Source: Colwellia sp. (GTDB taxonomy: Bacteria; Pseudomonadota; Gammaproteobacteria; Enterobacterales; Alteromonadaceae). From it: DNA of 64,000 nt. Location of the stretch: contig JAPHTO010000031.1 in assembly GCA_026196955.1 (NCBI GenBank), forward strand, positions 62,001-126,000, given 5' to 3'. A program made the position numbers and the translations under genes. Positions 1 to 64,000 of this stretch are shown one piece after another. The notes below the pieces were generated by a model that made no database searches, was not told where the DNA came from, and saw only the letters and a list, made by a program, of their open reading frames with translations. The stretch's first letter is position 1; each line of letters opens with the position of its first letter.

Positions 1-141
1 AACATCACTTTCTGTTACTTTTACTTGCAAAGCTTGTTCAAGTTCACTTTGTTGAACAGAACTTTCGACCGTAATTAACATTACAGCTAACAGTAAAAAA
101 TACACTAAAGGTTCTCTAAATGTTTTTTTTAGAATTGACAT
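1..141 (-). CDS. Membrane-anchored parvulin-like (PpiC/SurA-type) protein, N-terminal fragment cut by window edge
   Basis: Reading leftward from an ATG at 141, 47 codons are open to the window edge. The first residues contain an REPLVYFLLLA segment followed by a hydrophobic stretch. The same REPL/KEPI-plus-membrane-anchor start is seen in the two full-length parvulin-like proteins at 8777-9583 and 15125-15991, so this is very probably a third paralogue. It lies just downstream of a DUF3604 gene on the same strand (75 bp gap), as does the gene at 8777. The isomerase domain lies outside the window, so the assignment rests on the N-terminus and context only. Confidence 0.6.
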   Translation of the reverse strand, partial: MSILKKTFREPLVYFLLLAVMLITVESSVQQSELEQALQVKVTESDV

Positions 142-216
142 ATTTCAACCCGATAAATAATTATTAAAATAGAGAACCTTTAAGCACTCTCTGTATTACA
201 GATGAAATAGGGCTAA

Positions 217-2073
217 CTAGTTAACCCAAATAGGTGAAGTATAGGCTCGCTCAACAGTTGTTAGCTTAACTTTTTCAGGTAAATCAAGGTTAAACTCCTT
301 AGCATCATATGCCGTCCATCTTGGGGTTGGAATTTCCAAAACTCTGGCATAATAAAAGGCATTTTGCCCTACCTGATATTCCTCATCTTTCCATAAAGTC
401 ATCAATTCTTCAGTGCCAATGTCGTTGGTGTAGCTAGCATTTTTAATATCAACCGTATTACCTACAGAAGGTAATTTACCGTCTTTATTTATTTTGCGAT
501 CTCCAGACCAAACCACGTCAAAGACTTTCTCTTGCGACTGGCCCTCTTCATCTATCCAGCCTTTAACAATTTGAATTCTATCCAGGTTAGCACCTTGAGG
601 ATCTTTTGATGCGGCTAAAACAAAGCTAGGAGCTGTAGTCTTTTTTGCAGATGATAGTGTTCCGCCCATTGGTACGCCTGCTTTGTAGGCTTGGTTAATC
701 CAATCACTATTTTTAAGAATGCCTTGTGGAAATTCCCAGCTGGCAAATAACCTAACAGAGATACGGCTACCGGTAGTTGCAAAGGTTTCTTTGCGTTTCA
801 TGGCATCAAATAAAGCTTCACGAGTATTTTCTGTTGCCCATACTGCCGCTAAACCTGAAGCACTCATTGTCCAGCCTTCATTGATTAACTTTTTATCAAC
901 AGACTGACTCGCCGGTTTTGTCCAACGCTTCTTTGATGGTTCCATCTGAGCATTTTTTCCAAAGAAAACATCTTCTTCTGTTACTGGAATTGCATTGTGG
1001 CTATCAGAGCTAGCTATAAGGCCGAATTTATAAGGATTTACACCAAGTTTTTGCTCCATTTCTAGACCACGCTTATAACCCGATCTTGCATAGCTTCCCG
1101 CTAGCATTTCAGGCTTAATCACTTGTGTCATAGCTAAGTTAGCAACTTCCCAAGTTTCATAGTCTGCAAATTCATCATTAGGCGATAAGTAAGGGTGTGT
1201 TTCAGAATCCCCTTTGGTTTGGCTAACTTCGAGTAAGGGCTCCCATCGCTGAAGTAGTTTTGCGTATTTCTTATCAATGGGTTTTCCATTAACCTGATTA
1301 TAATCAAACATCATGCCGCCACTTAAATTGGAATTGTGGGGAATTGCCAATACTTGGCCACCTGTATTCTTTTCATAAGCAGACATTGCTTGCCATAGTT
1401 GCAGAGGGTCATGGGCGGTTTTATTACTGTCTACTGGTAATGTTTTTTTAACGGTTTCGGCATCATCTCTGAAAATAACGACACGGTGCAAGTTGTTGCC
1501 TTTTCGCATCGCGGTCCATTCATAACCAATGAGGGCGGTAAACTTGCCCGGTTCGTTATGACGTTCAGCAGTATCTAAGTAATTATCCCAAATAGGCTGT
1601 GTTAACTCAGGATTATCGATGAGTTCTTTTGGAAGTTTACCTGTTCCTTGAGCCGTTACGATTTCTCTCACTGCCAAATAAGCAGTTTTTGGCCCTTTAG
1701 TTATCATGTCATGCCAACGTCTAGCGGTTGAATTCTTCATCAATACTGGATTGCCTTTAATTAGCTCATCCATCATGCCATAACCTTCGGCGTGATCTGC
1801 AACCACCATAAAATCTAAAGGCTTTCTTAATTTAACTAGTCGGCCAGACATTGATTTAACAGACTCGCCCTTTGCAATGCGAAAGCCCTCTTCTGGTGAT
1901 AAAGTAAGGCCATAACCTCTTGCATCACCAGAAAGTGAGGTATGAAGATGGGTATCACCAAAAAATGCTTGCTGTGGAACTTTGTCAGAGGCGAATGCAT
2001 TACTAGCACCAATAGTTGCCGCAACAGCTAGAAATAATTTTGAAAACATTGAGTAATTAATACGAGTCATCAT
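217..2073 (-). CDS. DUF3604 family exported protein with PHP-like metal site (paralogue 1)
   Basis: Predicted periplasmic DUF3604 protein of unknown reaction. From the ATG at 2073 the N-terminus is a typical cleavable signal peptide ending ...ASNAFA, with AGGAAA upstream. A GTG at 2118 would add 15 residues in frame and is less likely. Four motifs resemble the PHP metallo-hydrolase site: THLHT (H42, H44), ADH (D93-H94), IPHN (H246) and SDSH (D357, H359). There is no cysteine in the whole protein. The C-terminus ends ERAYTSPIW, as in the other two paralogues in this window. It is divergent from tetR across two operator-like palindromes, so repression by that TetR is inferred. A parvulin-like gene follows on the same strand. 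The family call is strong; a hydrolase function is inference. Confidence 0.85.
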   Translation of the reverse strand: MMTRINYSMFSKLFLAVAATIGASNAFASDKVPQQAFFGDTHLHTSLSGDARGYGLTLSPEEGFRIAKGESVKSMSGRLVKLRKPLDFMVVADHAEGYGMMDELIKGNPVLMKNSTARRWHDMITKGPKTAYLAVREIVTAQGTGKLPKELIDNPELTQPIWDNYLDTAERHNEPGKFTALIGYEWTAMRKGNNLHRVVIFRDDAETVKKTLPVDSNKTAHDPLQLWQAMSAYEKNTGGQVLAIPHNSNLSGGMMFDYNQVNGKPIDKKYAKLLQRWEPLLEVSQTKGDSETHPYLSPNDEFADYETWEVANLAMTQVIKPEMLAGSYARSGYKRGLEMEQKLGVNPYKFGLIASSDSHNAIPVTEEDVFFGKNAQMEPSKKRWTKPASQSVDKKLINEGWTMSASGLAAVWATENTREALFDAMKRKETFATTGSRISVRLFASWEFPQGILKNSDWINQAYKAGVPMGGTLSSAKKTTAPSFVLAASKDPQGANLDRIQIVKGWIDEEGQSQEKVFDVVWSGDRKINKDGKLPSVGNTVDIKNASYTNDIGTEELMTLWKDEEYQVGQNAFYYARVLEIPTPRWTAYDAKEFNLDLPEKVKLTTVERAYTSPIWVN

Positions 2074-2197
2074 GAACTTTCCTATATTTTTCAACTTATT
2101 AGCGAAGTTTTTTTTCACTATTCATTGATAAAAAATAACGCACCTATTTAAGAAATATTACCAACAGGTTAGCAAAGACAAAGGAACGAGTCTATAG

Positions 2198-2217
2198 TTT
2201 TGTACGACTATACAAAA
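2198..2217. promoter_or_regulatory. TetR operator-like palindrome, site 1 (DUF3604/tetR intergenic)
   Basis: TTTTGTA-CGACTA-TACAAAA has perfect 7-bp arms around a 6-bp centre. It lies between the divergent DUF3604 gene (start 2073) and tetR (start 2401), and matches palindromes at 2245, 3105, 18572, 18605 and 21647. Confidence 0.7.
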
Positions 2218-2244
2218 TTATTTTTTTGAAATAGCACTACTATG

Positions 2245-2262
2245 TTTGTACAAGCATACAAA
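2245..2262. promoter_or_regulatory. TetR operator-like palindrome, site 2 (DUF3604/tetR intergenic)
   Basis: TTTGTACAAGCATACAAA has arms TTTGTA/TACAAA. Its centre is 46 bp from that of site 1, on the tetR side. Two copies in one divergent control region fit autoregulation of tetR together with repression of the DUF3604 gene. Confidence 0.7.
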
Positions 2263-2400
2263 AATATTATATGTTATTGTGTGTTACAGAAAAGTCCCTA
2301 AAAAAACAGTCTACACTAGTTCTTAAATACACTTAGTTCTGTAAAATAAAAACTATCAATTTATCTTCTCACCGCCAACACTGATTTAAATAAAACTCAA

Positions 2401-3048
2401 ATGACAGTATCAAAATCGAACCAAGTAATAAAAAAACCTAAAACCAGTAAAAGTGAAATTACTCGCCAAAAAATTGTTGACGCTACCTTAGATCTTATTG
2501 CTGATGAGGGATTAGCAGGGCTATCCCATAGAAAAATTGCCGCTAGAGCTGAGGTAAAACTTTCATTGCTGAATTATTACTTTGGTACTTTAGATAACCT
2601 TATTGAGGCTGCATTTGATATTTTTTATGAAGCTGATCAAGAATATAACAAAGTAATGTACGCTAATCTAAATACAATACTCGGCTCACTTGATGAGCAA
2701 GACAAGAGTGAAATTCCATTAACGGTAAAAGAACAAGCTATAGAAGTTTTTTCTGAATATCTGCAAAAATATTATACTGATAGCCGCAAAGAAATTCGCA
2801 TCAAATTCCACTTCGTTTATTTTGTCGGCGACAATATAGGGTTGATGAACAAAGCAAACAAATTCAAAACTTTTTTATTATCCTTCATTGAATCATTTCT
2901 GACGCGACTCGGTGGAAAGCAGCCCAAAACGGATGCATTTTTATTACTCTGTGCGTTAAGAGAAATACAGTTTGCTTATGTACTTCGTGGAGAAAAAGTT
3001 GACAATGAATTGCTCATTGCAAGCATCAGACGATTAGTCATTCTGTAA
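2401..3048 (+). CDS. TetR/AcrR family transcriptional regulator, likely regulator of the island
   Basis: A 215-residue one-component repressor. Residues about 18-65 form the TetR DNA-binding domain (SEITRQKIVDATLDLIADEG, then a helix-turn-helix ending SLLNYYFGTLDNL). The rest is an all-helical ligand domain of usual length, with no recognisable subtype. The N-terminal 17 residues are Lys/Ser-rich and probably flexible. It is transcribed away from the DUF3604 gene at 2073. Palindromes lie on both sides of it (2198, 2245 and 3105), and copies precede other operons of the island, so it is the best candidate for a local regulon repressor. The inducer is unknown; by analogy with catabolic TetR proteins it may be the substrate or an intermediate. 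Confidence 0.9.
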   Translation: MTVSKSNQVIKKPKTSKSEITRQKIVDATLDLIADEGLAGLSHRKIAARAEVKLSLLNYYFGTLDNLIEAAFDIFYEADQEYNKVMYANLNTILGSLDEQDKSEIPLTVKEQAIEVFSEYLQKYYTDSRKEIRIKFHFVYFVGDNIGLMNKANKFKTFLLSFIESFLTRLGGKQPKTDAFLLLCALREIQFAYVLRGEKVDNELLIASIRRLVIL

Positions 3049-3104
3049 ACCTCCAAGACAAAAAAACAAAAAAAACTATTGCAATAGATTTTAACACACT
3101 GTAC

Positions 3105-3122
3105 TTTGTACGCTCGTACAAA
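3105..3122. promoter_or_regulatory. TetR operator-like palindrome, site 3 (upstream of sulfatase operon)
   Basis: TTTGTACGCTCGTACAAA has perfect 8-bp arms around a CT centre and is the best-formed copy in the window. It lies 57 bp after the tetR stop codon and 167 bp before the sulfatase start, so it most likely controls the operon beginning at 3289. Confidence 0.75.
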
Positions 3123-3288
3123 ACATTACAAGTTATTAATAAAAGCTACATTTAATTATAACAATCACACTTAAGTGATTGTTTATTAAAGCTTTTAACT
3201 TTAAGCATATTGCTGAGTATAACGACGTCTGTTTTGATTTGCCCCTAAGGTGCAAAATTATTCATTCATATAACTTGGAGATAGGCTT

Positions 3289-4776
3289 ATGCATGCTTTG
3301 GTACGCTTAACCATCATTTTTCTGCTCAGTTTTTTTTCTAGCCATTTATTAGCTCAATCAAAACCTAATGTAGTCTTAATTTTACTTGATAATACTGGCT
3401 GGGGAGATTTTGGTCCTTATGGTGGTGGTGAAATGAGAGGAGCCCCCTCTCCTAACATTAACCAACTTGCCAGTGAAGGTTTAACCTTAACTAATTTCAA
3501 TACCGAACCTCAATGTACACCAAGTCGTTCAGCTCTAATGACAGGCAGGTTTGCCGTACGTAGTGGTAACCAATCTGTGCCTTTAGGTGTACCTTATTAC
3601 GGACTTATTCCTTGGGAAGAAACCGTTGCTGAAAAACTTAAATCATCAGGTTACGCCACAGCAATGTTTGGTAAATGGCATTTAGGCAAAACTAAAGGAC
3701 GCTTCCCAACGGATCAAGGTTTTGACCAGTGGTATGGCATTCAAGACAGCTCTGGAGATGCTATGTGGTACTCACAAGAAATCAGCCAATTTTCAACTGC
3801 CCAAGATTTAAAAGATTCATTGCCCGACCATGAATATCCTTGGGTATTAACCGCAAAAGCTGGTGAAACACCTAAGCAAGTTAAAAAGTTTGATATGGAG
3901 CAAAAGCGACTTATTGATGGTGAGCTGACTCAAATGGCTGTAGATTATATTCATGAAAAATCTGATTCTGATGAGCCATTCTTTCTTTATGTACCGTTAA
4001 CCGCCATGCATTTCCCTACGATGCCTAGTGATGAATTTGCTGGCAAGTCAGGCCATGGTGTCTATACCGACATGCTAATGCAAACAGATCATTATGTTGG
4101 TCAAATCAGCAAAGCTCTTAGCGATACCGGACTTGATAAAGATACATTATTTATCTTTACCGCCGATAATGGACCAGAAGATCCTATCAATGGTAATAAT
4201 CAATATACTGGCTGGACTGGTCCATGGCGTGGAACTTACTTTACCGCCACTGAAGGTGGATTACGCACACCATTTATCGCTAAATGGGGTAATAACATAC
4301 CTGCAGGAAAACGCAGTAATGAAGTTGTGCATTTAGTTGATATTTTCTCAACTATCTTGGCCGTTGCAGATGTTGAAGCACCAAATGATAGACTTATCGA
4401 TGGTAAATCTATGGTGGGACTTTTTACCGGTAAAACGAAAAAATCACCTAGAGAAGGCTTCCCAATTTTTGTTGGCGATGAGCTCTACGCAGTAAAATGG
4501 CGTGATTGGAAAGCTCACTTTATCTTTCAAAAAAGTAAATTTAGTCCGAAAGAAATTTACTCTACCGCACCTAAAGTAATCAATCTCAAGCATGATCCAA
4601 AAGAACAATTTCAAGCTGCGGAGCCTTATAACGCATGGCTACAATACCCAGGAATAAAGCTTGTGGTTGATTACAAAATGTCTCAAGCACTACAACCTGA
4701 TGTACCTGTAGGCGCACCAGACTCTTATATTCCACCGCCACTAAAAAGCATGAAGCAATTAAGATCTAAACAATAG
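3289..4776 (+). CDS. Type I (formylglycine) sulfatase, exported
   Basis: A 495-residue arylsulfatase-family hydrolase that would cleave sulfate esters in the periplasm. An N-terminal signal peptide (about residues 1-23, ending LLAQS) precedes the alkaline-phosphatase-superfamily core starting PNVVLILLDN. The active-site signature CTPSR lies at residues 76-80; C76 would be oxidised to formylglycine by a maturase that is not encoded here. A TADNG motif near residue 290 supplies metal and sulfate ligands. A GGAG ribosome site precedes the ATG. The next gene, an alkylsulfatase of a different fold, is on the same strand 148 bp downstream, so two unrelated sulfatase classes are probably co-transcribed. 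Substrate specificity cannot be read from the sequence. Confidence 0.92.
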   Translation: MHALVRLTIIFLLSFFSSHLLAQSKPNVVLILLDNTGWGDFGPYGGGEMRGAPSPNINQLASEGLTLTNFNTEPQCTPSRSALMTGRFAVRSGNQSVPLGVPYYGLIPWEETVAEKLKSSGYATAMFGKWHLGKTKGRFPTDQGFDQWYGIQDSSGDAMWYSQEISQFSTAQDLKDSLPDHEYPWVLTAKAGETPKQVKKFDMEQKRLIDGELTQMAVDYIHEKSDSDEPFFLYVPLTAMHFPTMPSDEFAGKSGHGVYTDMLMQTDHYVGQISKALSDTGLDKDTLFIFTADNGPEDPINGNNQYTGWTGPWRGTYFTATEGGLRTPFIAKWGNNIPAGKRSNEVVHLVDIFSTILAVADVEAPNDRLIDGKSMVGLFTGKTKKSPREGFPIFVGDELYAVKWRDWKAHFIFQKSKFSPKEIYSTAPKVINLKHDPKEQFQAAEPYNAWLQYPGIKLVVDYKMSQALQPDVPVGAPDSYIPPPLKSMKQLRSKQ

Positions 4777-4924
4777 AACAACATTCGCTAAGTACTCAGA
4801 TCACCTCATAACTAAGTACTTTACATAACAAAAAATATAATTTAACTCAGTAGCCTTAGTTATCTGGAATCTGTTATTAGAAATTAGCAGTAGGCTGCTG
4901 CATTTTGTGAGTTGGAGAATACAA

Positions 4925-6718
4925 ATGAAACATAAAAATTGGTTAACTTCACTGAAAATAAAATCAGTCATTGTTTTAGTATCGGCAATGACAATATACA
5001 ACAGCGGCGCTCAAGCTGAATTTATCGCGAAAGAAGAGTTTAAATCGGTCATTAACACCGACCCTGTTATCAGTAAAAAGTTTGATTACATTTTTCAAGG
5101 ACATCAACCTGAAATTGTCAAAGTAGCTGAAGGTGTATATTTAGCAAAAAGTTTTGGCCAAGGCAACGCCGTATTAGTTGAAGGCGATGACAGCGCAGCC
5201 ATATTCGATGTAGGTGATAGCTATGAACACGGTAAAGCCATGCTAACAGAGCTAAGAAAACACACCAAAAAACCTATTAAAGCGGTGATCTATTCCCACT
5301 TTCATTTTGATCATATTTTTGGTGGCAAAGCGTGGATTGAAGCCGCAGATAAAGACGTACAAATAATCGCTCATGAATCCACGGCAAAATATTTAAATGA
5401 ACGTGTTTCTGCAATGGCACCACGTACCGACTGGGGTTTGGCCATGCAATTTGGTTTATTTCTTGATGAGTCTTGTGCTGTTGGTGAAGGCCCCTTATGT
5501 TCAGGTGTACATGGCATTCAATTTCCTCGCGTTGGTTCAACGAAAGGACATAAGCGTCACGTAATTTATCCTAATCGTACGTTTAGAGATCGCATGACGC
5601 TTGATCTAGGAAACCTGGAAGTTGAATTAATTCACTCCCCTAGTGAAACCCCTGATAACATTATAATGTGGATCCCAAAAAGAAAAACGATTCTTACGGG
5701 TGACTCATTAACACCAACATTACCGCCAATTTTTACCGCTCGTGGTCAACGTGTACGTGATCCTGAAGGCTACTTATCTTCGCTTGATTTAATGCGCTCA
5801 TTGAATCCTGAGCACGTGGTACCTAGTCACGGACCAGCTTTTTCTGGCCCGTTGGCACAAAATGTATTAATGACTTACCGTGACGCTGTTGCGTTTATGT
5901 ATCATCAAACTGTGAGAATGATCAATAAAGGTATGGGCCCAGAAGAAATTGCTAGCAAGTTGGTTCTGCCTCCCCAATTAGCCAATCACCCTTTATTAGG
6001 TACTTGGTATAATGATTTACAAACACAAGTTCGCGGTATTTATGGCTACCTAGTCGGTCACTACAATGATGTTGCCGAAATGCCCTTGTTAGCACCAGAA
6101 ACTGAAGATACAAACATGATTGCGCTGGCCGGTGGCCCAAAGCCTTATTTAAAGAAGCTACAAGCTGCTTATGATAACGGTGATTATACTTGGGTTGCTC
6201 GCGCTGCCAGTCACTTAATTAGAATAGAGCCAGAAAATCAGGCGGTTAAAGATCTTAAGGCGAGTGCATTAAGAGTATTAGCAGGCCAGTCAATCTCTGG
6301 ATCACATCGCCATTTTTACTTGCAGCATGCAGCAGCACTAGAAGGTTTGATTGATGTCACAATGAAAGCTAGATTCAGCGCTGATGATGTATCAACAGTA
6401 CCTGTGGATAGTTTAATCAAGCAAATTCCTTTTAGACTTGATGTAAGCACCGCAATGCAAAAGAAGCAGAGCTACACTGTTAACATTAATGATAGTAAGC
6501 AAACTTATGTTATTCAGCTGCGTAGTGGCATTGCTGAAGTCTTTAATGCTGACGAGAATTCAAAAGCGGATATCAGCATGGATAGCCAGTCTTTCCGCCT
6601 GTTTTATATCGGCTTGTTACCTCTCGATGAAGGCTTTGAGCAAGGCAAGATGAAAGGTGATAAGGCGCTAGCAGTAAGCTTCTTCTCTCATTTTGATTGG
6701 CCAAAAAACGCTAAATAA
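4925..6718 (+). CDS. Metallo-beta-lactamase-fold alkyl sulfatase (SdsA1/BDS1-like), exported
   Basis: A 597-residue type III sulfatase-family protein, which hydrolyses alkyl sulfate esters with a two-zinc site. The ATG at 4925 has a GGAG seven bases upstream; a GTG at 4907 is in frame but less likely. A signal peptide ends near GAQA (residue 31). The zinc motif HFHFDH is at residues 125-130, and further expected histidines lie in ELIHSPSETPDN and VPSHGPAF. Next come a helical dimerisation region and an SCP2-like C-terminal domain (about residues 480-595), the order seen in SdsA1. It is slightly shorter than typical members (about 650). It follows the type I sulfatase and ends before a strong terminator at 6739. 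Secondary-alkyl specificity (Pisa1-like) is possible. Confidence 0.9.
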   Translation: MKHKNWLTSLKIKSVIVLVSAMTIYNSGAQAEFIAKEEFKSVINTDPVISKKFDYIFQGHQPEIVKVAEGVYLAKSFGQGNAVLVEGDDSAAIFDVGDSYEHGKAMLTELRKHTKKPIKAVIYSHFHFDHIFGGKAWIEAADKDVQIIAHESTAKYLNERVSAMAPRTDWGLAMQFGLFLDESCAVGEGPLCSGVHGIQFPRVGSTKGHKRHVIYPNRTFRDRMTLDLGNLEVELIHSPSETPDNIIMWIPKRKTILTGDSLTPTLPPIFTARGQRVRDPEGYLSSLDLMRSLNPEHVVPSHGPAFSGPLAQNVLMTYRDAVAFMYHQTVRMINKGMGPEEIASKLVLPPQLANHPLLGTWYNDLQTQVRGIYGYLVGHYNDVAEMPLLAPETEDTNMIALAGGPKPYLKKLQAAYDNGDYTWVARAASHLIRIEPENQAVKDLKASALRVLAGQSISGSHRHFYLQHAAALEGLIDVTMKARFSADDVSTVPVDSLIKQIPFRLDVSTAMQKKQSYTVNINDSKQTYVIQLRSGIAEVFNADENSKADISMDSQSFRLFYIGLLPLDEGFEQGKMKGDKALAVSFFSHFDWPKNAK

Positions 6719-6738
6719 ATTATTAATATCTAATACAA

Positions 6739-6776
6739 CCCCTTTGAGCTATTTATGTTCAAAGGGGCTGTTTTTT
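6739..6776 (+). terminator. Rho-independent terminator or attenuator before DUF3604 paralogue 2
   Basis: A 9-bp stem CCCCTTTGA / TCAAAGGGG with an 11-base loop is followed by CTG and six T. The T-run ends only 15 bases before the next start codon at 6792, leaving no room for a downstream promoter. The next gene must therefore be read by partial read-through, or from a promoter overlapping or upstream of this hairpin. Confidence 0.85.
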
Positions 6777-6791
6777 CTAGCAGGGTAAACC

Positions 6792-8738
6792 ATGAATAAA
6801 CGATTGCGCTCTTCAATAATAGTTATTTGTCTTATTATGATCGTTGGTGGTTTATATGCCTATAACAAGATAAGAGGTAAGGTCGTTCGCTTAACCCCAG
6901 AAGTACAAAAAGAATTAAATTTAGCCGTTAGTAAAGAAAATGAATCGGCAATTACAAAACCTTCATTTCGTCCTCGAAATATTCAAGGTGCTAATCCACT
7001 TAAAAATGTCTATTTTGGTGATACCCATACCCATACATCCTTATCGTTCGATAGCTATTTATCGGGCACTCGTTTTTCTTTAGAAGACGCTTATAAATTT
7101 GCTCAAGGTGAGCAGGTACAGCTATTTTCAGGTGAGATTGCTCAATTATCAGAGCCGCTTGATTTTGTCGCAATAACAGACCATGCAGAAAGCTTTGGTC
7201 TTTTTGAGGGTTGTGCATCAAAAAACCTGAATGCTAAACAAAAAGATTTTTGTGGTCAGTTCGATGATCCTTCATTGAGCACGTTATTTAAACTTAAAAA
7301 AGAAGTCGTTAAACGTCCGCCTAAAGCCCCTGCTGATTTGTGCTTAGAGGATGGTAGCTTTTGCCGTGAGCATGGAAGAACAACTTGGTTAAAGACACAG
7401 CAAGCCGCAAAAGATGCTTATATTCCAGGCTTATTTACCACATTTTACTCTTTTGAATATTCACCTGTTTGGAAAGATTTAGGCTCAACCCATAGAAATG
7501 TTTATTTCCGTAATACTCAAGTGCCAGATAATGTTGTCTCAGCTTTTGATGCGAGTACTGCGATAGAACTATGGAAAATATTAGAGAGTACTTGTACACA
7601 AAATTGTGAATTTCTTACCATTCCGCATAATTTAAATCGTTATCAAGGCAAAGCTTACTCATCGGTAGATGAGGATGGTAAACCGTACACTAAAGAAGAT
7701 TGGCAAAGTAGACAGCGTAATGAACCGCTAGCTGAAATCTATCAGGCGAAAGGGAATTCTGAATGTGCTGTTGCTGTGAATACTGCAGATGAAGAATGTA
7801 ACTTTGAGCAACTTTTTCTTCCTTGTGAAGGTGATGAAAAAGGAAGGTGCGCTAGTGACGGCTCTTTTGCTAGAGATGGTTTGAAATTTGGACTCACTCT
7901 TGAAGATGAGTTGGGTTTTAATCCATTACGCTTTGGTTTTATTGGTAGTACAGATACTCATAATGCTACCCCTGGAGATACTGAAGAATGGGATTATCGT
8001 GGAAAGTTAGGGGTAAGAGATCAAACAGCTGTAAAACGCTTAGCAGAACCTAGTTTGATACCCGGTAATATCTTTGGGTATAACCCTGGAGGATTAGCCG
8101 CAATATGGGCACCGGAAAATACCCGAGAAGCTCTTTTTGATGCGATGAAGAGCAAAGAAACCTATGCAACAAGCGGAACCCGTATTCGTCTTCGTTTTTT
8201 TGGCAGCTGGACATTAAATAAGCAAGCACTTAATCAAGAAAACTTGATCAAGGATGCTTATGAAATCGGGGTACCTATGGGTGGAGTATTAAAAGCTAAT
8301 CGACAGCAGCAAAAGCCAAATTTTTTGGTGTGGGCTGTTAAAGATCCCATCGGCGCCAACTTAGACCGTATCCAAATGGTCAAAGGTTGGGTGGAAAATG
8401 GAAAAATTAAAGAAGAAGTGTTTGATATCGCCTGTTCAGATGGTGCTTCGCCGAGCAGTGAAACAGGTAAGTGCCCTGATAATGGTGCAAGAGTAAAACT
8501 CGATACTTGTGAGGTCAGTGCCAATGTTGGCGATAAAGAAATAAAAGTGTTATGGACCGATGAGAATTTTAAGGCTGAAGATTCATCATTTTATTATGTG
8601 CGAGTATTACAAAACCCTACTTGTCGCTGGTCTAGTTATGATGCTATTCGCTTAAATGTAGCCCCTCCTAAAGAAATATCAGCGGTATTAAAAGAGCGTG
8701 CATGGTCATCGCCCATTTGGTATTCGCCAAATAATTAA
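6792..8738 (+). CDS. DUF3604 family protein, cysteine-rich, membrane-anchored (paralogue 2)
   Basis: A 648-residue DUF3604 protein. An uncleaved-looking membrane segment (residues about 8-26) anchors it, with the bulk presumably periplasmic. The PHP-like motifs are THTHT (H79, H81), TDH (D130-H131), IPHN (H279) and TDTH (D388, H390). The C-terminus ends ERAWSSPIW. Unlike its two cysteine-free paralogues here it has 14 cysteines outside the anchor. Many are in inserted loops, for example near residues 138-155, 189-196 and 321-355, which suggests up to seven disulfides. AGGG precedes the ATG, and the start lies just after a terminator. A parvulin-like gene follows 38 bp later. The family is clear; the reaction is unknown. 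Confidence 0.85.
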   Translation: MNKRLRSSIIVICLIMIVGGLYAYNKIRGKVVRLTPEVQKELNLAVSKENESAITKPSFRPRNIQGANPLKNVYFGDTHTHTSLSFDSYLSGTRFSLEDAYKFAQGEQVQLFSGEIAQLSEPLDFVAITDHAESFGLFEGCASKNLNAKQKDFCGQFDDPSLSTLFKLKKEVVKRPPKAPADLCLEDGSFCREHGRTTWLKTQQAAKDAYIPGLFTTFYSFEYSPVWKDLGSTHRNVYFRNTQVPDNVVSAFDASTAIELWKILESTCTQNCEFLTIPHNLNRYQGKAYSSVDEDGKPYTKEDWQSRQRNEPLAEIYQAKGNSECAVAVNTADEECNFEQLFLPCEGDEKGRCASDGSFARDGLKFGLTLEDELGFNPLRFGFIGSTDTHNATPGDTEEWDYRGKLGVRDQTAVKRLAEPSLIPGNIFGYNPGGLAAIWAPENTREALFDAMKSKETYATSGTRIRLRFFGSWTLNKQALNQENLIKDAYEIGVPMGGVLKANRQQQKPNFLVWAVKDPIGANLDRIQMVKGWVENGKIKEEVFDIACSDGASPSSETGKCPDNGARVKLDTCEVSANVGDKEIKVLWTDENFKAEDSSFYYVRVLQNPTCRWSSYDAIRLNVAPPKEISAVLKERAWSSPIWYSPNN

Positions 8739-8776
8739 TTTTAAACGTTAATTAAAAATACCAGAGGAGGTAGTTT

Positions 8777-9583
8777 ATGTTTTTTAAAATATTGAAAGAA
8801 CCTATCTTTTGGTTTTTATTGCTTAGCATTAGCATTTTTACTATAGAAATAAAGTTAGGCTCTCAAGATAATTATATTAAAATTGAGCAGGCTAAAATTA
8901 AACAATTAGAAGAAAAGTGGGAGAAAGAACATGGCCGCTTGCCAACCGATAGTGAGCTGTTGGTTGTACTGGAGCCTGAGATAATAGATGAAATCTTATA
9001 TCGGGAAGCTAAATCGATTGGTCTGGAGTTGGATGACAATGTAATAAGAAGGCGGTTAATTGAAAAATACCGTTTTATGCTTAATCAATCTTCGTACCTT
9101 GATGATATCGATGAAGAAACACTAAAAGCCTATTATAAAAAAAATATGGACCAGTATCAGATTGCTGACAGTATCAGCTTTAAACATCACTTTTTTAGCA
9201 AGGTTAATCGAATCGATCCTCAAGGGAATGCAGCAACTGCGTATTTATCAAAGCAGTCTCAGCCTGAGAAAACGATCAAGGCTGATAGTTTCTTGGGGCC
9301 TTCTGTTATTGATAACGGAGGGCGGGATGTTATTGAACGTATTTTCGGTAACTCTTTTTTTGCAGACTTAAATAAGCTGAAATTAGAGCAGTGGAGCGAA
9401 CCGATACAGTCGGTATATGGTTGGCATCTGGTCTATATAACGGATAGAAAAAATTCAATGCAGTTGTCATATAAGCAGTCTAAAGAGAAAGTTATAAAAT
9501 CCATGCAAGTGCAAAAAAGACAAATCGATGAAAAATCCAGGCTATCAAAATTAATGACAAAATACAGTGTTGAATTTCAATAG
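8777..9583 (+). CDS. Membrane-anchored parvulin-like peptidyl-prolyl isomerase
   Basis: A 268-residue protein. One N-terminal membrane segment (about residues 11-28) is followed by a SurA/PpiC-type helical linker (REAKSIGLELDDNVIRRRLIEKYRFML). A parvulin-like domain (about residues 135-235) contains SFKHHFF, SFLGPS and the typical EPIQSVYGWHLVYI strand. A perfect AGGAGG lies six bases before the ATG. It lies in the same operon as the cysteine-rich DUF3604 gene, and a role as its dedicated folding factor is an inference supported by repeated pairing in this window. Isomerase activity is not certain, because many members of this membrane subfamily are divergent. Confidence 0.8.
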   Translation: MFFKILKEPIFWFLLLSISIFTIEIKLGSQDNYIKIEQAKIKQLEEKWEKEHGRLPTDSELLVVLEPEIIDEILYREAKSIGLELDDNVIRRRLIEKYRFMLNQSSYLDDIDEETLKAYYKKNMDQYQIADSISFKHHFFSKVNRIDPQGNAATAYLSKQSQPEKTIKADSFLGPSVIDNGGRDVIERIFGNSFFADLNKLKLEQWSEPIQSVYGWHLVYITDRKNSMQLSYKQSKEKVIKSMQVQKRQIDEKSRLSKLMTKYSVEFQ

Positions 9584-9617
9584 ATTGAAATGAAAAACTA
9601 ATAAAGGTAATAAGTTA

Positions 9618-10271
9618 ATGTTTAAAAAAATACTGAGCAGAGCTACATTGTTTTATTTATCTGCTGTTGTTGTCGGTATTGTCGTATCGAGAGCGACTCT
9701 GATTCCCTTGGTCGATTATCTTGCTGTTTCTAGTGCCGAAGGTGAAATCCATAGTGGCCCTTGGGTAACAGGATTAAAGAAAGGTTCAGCCGATCAAAAC
9801 TTTATTCAGAAAGCCGTGATTGCGAAAATTGGCATTGGTAATTTGACCAAGGAAGAATCCCTCGTATGGAATACTTTTAAAGATTCGAGTGGAGAGCAAT
9901 TACATTCTAAATACGATTATGAAGTACGTTTTACAGGACCTATGCCTGTAGAGACTAGCGGGTTTTGGAGCCTGACTCTTTATAATAAGGAATATTTCTT
10001 AGCTGAGAATCCTATTGATCGTTTCTCTATTGGTTCAAAAGATCTTATAAGAACGAATTCCGATGATAGTTTCACTATTATTGTTTCTAGTAAAAAACCA
10101 GAGGATGTTACTAATTGGTTACCTTCACCAAAGAACGATTTCTTTGCGTTAAATATTCGAAATTATATTCCTAAAGCAGTCATGCTAAATGATCCTAAAT
10201 CTTTTGTAATGCCTGAAATTAGAAAAATTGACTCTGTTTTAGCTAGTGCACAATTGGAGACAGCTAAATGA
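9618..10271 (+). CDS. DUF1214-domain exported/membrane protein
   Basis: A 217-residue protein with one N-terminal hydrophobic segment (residues about 8-30). The DUF1214 pattern follows: SGPWVTGLKKGS, then GPMPVETSGFWSLTLYN and NPIDRFSIGS, ending with a short SWLPSP-like element (NWLPSPKNDFFALNIRNY). Its stop codon overlaps the start of the next gene by four bases (ATGA), so the two are translationally coupled. Many bacteria carry DUF1254 and DUF1214 as two halves of one protein; here they are separate adjacent genes. No enzymatic function is established for the domain, and none can be read here. It sits last-but-one in the sulfatase/DUF3604 operon. Confidence 0.75.
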   Translation: MFKKILSRATLFYLSAVVVGIVVSRATLIPLVDYLAVSSAEGEIHSGPWVTGLKKGSADQNFIQKAVIAKIGIGNLTKEESLVWNTFKDSSGEQLHSKYDYEVRFTGPMPVETSGFWSLTLYNKEYFLAENPIDRFSIGSKDLIRTNSDDSFTIIVSSKKPEDVTNWLPSPKNDFFALNIRNYIPKAVMLNDPKSFVMPEIRKIDSVLASAQLETAK

Positions 10272-10831
10272 AAATAATATCAAGACAGTCAATTGGATTG
10301 TGGATCTTACTTTTTTCTTTGAGCTGGTTGTTTGCGACAGGGGGACTTTTATATAAGTTACCCAATCTCATTATTAATAAGATTTCTAACATCCAGCTTG
10401 AGCAAGTTGGAAAGATTGATACATGGTTACATAAACGGTCAACGGTTGATCATACTTTTACCGATGTTGTTAGGCCTAATGTCGATGCTGTTTATTCATC
10501 GGTCTTTGCTGACTTAACCAAAGGGCCATATGTATTAGAAGCACCCGTTATCAACAAGTATTGGAGTTTTGGATTTTATGCCAATAATACCACCAATTTT
10601 AAAATACTCTCAATTCGCAACCACGAGGAAGGTAAGCCTGTTAAGGTGATGCTGGCTCCAAAAGGCTATGAGGGCGATACTCAGGGTATGGAGGTTATTG
10701 AAGCCCCCAGTGACCTTGTTTGGATTATTGCCAGATTAAGAATTGAAGGTAAGCCGGATGAAGAACGAATTCATGCTATTCAGGATCAATTTTCATTTTT
10801 ACCCTTATCTCAATATCAAATGACACATTAA
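10268..10831 (+). CDS. DUF1254-domain exported/membrane protein
   Basis: A 187-residue partner of the preceding DUF1214 protein, overlapping it by four bases. Residues about 9-30 form a membrane segment or signal anchor. The DUF1254 signature follows, with VRPNVDAVYSSVFADLTKGP around residues 62-82 and a beta-rich region (KYWSFGFYANNTTNFKILSI). This is the short, single-domain version of the family. It appears to end the operon that starts at 3289, since the next 266 bases hold no gene and a new well-formed ribosome site begins the following transcription unit. Function unknown. Confidence 0.75.
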   Translation: MKIISRQSIGLWILLFSLSWLFATGGLLYKLPNLIINKISNIQLEQVGKIDTWLHKRSTVDHTFTDVVRPNVDAVYSSVFADLTKGPYVLEAPVINKYWSFGFYANNTTNFKILSIRNHEEGKPVKVMLAPKGYEGDTQGMEVIEAPSDLVWIIARLRIEGKPDEERIHAIQDQFSFLPLSQYQMTH

Positions 10832-11097
10832 CGATAATGTTTATTGCTATAAAAAATCAAACAGAAATATGAAAACTTAATTTGTTGAAAACAGGAAAAA
10901 AAAAGGTGCTTTGTGCAACAACCAACTAGTAAAACAATGTAACTATCAGTAAGATACTACGGATACAAAACAATTACGGAAATGGAAGTCGCCAAGTATG
11001 AATAGACGCTATTTCTCTTGTCATCATTAAGATTTTTAGATTGATATTTAATCAATAAGAAAAGCGGCATATATCGCCAAAATTTCAGGAGAGTGTT

Positions 11098-13029
11098 ATG
11101 AAAAATATATTATCCGTGCTGATCACGTCATTAACCGCGGTAGCTTTTTTTCCTGCTATTGCAAATGAAAAGCCTCCAACAAAAACCTTATCAAAAGACT
11201 ATCAACATTATAGCTACTCTCCGTATGTAAAGCCTAAACATGCAACTAGACCTCTTTGGGGCGATACCCATGTGCACACTAATTTATCTACCGATGCCGG
11301 ATTAGCAAGTAACCGCCTGCCACCAGAAATGGCCTACCGTTTCGCTCGTGGTGAAGAAGTAACCTCTTCTTTGGGCATTCCTGCCAAACTCTCTAAACCA
11401 CTGGATTGGTTGGTGATTGCTGATCACACCGATGGTATGGGACTTATTGGCGATATATTAAAAAGTGACCCAGAGATTATGGGTTTTGAACAAGTGCAAG
11501 GTTGGAACAGAGCATTAGTTGAAGGTGGTGAAGTAGCGGCTCAAGCAAAAGTCGATCTTGTTAAAACATTTTCTGCCGGCAAAGTTGATCCTAAGTTAAT
11601 GGCACTTTATGCACCTGGTTCAACAAAGTATCAAAGTCTTTGGCAAAAAGCGGTAGCAGATGCCGAAGCATTTAATGAGCCTGGACGTTTTAGCACGCTC
11701 ATTGGCTATGAGTGGACATCGCTCATTAACGGCAACAATATGCACCGTGTTGTTATTATGCGTGATGGTTCAAAACGCGCTTTACAATTTGAACCTTTTA
11801 CCATGACACCGCCAACCGGAAGTCCAGATCCGCGTGATTTATGGAAATATATGGACAAGTATGAAAAAGTTACTGGCGGGAAAATACTGGCTATCCCACA
11901 CAATGGCAACATATCAAACGGCATTATGTTCCCCCTTGATGCGCAATGGAATGGCAGAAAATTCGATAAATCCTACGCTAAACAACGCGCACGATTAGAA
12001 CCCCTTTATGAAGTGACACAAATTAAAGGGGATAGTGAAGCACATCCATTTTTATCGCCGGGTGATGAATTTGCTGATTTTGAAACTTGGGATAAATCAA
12101 ACCTTGCCGCAACAGAGTTAAAAACCAAAGATATGCTCGCTGGTGAATATGCCCGTGAAGCCCTGAAACGAGGCTTAGCAATTGAAGAACGTTTAGGAAC
12201 CAACCCATATAAATTTGGCCTTATTGGTTCAACCGATACTCACACCTCACTAGCCACAGCAGAAGAAAATAATTTTTTTGGTAAAAATTCCACTGACGAA
12301 CCAACAGGCATTGAACGTGGCAAGATCCGTTTAAAGAAAATTGGTGATGGCGCACTAATGAATTGGGAAACATCGGCGTCGGGTTTAACGGCTGTTTGGG
12401 CTGCTGATAACTCGCGTGAAGCAATATTTGATGCCATGCAAAGAAAAGAGGTTTATGCCTCTACGGGGCCAAGAATAACGCTACGCGTTTTTGGTGGCTG
12501 GGACTTTGATAACAAAGACCTCAATGCACAGTCTTTTGCAAGCATTGGCTATGAAAAAGGGGTACCTATGGGCGGTGATTTCACTAAAAAACCGAGAGCA
12601 GCAAAATCACCAAAATTAATGATAGCTGCTATGCGTGACCCAATCGGTGCAAACCTTGACCGCATTCAAGTGGTTAAAGGTTGGGTTGACCATGATGGTA
12701 AAACTCAAGAACAGATATATAACGTAACTTGGTCTGGTGAGCGAGCTATAGACAAAAACGGAAAACTACCAGCAGTTGGAAATACGGTCAATGTTGCAGA
12801 TGCTACTTGGAGCAACACTATTGGTGAAAGTGAGCTGTCTACGGTATGGACAGATCCTGATTTTGATAAAAAACTGAATGCTTTTTATTATGTGCGCGTT
12901 TTAGAAATACCCACACCAAGATGGACAACTTATGACGCTCACCGTTTTGGCATTGAAATCCCCAAAGGCGCTCCTACCACGATTCAAGAGCGCGCGTATT
13001 CGTCGCCCATTTGGTATCAACCTAATTAG
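11098..13029 (+). CDS. DUF3604 family exported protein (paralogue 3)
   Basis: A 643-residue exported protein. The signal peptide is about residues 1-22 (ending FFPAIA), and AGGAGAG precedes the ATG. The PHP-like motifs are THVHT (H58, H60), ADH (D109-H110), IPHN (H268) and TDTH (D380, H382). The C-terminus ends ERAYSSPIWYQ. It contains no cysteine and is closer in motif detail to paralogue 1 (GDSEAHPFLSP, TPRWTTYDA) than to the cysteine-rich paralogue 2. It is followed 39 bp later by an outer-membrane barrel gene on the same strand, not by a parvulin. The only operator match in its upstream region is a half-site (10962-10969), so its control may differ from the rest of the island. Enzymatic role inferred only from the motif pattern. 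Confidence 0.85.
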   Translation: MKNILSVLITSLTAVAFFPAIANEKPPTKTLSKDYQHYSYSPYVKPKHATRPLWGDTHVHTNLSTDAGLASNRLPPEMAYRFARGEEVTSSLGIPAKLSKPLDWLVIADHTDGMGLIGDILKSDPEIMGFEQVQGWNRALVEGGEVAAQAKVDLVKTFSAGKVDPKLMALYAPGSTKYQSLWQKAVADAEAFNEPGRFSTLIGYEWTSLINGNNMHRVVIMRDGSKRALQFEPFTMTPPTGSPDPRDLWKYMDKYEKVTGGKILAIPHNGNISNGIMFPLDAQWNGRKFDKSYAKQRARLEPLYEVTQIKGDSEAHPFLSPGDEFADFETWDKSNLAATELKTKDMLAGEYAREALKRGLAIEERLGTNPYKFGLIGSTDTHTSLATAEENNFFGKNSTDEPTGIERGKIRLKKIGDGALMNWETSASGLTAVWAADNSREAIFDAMQRKEVYASTGPRITLRVFGGWDFDNKDLNAQSFASIGYEKGVPMGGDFTKKPRAAKSPKLMIAAMRDPIGANLDRIQVVKGWVDHDGKTQEQIYNVTWSGERAIDKNGKLPAVGNTVNVADATWSNTIGESELSTVWTDPDFDKKLNAFYYVRVLEIPTPRWTTYDAHRFGIEIPKGAPTTIQERAYSSPIWYQPN

Positions 13030-13068
13030 TCATAATTTACAATAACTTAAAGTATTTAGCAGGTTAAA

Positions 13069-13998
13069 ATGAATAAAGTTATCAAAGGATTTACATACTC
13101 AGCAGCATTGGCTTCATGTTTAATGGCAGGCATTACGCAAGCAGGTGTCGGCGATGGGCCAAGAGCCTATCAAATAGGCCCTGTTGGCGCACAAAAATTT
13201 AACGTCATGCCAATTTACCAAAATTCCAGCTTTAATGTTGATGGCAGTCCCGCAGAGCCTGCAGCTCGCATCAAAGCAAAATTAGTTGCGCTTCAGTATA
13301 CCTCACTAATTAATGTTAGCGATAAAACCGCCGGTGTATTTGCTATCGTACCAATGGGTGAAGTGACTGGCGATTTACTGAAAACAAACAAACAGGGAGA
13401 AAATTCAGGGCTAGGTGATATTGTATTGGGCGGCGTTGTTGGCCTTGTAGGGGCGCCTGCAATGACGATGCAAGAGTTCGCGTCATATAAACCTGAATTT
13501 GGTTTTGGTTTATTAGGAAAGATAACCTTACCTACTGGCGAATACAGCGCAGACAAAATGTTTAATTTGGGTACCAACCGCTGGGCGGCTCAGTTTGGTG
13601 GCGTACTTTCTTGGTATTTTGGCGAAAGTTTGTTACCAGGCCAAGTCACCTCGTTTGAATTAACGCCAACAGTTACTGTTTATGGTGATAATGACGACCC
13701 AACCAGTGGCGACCTACTGGAGCAAAAAGAACTCTATACCTTAGAAGCTAATTTAACACATGATTTTAATAGCCAATTTTGGGGCTCAGTCGATGCGCTT
13801 TACTTAATTGGGGGTGCTACTATCACCGACGGTATAAAGGCTGAGAATGAAACGGAGAAATTTTTATTAGGCGCTACCGTCGGGGCTTATCTTCCTAACG
13901 GTTATAGCCTTCAATTGAACTATGGAAAAACCCTAAAGGTGGACTCTGACGGATATAATGATCATTTAGTACGTTTAAAAATATCTAAATCATTTTAA
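13069..13998 (+). CDS. Outer-membrane beta-barrel, phenol-pathway transporter (MetA_deg-like) family
   Basis: A 309-residue protein with a signal peptide (cleavage near ITQAG, residue 26). It has alternating amphipathic strands and a C-terminal Phe (RLKISKSF), typical of outer-membrane barrels. The G-rich segment GLGDIVLGGVVG and the LGTNRW motif match the family often called 'putative MetA-pathway of phenol degradation'. These proteins are thought to pass hydrophobic or aromatic compounds through the outer membrane. It probably forms a two-gene unit with DUF3604 paralogue 3, ended by the terminator at 14016. The family is moderately certain; the cargo is unknown. Confidence 0.7.
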   Translation: MNKVIKGFTYSAALASCLMAGITQAGVGDGPRAYQIGPVGAQKFNVMPIYQNSSFNVDGSPAEPAARIKAKLVALQYTSLINVSDKTAGVFAIVPMGEVTGDLLKTNKQGENSGLGDIVLGGVVGLVGAPAMTMQEFASYKPEFGFGLLGKITLPTGEYSADKMFNLGTNRWAAQFGGVLSWYFGESLLPGQVTSFELTPTVTVYGDNDDPTSGDLLEQKELYTLEANLTHDFNSQFWGSVDALYLIGGATITDGIKAENETEKFLLGATVGAYLPNGYSLQLNYGKTLKVDSDGYNDHLVRLKISKSF

Positions 13999-14015
13999 TT
14001 ATCTAGAATGTGAAT

Positions 14016-14058
14016 TCGCTTTGGGGTACTAAATAACCCAAAGCGAGTTTAGTTTTTA
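14016..14058. terminator. Terminator between convergent barrel and HupE-like genes
   Basis: A 10-bp stem TCGCTTTGGG / CCCAAAGCGA with an 11-base loop is followed by GTTTAGTTTTT on the plus strand. It lies 18 bp after the barrel stop and before the converging HupE-like gene. Confidence 0.8.
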
Positions 14059-14091
14059 GCGAATAAAATCAACTAATTTATACCTCATAAT

Positions 14092-15132
14092 TTAAGTCAC
14101 TAGCCAAAACCCTGCAATTCTCTCAATGAGCCAATACGCAGATATACCACCAATTAAATAAACAACACTATGCAGGCTCAAGCGTCTAGCTATTGAACCT
14201 ATATTGCTGTATTGACAAATAATGTCACTAGCCTTCACCAAAATCAAAATAACCGAAATAAAAATCAATTGCCCTATTTCAACACCAATATTAAAAGTGA
14301 GCAACGCTGTCGGAATCTCATTTTTCGGTAAGCCAGTCTCAGATAATGCACTAGCAAAACCTAAACCATGAAGCAAACCAAATAGAAAAGCAACTAACCA
14401 AGGTTTTCTTTCTGAAAGGCGCAACTCTCCAGTTCGTCTTTTCAAAATCTCTACCGCTAAAAATACAATAGACAATGCAATAATGGCTTCGACTACTGGA
14501 GTATAAATAGTTATATATCCTAACGAAGCTGCAGAAAGAGTTATTGAATGCGCTAACGTAAATGCGGTGATAGTTTTAAATAGCTTCCATTTTGAACTGA
14601 CTAAAATAATTAACGCTAAAACAAAAAGTAAATGATCTATGCCAACAAGAATATGATCTATGCCTAATACTAAATAAGTAGTGATTACGTCCCAAATAGA
14701 TGGGGAAATTGGTAATATTTTATTTGGATATTCAGGCGTTAATAACAGTGTTGCTACTTCGCCACTAATTGATTGAACACGAACCAAAACATCGGTTGCC
14801 GTGCTATTAAGCCCTTCAATAAATACTTCCTGACCACCAACCCCTCCTGCACAATTTGTTGTCCAGTTTGTTGAAAATGCATTGCCGGTAAAGCTTAAAT
14901 TAGGGGCATGACGATATTGACAATTTTCTGGTAACAATGCTGATATATTCATAGGCAAACCACCAACTTGAGGAACTTTCCAAGTTATGGTGTAAACATC
15001 ATCATACTGAGCTTTTATTTCTAAATAGCCCGGCTCTAGCGCATGTGAAAAACATGCTGAAAAAAATAAGGGGTTTAACCATAATGCTATGGAGAATAAT
15101 GTCGGCCAAAAAACCGCTGCGACCTTATTCAT
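14092..15132 (-). CDS. HupE/UreJ_2 family membrane protein
   Basis: A 346-residue protein. An N-terminal signal or first membrane helix precedes a beta-rich periplasmic domain of about 100 residues. The C-terminal half has about six to seven membrane helices bearing the family motifs: GIDHILVGIDHLLFVLAL, FTLAHSITL, FGLLHGLGFASAL and FNIGVEIGQL. The conserved His residues in these helices suggest metal handling; HupE relatives act in nickel or cobalt uptake, but the UreJ_2 branch is uncharacterised. It overlaps the upstream parvulin-like gene by eight bases (15125-15132), so the two are translationally coupled. A metal-supply role for the PHP-like DUF3604 proteins is conceivable but only inference. 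Confidence 0.8.
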   Translation of the reverse strand: MNKVAAVFWPTLFSIALWLNPLFFSACFSHALEPGYLEIKAQYDDVYTITWKVPQVGGLPMNISALLPENCQYRHAPNLSFTGNAFSTNWTTNCAGGVGGQEVFIEGLNSTATDVLVRVQSISGEVATLLLTPEYPNKILPISPSIWDVITTYLVLGIDHILVGIDHLLFVLALIILVSSKWKLFKTITAFTLAHSITLSAASLGYITIYTPVVEAIIALSIVFLAVEILKRRTGELRLSERKPWLVAFLFGLLHGLGFASALSETGLPKNEIPTALLTFNIGVEIGQLIFISVILILVKASDIICQYSNIGSIARRLSLHSVVYLIGGISAYWLIERIAGFWLVT

Positions 15133-15991
15133 TAGCTTTGTTTTCTATCAGAGGTTCAATTGTTACCTCATACTCTTGTAAGTAGCTTTTAAATTGACGT
15201 TCAGATAACTCTTTGGCTTGTTGATAACGCCAGTTTTTTAAAACTTGATTTCTAATTTGTCCAAGCTCAGGTAAATAAGCTGCTTTAATATGGTTAATAA
15301 AAACAAAATGTTCACCAAAGTTAGACCAGATAGGGCCTATCCATTTTCCGCTAGGTGCTGACATTATTTCGTCGGAAAATTGCTCGCCATAACTTTGTGC
15401 AATTTCTTGCTTGCTGCTTAAGGGGTTAATAAAAGGCAATACCGATGATTGATTAAGCGTTATTGCCTCATCTACTTGAGTGTAGGAAGTTAATTTGCGA
15501 CGAATCGAAGAACGTTGTTTTTCGCTGTTTTCATTTTTAAAAAAAATTTGGAAAAAAGCGATTTTTTTAACTTGAGTATAAGTTGCTTTATTTTTTTCTA
15601 AATATGCGACTAATTGTTCATCATTTGCTTCTATCATGTTGACTGATGATTGCACCATAAATTCCATTTTTTGTCTTAAACGTTGACGTATTACTGTGTC
15701 ATTTTGTTCAAGACCAAGTGATAAAGCTTCACGATAATAAACTTCTTCACGTAAGTATTCATTGACAAGGTTTGATAGTTCAAGCTCGTTTGGGAATCGT
15801 TTCCAGGTGTTTTTAAATTGGAGTTTTAGGCTTTGCTGTAATTGTTTACTAATAACAATTTTTTGATGAGTTTTAGATGAATTATTCGCTGACTTTTGAG
15901 GAACAAAAAGATCAAAAACAACAAATAAAACTACGCCAATAAATAAAAAATGTAGTAGAGGTTCGCGTATTATATTATTCCAATGAGCCAT
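15125..15991 (-). CDS. Membrane-anchored parvulin-like protein, possibly inactive
   Basis: A 288-residue relative of the protein at 8777: REPLLHFLFIGVVLFVVFDLF anchor, helical linker (REALSLGLEQNDTVIRQRLRQKMEFM), then a parvulin-like domain ending KWIGPIWSNFGEHFVFINHI. Where the paralogue has SFKHHFF, this protein reads AFFQIFF, so the first active-site-type histidine is missing and isomerase activity is doubtful. It overlaps the HupE-like gene by eight bases and follows the TonB receptor gene on the same strand, separated by a hairpin. A chaperone or scaffold role is more cautious than a catalytic one. Confidence 0.75.
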   Translation of the reverse strand: MAHWNNIIREPLLHFLFIGVVLFVVFDLFVPQKSANNSSKTHQKIVISKQLQQSLKLQFKNTWKRFPNELELSNLVNEYLREEVYYREALSLGLEQNDTVIRQRLRQKMEFMVQSSVNMIEANDEQLVAYLEKNKATYTQVKKIAFFQIFFKNENSEKQRSSIRRKLTSYTQVDEAITLNQSSVLPFINPLSSKQEIAQSYGEQFSDEIMSAPSGKWIGPIWSNFGEHFVFINHIKAAYLPELGQIRNQVLKNWRYQQAKELSERQFKSYLQEYEVTIEPLIENKANE

Positions 15992-16051
15992 GATTGTTTT
16001 TTTAAGAAAAGGATACTGGACATTATGCCTTCGCTAGCGCTAAATACAATA

Positions 16052-16083
16052 ATGCCAGTTAATTATTTATAATCAACTGGCAT
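16052..16083 (-). terminator. Hairpin after the TonB receptor gene, probable partial terminator
   Basis: A 9-bp stem ATGCCAGTT / AACTGGCAT with a 14-base A+T-rich loop lies 19 bp past the receptor stop codon on the minus strand. It is followed by TATTGTATTT, a weak T-tract. It may lower expression of the downstream parvulin-HupE pair relative to the receptor. Confidence 0.55.
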
Positions 16084-16101
16084 ATATTCGTTAGCTAACA
16101 A

Positions 16102-18438
16102 CTACTCAAAATTATAACTAAACTGTAATGAAACACTACGTCCTTCCTCTGCTCGTACACCATAAAAACCAGGACCAATTAAAGCCATATCAGTTGCAAA
16201 ACTCACCGTTGTTTCATCTGTTAGGTTTTTACCTAATATAGCGACTTGCCAAGTATTATCTGCGCTCATAAAAGCAACTCGTGCATTAAGTTTGGCGAAA
16301 GCATCTTGTTTCGTAAAGGGGTTTAAATCACCATTGGTATAATATTCAGACTTATATAACACATCTAGATTTGCTTTAAGTTCATAGGCGTCAGCAATTT
16401 CAGTGTAGTATTCTAAGCTTATGCTACCAGAAAGTTTTGGTGCAAGTGCATTGGTTTTTCCTGACATATCACAAGAGGTACCATTTTCTTCAATGTTGTC
16501 TGGTACCAGTGATACGCTGCTAAAGCATTTAGCGCCAGTATAGTCATCCCATTCAAAGTCTAAAAAGCCTAAACTACCATTAACTAGCCAGTTGTCCGCG
16601 AAAGCCCAACGACCATCAAGTTCAATCCCCATGGACGTCGCCTTAGCGCCATTTTCAACAAAGAAACCTGTGCTACCGTCATAAACTGAGGTTTGCAAAT
16701 CTTCAAATAGCATTGAGAATAAGGCGATATTTATATCCGCTAAACCGTCATCCAAGGTAAACTTGCTACCAAGCTCAAACGAGGTAACACTTTCGTCCTC
16801 AAACTCAAAATCATCTGGATTATTTGAACGAGAATCAAAACCGCCCGCTTTAGAGCCCGTTGAAACTGAAGCATAAATCATGGCATCGTCCATCTTATAT
16901 TTGATGTTTAATGCCGGTGTAAAGCTACCTTCATTTCTGGTATTTTGAATTTCATGGTCATAAATATTTTGCCCCGCTAAGACAACAGCAGAATAAATGG
17001 GCCCTGGCAAGCCATTAGGGAATGCTTGGGCAATAGCAGGCGCTTTTATTAGAGGCATCTCAACTACAGGTGTTCGCGTTGTCGGGTCTACTGCAAGCAA
17101 TTTACGGTAGCCGTCTTTGTCTTCATTTGAATATCGTAAACCTAACGTTGCTTCCCATTGTTCACTAAATTTATAGTCAAATTGAGCAAAAACAGCGCCA
17201 GTATCAGAATCAACATTAAATTTACGATCACCAATGATATTTAGCGGATAAACCATATAATCTTCAAGATACTCTAATTTGGTTGTTTGATAATAAACAC
17301 CCGCAATATAATTAAAAGCACCATCGTAGGCTGAAGTAATACGGAATTCTTGACTGAGTTGTTCAAATTTTTCATTACTTAACGGACGATAAATCAAGGG
17401 TAATGGACCATGATCTGCGTCACTAGAGCTATCTACTTCATAACTTTGCCAAGCCGTTATTGAAGTAAGCGTACTATCGCCCATATCGTATTCAACATTT
17501 AGGGTAAGATGATCAGCATCAAATGAAGCCTTTTCTTCTTCTCCTAGTGCAGGGATAGTTTTATGACTTTTATCATCAATAACATAATCTTTAATCACCT
17601 CTAGTACCGGAGCACCGCTAGCGGCAATGGCTGGTTCAACAAATGCTTGTGTTACACTACCGTCATATTCATCTTTGTCATGTTGAGCCGTTAACATCAC
17701 ATTGAAATCATCACTTGGTTGCCAGGCTAGCGTTAAGCGACCAAGAAAGGTTTCATGATCTGGCCCCTCTACATCAGTCACTGTATTAGTGACAAAGCCG
17801 CCACCATCAACATATTTTAAAGCTACCCTACCTTGAATATTATCGGCAAGAGAATTAGATACTGCGGTTTCAACCGTTGTTGTACCAAAGCTAAAGTCAT
17901 AATCGGTATTAATATAACCTTGAAAGTCTTCTGTTGGTTTTGCATTGGTTAAATTCAATGCACCCGCAGTAGTATTTTTACCAAATAAGGCACTTTGTGG
18001 GCCACGCAATACTTCAACTCGTTCTAAATCAAGAAAAACACTACGCATTAAATGACCACGACCACGGTATACGCCATCAACAAAAGTACCTACCGTTTGT
18101 TCAAAACCTTGATTTGGTCCTGAGCCAAGACCGCGCATCATTACATTAAACCCTTGTCCTGTCTGGTTTACTGAGAAGTTGGCGATATATGAAGACAATT
18201 CGGCAGAATCAGTAATATTGGCCTCTAGTAGCTTATCTTGATTGATGGCTGTCATAGAAATTGGTACTTCTTTAACGTTTTGTACACGTTTTTGTGCCGT
18301 TACCATAATGACTTCTAGTTTATCATCCATTGCTTGGTTTGCTTCATCAGCTGCATGTGCCAGTGTTGGCACACTCAAAGCTACGGATAGAGCCAAGCTA
18401 AGCTTGCTCATACTGTATTTTCTATTCGTTGTAAGCAT
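16102..18438 (-). CDS. TonB-dependent outer-membrane receptor
   Basis: A 778-residue receptor. The signal peptide ends LAHAADE (about residue 29), then a TonB-box-like stretch (EVIMVTAQKR). The plug domain (about residues 50-160) has VEVLRGPQSALFGKNTTAGALN. A 22-strand-type barrel follows, with the late TonB motif GFYGVRAEEGRSVSLQFSYNF and a terminal aromatic pair. AGGGG precedes the ATG. It is the only high-affinity import channel in the island and the probable entry route for the substrate. Two operator-like palindromes (18572 and 18605) lie 134-184 bp upstream, so it is likely in the TetR regulon. Sequence style resembles the large group of marine and sphingomonad receptors without a defined ligand. 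Confidence 0.93.
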   Translation of the reverse strand: MLTTNRKYSMSKLSLALSVALSVPTLAHAADEANQAMDDKLEVIMVTAQKRVQNVKEVPISMTAINQDKLLEANITDSAELSSYIANFSVNQTGQGFNVMMRGLGSGPNQGFEQTVGTFVDGVYRGRGHLMRSVFLDLERVEVLRGPQSALFGKNTTAGALNLTNAKPTEDFQGYINTDYDFSFGTTTVETAVSNSLADNIQGRVALKYVDGGGFVTNTVTDVEGPDHETFLGRLTLAWQPSDDFNVMLTAQHDKDEYDGSVTQAFVEPAIAASGAPVLEVIKDYVIDDKSHKTIPALGEEEKASFDADHLTLNVEYDMGDSTLTSITAWQSYEVDSSSDADHGPLPLIYRPLSNEKFEQLSQEFRITSAYDGAFNYIAGVYYQTTKLEYLEDYMVYPLNIIGDRKFNVDSDTGAVFAQFDYKFSEQWEATLGLRYSNEDKDGYRKLLAVDPTTRTPVVEMPLIKAPAIAQAFPNGLPGPIYSAVVLAGQNIYDHEIQNTRNEGSFTPALNIKYKMDDAMIYASVSTGSKAGGFDSRSNNPDDFEFEDESVTSFELGSKFTLDDGLADINIALFSMLFEDLQTSVYDGSTGFFVENGAKATSMGIELDGRWAFADNWLVNGSLGFLDFEWDDYTGAKCFSSVSLVPDNIEENGTSCDMSGKTNALAPKLSGSISLEYYTEIADAYELKANLDVLYKSEYYTNGDLNPFTKQDAFAKLNARVAFMSADNTWQVAILGKNLTDETTVSFATDMALIGPGFYGVRAEEGRSVSLQFSYNFE

Positions 18439-18571
18439 ATTATCCCCTCATAGTACTGTTAGAAGTTCAAGTGATTATTACCACCACTTATAATTCTCAT
18501 GTTATTTACTCTTTCTATTCCAAAGTTGTTTTTTCCTTTCCTTGGTTGTATTTATACTAACTCGCCCAACC

Positions 18572-18589
18572 TTTGAACGAGTGTACAAA
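18572..18589. promoter_or_regulatory. TetR operator-like palindrome, site 4 (imperfect), upstream of TonB receptor
   Basis: TTTGAACGAGTGTACAAA matches the TTTGTACG-N2-CGTACAAA pattern with two deviations. Its centre is 33 bp from that of the perfect copy at 18605. The paired sites lie in the 427-bp gap upstream of the receptor. The rest of that gap (18439-18865) shows no gene. Confidence 0.55.
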
Positions 18590-18604
18590 CAACACCAGAC
18601 TACT

Positions 18605-18622
18605 ATTGTACGACCGTACAAT
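18605..18622. promoter_or_regulatory. TetR operator-like palindrome, site 5, upstream of TonB receptor
   Basis: ATTGTACGACCGTACAAT has perfect 8-bp arms plus an outer A/T pair, and equals the 3105 site except at the outermost position and in the centre. It lies 167 bp before the receptor start codon, the same distance as site 3 from the sulfatase start. Confidence 0.75.
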
Positions 18623-18865
18623 CAATGTTTTTTTTAATAATTCGGTATTTTCAACAATAATTTTTGCCATTCTATTGCAAAATACAGTGATGAAAAGTAG
18701 AGCTATTCACTAGTATAAAGGACGGTTTCAGTAAATAATGGATACTAATCAACGGGTTAATATCATTGATAAAAAGACAGGTCATCCTTGACCTAAATTA
18801 GCAAGAGATCTCCCTCAGCTACTGGCTTGTATAGTTAGTACAGTTTAATAAACTTAAGGAAATAT

Positions 18866-20137
18866 CTAACTATGTAGAATTTCCCAGGTGTCAATAAGTT
18901 GACCGCGACGATAAGTTATTAGATCACCGAATTGCAAAAAGACAAATTCACTTTGGCTTGGTCGGAAGAAGACATGATCGTCAACATTTATATTAACCTT
19001 ATTTGAACCATTCACGATTTCTTGGTTAGTACTAGTGCCGAACAAACCATTACCTTGTAGACCTTTTGGGGATTCATAGTGTGCTAACCATTTTCCACCA
19101 TAAATAAAAAATGTTTGCTGCATGTTTTTATCCCACATCGGAAAAATATTTTGTGCGAACTCGGTCGCCGGAAGTTTTGTTCCTGACATTTTCTTTAATA
19201 CAGGTGTCGCAATATAGGCCGCAGGAGAATAATCAGCGAGAGTTGGGATATCAAAATCAGTGGGTTTCACTAAACAAGAGCCTGCAGAAAGTTCATTGGC
19301 AACAGTTTTTTCTTTATGTAAAGCAACACTTGGACTACCTGCGCCATTAAAGCAAAGCTTCTGCTTTTTATACTCTGGTGCTTGCAGATACAAGCGCTCA
19401 ATAAACCCTTGATATATGGCTTGTGATTGTTGGTACGCTTGTTCTTGCGACATAATAATACTAGGAATTTTAACCACATGGGGATCATATCCCATAAAGC
19501 CTGAAAAGCTTAAATATTGTGGGTTTTCTTGTATTAATTTCAGTAAAGAGTCAAGCTCTGCCGCTTCCTGCAAGCCACCTCGATGTAAACCAACGTCTAT
19601 TTCAATATTAACTTGCATTCTCACCTGCAAAGCTTTTGCTAACGCAAGATATTGTGATAAGCGCGCTTCGCTATCAATCAACCACTGTAATTGTAATTCA
19701 GCTTTGAAAGAGTCAGGATTATCATGGCTTTGATAAAATATCTCTGCCGCTTTCACTGGCATAGGTTTACCCATTAGCACATCGACATTTGGATATTCAC
19801 GGGCAATATGATTAAGAAATGGTTGATGAAAAACCATCAATTTATTGGTATTGGCTTTTTCCATAATATAACCAAGCAAACTAGGGCTTGGCAGTGACTT
19901 AGCAACAATGCGATAGTCTACAGCAGGGTTTAGCTGAGCCTTTAAAACCGCGATATTATTATCAAGTAAATCTAAATCAACCAGCATACTCGGAATAAAA
20001 TCACCACCTTCCTTTAAGCTATTATTAAGCACATTAAAATACTCATTATAAGGAGCACCATTATCGCTAGGCTTTAAAGATAGCGCTCCTGCGACACCAA
20101 CAGCTACGCCGGCAAGTATAAATTGACGTCTATTCAT
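18866..20137 (-). CDS. Tat-exported PLP enzyme, alanine racemase N-domain / D-threonine aldolase-like (DSD1 family)
   Basis: A 423-residue protein with a twin-arginine signal (NRRQFILAG at residues 2-10, hydrophobic run to about 21). A fold-type III PLP barrel contains YRIVAKSLPSPSLL, where K80 is the expected cofactor lysine. INIEIDVGLHRGG (about residues 180-190) is the matching strand. The C-terminal beta domain reads VFFRPSQSE where characterised D-serine dehydratases and D-threonine aldolases have a PxHxC/D metal motif, so the activity may differ. AGGAAA precedes the ATG. It lies 18 bp downstream of the FAD oxidase gene and shares its promoter. Tat export implies a folded, cofactor-loaded enzyme in the periplasm. 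The substrate is unknown; a D-amino acid or beta-hydroxy amino acid is a guess from the family. Confidence 0.8.
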   Translation of the reverse strand: MNRRQFILAGVAVGVAGALSLKPSDNGAPYNEYFNVLNNSLKEGGDFIPSMLVDLDLLDNNIAVLKAQLNPAVDYRIVAKSLPSPSLLGYIMEKANTNKLMVFHQPFLNHIAREYPNVDVLMGKPMPVKAAEIFYQSHDNPDSFKAELQLQWLIDSEARLSQYLALAKALQVRMQVNIEIDVGLHRGGLQEAAELDSLLKLIQENPQYLSFSGFMGYDPHVVKIPSIIMSQEQAYQQSQAIYQGFIERLYLQAPEYKKQKLCFNGAGSPSVALHKEKTVANELSAGSCLVKPTDFDIPTLADYSPAAYIATPVLKKMSGTKLPATEFAQNIFPMWDKNMQQTFFIYGGKWLAHYESPKGLQGNGLFGTSTNQEIVNGSNKVNINVDDHVFFRPSQSEFVFLQFGDLITYRRGQLIDTWEILHS

Positions 20138-20155
20138 TTTAATTTCCTGTAACTA

Positions 20156-21589
20156 CTAGCCTAAGCCTAGTACGGTATTGATATGGTCATTAGTGAAGAT
20201 GTTTTTCGGATCCATTTGTTGACGAACTTTTAAAAAGTCATCAAATTTAGGGTAACGGGCACGCTGTTCTTTCGCGGTAAGCGTATGTACTTTCCCCCAA
20301 TGTGGACGACCTTGATATTTCCAAAAAATGGGTTCGATAATAGCAAAATATTTCTTATAGTCTTTGTCATGAAAATTATGACAGCTAATAGCACAGCAAT
20401 CTTGCTGATAGAAAGGGCTTAACCAAATATCATCGGCTTGTATGTAACGAACTTCTATTGGAAAGATGACATCAATATTTTGCTTTTTAATGGTGGCAAG
20501 GATTTCACGTAAGCAGGCAACGCCATACTCTGCAGGCACCGAATACTCCATTTCGTTAAATTGAATGTCCCGTAAATTACCAAATACTTCATAGTTTTTA
20601 CCGGTACGCACTTCTTTTTCTACTCTACTCGCGCCTGCATTAACGATAAAGCTACGTAAAAATGGTACTGCATCAACCACTTTGGATAAGGTTCTAAAAG
20701 TTTCATAGGCATCACCATTATTAACTTTCTGCTCTAGTAGCTCAGTTTCTTTTACTTTATCTAAAGTAATACCCAAAATATAATCCGCATGCGGTAATGC
20801 ATAAAATTCAAAATGGCGATGTTGATCGCGCAGTTTTTCCATATTAGCCAAACCTTCTTCAAGGCCTAGCATCCAACTAGTTTCTTTTAAGTAATATTTA
20901 TCTTCAGCTTCAATACGAATATTTGTGACTGCGCCTAATGCCCCTATATTTGTGCGAGCGGCATTAAATAACTCGGTATTCTCATCGGCACTACAATTAA
21001 CCTCTTCTCCTAAACCATTAACCAAAGTCATTTGTTTAACTGTAGTCGACATCGAGCCAAAATTAATGCCCGTGCCATGAGTAGAAGTGGCAATTGCACC
21101 AGCAAAAGTTTGAGTATTTATATCTGGCATATTTTGCAAACTTAGACCATGTTGCCATAGTTCTGCACCCGCCGCCGCTAATACAGTATTTGCGGCAACA
21201 TCAAACTGCTTAGTTTTGACATCAACATTACTAATGCCATTAAAGTACGCTAGCGACATTAAAGACTCATTAGTAGGCACTAAAGCTGAAAAACTATGCC
21301 CAGAGCCAACTAAACGAATACGCTGTTTAGTTTGCTTAACCATAGCAATCAAGTCATCACTATTTTTCGGCACTAATAGTTCGTTATGTTCGCAAGACTG
21401 ATTGCCAGACCAATTACGCCAAGGTTGCACACGTTTGCCATCTTTACCAATTGCACCTTCAAGCTTGGGTAGTATAAATTCAGGTTTGTTGTCACTACAA
21501 GCTGATAACCCCAGTGTGCTGGTAGCCCCCACCGCCACTGCTGTTTTTAATAGTGAACGTCGATTCAGGTTAATTCGTTCAAACTGCAT
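20156..21589 (-). CDS. Tat-exported FAD-linked oxidase, D-arabinono-/L-gulono-1,4-lactone oxidase-like
   Basis: A 477-residue vanillyl-alcohol-oxidase-superfamily protein. From the ATG at 21589 (GGGAG upstream) the N-terminus has a twin-arginine signal (NLNRRSLLKTA) ending in a lipobox LSAC, so it may be a Tat-exported lipoprotein. An ATG at 21634 lacks a ribosome site. The FAD domain contains RLVGSGHSFSALVPT, whose His is the usual covalent FAD site in lactone oxidases, and STHGTGINFGSMS. The C-terminal ALO-type region ends with HWGKVHTL and DPKNIFTNDH. It begins the two-gene operon with the PLP enzyme, and an operator-like palindrome lies 58 bp upstream. A sugar lactone, alditol or related hydroxy compound is the expected substrate class; the exact one cannot be read. 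Confidence 0.85.
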   Translation of the reverse strand: MQFERINLNRRSLLKTAVAVGATSTLGLSACSDNKPEFILPKLEGAIGKDGKRVQPWRNWSGNQSCEHNELLVPKNSDDLIAMVKQTKQRIRLVGSGHSFSALVPTNESLMSLAYFNGISNVDVKTKQFDVAANTVLAAAGAELWQHGLSLQNMPDINTQTFAGAIATSTHGTGINFGSMSTTVKQMTLVNGLGEEVNCSADENTELFNAARTNIGALGAVTNIRIEAEDKYYLKETSWMLGLEEGLANMEKLRDQHRHFEFYALPHADYILGITLDKVKETELLEQKVNNGDAYETFRTLSKVVDAVPFLRSFIVNAGASRVEKEVRTGKNYEVFGNLRDIQFNEMEYSVPAEYGVACLREILATIKKQNIDVIFPIEVRYIQADDIWLSPFYQQDCCAISCHNFHDKDYKKYFAIIEPIFWKYQGRPHWGKVHTLTAKEQRARYPKFDDFLKVRQQMDPKNIFTNDHINTVLGLG

Positions 21590-21646
21590 AAATGAAATAC
21601 TCCCAAGTAGAAAAAGATAGTTTATATGTAACATACTATATACGGT

Positions 21647-21664
21647 TTCGTACGGTCGTACAAT
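21647..21664. promoter_or_regulatory. TetR operator-like palindrome, site 6, upstream of FAD oxidase operon
   Basis: TTCGTACGGTCGTACAAT keeps the TACG-GT-CGTA core with one outer-arm mismatch. It lies 58 bp before the oxidase start at 21589 and ties this operon to the island regulon. Confidence 0.7.
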
Positions 21665-21744
21665 CTAGGTTTGTATTTTATTTAGAGCGCCTTTAATATT
21701 CATTGATGAAGCATGTATGGAAGAAAAATGATGCGACATAAAAT

Positions 21745-21767
21745 CTGTGGCGCAATGTACGCCACAG
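21745..21767. repeat. Perfect 8-bp inverted repeat, function unknown
   Basis: CTGTGGCG / CGCCACAG flank a 7-base loop. There is no T-run on either side. It lies in the gap between the island and the micro-protein gene and may be a boundary hairpin. Nothing else was recognised between 21665 and 21811. Confidence 0.5.
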
Positions 21768-21810
21768 AAGTGACGTTTATCAAGGGCGCCATTTACCTAC
21801 AAATCACAAA

Positions 21811-21847
21811 GAAAAAAGCCTTAACTATTCTAAAATAGTTAAGGCTT
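21811..21847 (-). terminator. Rho-independent terminator of the 45-codon gene
   Basis: A perfect 14-bp stem (AAGCCTTAACTATT and complement) with a 4-base loop is followed on the minus strand by a run of six T. It lies 91 bp downstream of the small gene at 21939-22076. Confidence 0.85.
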
Positions 21848-21938
21848 GAATTTCCATTCTGCGATAAAGCATACTCTGTAGTAAGGTAGTTTTCTTTTTC
21901 AAGCGTACGGTGCTCAAAAGACACTACAAATCTATCGT

Positions 21939-22076
21939 TTATTTTTCTGATTGTGCTGTTTTTACTTCCATGTCATCAGCTACTGAGGTATTACTCAATA
22001 TTGCTGAAACGGCCATTACCAATACGGCAAGAATAACCGTTGTCAGCTTTAATCCTCTTGAGGATGACTTGCTCAT
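21939..22076 (-). CDS. 45-residue exported or membrane micro-protein, unknown function
   Basis: A small gene on the minus strand, missed by long-ORF screening. The ATG at 22076 has AAGG about eight bases upstream. The product starts with a Ser/Lys/Arg-rich segment (MSKSSSRGLK), then a hydrophobic segment of about 18 residues (TVILAVLVMAVSAIL). A short acidic tail follows (VADDMEVKTAQSEK). This looks like a signal peptide giving a peptide of roughly 13-20 residues, or a single-span membrane peptide. A perfect terminator downstream and an isolated position support a real, separately transcribed gene. No family is recognised. Confidence 0.6.
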   Translation of the reverse strand: MSKSSSRGLKLTTVILAVLVMAVSAILSNTSVADDMEVKTAQSEK

Positions 22077-22248
22077 TATTTACCTTATTTTTAATATGGT
22101 TGCGTATATATACTAACCCCCTAAAACTTTTCTAGCGTGACGACGCTTGATACGAAAAGGTTTATTGGGCAAAAGTACAACCTGATTAAAAAGTAAACTA
22201 TTTTAATTTGTAATACAAGTAAAAACTTAAGGAAATTAAATAATTACT

Positions 22249-24564
22249 TTAAATCGTCTCGTCATCACCAAAAAGGTGTGCTTGGTACGCCTGCTGCTGC
22301 TCATTTGTCGCTTGAACAACTTTAATCACGGCAGTTAAAATCATTTCGCCTGAGTGAGTAACACCAAGACTTAAATCTCCTTCCATTAACTGACAAATTT
22401 CTTTCACCATGGTCATTTGAGTACTGTATTGTCCTATCTCTTTTGACATATAGTCTGTGCATGGCGCTTTAACCGCTATATTTTCCTCATCATGACCGGT
22501 AAATACAAAGAATAGTGTCGCCGTATTAAATTGATGGCTATGAGATTTAACGGTTAGTCGTATCTTTTTCATATTAAAAAACGCATAAATATCTGTGCAT
22601 AAGGGGATCAAAAATTGCTGAATCCTCAATTCATCACCAGTTATAAAATGAGGAACTGATGAATCAATCAACATGGTCAACGCTCTACCTTTAGCCGTAT
22701 TTTGATTTTGGACTTTAAGCATTTCATCAATTCGCATTAAAAACCCATGAAAGTCGAATATTTCAGATTGTAAAAGTAAATTTCCTGATTCAATTTTTGA
22801 TAGATCAACGATCATATCAAGTAACTGCCCCATGTTTTTTTGCGCTAAATCTATGTTGGTAATTATGGCTTTCTGCTGCTGCTGTTCGGTTTTCCTCAAT
22901 TGCTCAATGAAAAGGGCAATAGCCTGTAATGGCGTTTGTAGCTCTTTATTTAAGGTTTTTAAAAATGCTGTTTTAGCAACGCTTTCTTGCTCTGATTGAT
23001 CCTTTGCAATAATCAATTCTTGCGTCTTTCTAATCACTTGAGTACTCAATTCACTTGAGTAAGCAGCCATCATTAAAATAAGTGATTGAAACAATACACC
23101 GCCAAATGTCACACCAAAAAGTATTCCCCATGCTTGCCAGTTTTTTTGCTGCATTTGCCAAGGATGCTGCTCAAATAAACTTACACGCCATTGTCGGGAG
23201 TTTACATTCAAATAAAATTGCTCTACATAACGATTAGTTTCCAATAGCTGTTTGCCAAATAAAATATAGGGTTCAACAGAGCTAATATCCTCAATAAATA
23301 AACCAATATCATTCGTTGAAAGCTCTGCTATTCGTGTAAAGAAACCTTCAAACTGCACAACCGCAACGACAAAACCTAGTAAGCTGTCTTGTTTAGTGAT
23401 TAAAGGAGCATTTGATAACTTACCTGCGGCATGGACAGATAAAATAAAAAGAATGCCTGGGTTACTATGATCATCCTGAATTAAATTTATTGGCGCACTA
23501 GCAATGGCCTTATCACTATTAATAACCTTGGTCATCGAAATCACTTCAGCAGGGTTGGTCAGCACATCTAAACCGAGAATGATTTGATTACTTAAACTTG
23601 GGTAAACGTAACGTATAGGTGCATAAACATCCCGCTGCTTTGCTACTTGCATTTTGCCAGCGAGATCTCGCTCCATAATGCGCATTGCTTGCTTTTCATA
23701 GCTAGCCCTTTGAGCATGCTGAACAATGGGTGCCCATTCTAATACCCTAATAGAGGAGTTTTCATGAGAATTGTGTTCGGTAAAAAGCTTAAACTCTGAC
23801 GACGTCACATGCTCACTTGCCTTGATAAAAGCGGATAAGCTATTAAGTTCATCCACCACCAAGGCAACTTCCTGTCTGATAGATTGTCCTATATCACTTT
23901 TCGCTTGTTCAAACATATCATGGCGATTATGTAACTGCGCATTTTGAGAAATCTTAAATAACAAACCAATTGCTACAAACGCGAGAGATGAGGCAAAGAT
24001 AATAAAAAAACGTTTTGAAGAGGTTAACTGTTGCTGGCGTTGAGTTAAAAGTAATAGCGGCGTGAAAAAGATGGCGAACAACACACTACCAGACCAGCTA
24101 CTCATAAAGGTATAAAATAAGTTTCCGCCCAATGCCTTATTGTCCAACATAGTAATGACAATAATGGCACTCGCAGAAACGATTGCCGTTAAAGGACCCA
24201 CTTTAACGAGAAAAGTCAGTAGTTCTTTCCTTGATTTAAGCCAATTCTGTTGGTTCACTTGTGCTAATGTTATCTGCTTTGCCCAATAACTTTGCAACAT
24301 AGTCGCTAGAACAGTAATGATAATCATCGCTAAATTAATATCTAACTTCATAAACCAAAATAAGAAGCTAGAAAATGCAATAACAGCGACTGACATAACC
24401 AACAAAATATTGGTTCCCATAAAAATAACTAAGGCCGTGGTTACTCCTGCTACTGGTCCTATAAAGCTGATAAAAGAAAAAGGCACAAAAAAAAGTACCG
24501 TGCTTACACAAACGATAAGGTATAAAACAAAAGCGAGGCTAAAATTTTTAAATTTTAAGGACAT
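22249..24564 (-). CDS. MASE1-CHASE sensor with degenerate histidine-kinase region (pseudokinase)
   Basis: A 771-residue membrane sensor. Residues about 8-205 are a MASE1-type bundle of membrane helices. Residues about 225-445 are a CHASE-type extracytoplasmic ligand domain (VLEWAPIV, IRYVYPS), followed by another membrane helix near 478-500. The dimerisation helix (about 528-590) reads FLKTLNKELQTPLQAI, where active kinases have SHELRTPL, so Lys540 replaces the phospho-accepting His. The following region lacks recognisable N and G boxes of the ATPase domain. It is therefore probably a signal-binding scaffold without phosphotransfer. It is divergent from tkt, with no ribosome site evident, and no partner regulator lies next to it. 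Confidence 0.85.
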   Translation of the reverse strand: MSLKFKNFSLAFVLYLIVCVSTVLFFVPFSFISFIGPVAGVTTALVIFMGTNILLVMSVAVIAFSSFLFWFMKLDINLAMIIITVLATMLQSYWAKQITLAQVNQQNWLKSRKELLTFLVKVGPLTAIVSASAIIVITMLDNKALGGNLFYTFMSSWSGSVLFAIFFTPLLLLTQRQQQLTSSKRFFIIFASSLAFVAIGLLFKISQNAQLHNRHDMFEQAKSDIGQSIRQEVALVVDELNSLSAFIKASEHVTSSEFKLFTEHNSHENSSIRVLEWAPIVQHAQRASYEKQAMRIMERDLAGKMQVAKQRDVYAPIRYVYPSLSNQIILGLDVLTNPAEVISMTKVINSDKAIASAPINLIQDDHSNPGILFILSVHAAGKLSNAPLITKQDSLLGFVVAVVQFEGFFTRIAELSTNDIGLFIEDISSVEPYILFGKQLLETNRYVEQFYLNVNSRQWRVSLFEQHPWQMQQKNWQAWGILFGVTFGGVLFQSLILMMAAYSSELSTQVIRKTQELIIAKDQSEQESVAKTAFLKTLNKELQTPLQAIALFIEQLRKTEQQQQKAIITNIDLAQKNMGQLLDMIVDLSKIESGNLLLQSEIFDFHGFLMRIDEMLKVQNQNTAKGRALTMLIDSSVPHFITGDELRIQQFLIPLCTDIYAFFNMKKIRLTVKSHSHQFNTATLFFVFTGHDEENIAVKAPCTDYMSKEIGQYSTQMTMVKEICQLMEGDLSLGVTHSGEMILTAVIKVVQATNEQQQAYQAHLFGDDETI

Positions 24565-24798
24565 TATTTTTATAATTAATCAATGAATTAAAGAGTTTTC
24601 GATTAAAGAATACTAGCACTATTTTTTATACTTCCCCAAGTACTCCAACTGACCTTTTTAAGGAATATGCGACTTAGCAGCACAGAAGAGCAAAAAAATA
24701 TAACAAATAGTGTAATTAAATTTGCGATCGCCCCTTGGGTAAGGGAAAATACGCGCAATTAATGTATACCTTTCAAAATCAATAGATCTGGAGCCAAT

Positions 24799-26787
24799 AT
24801 GTCGTCGCGTCAAGAACTAGCCAATGCAATTCGCGTTTTAAGCATGGATGCCGTGCAAAAAGCAAAATCAGGACACCCTGGAGCCCCAATGGGCATGGCG
24901 GATATCGCCGAAGTATTATGGCGTGACTTTTTAAAGCACAACCCAAGTGATCCAAACTGGGTAGATCGCGATCGATTTATCTTGTCAAACGGCCATGGTT
25001 CAATGCTAATTTATTCATTATTGCATTTATCTGGCTATGACTTATCTATTGATGATCTGAAAAACTTCCGTCAATTACATTCTAAAACGCCTGGTCACCC
25101 TGAATATGGTTACACTCCAGGTGTTGAAACAACGACTGGCCCGCTTGGCGCAGGTATTTCTAATGCCGTCGGTATGGCTATTGCTGAAAAAACTTTAGCA
25201 GCACAATTTAACCGTGAAGATCACGATATTGTTGATCACTTCACCTATTGCTTCCTAGGCGATGGTTGTTTAATGGAAGGTATCTCTCATGAGGCTTGTT
25301 CATTAGCGGGTACTTTAGGTTTAGGCAAATTAATTGCTTTTTGGGATGATAATGGCATCTCTATAGATGGTCATGTTGAAGGCTGGTTTACCGACAACAC
25401 GCCTGCCCGTTTTGAATCGTACGGTTGGCACGTAATTAGTGTTGATGGACATGATACTCAAGCGATTGCCGCAGCTATTGTTGAAGCAAAATCTGTCACT
25501 GACAAGCCAAGCATCATTTGTTGTAAAACCATTATTGGTTTTGGCTCACCGAATAAATCAGGCACTCACGATTGTCATGGCGCACCATTAGGTGATGCCG
25601 AAGTTCAAGCAACACGTGAATTTTTAAACTGGTCACACGCACCGTTTGAAGTACCAGAGAATGTTTATGCTCAATGGGATCAAAACGAAAAAGGTAATGC
25701 AAGCCAAATTAGCTGGAACGAAAAATTCAGTGCTTATCAAGCAGCACACCCTGAGCTTGCCGCAGAATATGAACGCCGCGTAATTAAAGGTGAATTACCA
25801 CAAGACTTCGAAGAAAAAGCGAATGCTTTCATTCAAGAATGTCATGAGAGCAGTGAAAATATCGCCTCGCGTAAAGCATCGCAAAATGCCATTGAAGCCT
25901 TTGGTAAAGTATTACCTGAAATGCTAGGTGGCTCTGCCGATTTAGCCGGCTCAAACTTAACATTGTGGTCAGGCTCAAAGGGGATTGAAACAGATCCAGC
26001 AGGTAACTACATTTTCTACGGCGTACGTGAATTTGGTATGAGCGGCATCATGAATGGTGTTTCACTACACGGTGGTTTCATTAACTATGGCGCTACCTTC
26101 ATGATGTTTATGGAATATGCACGTAATGCTGTACGCATGTCAGCATTGATGGGCATTCAAAATATTTTTGTCTATACGCATGACTCTATCGGTCAAGGTG
26201 AAGACGGTCCAACGCACCAACCTATAGAGCAATTGACTAATTTACGTACCACGCCGAACTTAACAACTTGGCGCCCTTGTGACGCAACAGAGTCCGCTGT
26301 TGCTTGGAAAGCTGCCGTACAAAACCAGAAAGCACCTTCAGCATTGATATTCTCACGCCAAGGTTTGCCCGCGATGACTCGTAGCCAAGCACAAGTAGCT
26401 GAAATAGCTAAAGGCGGCTACATCATACAAGATTGTGATGGCACGCCTGAGGTTATTTTAATCGCCACAGGCTCTGAAGTTGCACTCGCTGTTGAATCTG
26501 CTAACGCATTAACCGAACAAGGTAAAGCAGTTCGCGTAGTATCTATGCCATCAACCAATGTCTTTGATGCACAAAGTAGTGAATACAAAGAATCTGTGTT
26601 GCCAACAAATGTTACTAAGCGTGTCGCTATTGAAGCTGCACATGTTGATTTTTGGGCGAAATATGTTGGCCTAAATGGTGCAGTTGTTGGTATGACAACC
26701 TTTGGTGAATCAGCGCCTGGTAATGTTTTACTTGAGCACTTTGGCTTCACTGTAGAGAACGTTGTAAGTACTGTAAACGCGCTCTAA
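24799..26787 (+). CDS. tkt: Transketolase
   Basis: A 662-residue cytoplasmic thiamine-diphosphate enzyme of the non-oxidative pentose phosphate pathway, of usual length. Visible motifs are [16 protein letters not shown] near residues 23-38, the ThDP-binding segment [14 protein letters not shown] (about 152-165), and [24 protein letters not shown] (about 455-478). GGAG precedes the ATG by seven bases. The GAPDH-like epd gene follows on the same strand after a 71-bp gap that contains a hairpin. It supplies erythrose-4-phosphate, the substrate of that neighbour. Confidence 0.97.
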
Positions 26788-26796
26788 AACAGAGAA

Positions 26797-26821
26797 GGTG
26801 AGCAATAAGTTATTGCTCACC
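26797..26821 (+). repeat. Intercistronic hairpin between tkt and epd
   Basis: GGTGAGCAATAA / TTATTGCTCACC form a 12-bp perfect inverted repeat directly after tkt, without a T-run. It is more likely an mRNA-stabilising or processing hairpin than a terminator. Confidence 0.6.
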
Positions 26822-26858
26822 CTACTCATTGTAGGAAGGGATTTATCCCTGATTTTTT

Positions 26859-27881
26859 ATGATAAATATAGCCATAAACGGCTTTGGTCGTATCGGACGT
26901 AGTATTGTTAGAGCGATTTATGAGAATAATAAATCTAACGTATTTAACTTAGTTGCCATTAACGATCTTGCGCCGGCAAGTGGTATTGCTCACCTGTTAA
27001 AATACGACAGTACTCATGGTCGTTTTGCTTATCCAGTTGAAATACAAGATGATAATTTATTGATCAACCAAGATAAGGTTGCATTATCTCACTTTGATAA
27101 TTTATCTTCGCTGCCTTGGAAAAAGCATCAAGTAGATATAGTACTTGATTGTACGGGCGTTTATGGTAGCAAAGCCGATGGCTTAGCCCATATAAAACAA
27201 GGCGCTAAAAAGGTATTATTTTCTCATCCTGCAAGCCATGATGTTGACGCCACTATTATTTACGGCATTAATCATCAACACCTTAGCAGTGATGATCGTA
27301 TTGTCTCTAATGGCTCTTGCACTACAAACTGTATTGTACCTGTCATTAAAGTACTGGATGACGCTTTTGGCATTGAAAGTGGCACCATAACAACTATTCA
27401 TTCATCAATGCATGATCAACAAGTGATTGATGCATACCACCCTGATCTACGTCGTTCACGCGCGGCTAGTCAATCAATTATTCCAGTAGATACCAAGCTA
27501 GCCATAGGTATTGAAAGAATTATTCCAAAATTTAAAAGCCGATTTGAAGCCATTGCCGTACGTGTACCAACGCTTAACGTTACTGCCATGGATTTAAGCA
27601 TAACCGTTAATCAAGATGTGTCTATTGCTGATATTAATCAGGTGATTAAAGAAATGGCCGGTAAAGCAATTGCCGACAATGGTTTACAACAGGTTTTATC
27701 CTATACTGAAGAGCCGTTAGTATCTGCCGATTTTAATCATGACTCACATTCTTGTATCGTTGATGGAAACCAAACTCGTGTCAGCCATAAACGCTTAGTG
27801 AAAATGCTGGTCTGGTGTGATAATGAATGGGGTTTTGCCAATAGAATGCTAGATACTACCGAACAAATGTTCACAATGTAA
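26859..27881 (+). CDS. epd: Erythrose-4-phosphate dehydrogenase (Epd), GAPDH family
   Basis: A 340-residue NAD-dependent dehydrogenase with the Rossmann start INGFGRIGR (residues 7-15). The catalytic cysteine C154 lies in SNGSCTTNC, and the paired His in TTIHSSMH. The signature [24 protein letters not shown] fits Epd rather than glycolytic GapA, which has a GAAQNIIP/TGAAKAVGKV type segment. Epd oxidises erythrose-4-phosphate to 4-phosphoerythronate for pyridoxal-phosphate synthesis. It follows tkt. The pgk and fba genes that usually come next in gammaproteobacteria are absent, and a strong terminator closes the unit. Confidence 0.88.
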
Positions 27882-27885
27882 ACCC

Positions 27886-27913
27886 AAAAAAAACCGCTTA
27901 AAGCGGTTTTTTT
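27886..27913. terminator. Bidirectional rho-independent terminator
   Basis: CCGCT/AGCGG stem flanked by A-runs and T-runs (eight A, then seven T) sits between the converging epd and HDOD genes and can serve both strands. Confidence 0.9.
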
Positions 27914-27938
27914 AGTTTTATGATATATAAACTAAAGC

Positions 27939-28781
27939 TTAGTTAAACATAGATTTCACATCTGCACACATGGCTTTAAATTCATCACTTTGCATGTAAT
28001 CTGCCTCAGGTAAAATACCTTTTTTTACGTAACTGTTCAACAATACTTCTTGCGTTGATTCATTTTTAAAGATCTTATGATAAATAGCACCTGCTCGAAT
28101 AAAGTCTAGGTAATGGGCTTCTTTTGGTAATACTGTTAAGTCACTCCAGCTTTCAACCAATAAAGTTAATTCGTCTGAAAATTCCCAAGCGCGCGTGATA
28201 GTACCGCCAATTTTACCAGAAAGCTTAATAATCGCTTGTTGTAAAAAGGTAGGATTAGCGAACACGTCAGGATGCTGCTCAGCTTCGGTTAAAATAGGCA
28301 AAACACCAATATTGTGTACTAACGCAGCTAACGTTAAGGTATCAAGCGTTAAAGCTGAATGTTTATTTTCTTTAAGGTATAGGCCCATTAAGCTGATAGC
28401 TACTGAGGCAATATCAATGGTTTTTCGCCACGATTTTTTCATGTACATAGCAACAACGTCATTTTCTGAGACGAAAACTTGCTCAAGTGCCATCGCCGTT
28501 GCAATACTTTTAATTTGTCTTAAACCAATGCGTGTTACTGCCTGAGAAACAGTTTCAACTTTCACGCTTCGCCCTAATAAAGCACTATTGGCTACTTTAA
28601 TCATACCAAGAGAAAGCGCGGGATCTTGCGCAACAATATCACTCATATGTCCTAAGTTAATATCAGGATCATCTGTCGCTTTTCTTACTTTTAACGCGAC
28701 CTCTGGCAATGTAGGCAACACTAATGCATCTTGCTTTATTTTTTCCATTAAAATCGTATATAAGGCATTTTCAGTCGCCAT
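27939..28781 (-). CDS. HDOD-domain protein
   Basis: A 280-residue cytoplasmic protein. The HDOD domain covers about residues 15-215: LPTLPEVALKVRKATDDPDINLGHMSDIVAQDPALSLGMIKVANS-type opening, then RIGLRQIKSIATAMAL and LAALVHNIGVLPI. The HD metal dyad of phosphodiesterases is not present in its classic form (VHNIG instead of HDxG). Such proteins act as regulatory adaptors in stress and c-di-GMP-linked signalling, without established catalysis. GGGGA precedes the ATG. It stands alone, converging on tkt-epd. Nothing was recognised in the 263 bp upstream. Confidence 0.88.
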   Translation of the reverse strand: MATENALYTILMEKIKQDALVLPTLPEVALKVRKATDDPDINLGHMSDIVAQDPALSLGMIKVANSALLGRSVKVETVSQAVTRIGLRQIKSIATAMALEQVFVSENDVVAMYMKKSWRKTIDIASVAISLMGLYLKENKHSALTLDTLTLAALVHNIGVLPILTEAEQHPDVFANPTFLQQAIIKLSGKIGGTITRAWEFSDELTLLVESWSDLTVLPKEAHYLDFIRAGAIYHKIFKNESTQEVLLNSYVKKGILPEADYMQSDEFKAMCADVKSMFN

Positions 28782-29044
28782 AGAATTCCCCTTTTTGTTA
28801 TTCTATAAAACTTATACTACTGTTTAAAAATAGCACAGTTTTACTTATCTCCAAGCTTTTTTTACTATTTTTCAACATTGTACAAAAATACATCAACAAG
28901 CATTCCTCCCTTACTTTGTTAGCCTCTTACCACTGATTATTTTTTATCGCCTGTTTAGATTGCCGATAATGGTGGTTTTTCTTATAATACGCGCCCTTAT
29001 AGTTATTGGCTCAAAATACCGAGCTATTTTAAAAGATTTATTTT

Positions 29045-30424
29045 ATGTTTAGACCTGAACTACTTTCACCTGCGGGCAGCCTTAAAAATATGCGTTATGC
29101 CTTTGCATACGGTGCAGATGCCGTTTACGCTGGCCAACCTCGCTACTCACTTCGGGTTAGAAATAATGAATTTTCATTAGAAAATATAAAAATAGGTATT
29201 GATGAAGCCCACGCACTTGGCAAGAAGTTTTACCTAGTGAACAACATTGCCCCACACAATGGCAAGCTGAAAACCTTCTTAAAAGATATTGCGCCTGTTA
29301 TCGCAATGAAGCCAGATGCTTTAATTATGTCAGATCCTGGACTGATCATGTTAGTTCGAGAGCACTTTCCTGATATGTCTATCCACTTGTCAGTACAAGC
29401 CAACGCGGTTAACTGGGCAACAGTAAAGTTTTGGCATCAACAAGGAGTTGAGCGAGTCATTTTATCTCGCGAGCTTTCTCTTGATGAAATTGAAGACATT
29501 CGCTTTCATTGTCCTGAAATGGAACTAGAAGTTTTTGTGCATGGCGCTTTATGCATGGCCTACTCAGGACGCTGCTTGCTTTCTGGCTATATCAACAAAC
29601 GTGACCCTAACCAAGGTACTTGCACTAACTCATGCCGTTGGAAGTACGATACCCATGAAGCAAAAGAGACTGAAACAGGCGATATTATTGCCGTTGAGCC
29701 ACAAATTTATCTGCCTGAAAGTGCAACAGAAGCAATAAAACCAGTAGATGATGTTGTATTACTTCAAGAGCAAGGTCGCCCAGGCGAATATATGCCAGCC
29801 TTTGAAGATGAGCATGGCACTTATATTATGAATTCAAAGGATTTACGTGCCGTTGAGCATGTAGAGCGCTTAGTCAAAATGGGTGTACACTCGCTGAAAA
29901 TTGAAGGGAGAACTAAGTCGTTCTATTACTGTGCGCGTACCGCACAGGTATATAATCAAGCCATCAACGATACCTTAGCAAATAAGTCTTTTAATCCAGA
30001 GTTAAATACTGATTTAGAGCATTTAGCGCACAGAGGATATACAGAAGGATTTTTACAACGCCATCGTCCTTCCGATACCCAAAACTATGATTACGGCTAT
30101 TCAAAAAGCGATACTCAGCAGTTTGTTGGCGAAGTTACAGGTCGCAATGCAGACACAGGTTTAGTTGAAATTGATGTAAAAAACAAATTCCTTGTTGGTG
30201 ATGAATTAGAGCTCATGACGCCCAATGGAAATGTCAGTTTTACTTTAGCGACTATGATAAATAGCAAAAATGGTGAAGCAATTACCGACGCTAAAGGCTC
30301 AGGTCATAAAGTGGCCATTGAGCTTGATACAGAATTAGACTTATCCTTTGGTATCATCATGCGCTATTTAACTGACGGCGGTACTACTCGCCATCCTTTT
30401 ACGCAAAATCAAGCAGATAAATAG
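29045..30424 (+). CDS. trhP: tRNA 5-hydroxyuridine synthesis protein TrhP (U32 peptidase family)
   Basis: A 459-residue cytoplasmic protein, close to the E. coli YegQ length. It has the U32-family opening ELLSPAGSLKNMRYAFAYGADAVYAG. The cysteine-bearing core is VFVHGALCMAYSGRCLLSGY with CTNSCRWKY about 20 residues later, cysteines expected to hold an iron-sulfur cluster. A C-terminal beta domain follows. TrhP takes part in prephenate-dependent hydroxylation of U34 in tRNAs. The ferredoxin gene yfhL starts 12 bp after its stop codon, so the two are co-transcribed, in agreement with a reported need for YfhL in the same modification. Confidence 0.92.
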   Translation: MFRPELLSPAGSLKNMRYAFAYGADAVYAGQPRYSLRVRNNEFSLENIKIGIDEAHALGKKFYLVNNIAPHNGKLKTFLKDIAPVIAMKPDALIMSDPGLIMLVREHFPDMSIHLSVQANAVNWATVKFWHQQGVERVILSRELSLDEIEDIRFHCPEMELEVFVHGALCMAYSGRCLLSGYINKRDPNQGTCTNSCRWKYDTHEAKETETGDIIAVEPQIYLPESATEAIKPVDDVVLLQEQGRPGEYMPAFEDEHGTYIMNSKDLRAVEHVERLVKMGVHSLKIEGRTKSFYYCARTAQVYNQAINDTLANKSFNPELNTDLEHLAHRGYTEGFLQRHRPSDTQNYDYGYSKSDTQQFVGEVTGRNADTGLVEIDVKNKFLVGDELELMTPNGNVSFTLATMINSKNGEAITDAKGSGHKVAIELDTELDLSFGIIMRYLTDGGTTRHPFTQNQADK

Positions 30425-30436
30425 GCTAGTTTCTTA

Positions 30437-30688
30437 ATGGCATTGTTTATTGAAGACAGTTGTATTAACTGTGATATGTGTGATCCTGAATGCCCCAATG
30501 GTGCAATTACACTGGGAGAGCACATATATGAAATTGATCCTGATAAATGCACTGAATGTGTCGGTCATTACGATAATCCGACTTGCGTCAGTGTTTGCCC
30601 AATAGATTGTGTTAAACCCGATCCCAATCATATAGAAGATGAAGAGAGCTTACTGGCCAAGTTTGTAAAAATACATGGCAAGGATTAG
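30437..30688 (+). CDS. yfhL: YfhL family 4Fe-4S dicluster ferredoxin
   Basis: An 83-residue ferredoxin. Cluster motifs are CINCDMCDPECP (residues 9-20) and CTECVGHYDNPTCVSVCP, the second with the long spacing typical of YfhL. It is the only other gene in the trhP operon and is the plausible electron donor for the TrhP-dependent tRNA hydroxylation step. The 280 bp after it contain no gene that I can support, only a weak A+T-rich inverted repeat near 30773-30788. Confidence 0.92.
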   Translation: MALFIEDSCINCDMCDPECPNGAITLGEHIYEIDPDKCTECVGHYDNPTCVSVCPIDCVKPDPNHIEDEESLLAKFVKIHGKD

Positions 30689-30968
30689 TTAAAAACGGAC
30701 AATAATTTCATCAAATAGCTTTACCACTAGCATTTCATTGGCGGCAAACGCCTTTTAACCAATCTGCATAATGCCTTTTAAAAAAGGCTAATGAGACGCT
30801 GTACGATAAAGTCTACAAAAAAGTCAGAATACAAAATATTAATCATGTGCTAGATAGGTTATCAGCTTGATGTAAATAAAGTGTTATTATAAATTACGCT
30901 ATGAAGTTATTTTTAAGGCAAGATAACTTAACACTATAATAAAAATGAACACTAACTAGGAATGACTG

Positions 30969-33900
30969 TTGCAAATACCTATTAGACATTTAGTACTCAC
31001 CTTTATTACCTTAGTCACTTTTCTTCCTTATCATTTTATTGCTAACTGGCTATCAGTTTCGCCTCAAAACAGTTCAACTTTTGCATTAACCACTTTGCAA
31101 ATTGCTAGCTTAGGTTTTTTATTTTATTGTGTTAAAGAAAATACTTCACGTTCATTCAAACTGTTTTGGCAATACCTGCTTTTAGCTATTTTAGCGGTTA
31201 TAGCCAGTAAGCTCTTAGGCAGCACGCCAACGACTATCAGCCAGCAGCTTTATAAAGACTTTGCTTCACTCTTTATATATTTCTTTATTCTGTTAGCAAT
31301 AGAGACCAACCCACATTTAAGTAATGTGCCCCTAAATAAATATATTAATGGTCGAGTGCCGGCAATATTTTTTACACTGATTTGTTTTTGCTACTTTATT
31401 CTTTTACCTGCTGAATTCTCAGAGCAAATATACCAAACGACAAAACCTTCTTTACTGTTTCACCTATTAATTAATGCCCTAATTATTATTAGATTAATAT
31501 TGTGTTTGGGAAGTTGTAAAGATACCTTCTGGCGTTATATATTTTCACTGCTAACTTGCAGTGCAGTTTTTTTATTTATAAGCAATGTAAACACTTATGC
31601 TCAAATTGATTCAACGATAATTAGCTCCCAAAGTTATTACGTTCAACTTATTCCTTTATTGCCTTATTTTTTACTTATACTAGCCGCAAACATCAGCTTA
31701 ACAGCAACGAAATTACCCACGCCAATAGAAAAAGAAAGCAGCCCTGAGCTATACATTTTGCTGTTAATGCTAGTTCCCGCAGCCGTCCATTTATACGGCT
31801 ATGAACAACAGTTATTCTATAGCGTTGATTCAAATCTACAGTCTATTGCCATTCTTTTTTGGTTATTTGTAGGCTCAGGTTTATTATCAAGTGTTGCCTT
31901 TAGCCGACGCTCTCAAACTAAAAAATTAAAGAAGAACTTAGCGCTAGAAAAAGAGCATCAACGTCAACTTAACAGCTTAAATAATGAGTTAACCGATGCG
32001 CTCATAAACAGTGAAGATAAGGCTATAGTCAGCGCCTCCAATAACGCCATATTAACCACGTCTATTGCCGGGGAGATATTATCGGCCAACCCCGCCGCAG
32101 TACAGATGTTTCAAAGCTTAGAGCAAGAGCTGAAAGGTACATCGGTTAGCAACCTTTTTGCAGAAAAAGATGAAATGCACTTCTTTTTTGATTTTCAAAG
32201 TAATGTCTATTCACTACAACGTAAAGATTTAGGTATCTCAGTAGAGTGTGTTTCACTTCGCTCAGATGGTACTGAATTTCCAGCACAAGCAGAGTTGCAA
32301 TGGGCTGAACGTGCAGAGCAACCATTAATTGTTATTACCTTTATTAATTTGTCAGCAAGAAAACATGCCGAAAAACAGGCCTTAGAGTTAAAAGATAAAT
32401 TCATTGCTAATATTTCTCATGAGTTTAGAACACCACTCACCATCATTAACGGCATCATAGACAGATACATTTCCAAAACATCAGATGAAGTAGAAAGTGA
32501 AGATTTCACAACAGCTAAGCGCAATGGTTTACGTCTAGTACGTATGGTTGAGCAACTTTTAGAGCTATCGCGCCTAGGTGACAACCCTCAACTATCGCTA
32601 AGTACATATCGGTTAAAAACGTTAATGATGATGCCTGTTGATTCATTTTCTCGCTTGGCAAGACAAAATGACTTAACCTTTACCAGCAATATACCAGACA
32701 ACTTATGGTTAGATTGTGATGGCCAAGCCTTTGAAAAAATAATATTTAACTTGCTTGCCAATGCGATAAAGTACACCCCTAAAGGTGGCTCAGTGCAAGT
32801 GAATGCGTATATTGAGCAAGAGACCATTATTTTAGATATTATCGACTCAGGCATAGGGATCAGCAAAGGCTCCCAAGATAAAATTTTTGAACGTTTTCAA
32901 CGGGCAGATGATGTTAAAAACCAAGCGACTTTTGGTGTTGGTATAGGATTATCGCTAGTCAATGAACTCGTTAAAGCACACGGTTGGCGTATCAGTTTAG
33001 TGAGCGAACAAGGTCATGGCAGCAAATTTAGCCTTTCACTGCCACTTGCTCCCGCGAATGAAATTGAAACAGAAATGTCAATTAGCCTTTCAGAAAATGA
33101 AGTGACCTCATTGCTAACAGAGCAGCGCTCAGCTAGTAGTGTTCAAGCGAATCACTCCCAGCAAGTGGTGCTAGTCATCGAAGATAATCTCGATATGCAA
33201 AGCCATATAAAACAAGTTATTGAGCAACAACATCACTGTATTCTTGCAGGCAGTGGTGAGCTTGGCCTGCAATTAGCACAAGAGTATATTCCCGATCTCA
33301 TTGTCTGTGATTTAATGTTAACGGGCATTGATGGCTTTGAAGTGTTAACACAGCTGAAACAAGATGAAATGACAGCGCATATCCCGGTGATATTACTAAC
33401 AGCAAGATCAGATCTTGAAAGCCGATTACAAGGGCTGAACCTCAATGCCGATGAATATTTAAGTAAGCCTTTTAACCAACATGAATTGTTAACAAGAATT
33501 CAAAGCTTGATCACGAATAGGCAACAATTACAAAAGCGCTACTTGCGAAAGTTTAACGATGAGCAAAAAGCAGAGCGAAAAACAACTAGCCAGAAAAATG
33601 TAGCTAAACTGACACAAGACCCCACTGAACAATCTAGTTTAGATGATAAATTTTTACATAAACTTGAAGCACTCATTGCCAAACATTACACGGATCCTGA
33701 GCTAGATATATCATTACTTGCTAAAGAGTTGGCCATGAGTGAGCGACAATTACAGCGGAAAATTAAAATGATTTTAGGGACTACACCTAATAACTTCATT
33801 AAAGAATTTCGTTTGAAAAAAGCACAAGAGTTGTTATTGAGCGGTTCACAAATTGGTCGTATTGCCTTAGATGTAGGTTTTTCATCACAAACCTATTTTG

Positions 33901-33983
33901 GTCGCTGCTTTAAAGAGAGCTTTGATTGCACTCCAAAACAATACCAACAAAGAATTGCACAGCAAGATTCTTCTGCTAATTAA
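30969..33983 (+). CDS. Hybrid sensor kinase / response regulator with AraC-type DNA-binding domain
   Basis: A 1004-residue one-protein phosphorelay. Residues 1-310 hold about eight to nine membrane helices, then a short coiled coil (318-345) and a PAS-like domain (350-465). The HisKA box NISHEFRTPLT has H484. The ATPase domain carries NLLANAIKYT, DSGIGI and GVGIGLSLV (about 590-690). The receiver is about 733-850, with D781 in VCDLML and K833. The C-terminal AraC helix-turn-helix pair (about 890-998) ends GFSSQTYFGRCFKESFDCTPKQYQQ. The start is TTG, with AGGA eight bases upstream; the nearby ATG at 30962 is out of frame and stops at once. The protein would bind DNA while tethered to the membrane. 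Its signal and targets are unknown. Confidence 0.93.
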   Translation: MQIPIRHLVLTFITLVTFLPYHFIANWLSVSPQNSSTFALTTLQIASLGFLFYCVKENTSRSFKLFWQYLLLAILAVIASKLLGSTPTTISQQLYKDFASLFIYFFILLAIETNPHLSNVPLNKYINGRVPAIFFTLICFCYFILLPAEFSEQIYQTTKPSLLFHLLINALIIIRLILCLGSCKDTFWRYIFSLLTCSAVFLFISNVNTYAQIDSTIISSQSYYVQLIPLLPYFLLILAANISLTATKLPTPIEKESSPELYILLLMLVPAAVHLYGYEQQLFYSVDSNLQSIAILFWLFVGSGLLSSVAFSRRSQTKKLKKNLALEKEHQRQLNSLNNELTDALINSEDKAIVSASNNAILTTSIAGEILSANPAAVQMFQSLEQELKGTSVSNLFAEKDEMHFFFDFQSNVYSLQRKDLGISVECVSLRSDGTEFPAQAELQWAERAEQPLIVITFINLSARKHAEKQALELKDKFIANISHEFRTPLTIINGIIDRYISKTSDEVESEDFTTAKRNGLRLVRMVEQLLELSRLGDNPQLSLSTYRLKTLMMMPVDSFSRLARQNDLTFTSNIPDNLWLDCDGQAFEKIIFNLLANAIKYTPKGGSVQVNAYIEQETIILDIIDSGIGISKGSQDKIFERFQRADDVKNQATFGVGIGLSLVNELVKAHGWRISLVSEQGHGSKFSLSLPLAPANEIETEMSISLSENEVTSLLTEQRSASSVQANHSQQVVLVIEDNLDMQSHIKQVIEQQHHCILAGSGELGLQLAQEYIPDLIVCDLMLTGIDGFEVLTQLKQDEMTAHIPVILLTARSDLESRLQGLNLNADEYLSKPFNQHELLTRIQSLITNRQQLQKRYLRKFNDEQKAERKTTSQKNVAKLTQDPTEQSSLDDKFLHKLEALIAKHYTDPELDISLLAKELAMSERQLQRKIKMILGTTPNNFIKEFRLKKAQELLLSGSQIGRIALDVGFSSQTYFGRCFKESFDCTPKQYQQRIAQQDSSAN

Positions 33984-34033
33984 TAGCTATGATCAGGTTA
34001 GCCAAAAAATAAAGTGTCTTAAATAGGTATAAG

Positions 34034-37000
34034 TTAGCCTTGTTTTAATTTGACTAGCTTGCTTAACTCACTCACTTCTTTTTGTTGAATAACATCTAAA
34101 TAGTTAAATGGTTGCACTTTCGGCGCATAGAACCCCAACCAACTCATATGGCTTTTTCTTGCAACTTCTAATGCATGTTCAGTAATAACACTCACCTGAT
34201 CCCATGATAGCGCCATAGGTTGCTCAAAATTAAACGGGTAAAAAGAGTAAGCCATACCTGGTTTAATATCACGACCTAATACCTGCTCGAAACGGCTTGA
34301 TAAACGAGTCACTAACTCACGCGCATTATCATCCTTCTCATAACCAATGATAACAAACGCATCATCAGCCCAACGAATCACTAAATCATCATTATTTCGG
34401 CTATAATGTAGTAAGTCAGTGAGGTTAACTAATTGGCTGTTAGTTACTTGCTCTATTTCTTCTAGCTTTATCATCACAAGATATAAACGTGGCAGTAAAC
34501 TACGTTGTACAGGCAGTATGTTTTCATGAATTTGAGACATAAGTTGGCTGGCTTGTTCGATATAAATATCTAAATAACGACGGCTTTTAACACCTGTGAC
34601 TTTATCTACCGTTGCCGCATCCTCTAATTGCTGATTGGCCTGTTCAAGCTCAATATTCTTCAACTGAAATTCTTGTGTTTTCTCGTGGATCTGTTGTGTT
34701 AAATAGACTTTTTGCTGCTGCTCAATCAATAATTTTCGATTTAAAAAGCGCGAATAAGTCAATAACAATAAGGCTATCAATATTGCATAAAGCAAATATG
34801 CCCACCAAGTATTCCAAGGCGCTGGCTTCACTGTTATATCAAGTGATAAACCGGGCTCGCTCCAAATATTATCGCTATTGCCAGCTATAACCTGTAACTG
34901 GTAACTACCCGCAGGTAAATTAGTATACGTGGCGCGTCGTGACTTACCCGCATCAATCCATTCTTCATCAAACCCTTTTAAACGGTATTGGTAACGAGTC
35001 GACTCAGGTGCCGCGTAATTAAGCCCTACATATTCAAATGAGATTAGCTGTTCGCTGTAATCAAGCGCTAATTGGTTTAACTCTGATAACTTACTCCCTA
35101 GGGACATTGGCTCATTCAATTTTAAAATACTTGTTAATCGAACTTCTGGAGCAACAAGGTTAGTATTAACCTTGTCAGGATTGATACTACTCATCCCTTT
35201 ACCTGCACCAAAATATAAGGTGTTATCCATAGCTAGGAATACTGAAGAATGTGTATACTCTAACTCAACTAAACCATGGGTAAGATTGAAGTGTTTAAAA
35301 CTTTTATCACTGAGTGAATAACGAGAAATGCCTTTGTTAGTGCTAAACCAGATATCACCATGAGCATCTTGAGTGATACCGTATATGGTTTTACTTTTCA
35401 TACCATCTATAGCGCCAAGATGAGTAAAAGAAAAGTTGTTACTATAACGATTTTCTCGACTTAATATACTTAAACCAGCATCTTGAGTACCCAGCCAAAG
35501 ATTTTTATCATTATCCATAAACATGATCCAAGAAAAATCATCCGAAAGACCGTTTGGATTATTTTCATCATGTCTAAGATGAGTAAACTTTTCTTCCTTA
35601 ACATCAAAACGACTGAGGCCGCCACCAAAAGTAGCTAACCAAATAAAGCCTTGATCATCTTCTAACAACTGTAAAATATTATTACTGCTGGGGCCTTTTT
35701 CACTGTTGGACTTATTTTTTATAAAACGCGTGAAAGTGCCATTTTTATTAAATAAATTTAGTCCTTGATGAAAAGTGGATACCCAAAGGTTGCCATTACT
35801 ATCTTTTATAATATCGGTAATGCTATTAGCAGAAATAGACTCATTATCTGCTGCATTATGTTTATATGCAGTGACTTTATTTGTTATTAAATTAACTGAA
35901 TACAATCCCGAGCCTCGCGTTCCTACCCATAAAGTATTGCCGTCGGCAAACAACGTCATAATTCGATACTGCGAAAATGAAGCATTAAAAGCAGCAGGAG
36001 TAATAGAATTATCATGCTGTGACAACTGATAAATTTCGCCACTATAGGTACTAAAAAACAAACTTTCTTCTTCAAATTGGGCAAAACTAGTAATATTGTT
36101 ACTTTTTAAATTTGGGTTTGTTTGAGTGCTATATTGTCGAAATATTGCCATATTGGGATCCCAACGATTTACCCCTGAAAAAGTCCCTATCCACATCATT
36201 TTGTTATGATCTTCAAAAAAAGTGAGAACATAGTCATGACTTATACTATATGGGTTATTCGCAGAATACTTGTAGCGGCTAAAGTCATTGGTGTTATAAC
36301 TATAAATAGATAAACCATTATCTGTGGCAATCCAAATATTTTGCTCCGAGTCTTGATAAATATTTTTAATTGCGTTGCTACTAATCGTTGATTGAACATC
36401 CACATCCAATTGGTAATGAATAAACTGCTCTGTGGAAGGTGTATACTTTAATAAACCGCTATCTACTGTCCCTATCCAAATATCGCCTTTGATATCTAAA
36501 TACATACTGCTGACAAATTTATTAACATAGGTAGCACTGTTTTCATCGCCATATTTCAGCGACTCAATAAAGTTACCTTGCAAATCAAATATAGAAATTC
36601 CGCCACCATTGGTTCCAACCCAAATTTGTTGGTTAGGTGTTTCAATAATAGAGAGAACGGCATTGTGTGTGAGGCTATTGGGGTTGCCTAGTTCTTGATT
36701 AATTTGCTTCGTTGACCACTGCTCTTTTTGATAACTAACTATATTCAAACCATTTTCAGTTGCGACCCATATTTTTCCTAAGCTATCTTCAAATAAAGCA
36801 TTAACGGTGTCATTCGTTAACGCTTTATCTTTTGTTTTAGTGGTAAAGTGCAAAAAGTCTTGGCTTGACGATCTGTATAGATTCAAACCACCACCAAAAG
36901 TGCTGACCCAAAGCCTTTGTTTTTTATCAATAAGAATTCGACTAATGACATTAGAACTAAGAGAATTAGGTTGAGCACTATCATGGTGAAAACTTAACGT

Positions 37001-37195
37001 TTGGTGGCCATCAAAGCGAGCTAAACCTTCTGAGGTGCCAAACCACATAAAACCATCTTGGTCTTGTGCAATAGTTCTCACAAAGTTATATGACATTGGG
37101 TTATCAATGCCAAAATTTTTAAACAGTTTGACTTCTTGTGCGAAAGCACTGGAATTAAGGAGAATAAATAATATGAAGAAGAAGATTTTTTTCAC
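34034..37195 (-). CDS. Two-component-regulator propeller (Reg_prop) sensor with Y_Y_Y and degenerate GGDEF domains
   Basis: A 1053-residue protein with a signal peptide (to about SSAFAQ, residue 20). Some 14 propeller repeats of the pattern D..G.(I/M)W(F/V)GT..GL.(R/I) span about residues 35-690. A Y_Y_Y domain (about 715-785) ends AGSYQLQVIAGN, then comes one membrane helix (about 800-820) and a coiled coil. The C-terminal GGDEF-type domain has DKVTGVKSRRYL but reads ADDAF (943-947) in place of GGDEF, so diguanylate cyclase activity is unlikely. The start is GTG at 37195. It converges on the hybrid sensor gene with only 50 bp between stop codons. A periplasmic glycan or peptide is a typical input for such propellers. 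Confidence 0.9.
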   Translation of the reverse strand: MKKIFFFILFILLNSSAFAQEVKLFKNFGIDNPMSYNFVRTIAQDQDGFMWFGTSEGLARFDGHQTLSFHHDSAQPNSLSSNVISRILIDKKQRLWVSTFGGGLNLYRSSSQDFLHFTTKTKDKALTNDTVNALFEDSLGKIWVATENGLNIVSYQKEQWSTKQINQELGNPNSLTHNAVLSIIETPNQQIWVGTNGGGISIFDLQGNFIESLKYGDENSATYVNKFVSSMYLDIKGDIWIGTVDSGLLKYTPSTEQFIHYQLDVDVQSTISSNAIKNIYQDSEQNIWIATDNGLSIYSYNTNDFSRYKYSANNPYSISHDYVLTFFEDHNKMMWIGTFSGVNRWDPNMAIFRQYSTQTNPNLKSNNITSFAQFEEESLFFSTYSGEIYQLSQHDNSITPAAFNASFSQYRIMTLFADGNTLWVGTRGSGLYSVNLITNKVTAYKHNAADNESISANSITDIIKDSNGNLWVSTFHQGLNLFNKNGTFTRFIKNKSNSEKGPSSNNILQLLEDDQGFIWLATFGGGLSRFDVKEEKFTHLRHDENNPNGLSDDFSWIMFMDNDKNLWLGTQDAGLSILSRENRYSNNFSFTHLGAIDGMKSKTIYGITQDAHGDIWFSTNKGISRYSLSDKSFKHFNLTHGLVELEYTHSSVFLAMDNTLYFGAGKGMSSINPDKVNTNLVAPEVRLTSILKLNEPMSLGSKLSELNQLALDYSEQLISFEYVGLNYAAPESTRYQYRLKGFDEEWIDAGKSRRATYTNLPAGSYQLQVIAGNSDNIWSEPGLSLDITVKPAPWNTWWAYLLYAILIALLLLTYSRFLNRKLLIEQQQKVYLTQQIHEKTQEFQLKNIELEQANQQLEDAATVDKVTGVKSRRYLDIYIEQASQLMSQIHENILPVQRSLLPRLYLVMIKLEEIEQVTNSQLVNLTDLLHYSRNNDDLVIRWADDAFVIIGYEKDDNARELVTRLSSRFEQVLGRDIKPGMAYSFYPFNFEQPMALSWDQVSVITEHALEVARKSHMSWLGFYAPKVQPFNYLDVIQQKEVSELSKLVKLKQG

Positions 37196-37251
37196 AAAAT
37201 AGCTCTAATAAAATGATAACACTCAGAAGGATTACACTATCGTGCAAAGGT

Positions 37252-37280
37252 AAAAAAAGCCACTGCTCTCACAGTGGCTT
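37252..37280 (-). terminator. Rho-independent terminator after subtilase 1
   Basis: AAGCCACTG / CAGTGGCTT with a 6-base loop is followed on the minus strand by seven T. It lies 14 bp beyond the subtilase stop codon. Confidence 0.88.
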
Positions 37281-37293
37281 AATGTAAATCTAA

Positions 37294-38997
37294 TTATTGC
37301 GGTTCAACCCAGTTGTTAACATCAATACCTGTAGCACTATTAGCCACACTCATTCGCCAAAGCAATGTATCAGACTCAACATTCATTCGCCAAAGTAGTG
37401 TATCTGTTTCAAAATTCATACGCCAAAGCAATGTATCAGTTGATGCAGTATTTCTCCAATCCAAGGCGTTAGTCGCAAAATTCATCCGCCAGAGTAAAGT
37501 GTCACCATCAAGGCTTGTATCATCTAGCTTCCAAACATACTCATCCCCTAGCCCCTCAACGTAAAAGTTGCCCTCTTCATTGATATTTGCAGGGCCAAAA
37601 AAGTGTTCGTCGCCATTTAAGTCTTGAGCAATATTCAACGCTTGGTTTGCACATTCTGTTGCAGTATTTGCTAATGCATCAGCAGCATTAACCATACCGG
37701 CACCTTGTTGAAAGACACTATAAGCAAGTTTGCCATTATTATTAAAGGCAGCATGAGCACTATCCATTAACCGACACTTAACTTCATCAGGCGTTAATGT
37801 TGGATCTTGCGTTAACATCAATGCCACAACCCCCGAAACAACGCCTGCTGCTTGCGAAGTTCCAGACATTTCAAAGTAGCGTCCACCATCATGAAACTCT
37901 GGGTGTTCTTGAGCTATTTGAGTATCAAAAGCCATCAAGCCTGTTACGTGACCACCTGGTGCAACAATTTCTGGTTTAACAAAGCCTTCAACGGTAGGTC
38001 CTGCAGCACTGAACGTTGCTAACTTGTCATCACTTGAGTCAGATTCAGTATAATTGTCTGTCATTGCGCCTACAGTAATTATGTAGGGCACATTACCAGG
38101 AACACCTACAGTCATGGGATCTGGCCCTTTATTACCCGCAGAAGCCACAACAACAACTCCTGCTTGCCATGCTTTCATAACGGCTTGATTTAAGGGATCT
38201 TCCCAATAATATGACCGCGCATAACCGCTGAATGACATGTTCAACACTTTTAAGTTAATTTGATCTTTAACTTGCAGTGCCCAATCAATACCTCGAATAA
38301 CGTCGGCATAAGTTGCTTTACCTTCTGAATCAAAGGCTTTAATACCAACTAGTGCAGCATTTGGCGCTACACCATACACTTTACCGTAGACATCATAATC
38401 AGCATTGCCCGCAATGCTCGCAACATGTGTACCATGACCACTTTCTTCATCGCTATAATTACTTACGGTGTTGTTTATAGCATCATAAGTTCCCCAAAAT
38501 TTATCACGTCCATATAAGTCAGTAGATAAACCTAAGCCAGCTGAAGTACCTTGTAATTGATCTAAGCCTGTGTCCAAAAAGCCAATGGTGACACCATCGC
38601 CAAAGTTTCGGTCAGCATGCACAGATGTCGCGTCAATTAAATCATTAACTACAGCTTTAGGTTGCCATTTTCGTTTTCCCCAAGCATTACCGCCTGACAA
38701 TTCAACTGTATAGTTTTGCGATACTTTAACGGTGAGTGCTTGCTGTAATTGAGTAAGCTGAGCTTGATTCAAATTAGCCGCTAAGGCATTAATTATAGGT
38801 AATTCATGACTAGGCGTTACATTAAGCACTTTGACTTTTTCTTTTAATAACTGATAGTTTTCAGCGCTAATAATATAAGATTGCGTATTATCTTTTACAT
38901 TGCTGCTAAGTGAAGTACTAACAAGCCAAGCTGAAAAACCAACTAAGCCTAACAGTGAAAGTGGTTTGATTATTCTTTTTATCGAGTTGTTCAACAT
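37294..38997 (-). CDS. Subtilisin-like (S8) peptidase with C-terminal 11-residue repeats
   Basis: A 567-residue secreted or membrane-anchored serine peptidase. An N-terminal hydrophobic segment (about residues 13-30) and an I9-like propeptide (about 40-105) precede the catalytic domain. The triad is D142 (LDTG), H188 (GHGTHV) and S381 (GTSQAAG). After the domain (to about 445) come an acidic linker and five 11-residue units (residues 499-553) built on DTLLWRMN; the second unit is degenerate. This tail is not a known PPC or P-domain. GGGG precedes the ATG. The tail might be a sorting, autoinhibitory or assembly element; none is established. Confidence 0.92.
   Translation of the reverse strand: MLNNSIKRIIKPLSLLGLVGFSAWLVSTSLSSNVKDNTQSYIISAENYQLLKEKVKVLNVTPSHELPIINALAANLNQAQLTQLQQALTVKVSQNYTVELSGGNAWGKRKWQPKAVVNDLIDATSVHADRNFGDGVTIGFLDTGLDQLQGTSAGLGLSTDLYGRDKFWGTYDAINNTVSNYSDEESGHGTHVASIAGNADYDVYGKVYGVAPNAALVGIKAFDSEGKATYADVIRGIDWALQVKDQINLKVLNMSFSGYARSYYWEDPLNQAVMKAWQAGVVVVASAGNKGPDPMTVGVPGNVPYIITVGAMTDNYTESDSSDDKLATFSAAGPTVEGFVKPEIVAPGGHVTGLMAFDTQIAQEHPEFHDGGRYFEMSGTSQAAGVVSGVVALMLTQDPTLTPDEVKCRLMDSAHAAFNNNGKLAYSVFQQGAGMVNAADALANTATECANQALNIAQDLNGDEHFFGPANINEEGNFYVEGLGDEYVWKLDDTSLDGDTLLWRMNFATNALDWRNTASTDTLLWRMNFETDTLLWRMNVESDTLLWRMSVANSATGIDVNNWVEPQ
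37339..37503 (-). repeat. 33-bp coding tandem repeat (WRM repeats of subtilase 1)
   Basis: Five consecutive 33-bp units encode 11-residue repeats with core DTLLWRM(N/S). Units 1, 3, 4 and 5 are well conserved at the DNA level, and unit 2 (ALDWRN) is diverged. The tract sits at the 3' end of the subtilase gene. Confidence 0.9.
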
Positions 38998-39207
38998 TTA
39001 TATGCCCCTATGCCCAATACATCTTACAAAATACATAACTATTTTTTAAAACATTAGGGTGTATTTACTTATATTTTTCAGCGTTTATTTCACTCAAATT
39101 TAAGTTGTTAAAAATAAGTTAAATATACGTAAGTAAGAAACATAAACTAAACACGCCCCAACCACAATAAATTTTAATTAAACATTAAAAATATAAAGTG
39201 ACTTAAA

Positions 39208-39240
39208 CAAAAATATCCAGCCCATAAAATAGGCTGGATA
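39208..39240 (-). terminator. Rho-independent terminator after subtilase 2
   Basis: TATCCAGCC / GGCTGGATA with a 9-base loop is followed on the minus strand by a five-T run, 47 bp beyond the subtilase 2 stop codon. Confidence 0.85.
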
Positions 39241-39286
39241 CAAAGCACTTGAAGGGAACTACATCAAGTACATAAGTGAGTCCAAA

Positions 39287-41116
39287 TTAGAAGTTTACTG
39301 TTACTTCACTTGAACAATTGCTACTACCTTGATCACATACTTTGTAAGTAAATGAGCCGTAAGATTTAAAGCTATCTCTAAATGAACCATCATTTGATGT
39401 TGTGGTTCTTAAAGAGCCGTTTCGGAAAATATCAACGCTTGATGTTGATGCGCCATTCCAGCTTAAATCTACGTAATTCTTACCTTTAGCACGACCAGTA
39501 CTTGTATCCAAAGTAATGTCACCTGTTGGAGGAGGTGTTACACCACCGCCACAACCGTTTGCTGTTAGGTAATCATGGGCAGCTTTAGCTTTAACGATAC
39601 CATGCCCAAAATGAACATCATGACCTGAAGCACCGCTATCTTGAGCCGTCGCTTTAAGTGCGTCGCGAATTTCAGTACCAGTACAACCATTGTGATTTGA
39701 CCAAACTAACGCAGCGATACCTGATACTGCAGGCGTTGCCATAGAGGTACCTGTCATTAAACCATAGTCACTTGTACCAATGACCACATCAGCGTTAGAT
39801 GCAGCTAATAATGCAGTACGATCCTCAAATGCGGCACCCGCTGCTGGAATAGAAGTTGCGTTTGTATCACCCAATGTCGCATATAACATACCCGCTTCAT
39901 TGTTGATGATAATAGCGCCTATACCGCCAGAATTTTCACAGTTTTGAACTTTGTCATGGAACGAAATATTACCGCGGTCGATAACACAAATATTACCGTT
40001 AGCGCCAGCATCTGTTGCTTCAGCTGTGCCCATATAGTACGTGCTGCCACTGGCATTGCCAGCATTTTCCATTGCCGAAGAGGCAAATGCTTGACCATCA
40101 GCACTCAACGTTGAGTTTGTTGCCATATCAGCAGGGTAAGTGGATAAAACATCAACACCACCAGCAGTGACTTCTACACAGATAGTTTCATCGGTAGTTG
40201 TCGTTCTGTTTTTACCTCTACCTGTCGTTACCGTACAGCTTGGGTATTGAGACTCAGTATAACGATTATTATCAGCATCATTGCCACCAATCATCATAAC
40301 TGACGAGTAACCCGCCGGATATGAACGTACATCGTTACCGTCATTACCCGCAGCAGCTAAAACTAAGCCACCCGCAGCAGTAAAGGCTTTGAAGGCATTT
40401 TCTTCAGTGCTGTTAGCACCACCGCCACCAAGGCTCATACTAATGATGTTAGCGCCAGCTTGAGTACATTTATCAGCGGCATGTGCTAAATCAGATGAAT
40501 ACCCCCAACCGTCAGCATTAAATACTTTAACAATGTGCATATCAACGCCTGGTGCCATGCCAATAACACCGATATTGTTATCTGCAGCACCGATAGTACC
40601 GGCTACGTGCGTACCATGAGGTCCACCGTTTTCATCCCAGTTACCTGTTCCTGAATCATTGTCACCGGTAATATTATTCCAAACAAAATCTGGGTTAGAG
40701 CGATCTAAACCTGAATCAATAACACAAACCTTCATACCCGCATTGGCATTAAAAGTTACTTGGTCAGCTTGAGATTGATAAACTGAATAGGGTGTTAACT
40801 GCTCGGTCATCGGGTTACCAGCATCATCACTATACGCCGACATTAATTGACGTCTTTCATCCGCTTCAACTAATTGAACATGTGGATTGTTCAGCAAACC
40901 TTTTACGTCTGCTAGGCTTTTACCTTTAAAAGAAGCAGCAAAAAAACCGTTACCATCTACCTTTAATTCAGCCCCCACTTTCTTCGCTAATGCTTTTACA
41001 ATACCCTTTTTGCTTTCGTCTACTTTAACAATGTATCTATCGTCAGCTGCATGAGCTGAAAATGCTGCCGTAACCGCTAGGGCAAGAACTGAGGTTGCAA
41101 ACTTAGAAATTTTCAT
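39287..41116 (-). CDS. Secreted subtilisin-like (S8) peptidase with PA-type insert
   Basis: A 609-residue enzyme. The signal peptide ends SAHA (residue 23), and an I9-type propeptide covers about 25-90. The catalytic domain has D134 (VIDSG), H167 (PHGTHVAG) and S458 (GTSMATPAVSG). Between the active-site His and Ser is a protease-associated (PA) insert of about 100 residues (NICVIDRGNISFHDKVQNCENSGGIGA region). The C-terminal approximately 80 residues form a beta-sandwich of fibronectin-III type with two cysteines. GGAG precedes the ATG. It is divergent from the related subtilase at 41574. Extracellular protein degradation is the likely role. Confidence 0.95.
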   Translation of the reverse strand: MKISKFATSVLALAVTAAFSAHAADDRYIVKVDESKKGIVKALAKKVGAELKVDGNGFFAASFKGKSLADVKGLLNNPHVQLVEADERRQLMSAYSDDAGNPMTEQLTPYSVYQSQADQVTFNANAGMKVCVIDSGLDRSNPDFVWNNITGDNDSGTGNWDENGGPHGTHVAGTIGAADNNIGVIGMAPGVDMHIVKVFNADGWGYSSDLAHAADKCTQAGANIISMSLGGGGANSTEENAFKAFTAAGGLVLAAAGNDGNDVRSYPAGYSSVMMIGGNDADNNRYTESQYPSCTVTTGRGKNRTTTTDETICVEVTAGGVDVLSTYPADMATNSTLSADGQAFASSAMENAGNASGSTYYMGTAEATDAGANGNICVIDRGNISFHDKVQNCENSGGIGAIIINNEAGMLYATLGDTNATSIPAAGAAFEDRTALLAASNADVVIGTSDYGLMTGTSMATPAVSGIAALVWSNHNGCTGTEIRDALKATAQDSGASGHDVHFGHGIVKAKAAHDYLTANGCGGGVTPPPTGDITLDTSTGRAKGKNYVDLSWNGASTSSVDIFRNGSLRTTTSNDGSFRDSFKSYGSFTYKVCDQGSSNCSSEVTVNF

Positions 41117-41573
41117 ACGTACTCCACTATCTCTCTGATTATGATGTTTCGTCTTATTATTGTTATTTGACGCTTATTTTAATTGTTTAGATGAACTGTC
41201 CGTTCTCCTTTTTAATGCATTAACTTAAAATATACATTTGCTTAAATTGGCTTCCTGCCCCTTGCATAATTCGATAGTAACAGTTACCAAAACCACCCCT
41301 AGCAAAATCGCGACAGCTTTTCATACAAAAACGACAACTCTAAATACCACCTAATATTTTCAACAACTTATAAATACAACAATAAATTCACCTGTCGTTT
41401 ATTCATTAAAACCTGTCCATTATTTACTAGTTAAAAAAACGATAAAGACTCAATCTCATAAATGTTGATTTTTTGTTAATAACTTAAAACAACCTATAAC
41501 AATAATGCGCAAAATACTGAGTCACTTGATGACAGTAATAAGCGTAAAATCCTAATGATGGAGTTAATGTCAG
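41117..41573. other. Intergenic region between divergent subtilases
   Basis: This 457-bp A+T-rich stretch separates the start codons of two divergent secreted peptidases and must carry both promoters. I see no open reading frame with a ribosome site, no strong hairpin and no operator-like palindrome that I can support. Confidence 0.6.
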
Positions 41574-43934
41574 ATGAAAAATAATAAAAAGCTTGCACTT
41601 AGTGCAATCGCGTTGTCGGTTTTAACCGTAACAAGTATTACCACTAATGCCGCGCCGAAAGCGCAACTGAATAAAGTTGAAAAGGTAGCAGCACAATCTT
41701 CAACGTTAAGTTTTGCCGATTGGCGTGCAGAGCAAAAACTAAACCGTAATGATTACACCGACCGTTTAATCATTACATTCAAAGACAAAAAGCAAGGCAA
41801 AATGGTTCCTCCTGGCCTTGCCAAAAAAATTGGCTTAGATTTAAAACACGTTAAAATTCTAAAAAATAATAGCCACGTTATCTCTCTTGATAAGATGCAC
41901 CCGCTAAAAGATGTTGAAAAATTCATTGAAAAATTGCGTAAGCACCCTTCAGTGGCATCAATCGAACCAGATTATCAACGCTATTTAATGGCACAAAATC
42001 AACCTTGGGGCATAGCACAAACGCAATCAGATCAACTAACTGATGCTGATGCCGCTAACATGACTGTTTGTATTATCGATTCAGGTTATGAGCGGGCAAA
42101 CCCTGACTTAAACGCCAACAATGCATCAGGTACAAATAACTCAGGTACAGGCAACTGGTATCAAAATGGTGGCTCTCACGGTACACACGTAGCGGGTACC
42201 ATTGCCGGTGTTAATAACAGTGAAGGTGTTGTCGGTATCATGCCAAACACTAACGTTAACTTGCATATTGTTAAAGTATTTAACGAAAGTGGTTGGGGCT
42301 ACTCAGGCGATTTATCTGACGCTGTTGATACATGTGTCAATAACGGTGCGAAAGTTATCAATATGAGTTTAGGTGGCTCTGGCTCATCAAATGCTGAAAA
42401 AAATGCATTGCAAGCTGCAGCTAATACTGGCGTATTACTCATTGCGGCTTCTGGTAATGATGGCAACTCAACTATGTCTTACCCTGCTTCTTACGACTCT
42501 GTAATGGCTGTAGGCGCTTTAGATAGCAACAATCAACATGCAGAGTTCTCTCAATATACTAGCCAAGTTGAAATATCGGCACCAGGCGAAGCTATTTTAT
42601 CGACCGTTGCAGGTGACGGCCGCTTAGGTTATATCACTGTTGGCTCAACCACCTATGGCAATGATAACGTTGTACCACAAACACATTACATTCAAAGTGG
42701 TGGCAACTATGTGGTTAGCAATGTTGATGGTAGTGCCAACGGCGTATTAGCAAGTTGTACTATTTCTGGTAGCAGTTATAGCTGTACCAATGTAAACGGT
42801 AACATTTGTTTAGCCGAGCGTAACGATAACCAAAAAGGCAGCAACTACCCTGAAATCAACCCAGCTAAAGCCTGTGCTGATGCTGGTGCATCTGCGGTTA
42901 TTGTTTATAGTGACAGTACTCGCCCAGGGCTGCAAAACCCTTTCCTTGTTGATGCCAACTCTGATGTCACTGTACCAACGGTTTCAGTTAGCCGCACTTT
43001 AGGGCAACAACTTATGGGGCAATTGGGTACTAACGCCAGCCTAACGGTTAATGGCTCACAAGATTATGCTTACTACAACGGTACTTCAATGGCTACGCCA
43101 CATGTTGCGGGTGTTGCAGCATTAGTATGGAGCAATAACCCGAATTGTACTGCCGATGATGTACGTAGTGCATTGAAAAATACAGCGGTTGATTTAGATG
43201 TTGCAGGTCGTGACGATAAAACAGGTCATGGCTTAGTACAAGCAAAAGCTGCATCGGATGCCTTAGCAGCTAGCTGTAGTGGTACAACGCCACCACCAAC
43301 AGGTAATACACTTGAAAATGGTGTCGCAAAAACTAACCTTGGCTCAAGCACAGAGCTTAACTTTACTATGGAAGTACCTGCGGGTGCGACTAACTTAACG
43401 TTCGATATGGCTGGCGGTACTGGTGATGCGGATCTTTACGTTAAATTTGGCTCAGCACCAACAAGCTCAAGCTATGACTGTCGTCCATACAAATCGGGTA
43501 ATAGCGAAAGCTGTCCTATCGCTAGTGCTCAAGCAGGTACTTACTTTGTTAAAGTTGTTGCTTACTCAGCATTTACGGGTGTTAATTTAACAGGGAGTTT
43601 CACTGAGCCTAGTACAGGTGGCGGCGCAACAGGTGGCAGTGCTTCAGTAACAGATATCAGCGTTGCTCGTCGTGCATGGACTTATTACACAATTGATATT
43701 CCAGCAGGCATGTCTACACTAGATTTTGCTATGAGCGGTGGTACAGGTGATGCAGATATGTATATAAGACGAGGTGCGCAACCAACGTCTTCAACTTACG
43801 ACTGTCGCCCATACAAGAGTGGTAATAATGAAACGTGTTCATTTACTAACCCGACAGCTGATACTTGGCACATAGGTATTTACGGTTACTCTGCAGCAAG
43901 CGGTGTTAGCTTGGATGTAACTTATAATCCATAA
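41574..43934 (+). CDS. Secreted subtilisin-like (S8) peptidase with PA insert and two PPC domains
   Basis: A 786-residue enzyme. The signal peptide ends TTNAA (about residue 27), and an I9-like propeptide covers about 60-138. The catalytic domain has D169 (IIDSG), H202 (SHGTHVAGT) and S505 (GTSMATPHVAG). A PA-type insert with cysteines lies between His and Ser (about 355-480). Two C-terminal pre-peptidase (PPC) beta domains cover about 575-660 and 690-783; each carries a GGTGDAD(L/M)Y motif and the RPYKSGN stretch. PPC domains are commonly removed on maturation. It shares its catalytic style with the divergent subtilase at 39287, suggesting old duplication. A strong terminator follows at 43965. 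Confidence 0.96.
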   Translation: MKNNKKLALSAIALSVLTVTSITTNAAPKAQLNKVEKVAAQSSTLSFADWRAEQKLNRNDYTDRLIITFKDKKQGKMVPPGLAKKIGLDLKHVKILKNNSHVISLDKMHPLKDVEKFIEKLRKHPSVASIEPDYQRYLMAQNQPWGIAQTQSDQLTDADAANMTVCIIDSGYERANPDLNANNASGTNNSGTGNWYQNGGSHGTHVAGTIAGVNNSEGVVGIMPNTNVNLHIVKVFNESGWGYSGDLSDAVDTCVNNGAKVINMSLGGSGSSNAEKNALQAAANTGVLLIAASGNDGNSTMSYPASYDSVMAVGALDSNNQHAEFSQYTSQVEISAPGEAILSTVAGDGRLGYITVGSTTYGNDNVVPQTHYIQSGGNYVVSNVDGSANGVLASCTISGSSYSCTNVNGNICLAERNDNQKGSNYPEINPAKACADAGASAVIVYSDSTRPGLQNPFLVDANSDVTVPTVSVSRTLGQQLMGQLGTNASLTVNGSQDYAYYNGTSMATPHVAGVAALVWSNNPNCTADDVRSALKNTAVDLDVAGRDDKTGHGLVQAKAASDALAASCSGTTPPPTGNTLENGVAKTNLGSSTELNFTMEVPAGATNLTFDMAGGTGDADLYVKFGSAPTSSSYDCRPYKSGNSESCPIASAQAGTYFVKVVAYSAFTGVNLTGSFTEPSTGGGATGGSASVTDISVARRAWTYYTIDIPAGMSTLDFAMSGGTGDADMYIRRGAQPTSSTYDCRPYKSGNNETCSFTNPTADTWHIGIYGYSAASGVSLDVTYNP

Positions 43935-43964
43935 CTAAAGCTTTCATCTAGTTTGTAAAACTAA

Positions 43965-44006
43965 AATCCAATGCTTCATAAGTGAAGCATTGGATTGTTT
44001 ATTTAG
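43965..44006 (+). terminator. Rho-independent terminator after subtilase 3
   Basis: A perfect 14-bp stem AATCCAATGCTTCA / TGAAGCATTGGATT with a 4-base loop is followed by GTTTATTT. Confidence 0.88.
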
Positions 44007-44152
44007 ATATGCCCTATAAATAGGATAGAAACAATTCAAAAAGCAAAAATAGCGCAAGTCGTCAACACTTACCCTTAAAAATCTAACATATTAAAATCAT
44101 TGGTTATATTTACATTGGTAACACCTAAATAACTAAAAGCAATTAACCTTTA

Positions 44153-45277
44153 TTATAAAGTGTGAATTTTAAGGCTCGTATTAGCCCAACGGGTGAATTT
44201 AACTTGAAGTTGAGATAATGGTAATTTTAAAACCCTCTGAATACTGCCTGGTGGGTTTACATCACAAAGGTCTTTCTGCTCATTTCTTATTATTTTGGCC
44301 AAAGCCTGCTTACGTTGATAATCTTCCATCATAAAATGGATAAATGCCCAGCTTGTAGCATACAAACGGTGACGCAACGTAGAGTTCCAGTCCTTATTAC
44401 TTGCGGAGATTAAAAAAGATAATGGCAGTAAGGCTTCAGTCAACACCCCACCGCTAGTCCAATCTCCATTTGGATAAACTCGAGTAGATATACCTTTTAC
44501 TTCAATATTTTCACTATATTCGGAAAGCCCTTCATTTAACCATCTTGGTGTATACCCAATAATTGCTCGATTAATTGCATGTGTTGCCTCATGCGCAGCA
44601 GTCCTCATTGTTCGCTCATTATTTCGAAATAGTAAATATGCCTGATTATTACCGTGACTATAAAAACCATTAATATTATCGCCACTAGACACGTTATGTT
44701 GTTTTTTAACTTGCTCAAATGCCATTTTCGATTGATATACTTGTAAGTTAATATCAACTTTCTTTAACGATGATCTATCAAGTAACTTCCCATATAGTTC
44801 AAATAGTTTGTTCAGCTTTACAGTAAGTTTTTGATTAAAATCGTAAGGTAAACTTTCAGTATTTAAATCTAGAGAAAAATAATCAAAAATCTTTTCACCC
44901 GCATAATTCAGTGATTCAAATTCACCTTTCTGAGGTGGTGTGTCACTAAAGTGAGGTATACCGTGCTCATCTGTCCACGTATAAACTTTACCTGTTTTTT
45001 TATACGCTAATTCACCTAATGAAATATCTTTGCAAACAGGTCTACGCCCGACTTCTACATGATGATTACTAGCTTCATCCTTGAACTTAACTTTATCAAT
45101 CGGAGTTTTACTGATTACTGCTTCAGGCTCATCAAGGAAGAGTAACTCTACCCATTGGAGGGTATTACGTAGCTGAGTGTGCAAGCTTATATTATTACCA
45201 CTTAAGTAACTTGCAAGTAAAAAGCTAGCAACAAATGCCAGTATAATGATTGCAATGAGAAATAGTTTTCTATTCAA
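44153..45277 (-). CDS. Membrane-anchored zinc peptidase-like protein with DUF4124 domain
   Basis: A 374-residue protein from a TTG at 45277, which has AGGGA six bases upstream; an in-frame TTG at 45316 would add 13 residues. One N-terminal membrane helix (about residues 5-25) is followed by a DUF4124-like stretch (VYTWTDEHGIPHFSDTPP, about 105-125). The C-terminal domain contains the gluzincin signature HEATH with NEGLSEY about 20 residues later. Zinc ligands would be the two His of HEATH and the Glu in NEGLSEY. The catalytic part presumably faces the periplasm. The substrate is unknown. It lies near the subtilases but not in an operon with them. Confidence 0.8.
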   Translation of the reverse strand: MNRKLFLIAIIILAFVASFLLASYLSGNNISLHTQLRNTLQWVELLFLDEPEAVISKTPIDKVKFKDEASNHHVEVGRRPVCKDISLGELAYKKTGKVYTWTDEHGIPHFSDTPPQKGEFESLNYAGEKIFDYFSLDLNTESLPYDFNQKLTVKLNKLFELYGKLLDRSSLKKVDINLQVYQSKMAFEQVKKQHNVSSGDNINGFYSHGNNQAYLLFRNNERTMRTAAHEATHAINRAIIGYTPRWLNEGLSEYSENIEVKGISTRVYPNGDWTSGGVLTEALLPLSFLISASNKDWNSTLRHRLYATSWAFIHFMMEDYQRKQALAKIIRNEQKDLCDVNPPGSIQRVLKLPLSQLQVKFTRWANTSLKIHTL

Positions 45278-45503
45278 AATCTTATCCCTAAGTTTGATTA
45301 AAATGATAATTTTCAAATATTAAACCAAGTCTACTAAATAGTAACTGAGCTTAATACAGGTATATTCATATACTGGGTATGCTGATATCGGTCACACTTA
45401 ATTAGCTATTGGTAGTTATTATTGGACAGAGGTAGACGCGTATCTACCCAGAAATTACCCAGACAAGGAACAGGATATAGACCTAACACTGAATTTCAGG
45501 CAC

Positions 45504-45528
45504 AAAAAAACCGACGTAATGTCGGTTT
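45504..45528 (-). terminator. Rho-independent terminator of the tRNA-Leu unit
   Basis: ACCGAC / GTCGGT stem with a 5-base loop is followed on the minus strand by seven T. It lies 33 bp after the tRNA 3' end. The region from 45529 to 45561 and the stretch 45278-45503 show no gene. Confidence 0.85.
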
Positions 45529-45561
45529 GTAAGCCTTGATAACTCTAGTATTATCAAGAAA

Positions 45562-45646
45562 TGGTACCGGAGGACGGACTTGAACCGTCACGCCCGAAGG
45601 CAACGGATTTTGAATCCGTCGTGTCTACCAATTCCACCACTCCGGC
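45562..45646 (-). tRNA. tRNA-Leu(CAA)
   Basis: An 85-nt class II tRNA with a GCCGGAG / CTCCGGT acceptor stem. The D-arm GGTGGAATTGGTAGAC is typical of leucine tRNAs. The anticodon loop TTCAAAA lies in an ACGGA/TCCGT stem, giving anticodon CAA. A long variable arm (TGCCTTCGGGCG) and the T-arm GACGGTTCAAGTCCGTC follow. The 3' CCA is encoded. It reads UUG codons. Confidence 0.96.
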
Positions 45647-45760
45647 GACACAGTGACTAACAAACAAAAGCTGTTTGAAGTGGTTGGCATTATACGAGAT
45701 ATCTTTGCTTGTGCAATAGTTTTTCTTGGTGCGGTGACTATTTGCTGTTTATTTATTCAA

Positions 45761-46390
45761 TTACTCTTTTACTTGGTACGCTTTAAGGAAAAGTGACACG
45801 GCTTTATCAACGTGCTGGTAAATATCTTCATCAGCTATCTTTTCATTTGGTAGTAGCAACACCTTAAAATGCAGGCTCCCTTTCACCATATCTATTAGCA
45901 TTTTCGTTGCATAAAAAGGATCATCAATTGCGAGTATTCCTTCTTTATCAAGTTGCATTAAATATTCAGTCAGTGGCTTAGTCCCTTTAAGTGGACCTTT
46001 TTCATAAATGAGTTCACCTACTTCTGGTAATTTTGGCACCACTTGTATCACTAGACGAAACAGTGAAACCAAGGTATCAGACAGCACCCCTTTAACGAAA
46101 CGAAAGCACATTTCTTTTAGTGCATCATTGGGCACTAAGTCAGTGGTTTTAATTGATGCAATTGTCGCTGTTTGAATACTAACTTGCTGTTGAATGACCG
46201 ACATCAGCAGGCCTTGCTTATTACCAAACTCATCATAGATAGAGCGCCGAGAGCCACCAGCTTCAGCAATGATCATTTCAAGAGAGGTTTCATCATAACC
46301 ATGTTTAAGAAATAACTTTTGTGCGGCAGCAAGAATTAGCAGCCCTCTTGAGCTTAAATCGTTCTTGCATCGTTTTTCACAATTTAGCAT
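45761..46390 (-). CDS. TetR/AcrR family regulator of the adjacent RND efflux genes
   Basis: A 209-residue repressor. The N-terminal helix-turn-helix is at about residues 13-60 (RGLLILAAAQKLFLKHGYDETS, then SRRSIYDEFGNKQGLL), and a helical ligand domain follows. It is divergent from the RND adaptor gene, with a 137-bp gap containing a perfect palindrome (46424-46445). It therefore probably represses the pump and itself until a pump substrate binds. The head CEKRCK is unusually cysteine-containing but short. No sequence link to the other TetR in this window was seen beyond the DNA-binding domain. Confidence 0.9.
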   Translation of the reverse strand: MLNCEKRCKNDLSSRGLLILAAAQKLFLKHGYDETSLEMIIAEAGGSRRSIYDEFGNKQGLLMSVIQQQVSIQTATIASIKTTDLVPNDALKEMCFRFVKGVLSDTLVSLFRLVIQVVPKLPEVGELIYEKGPLKGTKPLTEYLMQLDKEGILAIDDPFYATKMLIDMVKGSLHFKVLLLPNEKIADEDIYQHVDKAVSLFLKAYQVKE

Positions 46391-46423
46391 TACTACATCA
46401 ACTCATTTTAACTAGTTATTGAC

Positions 46424-46445
46424 TTTGGTACTACATAGTACCAAA
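46424..46445. promoter_or_regulatory. Palindromic operator of the RND efflux TetR regulator
   Basis: Perfect 10-bp arms TTTGGTACTA / TAGTACCAAA surround a CA centre, 34 bp from the tetR start. A partial second copy (AGTACTTAACAGTACC) follows at about 46452-46467 toward the adaptor gene. Confidence 0.85.
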
Positions 46446-46527
46446 ATATACAGTACTTAACAGTACCAATTTACTTTTTGGCATTTACTACCTTTAATAA
46501 AGTGTAGTTGCCACCACTGGGATCATT

Positions 46528-47628
46528 ATGCGTATATTATTGGCTATCTCCTTAACTGCATTTTTAATAGGCTGTAGTGAACAGGCCGTTACCACAGAGG
46601 AAGCAATCAGACCAATTGCTTGGACAAAGGTAACAGAATCAAATTTGCAGCAACTGCGAACCTTGTCAGGCATTGTAGCCCCCGTTGAAGCGACCAGTTT
46701 AAGCTTTGAAGTGCTGGGTAAAGTGCAAAGTGTTGATGTAAAGCTTGGTGATACTGTGCAAAAAGGACAAATGTTAGCGCAATTAAACCATCGCAGCTTT
46801 GAGCTATCTTCACAATCGGCTCAAGCAGAGTTAGACAGAGCAAACTCTGCCATGCTTGAAGCAAAAAATACTTTTACTCGCTATAGCCAATTAATCAAAC
46901 AAGGCCTAGTGGCTCAATCAGGTTTTGATAATGCAAAAGCCAATTATGATTCAAGCAAAAGTGCGGTAGGCGTTGCTCAGGCACAACTGGATATTGCTAA
47001 GAAGAATTTACAAGACAGTACCTTACTTGCGCCATATAACGGCATAATAACTAAGCGCTTAATTGAGCCTTCTCAGCAAATTGGTGCTGGTCAAGCCGCC
47101 TTTGAAATAGAAGGCAAGCATGGTTTAGAAGTAAATGTGATGGTGCCTGAAACACTGATCAGAGAGTTACAGTACAATACCATTATTCCGGTACGCTTTC
47201 CGGTGTTACCCCAAATAGAAATGTTAGGCCGTATTGCCGAAATAGGCACAAGAGCAGAAGCAGCTAACGCTTTTCCTGTTACCGTTGTATTACAAAAAGA
47301 AAGCTCGCTACTAAGAGCAGGGATGACTGCTGAAGTTGATTTTTCCTTTGAAGGTGTAGGAAAAACAGGTTTTCAAGGGGTCGCTATTAATGTGCCATTT
47401 TCGGCACTGCGTGCTGGTGTAGGCCAAAAAAGCTATGTGTTTGTTTATGATCCAAAAAACAATGTTGTTAACCAAAGGCAAGTACAAACAGAAAATGTAC
47501 TCAACAACATTGTATTTATTTCTTCAGGTTTAAAAAGTGGTGAGATCATTGCTACAGCCGGTGTCGCATTTTTACGAGACGGCCAAAAGGTAACCTTGTT
47601 AGACAATACTATTCAGCGTTTTAATTAA
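46528..47628 (+). CDS. RND efflux periplasmic adaptor lipoprotein
   Basis: A 366-residue membrane-fusion protein. The lipobox FLIGC gives a lipidated Cys16. Then come the first half of a lipoyl/barrel-sandwich domain (VLGKVQSVDVKLGDTVQKGQMLAQL, about 61-90), an alpha-helical hairpin (about 95-160), and the returning lipoyl strand (LLAPYNGIITKRLIEPSQQI). Beta-barrel and membrane-proximal domains complete it. It would bridge the inner-membrane RND pump to an outer-membrane channel, not encoded here. The pump gene starts 11 bp after its stop. Expression is likely controlled by the divergent TetR. Confidence 0.93.
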   Translation: MRILLAISLTAFLIGCSEQAVTTEEAIRPIAWTKVTESNLQQLRTLSGIVAPVEATSLSFEVLGKVQSVDVKLGDTVQKGQMLAQLNHRSFELSSQSAQAELDRANSAMLEAKNTFTRYSQLIKQGLVAQSGFDNAKANYDSSKSAVGVAQAQLDIAKKNLQDSTLLAPYNGIITKRLIEPSQQIGAGQAAFEIEGKHGLEVNVMVPETLIRELQYNTIIPVRFPVLPQIEMLGRIAEIGTRAEAANAFPVTVVLQKESSLLRAGMTAEVDFSFEGVGKTGFQGVAINVPFSALRAGVGQKSYVFVYDPKNNVVNQRQVQTENVLNNIVFISSGLKSGEIIATAGVAFLRDGQKVTLLDNTIQRFN

Positions 47629-47638
47629 GAGCCTCACA

Positions 47639-50600
47639 ATGAATATTACTCAAGTTGCCTTTCAATACCGTAAAACCGTATTTTTAATCATCGCCTTGCT
47701 TTTAATCAACGGTGTTTTTGCTTATTTCACCTTACCCGCACAAGAAGATCCCACCATCACTATACGTGAAGCAGTTGTTTCTACAGCTTTTCCTGGGATG
47801 GCACCTGAGCGAGTAGAACAGCTAATAACTAAAAAGCTTGAAGAAGAAATACGAAAAGTTCCCGAAGTAACAGAGATAAGATCACTGTCCACCACGGGAA
47901 AATCTACCATTCATGTCAAAATTCATGATCGCTATTTTAACCTTGATGACATTTGGCAAGATGTTCGAAATAAAACCAGTGCCGCTCATAGTAAAATGCC
48001 ATCAGGCACTGCCCCCTCTTTTGTCAACACTGAATTTGGCGATGTTTCGGTGGTAACACTGGCATTAACTGCTGATGGTTTTGATATGAGTGCCATGTAC
48101 GATATTGCACAACATATTCGTGATTCGCTATATGGGGTTGAAGGCACAAAAAAAATAGAAATTTTAGGGCAATTAGAAGAGCGCATTTTTCTTGAAGCAT
48201 CAAACGCAAAATTATCAAACTTAGGTATTTCTCCTAATGCCTTAGTTAGTGAGTTGCAGCAGCAAAATATTATTCGCTCTGGTGGTGAAGTCGATACCGG
48301 CATGAAAAGCTTTATTGTAGAGCCATCAGGTAACTTTGGAAGTGTTCCTGATATAGCTGATACCTACATCAACATACCGAATACTGAGGACTTTATTGCC
48401 TTAAAAGATGTAGTCAGTATTAAGCGTGATTATGTCGATCCACCTGAGCAGCTTGCCTACTTCAATGGTAAACCGGCTATTTTCTTTGCTATTTCAATGT
48501 TGCCTCAATACAACATTTTAGAATATGCGCCGCGAATTAAAGCGAAGTTTGCAAAGATCACCCAGAGTTTACCTATAGGGTATCAATTAAATATTGCAAC
48601 CTATCAGGCTGATCAAGTAGAAAGAACTGTTCAAGGGGTCTCTGTTAGTGTGTTACAAACACTAGCCATAGTGCTTATTGTCGTGGTTTTGTTTTTAGGT
48701 GTAAGAACGGGCTTAATCGTTGGCGCCATTGTGCCTTTTGTAATGTTGGCAACATTATCAATAATGCTGTTTTTTGGTCTAAAACTAGAACGCATGAGTT
48801 TAGCAACCTTAATCATATCCTTAGGATTATTAGTTGATAACGGTATTGTTATCGCTGAAGATTTTAAGCGAAGAATAAGTGAAGGCATAAGTCGTTATGA
48901 TGCTATGTTACAGGGCTGTCAAGAGCTTGCTATTCCACTGCTAAGCTCTTCAGTCACCACTATTTTATTCTTTTTACCGCTCATGTTAGCTGAACATGTG
49001 GCGGGCGAGTACACGCGTTCAATTTCATTGGTTATTCTAATTACCTTAATGACCAGTTGGATACTTGCCTTATGTGTCACCCCTATTCTTTGTTATTACT
49101 TCATAAAACCAGCTGAAAACGAAGCGGATGGTAACTCTTCGCCAAGCAAATTCTATACGGGTTATGAAAATTTCTTACGCTGGGTGTTAAAGCATAGATT
49201 GCTGTTTATGAGTTTAATGCTGGTACTCTTTATTGGTTCAGTTGCTTCGATGAAGTTTGTTGCAAAGCAATTCTTTCCTGAATCAGATCGTACACAGATA
49301 CTGATGTATATTGACTTGCCTAACGGTACTTCATCTCGTGAAACTAACCGTCAAATGAAAGAGATTTTTACCTGGTTAGACAACAAGGAGAAATTCGCCT
49401 ATATCGAAAACTATTCAGGCTATGTCGGCTTCAATGGCCCAAGATTTGTGCTATCACTTAACCCAGAAGATCCAGCGCAAAATAAAGGTTTTATTGTACT
49501 TAATGTTGTTGAAGGTACTGATGTTACCAAAAGAATATTAGAGCTTGATACGCAACTTGAAGCTAACTTTCCTAATATTTCAGCGCGGGTGAAAAAAATG
49601 TTCTTAGGCCCATCTGACGCCAAGACCATAAAAATTCAGGTAAAAGGCCCTGATAAAAATGTCATCTATGCAAAAGCACAACAAATTATGGATTTACTCC
49701 ATCAAGTGCCTAATACAATCAATATACGTAATGATTGGGAAAATCTCATTGTTAAAATTGATGTGCAAATAGATCAACATCGTGCCAAAAGAGCAGGCTT
49801 AACCTCCTCTGAGATAGCTGACGCACTACAAACCTATTTTTCTGGCGCGCAAATCACTGAATATCGAGAAGAAGATGAAATAATTCCCATCATACTACGC
49901 GCCCATGACGTTGAGCGTAACAATATAGACAGATTACGCACAATTAATGTTTATTCAGAAAAAACAGGCAAAGCTGTTCCATTATTTCAGGTTGCGACTT
50001 TTGCCGCTAAAAACCAGTTTTCAGTGATACATCATGAAGATATGTTCCGCACCATCAGCGTTGAAGCGCGCAACAACAATTTAACCGCAGAAGATTTGCA
50101 GTTGGTGATTGACGAAAAAATACAGGCATTGGCGGCAGACTTGCCTATTAATCACGAAATCATATACGGCGGTGCCATTAAAGAGTCTAAAGCGGCTCAA
50201 AAAGCATTAAGTGCCAGTATGCCAATGGTCATTGGTTTTATTTTAATTCTGCTTGTTGCTCAATTTAACTCTTTCAGACAAGCCGCAATAATAACGCTAA
50301 CTATGCCGCTGTCTTTTATTGGTGCTGTTATCGGCTTATTAGTGATGCAAGCGCCTTTTGGTTTTATGGTGACGCTTGGTTTATATAGCTTGGCGGGCAT
50401 TATTATCAATAACGCCATTGTACTTATCGACCGTATTAAAATTGAAGTTAATAGTGGCAAAACACAATACCAAGCTTTGGTTGATGCTTGTTTAACTCGG
50501 TTACGGCCAATTACCATGACAACAATCACCACAGTAATGGGACTATTACCCCTTATTATTTATAAAGATCCTTTATTCTATGGCATGGCAAATGCCATCG

Positions 50601-50689
50601 CCTTTGGCTTAGGAATAGGCACCATATTAACCCTAGCCGTGGTGCCTGTACTTTATTCATCATTTTATAAAGTAAAAGCCGAGTCATAA
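47639..50689 (+). CDS. RND efflux pump, inner-membrane permease
   Basis: A 1016-residue proton-driven transporter of the AcrB superfamily, full length. The first helix (about 15-30) precedes the porter domain opening with ITIREAVVSTAFPGMAPERVEQLIT. Helices of the first bundle include LIISLGLLVDNGIVIAED, where the AcrB Asp pair is D-N, so only the first Asp is kept. The second half repeats the pattern with the PLSFIGAVIGLL and RLRPITMTTITTVMGLLPL motifs. It works with the adaptor at 46528. Drug or solvent export is inferred from the family; no specific substrate can be read. A hairpin follows the stop codon. Confidence 0.95.
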   Translation: MNITQVAFQYRKTVFLIIALLLINGVFAYFTLPAQEDPTITIREAVVSTAFPGMAPERVEQLITKKLEEEIRKVPEVTEIRSLSTTGKSTIHVKIHDRYFNLDDIWQDVRNKTSAAHSKMPSGTAPSFVNTEFGDVSVVTLALTADGFDMSAMYDIAQHIRDSLYGVEGTKKIEILGQLEERIFLEASNAKLSNLGISPNALVSELQQQNIIRSGGEVDTGMKSFIVEPSGNFGSVPDIADTYINIPNTEDFIALKDVVSIKRDYVDPPEQLAYFNGKPAIFFAISMLPQYNILEYAPRIKAKFAKITQSLPIGYQLNIATYQADQVERTVQGVSVSVLQTLAIVLIVVVLFLGVRTGLIVGAIVPFVMLATLSIMLFFGLKLERMSLATLIISLGLLVDNGIVIAEDFKRRISEGISRYDAMLQGCQELAIPLLSSSVTTILFFLPLMLAEHVAGEYTRSISLVILITLMTSWILALCVTPILCYYFIKPAENEADGNSSPSKFYTGYENFLRWVLKHRLLFMSLMLVLFIGSVASMKFVAKQFFPESDRTQILMYIDLPNGTSSRETNRQMKEIFTWLDNKEKFAYIENYSGYVGFNGPRFVLSLNPEDPAQNKGFIVLNVVEGTDVTKRILELDTQLEANFPNISARVKKMFLGPSDAKTIKIQVKGPDKNVIYAKAQQIMDLLHQVPNTINIRNDWENLIVKIDVQIDQHRAKRAGLTSSEIADALQTYFSGAQITEYREEDEIIPIILRAHDVERNNIDRLRTINVYSEKTGKAVPLFQVATFAAKNQFSVIHHEDMFRTISVEARNNNLTAEDLQLVIDEKIQALAADLPINHEIIYGGAIKESKAAQKALSASMPMVIGFILILLVAQFNSFRQAAIITLTMPLSFIGAVIGLLVMQAPFGFMVTLGLYSLAGIIINNAIVLIDRIKIEVNSGKTQYQALVDACLTRLRPITMTTITTVMGLLPLIIYKDPLFYGMANAIAFGLGIGTILTLAVVPVLYSSFYKVKAES

Positions 50690-50696
50690 CATCCAC

Positions 50697-50735
50697 TGGC
50701 GAATACGCCATAAACGAGTATTCGCCATCATTTAA
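50697..50735 (+). terminator. Hairpin after the RND operon, probable terminator
   Basis: TGGCGAATAC / GTATTCGCCA with an 11-base loop is followed by TCATTTAAATT. The same GTATTCG/CGNATAC core recurs in the hairpin after valS at 58757. Confidence 0.65.
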
Positions 50736-50815
50736 ATTGCCAAGATAAGAAACTACTCACTTAAACTTTAGTTATGTCTTTGTTAGACTATGACAAATTT
50801 TTCTGAGCTTACTTT

Positions 50816-51310
50816 ATGACTTCTTCTAATGAATTTCCCCGCGCTGGTTTTCGACGCCGATTTGGCTCTTGGGTGTACGATGTGCTTATTGCTTTTGCCG
50901 TTTACATGGTTGCAGGAGCAGTTTCTTTTTTGCTGTTTAATATGCTGATTAGATTTGGTGTGATCAGTATGCAAGGTTTTGAACATGCCATCGATTTACA
51001 GCGCTCATCAATCTTCTACAGCATCTTAATTTATGGGTGGAATATTGCTTGGGTTAGTTACTTCTTTATCTTCTTTTGGGCAAAAAGCGGACAAACTTTA
51101 GGTATGAAGGCATGGCGATTACGCTTACAAAATCAAGATGGAACACGCATCAGTAAACTAACAGGCTTAAAGCGCTTAATTCCTACCTTACTTGGCCTAG
51201 GCAACATAGCGGTAATTTTTGATCGCAAAAATAAATTAAGTTTGCAAGATAGGTTAACTCAAACCGAAGTGGTGGTTTTATCACTTGAGGCAAATAGAGG
51301 AAGACTTTAG
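50816..51310 (+). CDS. RDD family membrane protein
   Basis: A 164-residue inner-membrane protein. The RDD signature is near the N-terminus (FPRAGFRRRFGSWVYDVLIAF, about residues 6-26). Two further hydrophobic segments lie around 50-90, and the QTLGMKAWRLRLQNQDG motif is typical of the family. The function of RDD proteins is poorly defined; transport roles have been proposed. It stands alone, converging on lptG, with a long inverted repeat between the two stop codons. Confidence 0.85.
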   Translation: MTSSNEFPRAGFRRRFGSWVYDVLIAFAVYMVAGAVSFLLFNMLIRFGVISMQGFEHAIDLQRSSIFYSILIYGWNIAWVSYFFIFFWAKSGQTLGMKAWRLRLQNQDGTRISKLTGLKRLIPTLLGLGNIAVIFDRKNKLSLQDRLTQTEVVVLSLEANRGRL

Positions 51311-51330
51311 CATTGCTTAATTCGTGGAGT

Positions 51331-51360
51331 ATGTTGCCAAATCAAAACATTTGGCAACAT
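51331..51360. terminator. Inverted repeat between convergent RDD and lptG genes
   Basis: A perfect 12-bp stem ATGTTGCCAAAT / ATTTGGCAACAT has a 6-base loop. T-runs are weak on both sides. It probably acts as a bidirectional terminator, given its place between two stop codons. Confidence 0.65.
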
Positions 51361-51369
51361 ATATCTGCT

Positions 51370-52437
51370 TTAGGTTACTTTCTTATTCATAAAATACCAA
51401 GCAACACTAATAAATAATAAACTCGGCGAAATTGCCCCGATTATGGGCGGGAATTGATAAACCAAGCTCAGCGAGCCCAACACCTCATTACAAACAAAGA
51501 ACAATATTCCTGTTACCACGCCCATCATAATACGCGCCCCCATTGATACAGAGCGCAGTGGACCAAAGATAAACGATAAAGCAACCAATAACATTACCGC
51601 TAAAGTAATGGGCTGCATTATTTTTCGCCAAAAAGCCAATAGGTATCGGCTTTGATCTTGAGCATTGGCCTCTAAATAATCTAAATAATCGAGTAAACCT
51701 CGAATAGATAATGACTCTGGGGTAACCGTTACTACACCGAGTTTTTTCGGGGTAAGCGATGATTGCCAAATTTGACTATCATACTCGCTCGTGGTGATCT
51801 GCCCTTTACCTAATTCAGTATTAACAACTTTAGACAGTATCCATTCTTCATCTTGATAAATTGCACTTTCAGCACTTAACCAACTCTCTAGTTTCAAGTG
51901 TTCGTTAAAGCGATAAATTTGTATTTTCTTTATTTGCCCTTGCTCTAGCACTTCGCCAATATTAACAAAATAGGCACCATCTTTAGCCCAAACACCATTT
52001 TTAGCCGAAATTAAACTGCCACCAGAAATCGCCTGCGCTCGAATTTCTCTTGCTGTAGCTTCACCACTGGGTGCTAACCATTCACCAACCGCCATAGAAA
52101 CAATCACTAATAAAACCGCGGTTTTCATCACAGATTTTATGATATCTAATCGTGACAAACCTGCTGCTTGCATCACTACTAATTCACTATTGCTAGCTAG
52201 CATGCCAATACCAATTAAGCCGCCGATTAACGCCGACATAGGAAAGAATACTTCAATATCGCGTGGCACAGCATAAAGCACATACAAGGCAGCATGAGAC
52301 AAGTCATAATTACCACGACCAACAGCTCGCATTTGTTCAACAAACTTAATAATACCACTAACGCTAACAAAAACAGCCAAGGTTAAGAAGGTTGTTGAGG
52401 CGATAATACGACCAATATAAGCATCTAAAATTCGCAT
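51370..52437 (-). CDS. lptG: LPS export ABC transporter permease LptG
   Basis: A 355-residue inner-membrane permease that, with LptF and the LptB ATPase, extracts lipopolysaccharide and passes it to LptC/A. It has the N-terminal helix pattern RILDAYIGRIIASTTFLTLAVFVSVSGIIKFVEQMRAVGRGNY. The ELVVMQAAGLSRLDI coupling helix, a periplasmic beta-jellyroll (about 130-255) and three C-terminal helices (LGSLSLVYQFPPIIGAISPSLLF) follow. Its ATG overlaps the lptF stop codon by one base (TAATG), so the pair is translationally coupled, as in other gammaproteobacteria. Confidence 0.96.
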   Translation of the reverse strand: MRILDAYIGRIIASTTFLTLAVFVSVSGIIKFVEQMRAVGRGNYDLSHAALYVLYAVPRDIEVFFPMSALIGGLIGIGMLASNSELVVMQAAGLSRLDIIKSVMKTAVLLVIVSMAVGEWLAPSGEATAREIRAQAISGGSLISAKNGVWAKDGAYFVNIGEVLEQGQIKKIQIYRFNEHLKLESWLSAESAIYQDEEWILSKVVNTELGKGQITTSEYDSQIWQSSLTPKKLGVVTVTPESLSIRGLLDYLDYLEANAQDQSRYLLAFWRKIMQPITLAVMLLVALSFIFGPLRSVSMGARIMMGVVTGILFFVCNEVLGSLSLVYQFPPIIGAISPSLLFISVAWYFMNKKVT

Positions 52438-53606
52438 TATGCTTGACCTCTTGCATTATTCACTTTATTGGAGCCATTACGCTTAAAGCGGGGTAATTTA
52501 GCTTTAATCTTTCTACCGCTACTTCGCTCTTTCATTAATAACATCATACCGAGAAATAGTGCGCTTAAATGAACAGGCCAAAGCCCAATTCCCGTAGGCA
52601 ATGCTTGTCGTTCTATACCAGAGCGCATTGCTGTTAATAACAGAAAATATCCTAAAAACAGCATCAAGGCTGGCAACATTTTAGCAAACTTACCCTGCCT
52701 AGGATTAACCACGCTTAAAGGCACAGCAATAAAGGTTAAAATAATACAAGCAATCGGAAAAGCAATGCGCCACTGAATAGTCGCGCCAAATTCGGCAACT
52801 GATTTGGCATCAACGGGATTAAATAACTGCGGGGTGGGTAAAGCACTTAATTTTCGATGCTTCTGCTCTACCTCTTGATCTTGAATTTGAATATAGTACT
52901 TATCAAAGGCAACTGATTGAAATTCACCATTATCTGAATCGCTATGATAACGCGTACCATCAGTTAGCACTAGGCGTTGTGAGCCAGAGTCTTCTTCAAA
53001 TACCTGTCCTTGTTTAGCATAAACTAAACTGGCATTGATAATACTTTCTTCACGGTTATTTTCATCGGGCAACTGAGCAACAAACACCTTATCAAAGCCG
53101 TTATCTTCACGGTGTTTATCATGAATGAAAACAACCGCTTTTTTATTGCCTGTTTTTTGAAAACGCCCTGCTACTAAAGCGCTTAAGCCAGAATCTGCAG
53201 CTAACTCATCTTTGACTTGGTATTGATACTCTGAAGCCATAGGTGCTAAATATAAGGTAAATAACCCTGTAAAAAGTGCGGTAACAACGGCTAAAACCAA
53301 GGTGACTCTAACTACATACCATTCGCTAACGCCACAAGCATGCAAAACCGTCATTTCATTATCTGCGTATATACGGCCATACGCGAGTAATACCCCTAAA
53401 AACAAGCTTAACGGTAGCATCATCCCCGCTAAATCAGGAATTTTCAGGCCAATAAAAACCATCACCATTTGCCCTGGAATACTTCCTTCTGAAGCATCGC
53501 CTAAAACACGAACAAATTTTTGACTGATAAAAATGGTCATTAACACTAAAAATACCGCTAGCTGTGTTTTAGCCACTTCTTTTAATAAATATCGAAAGAT
53601 GATCAC
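52437..53606 (-). CDS. lptF: LPS export ABC transporter permease LptF
   Basis: A 389-residue partner of LptG. The GTG at 53606 (GGGA seven bases upstream) gives the usual family N-terminus MIIFRYLLKEVAKTQLAV. An ATG at 53678 would add 24 untypical residues and is less likely. Family features are FISQKFVRVLGDASEGSIPG, the coupling segment NEMTVLHACGVSEWYVV, a periplasmic jellyroll and C-terminal helices. The tail is Lys/Arg-rich. It is divergent from pepA, the standard gammaproteobacterial layout. Confidence 0.94.
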   Translation of the reverse strand: MIIFRYLLKEVAKTQLAVFLVLMTIFISQKFVRVLGDASEGSIPGQMVMVFIGLKIPDLAGMMLPLSLFLGVLLAYGRIYADNEMTVLHACGVSEWYVVRVTLVLAVVTALFTGLFTLYLAPMASEYQYQVKDELAADSGLSALVAGRFQKTGNKKAVVFIHDKHREDNGFDKVFVAQLPDENNREESIINASLVYAKQGQVFEEDSGSQRLVLTDGTRYHSDSDNGEFQSVAFDKYYIQIQDQEVEQKHRKLSALPTPQLFNPVDAKSVAEFGATIQWRIAFPIACIILTFIAVPLSVVNPRQGKFAKMLPALMLFLGYFLLLTAMRSGIERQALPTGIGLWPVHLSALFLGMMLLMKERSSGRKIKAKLPRFKRNGSNKVNNARGQA

Positions 53607-53826
53607 AAAAAGATCCCATAAAAACTGTGTTTTTTTCTGACATTCAGCGAGTTTTTCTAGTAAACTTGCCGTTTTCATAACTAAACTATATAGTCAGCAA
53701 ACAAACTTATTTGATAAATGCGGCTATAATTATAGCCCTTAGCGCTATCAGTTGAATAGACAAGAGTGCTATTTTTTACTAGTTTTAGCAAGTTATAGTA
53801 TAAATTATTATGCAAAAGGAGAGCTC

Positions 53827-55335
53827 ATGGAGTTCAGTATAAAAAGCGGCAGCCCTGAAAAACAACGAAGTGCCTGTATTGTTGTCGGTGTTTTTGAACC
53901 TCGACGCCTTAGTGCCACCGCAGAGCAGCTTGATGAAATAAGTGAAGGTTATATCAGTAATCTTTTGCGTAAAGGTGATTTAGAAGGCAAATCTGGTCAG
54001 ATGCTACTATTGCATCATGTCCCCAATATTTTAAGCGAACGTGTCTTATTAGTAGGTTGTGGCAAGGAGCGTGAGCTTGATGAACGCCAGTATCGCCAAA
54101 TAATCAATAAAACCATCAATACCTTAAATGAAACAGGCTCTATGGAAGCAGTATGCTTCTTATCTGAATTACATGTAAAAGGTCGTGATACCTATTGGAA
54201 GGTTCGCCAAGCGGTTGAAGCCACCCAAGATGGTTTATATAGCTTTAATAGTTTAAAAACGCGTAAAGAAGAGCCTCGCAGGCCACTACGTAAAATAGTA
54301 TTTAACGTGCCAACTCGTCGTGAATTGCCCATTGGTGAACGCGCTATCAACCATGCATTAGCCATTTCAGAAGGTATTACAACCTGTAAAAATGTCGCAA
54401 ATATGCCGCCAAACATTTGTAACCCTGCTTACTTAGCTGAACAAGCTAAAATATTAGCCAATGATTACGAGAAAATATCAACGACAATTGTGGGTGAGCA
54501 AGAAATGGAAGCGCTAGGTATGGGCTCATATTTAGCGGTTGGTCGTGGCTCAGTAAATGAATCATTAATGAGCATCATGACTTATAACGGTATTGATGAT
54601 GACTCTAAGCCCCTTGTTTTTGTGGGTAAAGGGCTAACTTTTGACAGTGGTGGTATTTCATTAAAACCCGGCGCTGGCATGGATGAAATGAAATATGACA
54701 TGGGCGGTGCAGCCGGTGTTTTAGGTGCTATGCATGCGTTAGCTGAATTAAATTTACCGATAAAAGTGATCGGTGTTTTAGCGGGCTGTGAAAATATGCC
54801 TAGCAGTAATGCATATCGTCCTGGTGATATTTTAACGACTATGTCAGGCCAAACTGTTGAAGTATTAAACACGGATGCTGAAGGTAGATTAGTATTATGT
54901 GATGCCTTAACGTATGTAGAGCGTTTTGATCCAGAAGCGGTTGTTGATGTGGCAACTTTAACAGGCGCTTGTGTTGTAGCATTAGGAAAACATGCGACAG
55001 GCTTATTAAGCTCTCATAACCCATTAGCACATGAATTACTTAACGCCTCTGAGCAAAGTGGTGATAGAGCTTGGCGCATGCCGCTTTGGGATGATTACCA
55101 AGAGCAATTAGAGAGTCCATTTGCTGATATGACCAACCTAGGCGGTAAAGAAGCCGGCACAATAACTGCGGCCTGTTTCTTATCTCGCTTTACCAAAAAA
55201 TATCACTGGGCTCATTTAGATGTTGCAGGCACAGCATGGCGTAGCGGCGGCAAAAATAAAGGTGCTACAGGTCGTCCTGTAAGTATGCTAACGCAGTTTA
55301 TGCTTAATCGTGCCGGACAAGAGCAAGGCGAGTAA
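53827..55335 (+). CDS. pepA: Leucyl (cytosol) aminopeptidase PepA
   Basis: A 502-residue M17 aminopeptidase. The ATG at 53827 has GGAG just upstream and gives the family start [24 protein letters not shown]; an in-frame ATG at 53752 is not needed. The two-metal site is visible: K268 and D273 in [11 protein letters not shown], and [10 protein letters not shown] further on. It removes N-terminal residues from peptides, and in E. coli it also binds DNA in plasmid-dimer resolution and carAB control. holC starts 9 bp after its stop. The unit is divergent from lptFG. Confidence 0.96.
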
Positions 55336-55344
55336 ATTAAGACT

Positions 55345-55803
55345 ATGCAAACACAGGTAATGTTTTACCTTCTAAATGATGAAGACAAAAACGCTGATGC
55401 TAATAACACTAGCTCAGCGTTTTATCATGCCTGTTTACAAGCAAGTTATTTTTACCGCCAAAATCAGCGCGTCTTTATTTATACTCAAGACCAACACCAA
55501 GCTGAGCAAATAGATGAATTACTGTGGTCATTTGACAGTGACAGTTTTGTTCCTCACAACCTAGTGGGCGAAGGACCAAAACAGGGCGCCCCCGTTGAAA
55601 TTGGCAACCAAGTTCCCAGAGGAAGACGGCCAGTGTTAATTAACTTAACCTCTACTGTGCCTGATTTTGCCAACCAATTTCAATTTATTGTTGATTTTGT
55701 CCCAAGTGATGAAACGTTAAAACAGCAAGCACGTGAACGGTTTAAAACCTGCCGCCAATGGGGCTTTCAAGTAAACAATCAAGCTGTGGCTGAGCCACAA
55801 TAA
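55345..55803 (+). CDS. holC: DNA polymerase III chi subunit HolC
   Basis: A 152-residue replication protein that links the clamp loader to single-strand-binding protein. It has the family pattern VMFYLLNDEDK at the start, ACLQASYFYRQNQRVFIYTQDQHQAEQIDELLWSFDSDSFVPHNL in the middle and RPVLINLTSTVP later. It lies between pepA and valS, exactly as in other gammaproteobacteria, which supports the call for this short, weakly conserved protein. Confidence 0.94.
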   Translation: MQTQVMFYLLNDEDKNADANNTSSAFYHACLQASYFYRQNQRVFIYTQDQHQAEQIDELLWSFDSDSFVPHNLVGEGPKQGAPVEIGNQVPRGRRPVLINLTSTVPDFANQFQFIVDFVPSDETLKQQARERFKTCRQWGFQVNNQAVAEPQ

Positions 55804-55813
55804 TAAATTTCGC

Positions 55814-55854
55814 ATTGTAGTTCGACTTCTTTATTGGAGGAGTAGCACTACAAT
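55814..55854 (+). repeat. Leader hairpin upstream of valS
   Basis: ATTGTAGT / ACTACAAT arms are 25 bases apart, with a weaker inner stem (ACTTCT/AGGAGT). It lies in the 74-bp gap before valS and contains no T-run. A leader role for translation of valS is possible but unproven. Confidence 0.4.
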
Positions 55855-55877
55855 TGATAACTTTTTAGACCGGAAAA

Positions 55878-58739
55878 ATGATGGAAAAAACATTCAACCC
55901 AACCGACATTGAACAATCTTTATATACTAGCTGGGAAGAGCAAGGTTACTTTAGCCCTACGGGTGAAGGTGACAGTTATAGCATTGCCATTCCACCACCC
56001 AATGTCACTGGCTCTTTGCATATGGGGCATGCTTTTCAGCAAACCATCATGGATACGTTAATTCGCTACCAACGTATGCAAGGTAAGAATACCTTATGGC
56101 AAACTGGTTGTGATCACGCTGGTATTGCCACACAAATGGTGGTTGAACGTAAAATTGCTGCTGAAGAAGAAAAAACCCGCCACGATTATGGCCGTGAAGG
56201 ATTTATCGATAAAATTTGGCAATGGAAGGAAGAGTCAGGTGGCACTATCGGCAAACAAATGCGCCGCTTAGGTAACTCTATTGATTGGTCTCGTGAGCGC
56301 TTCACCATGGATGAAGGCATGTCTGAGGCAGTACAAGAAGTGTTTGTTCGCCTCTTTGAAGATGACTTGATTTATCGCGGTAAACGCCTAGTGAACTGGG
56401 ATCCTAAATTTCACACCGCTATTTCTGACTTAGAGGTTGAAAATAAAGATAAAAAAGGCCACATGTGGCACTTACGCTACCCACTTGCTGATGGCGCTAA
56501 AACCGCTGAAGGCCTTGATTATCTAGAAGTGGCAACCACACGTCCTGAAACTATGTTAGGTGATACTGGCGTTGCGGTTAACCCTGAAGATCCTCGCTAT
56601 AAAGATCTTATTGGTAAAAAAGTATTATTGCCGTTAGTGAATCGCTTAATCCCTATTGTTGGTGATGATCATGCCGACATGGAAAAAGGCACAGGTTGTG
56701 TAAAAATCACCCCTGCTCATGATTTCAATGATAATGAAGTCGGTAAACGTCACGCCTTACCACAAATTAATATTTTAGATAAAAATGCTGCTATTTTAGC
56801 TGCGTCAGAAGTTTACGATACCAAAGGCGAAAGCTGTAATGCCTACAGCACTGAACTACCCAGTGAATTCGCAGGCATGGACAGGTTTGTAGCCCGTAAA
56901 GCCATTATAGCCAAGTTTGATGAGCTAGGTTTATTAGTTGAAGTTAAAGATCATGATTTAGTCGCACCTTACGGCGATAGATCAGGAGTTATCATCGAGC
57001 CTTTGTTAACTGACCAATGGTATGTGCGCGTTGAAAAATTAGCTGGTCCTGCGGTAGACGCAGTAAAAGATGGTCAAATTGAGTTTGTGCCTAAGCAGTA
57101 TGAAAACCTTTATTTCTCATGGATGAAGGATATTCAAGACTGGTGTATTTCACGCCAACTTTGGTGGGGACACCGTATCCCAGCTTGGTATGATGAAAGC
57201 GGAAAAGTCTATGTTGGCCGTACAGAAAAAGAAGTGCGTGCTAACAATAATATCAGCGATGATATTGCACTTAAGCAAGATGATGATGTACTTGATACCT
57301 GGTTCTCTTCTGCACTTTGGACTTTCTCAACCCTAGGTTGGCCAAAAGATACCGATGATTTAAAAACTTTTCACCCTACCGATGTATTGGTAACAGGTTT
57401 TGATATTATTTTCTTCTGGGTTGCTCGCATGATCATGATGACCATGCACTTTAACAAAGATGAGAATGGCAAAGCACAAATCCCGTTTAAAAAAATCTAC
57501 ATGACTGGCCTTATTCGCGATGAAAATGGCGATAAAATGAGTAAGTCTAAAGGGAATGTTATTGATCCCTTAGATATGATTGACGGTATTTCTTTAGAAG
57601 ACTTACTTGAAAAGCGTACTGGTAACATGATGCAGCCACAGCTTGCCAAGAAAATTGAAAAGCTGACTAAAAAAGAATTCCCTAATGGTATTGAAGCCCA
57701 CGGCACCGATGCCCTACGCTTTACCCTAACTTCTGTTGCTACCACAGGTCGTGATATCAGTTGGGACATGAAGCGCCTTGAAGGTTACCGTAACTTCACC
57801 AACAAGCTATGGAATGCTAGCCGTTACGTGTTAATGAATACCGAAGAGTTTGATTGTGGTCAGGCAGACAATGCAGACATGGAGCTTTCATTAGCTGATC
57901 GCTGGATCATCGGTCAATTTGAGCAAACCGTGAAAACTGTCCATGAAGCTTTTGATACTTTCCGTTTTGATTTAGCTTCACAAGCCTTATATGAGTTCAC
58001 TTGGAACCAATTTTGCGATTGGTACTTAGAATTAACTAAACCGGTATTATTTAAAGGTAATGAAGCACAGCAACGTGGTACTCGTCATACACTAGTGAAT
58101 GTATTAGAAGGCTTATTACGCTTAATGCACCCAATAATGCCATTTATTACCGAAACTATTTGGCAGCGTGTGCAGCCGCTTAGCAACTTCGCTAAAGCTG
58201 ATGACTCAATCATGACGCAAGCTTTTCCGCAGTTTGATGAAAGCAATTGCGATCAACAAGCCATTGATGACTTAGAGTGGGTTAAGCAGTTTATCGTTGC
58301 TATTCGTAATATCCGTGGTGAAATGGATATTGCGCCAAGTAAGCCTTTACCTGTGCTTCTTAAAAACGTTAATGAGAACGATCAACGCCGCTTAGCTGAA
58401 AACGAGCAGTTCTTAAGCTCGCTTGCCAAACTTGAAAGCATAGAAGTACTTAGCGATGATGAACAAGGTCCTGCTTCAGCTTCAGCCGTGGTGGGTGATT
58501 TATCAATTTTGATCCCTATGGCGGGTTTAATTGATAAAGAAGCTGAGCTTGCCCGTTTGGATAAAGCTATTGAGAGGTTAGAAAAAGATGCAGCTAAAAC
58601 TCGTGGCAAGCTAGGTAATGAAAACTTTGTTGGCAAAGCGCCTGCTGCCGTTATCGACAAAGAAAAAGCCAAGCTTGCAGAAGCAGAGTCAGCACTGGCT
58701 AAAATGCTTGAGCAAAAAGCTCAAATAGCTGCGCTTTAA
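55878..58739 (+). CDS. valS: Valyl-tRNA synthetase
   Basis: A 953-residue class I synthetase. It has the HIGH-type motif HMGH (48-51) in [16 protein letters not shown] and the editing CP1 insertion ([19 protein letters not shown]). KMSKS lies at 553-557, the anticodon-binding helical domain follows, and a C-terminal coiled coil (about 885-950, [23 protein letters not shown]) closes the protein. It starts at a double ATG, either of which could be used. The gene ends at a hairpin before the converging universal stress gene. Confidence 0.97.
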
Positions 58740-58756
58740 TTAATAGCTAAAAATAT

Positions 58757-58805
58757 GGCATAGCGGATACTCACTTCAAGTATTCGTTATGCCGTTTGTT
58801 TCTTC
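58757..58805 (+). terminator. Terminator between convergent valS and usp genes
   Basis: A 15-bp stem with two G-U-type pairs (GGCATAGCGGATACT / AGTATTCGTTATGCC) and a 7-base loop is followed by GTTTGTTTCTT. Confidence 0.75.
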
Positions 58806-58835
58806 ATTGAGTACTTTAATTAACGCATAAAAGTG

Positions 58836-59786
58836 CTAAGACTGTACCTTCACCGATAAAATATCACAATGAACATTGTCTAATATTTTCTCAACGGTAT
58901 TACCAGTAAAACCCACGTTATCCCCCATCCCTACCACTAATAAATCGACTTGTTTTTTTTGCACTAACTCAGCAAGTTCAAACTCAACTTCGCCTGAAAC
59001 CAAGTGCAGTGATGAATATTCAAAACCATAATCGTCTACCAATTCATCAAATAATTTTTGATGATAATCCTCAATGGATTGTTGGTATTCTTTAAAATCC
59101 ATCATAGGTAAGCTTTGATCCATACCAACCGAACTCATACCTTGCCACATCTCTATCCCTACGGGCTGATAACAATGACTCACATGGATGTTTGCTTCAA
59201 ATAAAGCAGCAAGCCCAGCACTGGCATCAATTATAACCTTACCTAATCCCGCGGGTTTGTCATGCGCTTTCGCTGGATCTACCGCTGCCATAATAACTTT
59301 ATAATTACTGGTTTGCTCAACATGGTTACTAAGGGTATCGGTCGGGGATTTTACTAGTAGTAATGGCTTATGACATTGCTGTAACAAGCGCCAATCAGTT
59401 GGGGTAAAAAATAATTTATTAAGCGTCGGATGCTGGTGGGTTGATTTAATGACAATATCGGCACTGACCTGCTCTGCTTTATCAAGTACCGCAGTGGCGA
59501 TATTTTTATGCCACTTAATATCAAGCTTTACCATTAAACCTTGCTCAACAACTTCATTAACATAGGTTTCAAGCCACCTTAACTTTGAGGACAGATAATC
59601 CTTTCGCAATAAAGCTAATTGCTCAGCATCAAAAGTCCAGTGGCTCACTAACTGCTTATTATATACCACCAAAAATAATTCAATATTAGCCGATGTAAGC
59701 TTTGCCAAACTAATAGCCCGCGTTAGTGCTGGTTGTTGCTCACGCATGGGATCCATAACAACCAAAATATGTTTAATTGCTTTCAT
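58836..59786 (-). CDS. Tandem universal stress protein (UspE-like)
   Basis: A 316-residue cytoplasmic protein with two Usp domains (about 1-150 and 160-314). The second ends with VVGMGDNVGFTGNTVEKILDNVHCDILSV, the G-x-G-x9-G-(N/S)-T nucleotide-loop pattern. The first opens IKHILVVMDPMREQQPAL, as in UspE. GGAAAG precedes the ATG. It is divergent from the AMP/thymidine-phosphorylase-like gene, and together with the downstream Hsp20 gene it gives this end of the window a stress-related character. Confidence 0.88.
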   Translation of the reverse strand: MKAIKHILVVMDPMREQQPALTRAISLAKLTSANIELFLVVYNKQLVSHWTFDAEQLALLRKDYLSSKLRWLETYVNEVVEQGLMVKLDIKWHKNIATAVLDKAEQVSADIVIKSTHQHPTLNKLFFTPTDWRLLQQCHKPLLLVKSPTDTLSNHVEQTSNYKVIMAAVDPAKAHDKPAGLGKVIIDASAGLAALFEANIHVSHCYQPVGIEMWQGMSSVGMDQSLPMMDFKEYQQSIEDYHQKLFDELVDDYGFEYSSLHLVSGEVEFELAELVQKKQVDLLVVGMGDNVGFTGNTVEKILDNVHCDILSVKVQS

Positions 59787-59958
59787 TATTCTTTCCTAAA
59801 TAACTATCCCTAGTATAAAAACTAGTAGAGCTAGTCTCCTTTAGCAAAAATAAAAATAAGAAAACAAACTTATATTGATCTACCCCATAAAACCTTAGCT
59901 ATTATTTAAACTATGCTAGTTATATGCTGTTACCTAAGTAGACAAAGAGCAGGATATT

Positions 59959-61488
59959 ATGCTGAAACTGAAATCTGTTGCAATTGATACCTTTAAAGAG
60001 AATGTCGCTTATCTACATCGCGACTGCCCCCTTTATCGCACCATTGGGTTTCAAGCATTGATGAAAATTGAAATATACATTAATGGCGATAGCAACCCGG
60101 TACTGGCTGTACTAAACATTGTTGAAGATGACTCAATTATTCAGGTAGATGAATTAGGGTTAAGTAAACAAGCCTTCGAGCAATTATCCGAAAAAGAGGG
60201 AATGTTGGTCAGAATAGCCCCCGCCAAACCACCGCTATCACTCAAAGCTGTTCATAGAAAAATTGCTGGTGAGCCCTTAACCAAAAAAGAATTCCACTTA
60301 ATTTGTCACGATATCCTCGAAAATCGTTACTCAAAAATGGAAATAGCCGCCTTTTTAGTTGCTTGTAGCCATTCAGGTTTAGAGCGAGAAGAAGTGTTAT
60401 TTTTAACCGAAGCTATGGTTGAATCAGGTGAAACTCTCAATTGGGGCGAATCTATCGTCGTAGATAAACATTGCATTGGCGGCATACCAGGTAATAGGAC
60501 TACCATGATCGTTGTGCCTATTGTCGCCGCCCATGGCATGCTATTTCCTAAAACCTCTAGCCGTGCAATCACCTCCCCTGCTGGCACAGCCGATACCATG
60601 GAGGTTTTGGCCAACGTGGAGATTTCTATCGAAAAAATGCAGCAAGTAGTTCAACAACATCGCGGTATGCTGTCATGGGGAGGAACGGCTAAATTAGCCC
60701 CCGTTGATGACATTTTAATTTCCGTTGAACGTCCACTGTCAATGGACTCAACAGGGCAATTAGTCGCATCAATTTTGTCAAAAAAGATAGCAGCTGGCTC
60801 TACTCACCTACTCATTGATATTCCTGTAGGTACTTCTGCAAAAATTCACAGTAATCAAGATGCATTGAAACTTCGAAAAATTTTTGAATATATTGGTGAC
60901 CAACTTGGGCTCCATCTGGAGGTCATTTTAACCGATGGCTCACAACCTATAGGTAATGGTATCGGTCCTGTATTAGAAGCCAGAGACATAAATAAAGTAC
61001 TAAAAAATCAATTAGATGCTCCGATAGATTTACGGGAAAAGTCACTGCGATTAGCGGGCAGATTATTAGAATTTGATCCCGATGTCAGAGGCGGGCAAGG
61101 TTACATTATTGCCCGAGATATTCTTGAATCAGGCCGCGCTTATGAAAAAATGCAGGCTATTATTGCTGCACAAGGTATACAGACAGATACTCATGGTGAT
61201 GCCCCCTTAATTCATGAAATAAAAGCTGAAAAATCGGGTTATGTGCATGCGATTGATAACTTTAAAATATCTTCTATTGCTAGCCTTGCAGGTGCCCCCA
61301 TCGATAAGTATGCCGGTATATATCTGTTTAAAAAAGTGGGTGATAAAGTCACTAAAGGTGAAGTGCTATATAAAATCTATGCTTGCTTTAAAAGTGATTT
61401 CGAATTTGCTACCCAATTTGCTAATAACAGTAATGCTTACCGTATAGATAAAAGCTCGACTACATATGGCGATAATTATTTACTATAA
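59959..61488 (+). CDS. AMP phosphorylase-like / thymidine phosphorylase family protein, archaeal type
   Basis: A 509-residue nucleoside or nucleotide phosphorylase. An N-terminal extension of about 85 residues (beta-rich) is characteristic of archaeal AMP phosphorylase and its bacterial relatives, and is absent from E. coli DeoA (440 residues). The core carries [49 protein letters not shown] and [15 protein letters not shown], and the C-terminal domain follows. It would convert AMP or a nucleoside plus phosphate into base and ribose (bis)phosphate. A PRPP synthase-like gene begins 44 bp later, so the pair may link ribose phosphates to PRPP. Whether AMP or thymidine is the substrate cannot be read. 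Confidence 0.85.
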
Positions 61489-61532
61489 ATACCCAGAACA
61501 ATTGATTTAATTTTACTTTAATAGGTAGACAC

Positions 61533-62423
61533 ATGACGTTAGTACTTGGCTTTAACGATTATTTAGCCCCCGCTCAACAACTTGCGCAAGCATTAGCCAT
61601 GCCTTTTAAGCAAGTGGAAAGCCATCAATTTCCAGACGGCGAAACGAAAGTGACTTTACCTAGCGTTTTATCAAAACAGCTCATACTTTGCCAAACACTG
61701 AATCAACCTGATCACAAATTAATTGAGCTTATTTTGGTGGCACAAACAGCGCGTGAACAAGGCGTTGAGCATATTACCCTTGTGGCTCCCTATTTATGCT
61801 ATATGCGACAAGATATTGCCTTTCATGCTGGCGAAGCGGTGAGTCAAAGGATTATTGGCAAATTACTCAGTGATTATTTTGATGCTGTGCTAACCATAGA
61901 TCCCCACTTACATCGTATCCACCATTTATCTCAAGCGATCCCTAATTGCCAAACCCTTACCTTACATGCTACCCCTGCAATGTCAGCCTTTATTAGACAG
62001 CATGTTGAAAACCCTGTCATCATTGGTCCTGATGAGGAATCAATGCAATGGGTAAAAGCTATAGTGCGAGCAGATCAATGGCATTACACCATAGCAAGTA
62101 AACAACGTTTTGGTGATAAAGACGTTGCCGTGACACTGGAAGATATCAACTTAGCAAAGCGTGATGTGATTATCGTTGATGATATTGCTAGTACCGGCAG
62201 AACCCTTGAACAAACAGTTAAGCAACTTGTAAAACAAGAGCCAAACTCAATTTCAATTATGGTAACCCATGCTTTTTTTGTTGATGATGCTATTGAACGC
62301 CTTAATACGCTTGGCGTTAACAATATCTGGAGTTCGGATAGTGTTTTACACAACACCAATGCCTTTAGTGTTATTGAGATACTCGCCCAAGCAATTAAAA
62401 GTAGCCCTCAACTTAGTCGATAA
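61533..62423 (+). CDS. Ribose-phosphate pyrophosphokinase-like protein (archaeal-like PRPP synthase)
   Basis: A 296-residue protein, shorter than the housekeeping Prs (about 315) and closer in size to archaeal PRPP synthases. Motifs are SHQFPDGETKVTLP (32-45), LVAPYLCYMRQDIAFHAGEAVSQRIIG (about 88-115), TIDPHLHRI, IGPDEES and the PRPP loop VIIVDDIASTGRTL (about 210-224). It forms a probable two-gene operon with the preceding phosphorylase. The organism should have a normal Prs elsewhere, so this is probably a second, pathway-specific enzyme. Confidence 0.85.
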   Translation: MTLVLGFNDYLAPAQQLAQALAMPFKQVESHQFPDGETKVTLPSVLSKQLILCQTLNQPDHKLIELILVAQTAREQGVEHITLVAPYLCYMRQDIAFHAGEAVSQRIIGKLLSDYFDAVLTIDPHLHRIHHLSQAIPNCQTLTLHATPAMSAFIRQHVENPVIIGPDEESMQWVKAIVRADQWHYTIASKQRFGDKDVAVTLEDINLAKRDVIIVDDIASTGRTLEQTVKQLVKQEPNSISIMVTHAFFVDDAIERLNTLGVNNIWSSDSVLHNTNAFSVIEILAQAIKSSPQLSR

Positions 62424-62561
62424 ACTAACATGTCAATATCAACTATTGAGCCTTTTTATCGAAAAATAATTTTGATCTAGATCAATAAAATGACTAGCAG
62501 CACTGTAACCTTCAACTATATTTAAAGGTGGAGTAACGTTATTTAAAATAAGGAGATCGTT

Positions 62562-63011
62562 ATGAACATTAAAAAATCACATTCAACAATGCCATCTCTT
62601 TTTGGTAATGACTTTAACAATATGTTCCAAGGGTTCTTTCGCCCTATGGTTCATAGTAATATTTGGGATACCAAAAGCTTATTACCTGCCGTCGATATAG
62701 AAGAGAAAGACCAATTTTATCTAATCATGGCTGACTTACCTGGATTTGATAAAAACGATATTAACGTATCATTTAACGGTGGTCGACTAACCATTCAAGC
62801 TGAACATCAGGAAAAATCTGAAGATAAAAGCTCAGATGGTTATATGCTAAAAGAACGTCACTATGGTAGTTATGTTAGAGAGTTCAACTTCGGCTCACAT
62901 ATCGATGCTAATGAAATTTCAGCAAAATATGAAAATGGTGTTTTAGAGCTTATGGTGCCTAAACTCGAACAAACACCTGAAGAACCAGCAAGAAGAATTA
63001 ATATTCATTAA
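62562..63011 (+). CDS. Small heat-shock protein (Hsp20/alpha-crystallin)
   Basis: A 149-residue ATP-independent chaperone. After a 45-residue Phe/Met-rich N-terminal arm, the alpha-crystallin domain covers about 46-140 (PAVDIEEKDQFYLIMADLPGFDKNDINVSF, then YENGVLELMVPK). GGAG precedes the ATG by seven bases. It forms its own transcription unit ended by the hairpin at 63028. Confidence 0.95.
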   Translation: MNIKKSHSTMPSLFGNDFNNMFQGFFRPMVHSNIWDTKSLLPAVDIEEKDQFYLIMADLPGFDKNDINVSFNGGRLTIQAEHQEKSEDKSSDGYMLKERHYGSYVREFNFGSHIDANEISAKYENGVLELMVPKLEQTPEEPARRINIH

Positions 63012-63027
63012 TAACTTTCTGCTAATA

Positions 63028-63077
63028 GCAAAATCACTCACGGTTTAAACTCTGGGTGATTTTGCCTATGTTTTATT
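63028..63077 (+). terminator. Rho-independent terminator after hsp20
   Basis: GCAAAATCAC / GTGATTTTGC 10-bp stem with an 18-base loop is followed by CTATGTTTTATT. Confidence 0.75.
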
Positions 63078-63150
63078 AAGCACATTAACCAGACTCAGCT
63101 ACACTAATAGTAATAGACCTAACTACGGGAACGATAAACGAGGGTTTGTT

Positions 63151-64000
63151 ATGTATCGGTGGGCTAGTGTGCTTTTATTGCTGAGTTGCGCGCTGCTAAC
63201 AACAAATGCAGAGCCGATTCAACATGTAAACTTAAAAATAGCAAAACAAATTACTGATAGCCAAGTCCCCTTACTTGGCATCAAAGGCGCTATTGGTCCT
63301 GCCGTAAGTGATTATTTAGTGAGAGAAATATCGGCAGCTAATGCGAAAGCCAATATACCATTAATATTAATCACCTTAGATACTCCCGGTGGTTTAAGTG
63401 CCAGTTTACGAGACATTAATAAAAGTATACTTAGCTCAACGGTGCCAATCGCTTGTTTAGTTTTTCCACAAGGGGCACGCGCAGCCAGTGCTGGTACTTA
63501 TATTCTTTATGCCTGCCATGTTGCTGCAATGGCCTCAGCGACCACACTTGGTGCGGCAACGCCAGTAAATATTACCGCCCCTATGGCGCCACAGTCCAAA
63601 GAGTCCCCGGAAAAAACGAATACAAGTGCTATGGATAAAAAGGTGCTAAATGATGCCATTGCATACATACGTTCTTTAGCTCAATTACGCAATCGTAATG
63701 CCGAATGGGCAGAAAAAGCAGTGAGTGATGCTGCCACCTTAACAGCTGATGAAGCATTAAAGGCCAATGTGATAAACATTGTAGCCGAAACACCACAAGC
63801 ACTTATCAAGCAACTTAATGGCACAGAGGTTTCAATAAACCAGCAAGTCACTCAACTGCTATTAGATGATGTAAAGCTTGCCACAAAAACACCTGATTGG
63901 CGCAGTCAATTTCTTGCCACCATTACCAATCCTAATATTGCCTATATTTTAATGTTAATTGGCGTTTACGGTTTATTGTTAGAATTTTATAGCCCAGGCA
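63151..64000 (+). CDS. NfeD/ClpP-class membrane serine protease, N-terminal part (cut by window end)
   Basis: From the ATG at 63151 (GAGGG upstream) the frame is open for 283 codons to the window end. A signal peptide ends NAEP (about residue 22). The ClpP-class domain follows: LLGIKGAIGPAVSDYLVREI, ILITLDTPGG(L)SASLRDI, then PQGARAASAGTYILYACHVAAMA with the nucleophile Ser in ASAG. A long loop (TPVNITAPMAP...) follows, then a Lys-bearing helix (YIRSLAQLRNRNAEWAEKAV). Membrane helices start at about 260. This matches the long form of NfeD, which works with a neighbouring stomatin-like protein; that partner would lie beyond the window. Confidence 0.88.
   Translation, partial: MYRWASVLLLLSCALLTTNAEPIQHVNLKIAKQITDSQVPLLGIKGAIGPAVSDYLVREISAANAKANIPLILITLDTPGGLSASLRDINKSILSSTVPIACLVFPQGARAASAGTYILYACHVAAMASATTLGAATPVNITAPMAPQSKESPEKTNTSAMDKKVLNDAIAYIRSLAQLRNRNAEWAEKAVSDAATLTADEALKANVINIVAETPQALIKQLNGTEVSINQQVTQLLLDDVKLATKTPDWRSQFLATITNPNIAYILMLIGVYGLLLEFYSPG

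Follow-up and report, generated by a model that had tools for sequence, protein, structure and literature searches.

Six palindromes around a tetR gene outline a putative local regulon of TonB-receptor, sulfatase, DUF3604 and FAD/PLP-enzyme genes in Colwellia

RESULTS

Genes and palindromes of the island

The stretch of Colwellia DNA analyzed here (64 kb, referred to as the window) holds a gene island that extends 1.7 kb beyond its left edge, giving a block of 23 kb in which a tetR gene and six 18-bp palindromes are found. Its features are, by window coordinate (negative numbers lie left of the window) and strand:

-1672..-698, minus: HupE/UreJ_2 gene (HupE_UreJ_2)
-701..141 (1..141 inside the window), minus: PpiC-type peptidyl-prolyl isomerase gene (Rotamase_2), of which the window holds the end
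217..2118, minus: dufA, DUF3604 protein (PF12228, 789 bits); likely start near 2073, judged by eye
2199..2216: candidate operator site 1, TTTGTACGACTATACAAA; TTAGCA-18-TATAGT adjoins on the plus strand, towards tetR
2245..2262: candidate operator site 2, TTTGTACAAGCATACAAA; on the minus strand, in the direction of dufA, a TATAAT whose -35 is poor begins 9 bp ahead of it
2401..3048, plus: tetR, putative local repressor (TetR_N); predicted recognition helix 54-61, LSLLNYYF
3105..3122: candidate operator site 3, the exact palindrome, 5' of the sulfatase operon; overlapped by a weak TTGCAA-17-TACTTT
3289..4776, plus: formylglycine-type sulfatase (CTPSR); nearest solved structures arylsulfatase, steryl-sulfatase and arylsulfatase A
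4907..6718, plus: SdsA-like MBL-fold alkyl sulfatase; HFHFDH present
6792..8738, plus: dufB, DUF3604 protein (domain scan)
8777..9583, plus: PpiC-type peptidyl-prolyl isomerase (domain scan)
9618..10271, plus: DUF1214 protein (domain scan)
10268..10831, plus: DUF1254 protein (domain scan)
11098..13029, plus: dufC, DUF3604 protein; PHP-like fold predicted
13069..13998, plus: Phenol_MetA_deg family protein (domain scan), which we take to be outer-membrane channel-like
14092..15132, minus: HupE/UreJ_2 membrane protein (domain scan)
15125..15991, minus: PpiC-type peptidyl-prolyl isomerase (domain scan)
16102..18438, minus: TonB-dependent receptor, sharing 52-54% identity with the receptor next to related tetR genes
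18572..18589: candidate operator site 4, TTTGAACGAGTGTACAAA; 33 bp from site 5, center to center
18605..18622: candidate operator site 5, ATTGTACGACCGTACAAT; upstream of tonB
18778..18795, minus: terminator-like stem that follows alaR and separates the ALO-alaR unit from the tonB unit (called by a consensus scan alone)
18866..20137, minus: alaR-like PLP fold-III enzyme (Ala_racemase_N); twin-arginine motif read from the sequence
20156..21634, minus: ALO-like FAD oxidoreductase (TIGR01679 above cut-off); likely start 21589, read from the sequence
21647..21664: candidate operator site 6, TTCGTACGGTCGTACAAT; about 73 bp 5' of the likely ALO start

A sequence-only reading had placed six palindromes at these positions, in intergenic DNA only, and the window scan and ORF map bore this out: each lies between ORFs, and together they span no more than 19.5 kb. 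The genes which that reading had assigned to the island are present, but the island is slightly larger, as the strand of dufA continues left into the PpiC and HupE genes, which presumably complete the dufA operon. Five transcription units were presumed from the order and orientation of the genes, i.e., dufA-ppiC-hupE, tetR, sulfatase-to-OM-channel, tonB-ppiC-hupE and ALO-alaR.

The alkyl sulfatase exceeded the cut-offs for Alkyl_sulf_dimr and Lactamase_B, scored 25.1 for Alkyl_sulf_C (cut-off 27), and matched PSdsA with an E value of 1.2e-47. A twin-arginine motif and an LSAC lipobox were read in the ALO-like protein, with a TAT_signal score of 19.8 bits, below the cut-off of 22.7. Glycoside hydrolase or lyase families, by which a polysaccharide utilization locus would be recognized, were not found among the 15 island proteins scanned. 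For DUF3604, a structural model (pLDDT 76.7, with low-confidence stretches at 1-49, 316-339, 394-413, and 417-426) had two PHP proteins as its top Foldseek entries, 3e38 (E 5.7e-7, TMt 0.49, TMq 0.29, rmsd 11.0) and 7ug9 (E 6.9e-4), while a search against PDB sequences gave no significant match. Residues H58, H60, D109, H110, H268, D380, and H382, invariant or nearly so in the alignment, are presumably those of the PHP motifs.

The palindromes are confined to the island

The six palindromes approximate TTTGTACG-N2-CGTACAAA, one exactly and five with 2 mismatches. Scanning the window with TTTGTACGNNCGTACAAA at up to 3 mismatches returned exactly these six (100 shuffles: mean 0.43, maximum 3). 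That the motif might be frequent away from the island had been named beforehand as a finding that would speak against a local regulon. In the host genome (3,971,822 bp, 95% complete), however, matches with up to 2 mismatches occurred only at the six sites; seven more with exactly 3 mismatches lay on other contigs, all seven within ORFs. The core GTACGNNCGTAC occurred three times in the genome, each time in this window. As a control, the motif read backwards gave five core occurrences, 34 matches at up to 3 mismatches (13 for the motif itself) and one at up to 2. Since the reversed pattern was no rarer than the motif at up to 3 mismatches, the sites are informative in that they cluster and lie between genes, not through their raw number at this threshold. 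Across 196 genomes of the family, 108 had at least one match at up to 2 mismatches (range 0 to 6), and in the only other genome with six, the matches were spread over six contigs.

The -35/-10 matches beside the window's six sites were weak, and promoter scans there gave no excess over shuffles; none of the promoter-like sites called lay at site 3. At site 6, TATAGT begins 24 bp after the first base of the palindrome, within which TTGTAC is a possible -35. Sites 3 and 5 each lie 167 bp before a start codon, a distance that the sequence-only reading had given correctly. The two 167-nt leaders showed no similarity (local score 16, against a shuffle mean of 17.4), and we therefore take the shared distance to be a coincidence. 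None of the six palindromes was called as a terminator, and Rfam gave no match at gathering score in positions 1-25000.

The TetR-like protein has few close relatives in the genomes searched

The product of tetR matched the TetR_N helix-turn-helix (PF00440) at 32.5 bits (cut-off 24), and its AF2 model (pLDDT 88.8, nine helices) showed an all-helical fold with a helix-turn-helix and a C-terminal ligand/dimer domain. The top structural match was 3kkd (PA3699; Z 21.3, rmsd 2.6 over 198), a putative regulator with 27% identity over 198 residues, and DNA-bound DesT (3lsr) matched with a Z of 16.8. None of the curated NCBIfam equivalogs (PsrA, BetI, CecR, KstR, RutR, and others) scored above its cut-off, the best being PsrA with 39.4 bits against 300. 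With the A1 TetR profile (E ≤ 1e-25), 6 of 394 genomes of the order were found, including the genome itself; the other five scored 91-95 bits compared to 361. In the class, only the genome itself was found (1 of 369). The host encodes a second TetR (C13), 34% identical over residues 2-125. A search of genome contigs for related loci with the single TetR protein gave no relative, whereas a search with an AlaR-like alignment succeeded.

Candidate operator and predicted recognition helix change together in related loci

Related TetRs (37-39% identical in A5, 38-40% in A1) were found in three Bowmanella genomes and one Lacimicrobium genome, where tetR lies between the orthologous ALO-alaR and tonB genes. 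The palindrome there is TTGGACG-N2-CGTCCAA, with one symmetric base changed compared to the window's form. At up to 1 mismatch it occurred genome-wide only at the tetR locus (2, 2, 2, and 1 sites), the second site of the fourth genome being more degenerate. Backwards-read controls gave 4, 3, 2, and 3 matches against 2, 2, 1, and 2 for the motif; as the controls equal or exceed the motif in raw counts, the case rests on placement. At all eight related-locus sites, TTGACA begins exactly 27 bp upstream of the palindrome, whose first 1-3 bases also belong to a -10-like TTAAAT, TGTAAT, or TAAATT (spacer 16-18), although with three of the four genomes from one genus these are not eight independent cases. 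The eight promoters point towards tonB or ALO-alaR. A palindrome laid over the -10 in this way has the geometry expected of a repressor's operator, as judged from sequence.

Where T becomes G at ±5 of the palindrome, N58 of the predicted recognition helix is replaced by S, a covariation seen between two groups only, in which helix residues K53 and L57 differ as well. N58 aligns with Tyr42 of TetR, which is among the six residues that touch bases through their side chains (PMC7102968). Co-changed operators at orthologous genes, together with the promoter geometry at 8 of 8 promoters, lend independent support to the earlier proposal that the local TetR acts as a repressor.

The core genes recur apart from the sulfatase and DUF3604 genes

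By record titles, the ALO/AlaR-like pair occurs in Gammaproteobacteria, Alphaproteobacteria, and Bacteroidota. Of 80 ALO loci fetched, 65 were testable, and 7 of these had TGNAC-N4-GTNCA in the 900 bp that precede ALO (13 sites in all 1.39 Mb of locus DNA). They are also the seven loci that have a tetR BLAST match, and four of them are the Bowmanella/Lacimicrobium genomes. Three Colwellia-like loci (L064, L065, and L069) have the same core genes and retain TGTAC-N4-GTACA at this ALO promoter, with a TetR of a different subfamily (~20% identity) whose gene is divergently adjacent to ALO; here the helix has T58, and T is kept at ±5. A similar site therefore does not reveal which protein binds there. 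At a TonB orthologue in another genome (G244, L176), no palindrome was present in the 646 bp of contig before the gene.

In the neighbor census, 55 of 80 loci qualified (154 ORFs, 144 scanned; at least L140 is unrepresented), with 25 left out: seven Tenacibaculum loci taken to be near-duplicates, L063, and 17 with an ALO or alaR ORF unrecognized or out of order. The tetR/tonB/ALO/alaR core is also found at loci that lack DUF3604, and DUF3604-PpiC-HupE sets at loci that lack the present tetR or operator. The sulfatase, DUF3604, PpiC, and HupE operons were seen joined to the present TetR in one genome only. Compared across loci, tonB and ALO-alaR appear to be the core regulon, and these operons an addition. 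Another family has a tonB-alkyl sulfatase-DUF1254/1214 cluster, and Colwellia psychrerythraea ND2E has an ORF in which DUF3604 is fused to ALO; these link the core with the sulfatase/DUF3604 parts.

DISCUSSION

We consider it probable (about 0.86) that the six palindromes are operators of the TetR encoded at 2401-3048, which would repress the five presumed units until released by a ligand. The ligand-free dimer would sit on or beside the start regions of the units and block RNA polymerase. All units would be induced together once it is freed by a small molecule, which is probably the substrate taken up or one of its degradation products.

An alternative, which we regard as unlikely, is that the local TetR controls only the conserved core (tetR, tonB, and ALO-alaR), with sites 1-3 acting on tetR or being remnants of rearrangement. 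The separate recurrence of core and DUF3604 sets fits this, as does the lack of a called promoter-like site at site 3. However, site 3, which lies beyond the end of tetR and before the sulfatase operon, is the sole exact palindrome, whereas decay is to be expected in a remnant. We find it quite improbable that the sites serve another TetR-family protein encoded elsewhere, the local tetR being a mere neighbor. The L064 group pairs the same core palindrome with a different TetR, and the second host TetR could in principle bind; yet that different TetR itself adjoins ALO, in five genomes the local tetR has palindromes and the same core genes as its neighbors, and palindrome and helix change together. 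Chance or structural repeats such as terminators or a repeat element have next to no probability: the genome is AT-rich, the reversed controls are not rarer in raw counts and another family genome also has six matches, but those are scattered, shuffles and terminator calls speak against it, and conservation at orthologous promoters in other genera and placement reject it.

If the local TetR regulates all five units, the regulated function would be to take up, through the TonB receptor of the outer membrane, an organic substrate that is sulfated and probably lipophilic, and to process it in the periplasm. The two sulfatases would desulfate it, DUF3604 would provide hydrolysis of the PHP type, and the exported FAD dehydrogenase/PLP enzyme pair would also act there; the class of substrate is guesswork. 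That the genes form one uptake-and-processing pathway, as the sequence-only reading had it, is less well supported: clusters elsewhere join both parts, but core and DUF3604 sets also recur apart. A tentative joint reading, which we hold to be possible rather than probable, is a marine pathway not yet described, which under the control of a repressor takes up lipophilic molecules that carry sulfate (alkyl or sterol sulfates) and breaks them down in the periplasm. An exported FAD lipoprotein, in other bacteria often found with a c-type cytochrome, would there pair with an exported PLP enzyme, DUF3604 would be a PHP-type hydrolase, and the ALO promoter would have kept its operator core while its TetR was replaced.

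Most of the regulon consists of genes without known function (three DUF3604, DUF1254/DUF1214, and the ALO/AlaR-like pair), and co-induction, if true, would bind them to one substrate, for which the TetR would be a sensor usable in screening. DUF3604 was named by 1 paper in 5.39 million of the open-access literature, and learning no more than the class of its substrate would already be an advance. Because one operator base and one helix residue change as a pair, the related loci offer a natural experiment on TetR specificity, and the prediction is precise and cheaply testable with six duplexes and one protein.

No description of this gene set was found in titles and abstract starts of the open-access literature. 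Polysaccharide utilization clusters with sulfatases and TonB receptors resemble the island in being marine and in these two components, terms that also occur in a paper on the marine bacterium Colwellia echini (PMC6952198). The island differs in having an SdsA-like alkyl sulfatase and FAD/PLP enzymes and in lacking a glycoside hydrolase or lyase. The closer likeness is to local regulons of the TetR/tetO type, with DNA-bound structures for DesT, MtrR, and PA2196. These share the helix-turn-helix, the all-helical ligand domain (Z 16-21 between solved chains and our model), adjacent targets, and a palindromic operator at the regulator's own or neighboring promoters, which is present here at the sequence level; in the related loci the operator likewise lies over promoter elements. 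For the operator sequence, target genes, and ligand of the present system, no described match was found. Comparative genomics has reconstructed the FadP, PsrA, LiuQ, RutR, and FabR regulons, with taxon-specific motif changes (PMC5343134), a similar method and kind of result: a TetR-family regulator, a palindromic motif, and a metabolic regulon. Those regulons concern the genes of fatty acid, branched-chain amino acid, and pyrimidine metabolism, and the present gene set is not named in the passages considered here. As a putative local TetR regulon, the system is ordinary in kind and new in content.

Close matches to the palindrome are confined to the island within this genome

The sequence-only reading had listed six 18-bp palindromes as putative operators of a local repressor, at these places in the window:

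centres near 2208 and 2254: sites 1 and 2
2401-3048, + strand: tetR, the putative repressor gene
centre near 3114: site 3
centres near 18581 and 18614: sites 4 and 5
centre near 21656: site 6

A pattern scan with TTTGTACGNNCGTACAAA at up to three mismatches recovered exactly these six places, one an exact palindrome and five with two mismatches, and ORF comparison placed all six in intergenic DNA; shuffled windows gave a mean of 0.43 matches and a maximum of three. Frequent occurrence away from the island, the roughly 23-kb gene block around these sites, had been named as grounds for rejection. However, the whole genome (3,971,822 bp, 167 contigs) held no palindrome at two mismatches or fewer beyond the window's six, and the seven found elsewhere at three mismatches all lay within ORFs (3 kb read around each). 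The operator pattern read backwards matched 34 times against 13 for the true pattern at three mismatches and once against six times at two; three-mismatch counts are therefore uninformative, whereas placement is highly informative. Across 196 family genomes, two-mismatch palindromes numbered 0 to 6 per genome (at least one in 108), and the sole other genome with six, G098, had them spread over six contigs. Given the genome-wide exclusivity, the intergenic placement and the scatter in G098, the palindrome set is real and specific.

Related TetR proteins and a co-changed operator

A TetR protein search of the 196 genomes returned four strong relatives (130-143 bits), in Bowmanella pacifica (G062), B. 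yangjiangensis (G125), B. denitrificans (G096) and Lacimicrobium alkaliphilum (G086); the next matches reached at most 56 bits. All four tetR genes are flanked by tonB and by the pair of ALO (an ALO-type FAD oxidoreductase gene) and alaR (its alanine-racemase-fold partner), with products 52-54% (TonB receptor) and 47-49% (AlaR) identical to the window's. DUF3604 had no match in these four genomes. Two palindromes occur at each of the four tetR loci: TTTGGACG-N2-CGTCCAA(A/T) ahead of the ALO unit and, ahead of tonB, one of the type TTGGACGAGTGTCCAA (ATAGGACGAGTGTCCAAT in Lacimicrobium). At one mismatch, the relatives' palindrome occurred 2, 2, 2 and 1 times in the four whole genomes, always at the tetR locus, and its backwards-read control 4, 3, 3 and 2 times. 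The proposal that the local TetR acts on the sites, at first drawn from the window, is now well supported by this comparative evidence.

Relative to the window consensus, each half-site of the relatives' operator carries a single T-to-G substitution at +/-5, counted from the centre. In TetR, six side chains contact bases (Arg28, Gln38, Pro39, Thr40, Tyr42 and Trp43; PMC7102968). In an AF2 model of the window TetR, built from a 28-row alignment (pLDDT 88.8), the recognition helix spans residues 54-61. If R44 is taken as the partner of TetR residue 28, the counterparts are R44, L54, S55, L56, N58 and Y59. Among these, only N58 was changed (to S) in the four relatives; outside them, K53 and L57 also changed. 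A further group of loci (the L064 group, below) has T58 with the window-type operator base. The apparent covariation of helix residue and operator base is suggestive, a correlation from two groups that falls short of proof.

Promoters were scored around every operator site in the window and the four relatives. At all eight sites of the relatives, TTGACA begins 27 bp ahead of the operator, and a -10-like hexamer, at a spacer of 16 to 18, overlaps the operator's start by one to three bases; these promoters point to tonB or the ALO unit. A polymerase-blocking repressor needs its operator in this position, across the start region. The window's own sites match this geometry less well: TTAGCA-18-TATAGT abuts site 1, TATAAT lies alongside site 2 on the dufA strand (dufA being one of three island DUF3604 genes, dufA-dufC), and hexamers at sites 3 to 6 are weak or otherwise positioned. 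Promoter scans of the window's operator regions gave no excess over shuffles (2 against 6.3 expected; 14 against 13.3 expected).

A second TetR subfamily shares the operator core at ALO

Three further loci, from Cognaticolwellia mytili, Thalassomonas sp. RHCl1 and a Colwellia MAG (the L064 group), encode AlaR 68-70% and ALO 70-74% identical to the window's, with a divergent TetR only about 20% identical overall. Their tetR-ALO intergenic regions contain ACTGTACGATAGTACAGT, CTTGTACCATCGTACAGG and ACTGTACCATAGTACAGT, with the palindrome core 65 to 71 bp ahead of ALO; the matching point of window site 6 lies 73 bp ahead of the likely ALO start.

An AlaR-like search gave 187 related stretches, of which the top 80 were retained; it showed the ALO-alaR pair to be far more widespread than the regulon, with Proteobacteria and Bacteroidota among its sources. 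Both genes were recognisable at 65 of the 80 loci, ALO directly upstream of alaR at 61. TGNAC-N4-GTNCA occurred within 900 bp upstream of ALO at 7 of the 65, exactly the seven with a tetR BLAST match, four of them in Bowmanella/Lacimicrobium genomes. TetR_N proteins made up 12 of 144 scanned ALO-alaR neighbours; TetR-family neighbours of other kinds, at other loci, were without this palindrome.

Since 29 of the 144 neighbours matched c-type cytochrome families, the evidence suggests that ALO is a periplasmic FAD dehydrogenase. Many genomes (L066, L070, L071, L072 and others) have a small CxxCH cytochrome c gene just upstream of ALO-alaR. The window's island is without one: it holds no small CxxCH reading frame (80 to 169 codons), and none of at least 50 codons lies just upstream of ALO.

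Island genes and their surroundings

Pfam assigned the island genes to dufA, TetR, a sulfatase, an MBL alkyl sulfatase, dufB, a PpiC isomerase, DUF1214, DUF1254, dufC, a Phenol_MetA_deg protein, HupE/UreJ_2, PpiC, the TonB receptor, the alanine-racemase-fold protein and the ALO-type FAD protein. By inspection, twin-arginine motifs are present in both of the last two, and the FAD protein also has an LSAC lipobox; its Pfam TAT_signal score was 19.8 bits, below the 22.7 cut-off.

Left of the window, PpiC and then HupE genes continue the dufA strand, followed by flagellar-type genes, one flgT-like (judged by eye); to the island's right lie a CHASE kinase gene, tkt and gap (the latter two by eye). 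Within the genus, the flgT-like gene and the kinase-tkt-gap block lie about 3.6 to 8.5 kb apart in L155, L156 and L157, with other genes between them, so the island sits in a variable gap. Gene content in this interval (window -2250..24564) differs among these species. The kinase-tkt block was missing from the 18-19 kb read in L154, L158, L159 and L160.

Few genomes of the order encode DUF3604: 9 of 394 at E <= 1e-50, counting the window's own. In nine stretches fetched around DUF3604 genes, PpiC and HupE adjoined seven, PpiC alone one and neither one. The predicted fold best matched PHP metallohydrolases, but loosely (3e38: E 5.7e-7, TM-score 0.49 by target and 0.29 by query, rmsd 11); conserved histidines of the expected kind are present. 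The window's genome has another DUF3604 locus (L169, G000:C16:20001-36000), which lies near a PpiC-type gene and is without the operator.

Outside the window genome, two links join parts of the regulon. In G244, from another family, tonB (product 47% identical to the window's) precedes an alkyl sulfatase-like gene and a DUF1254/DUF1214 fusion (L176:647-6642); tetR, ALO and the palindrome were all absent from the 15-kb stretch. In Colwellia psychrerythraea ND2E, a 460-aa ORF (L063:8601-9983) joins about the first third of DUF3604 (profile 3-219) to a later part of ALO (46-257), with PpiC-HupE before it and alaR after; it may be a fusion scar from a deletion, or an assembly fault. For the predicted TetR control of the sulfatase and dufA operons, the evidence comes from the window genome alone.

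Possible substrate and kind of regulator

The island's sulfatase resembles arylsulfatase and steryl-sulfatase, and its alkyl sulfatase is SdsA-like; our best guess, and no more, is therefore that the regulon's substrate is a sulfated lipophilic compound. Four paralogous TonB receptors were inspected (33-36% identical), and three (G000, G039, G129) adjoin AMP-binding ligases, hinting at uptake of fatty-acid-like substrates. Receptors of this kind lie at L177:7928-10405 (G000:C113), L178 and L180. The regulator is of an ordinary kind; its targets are unusual and mostly uncharacterised.
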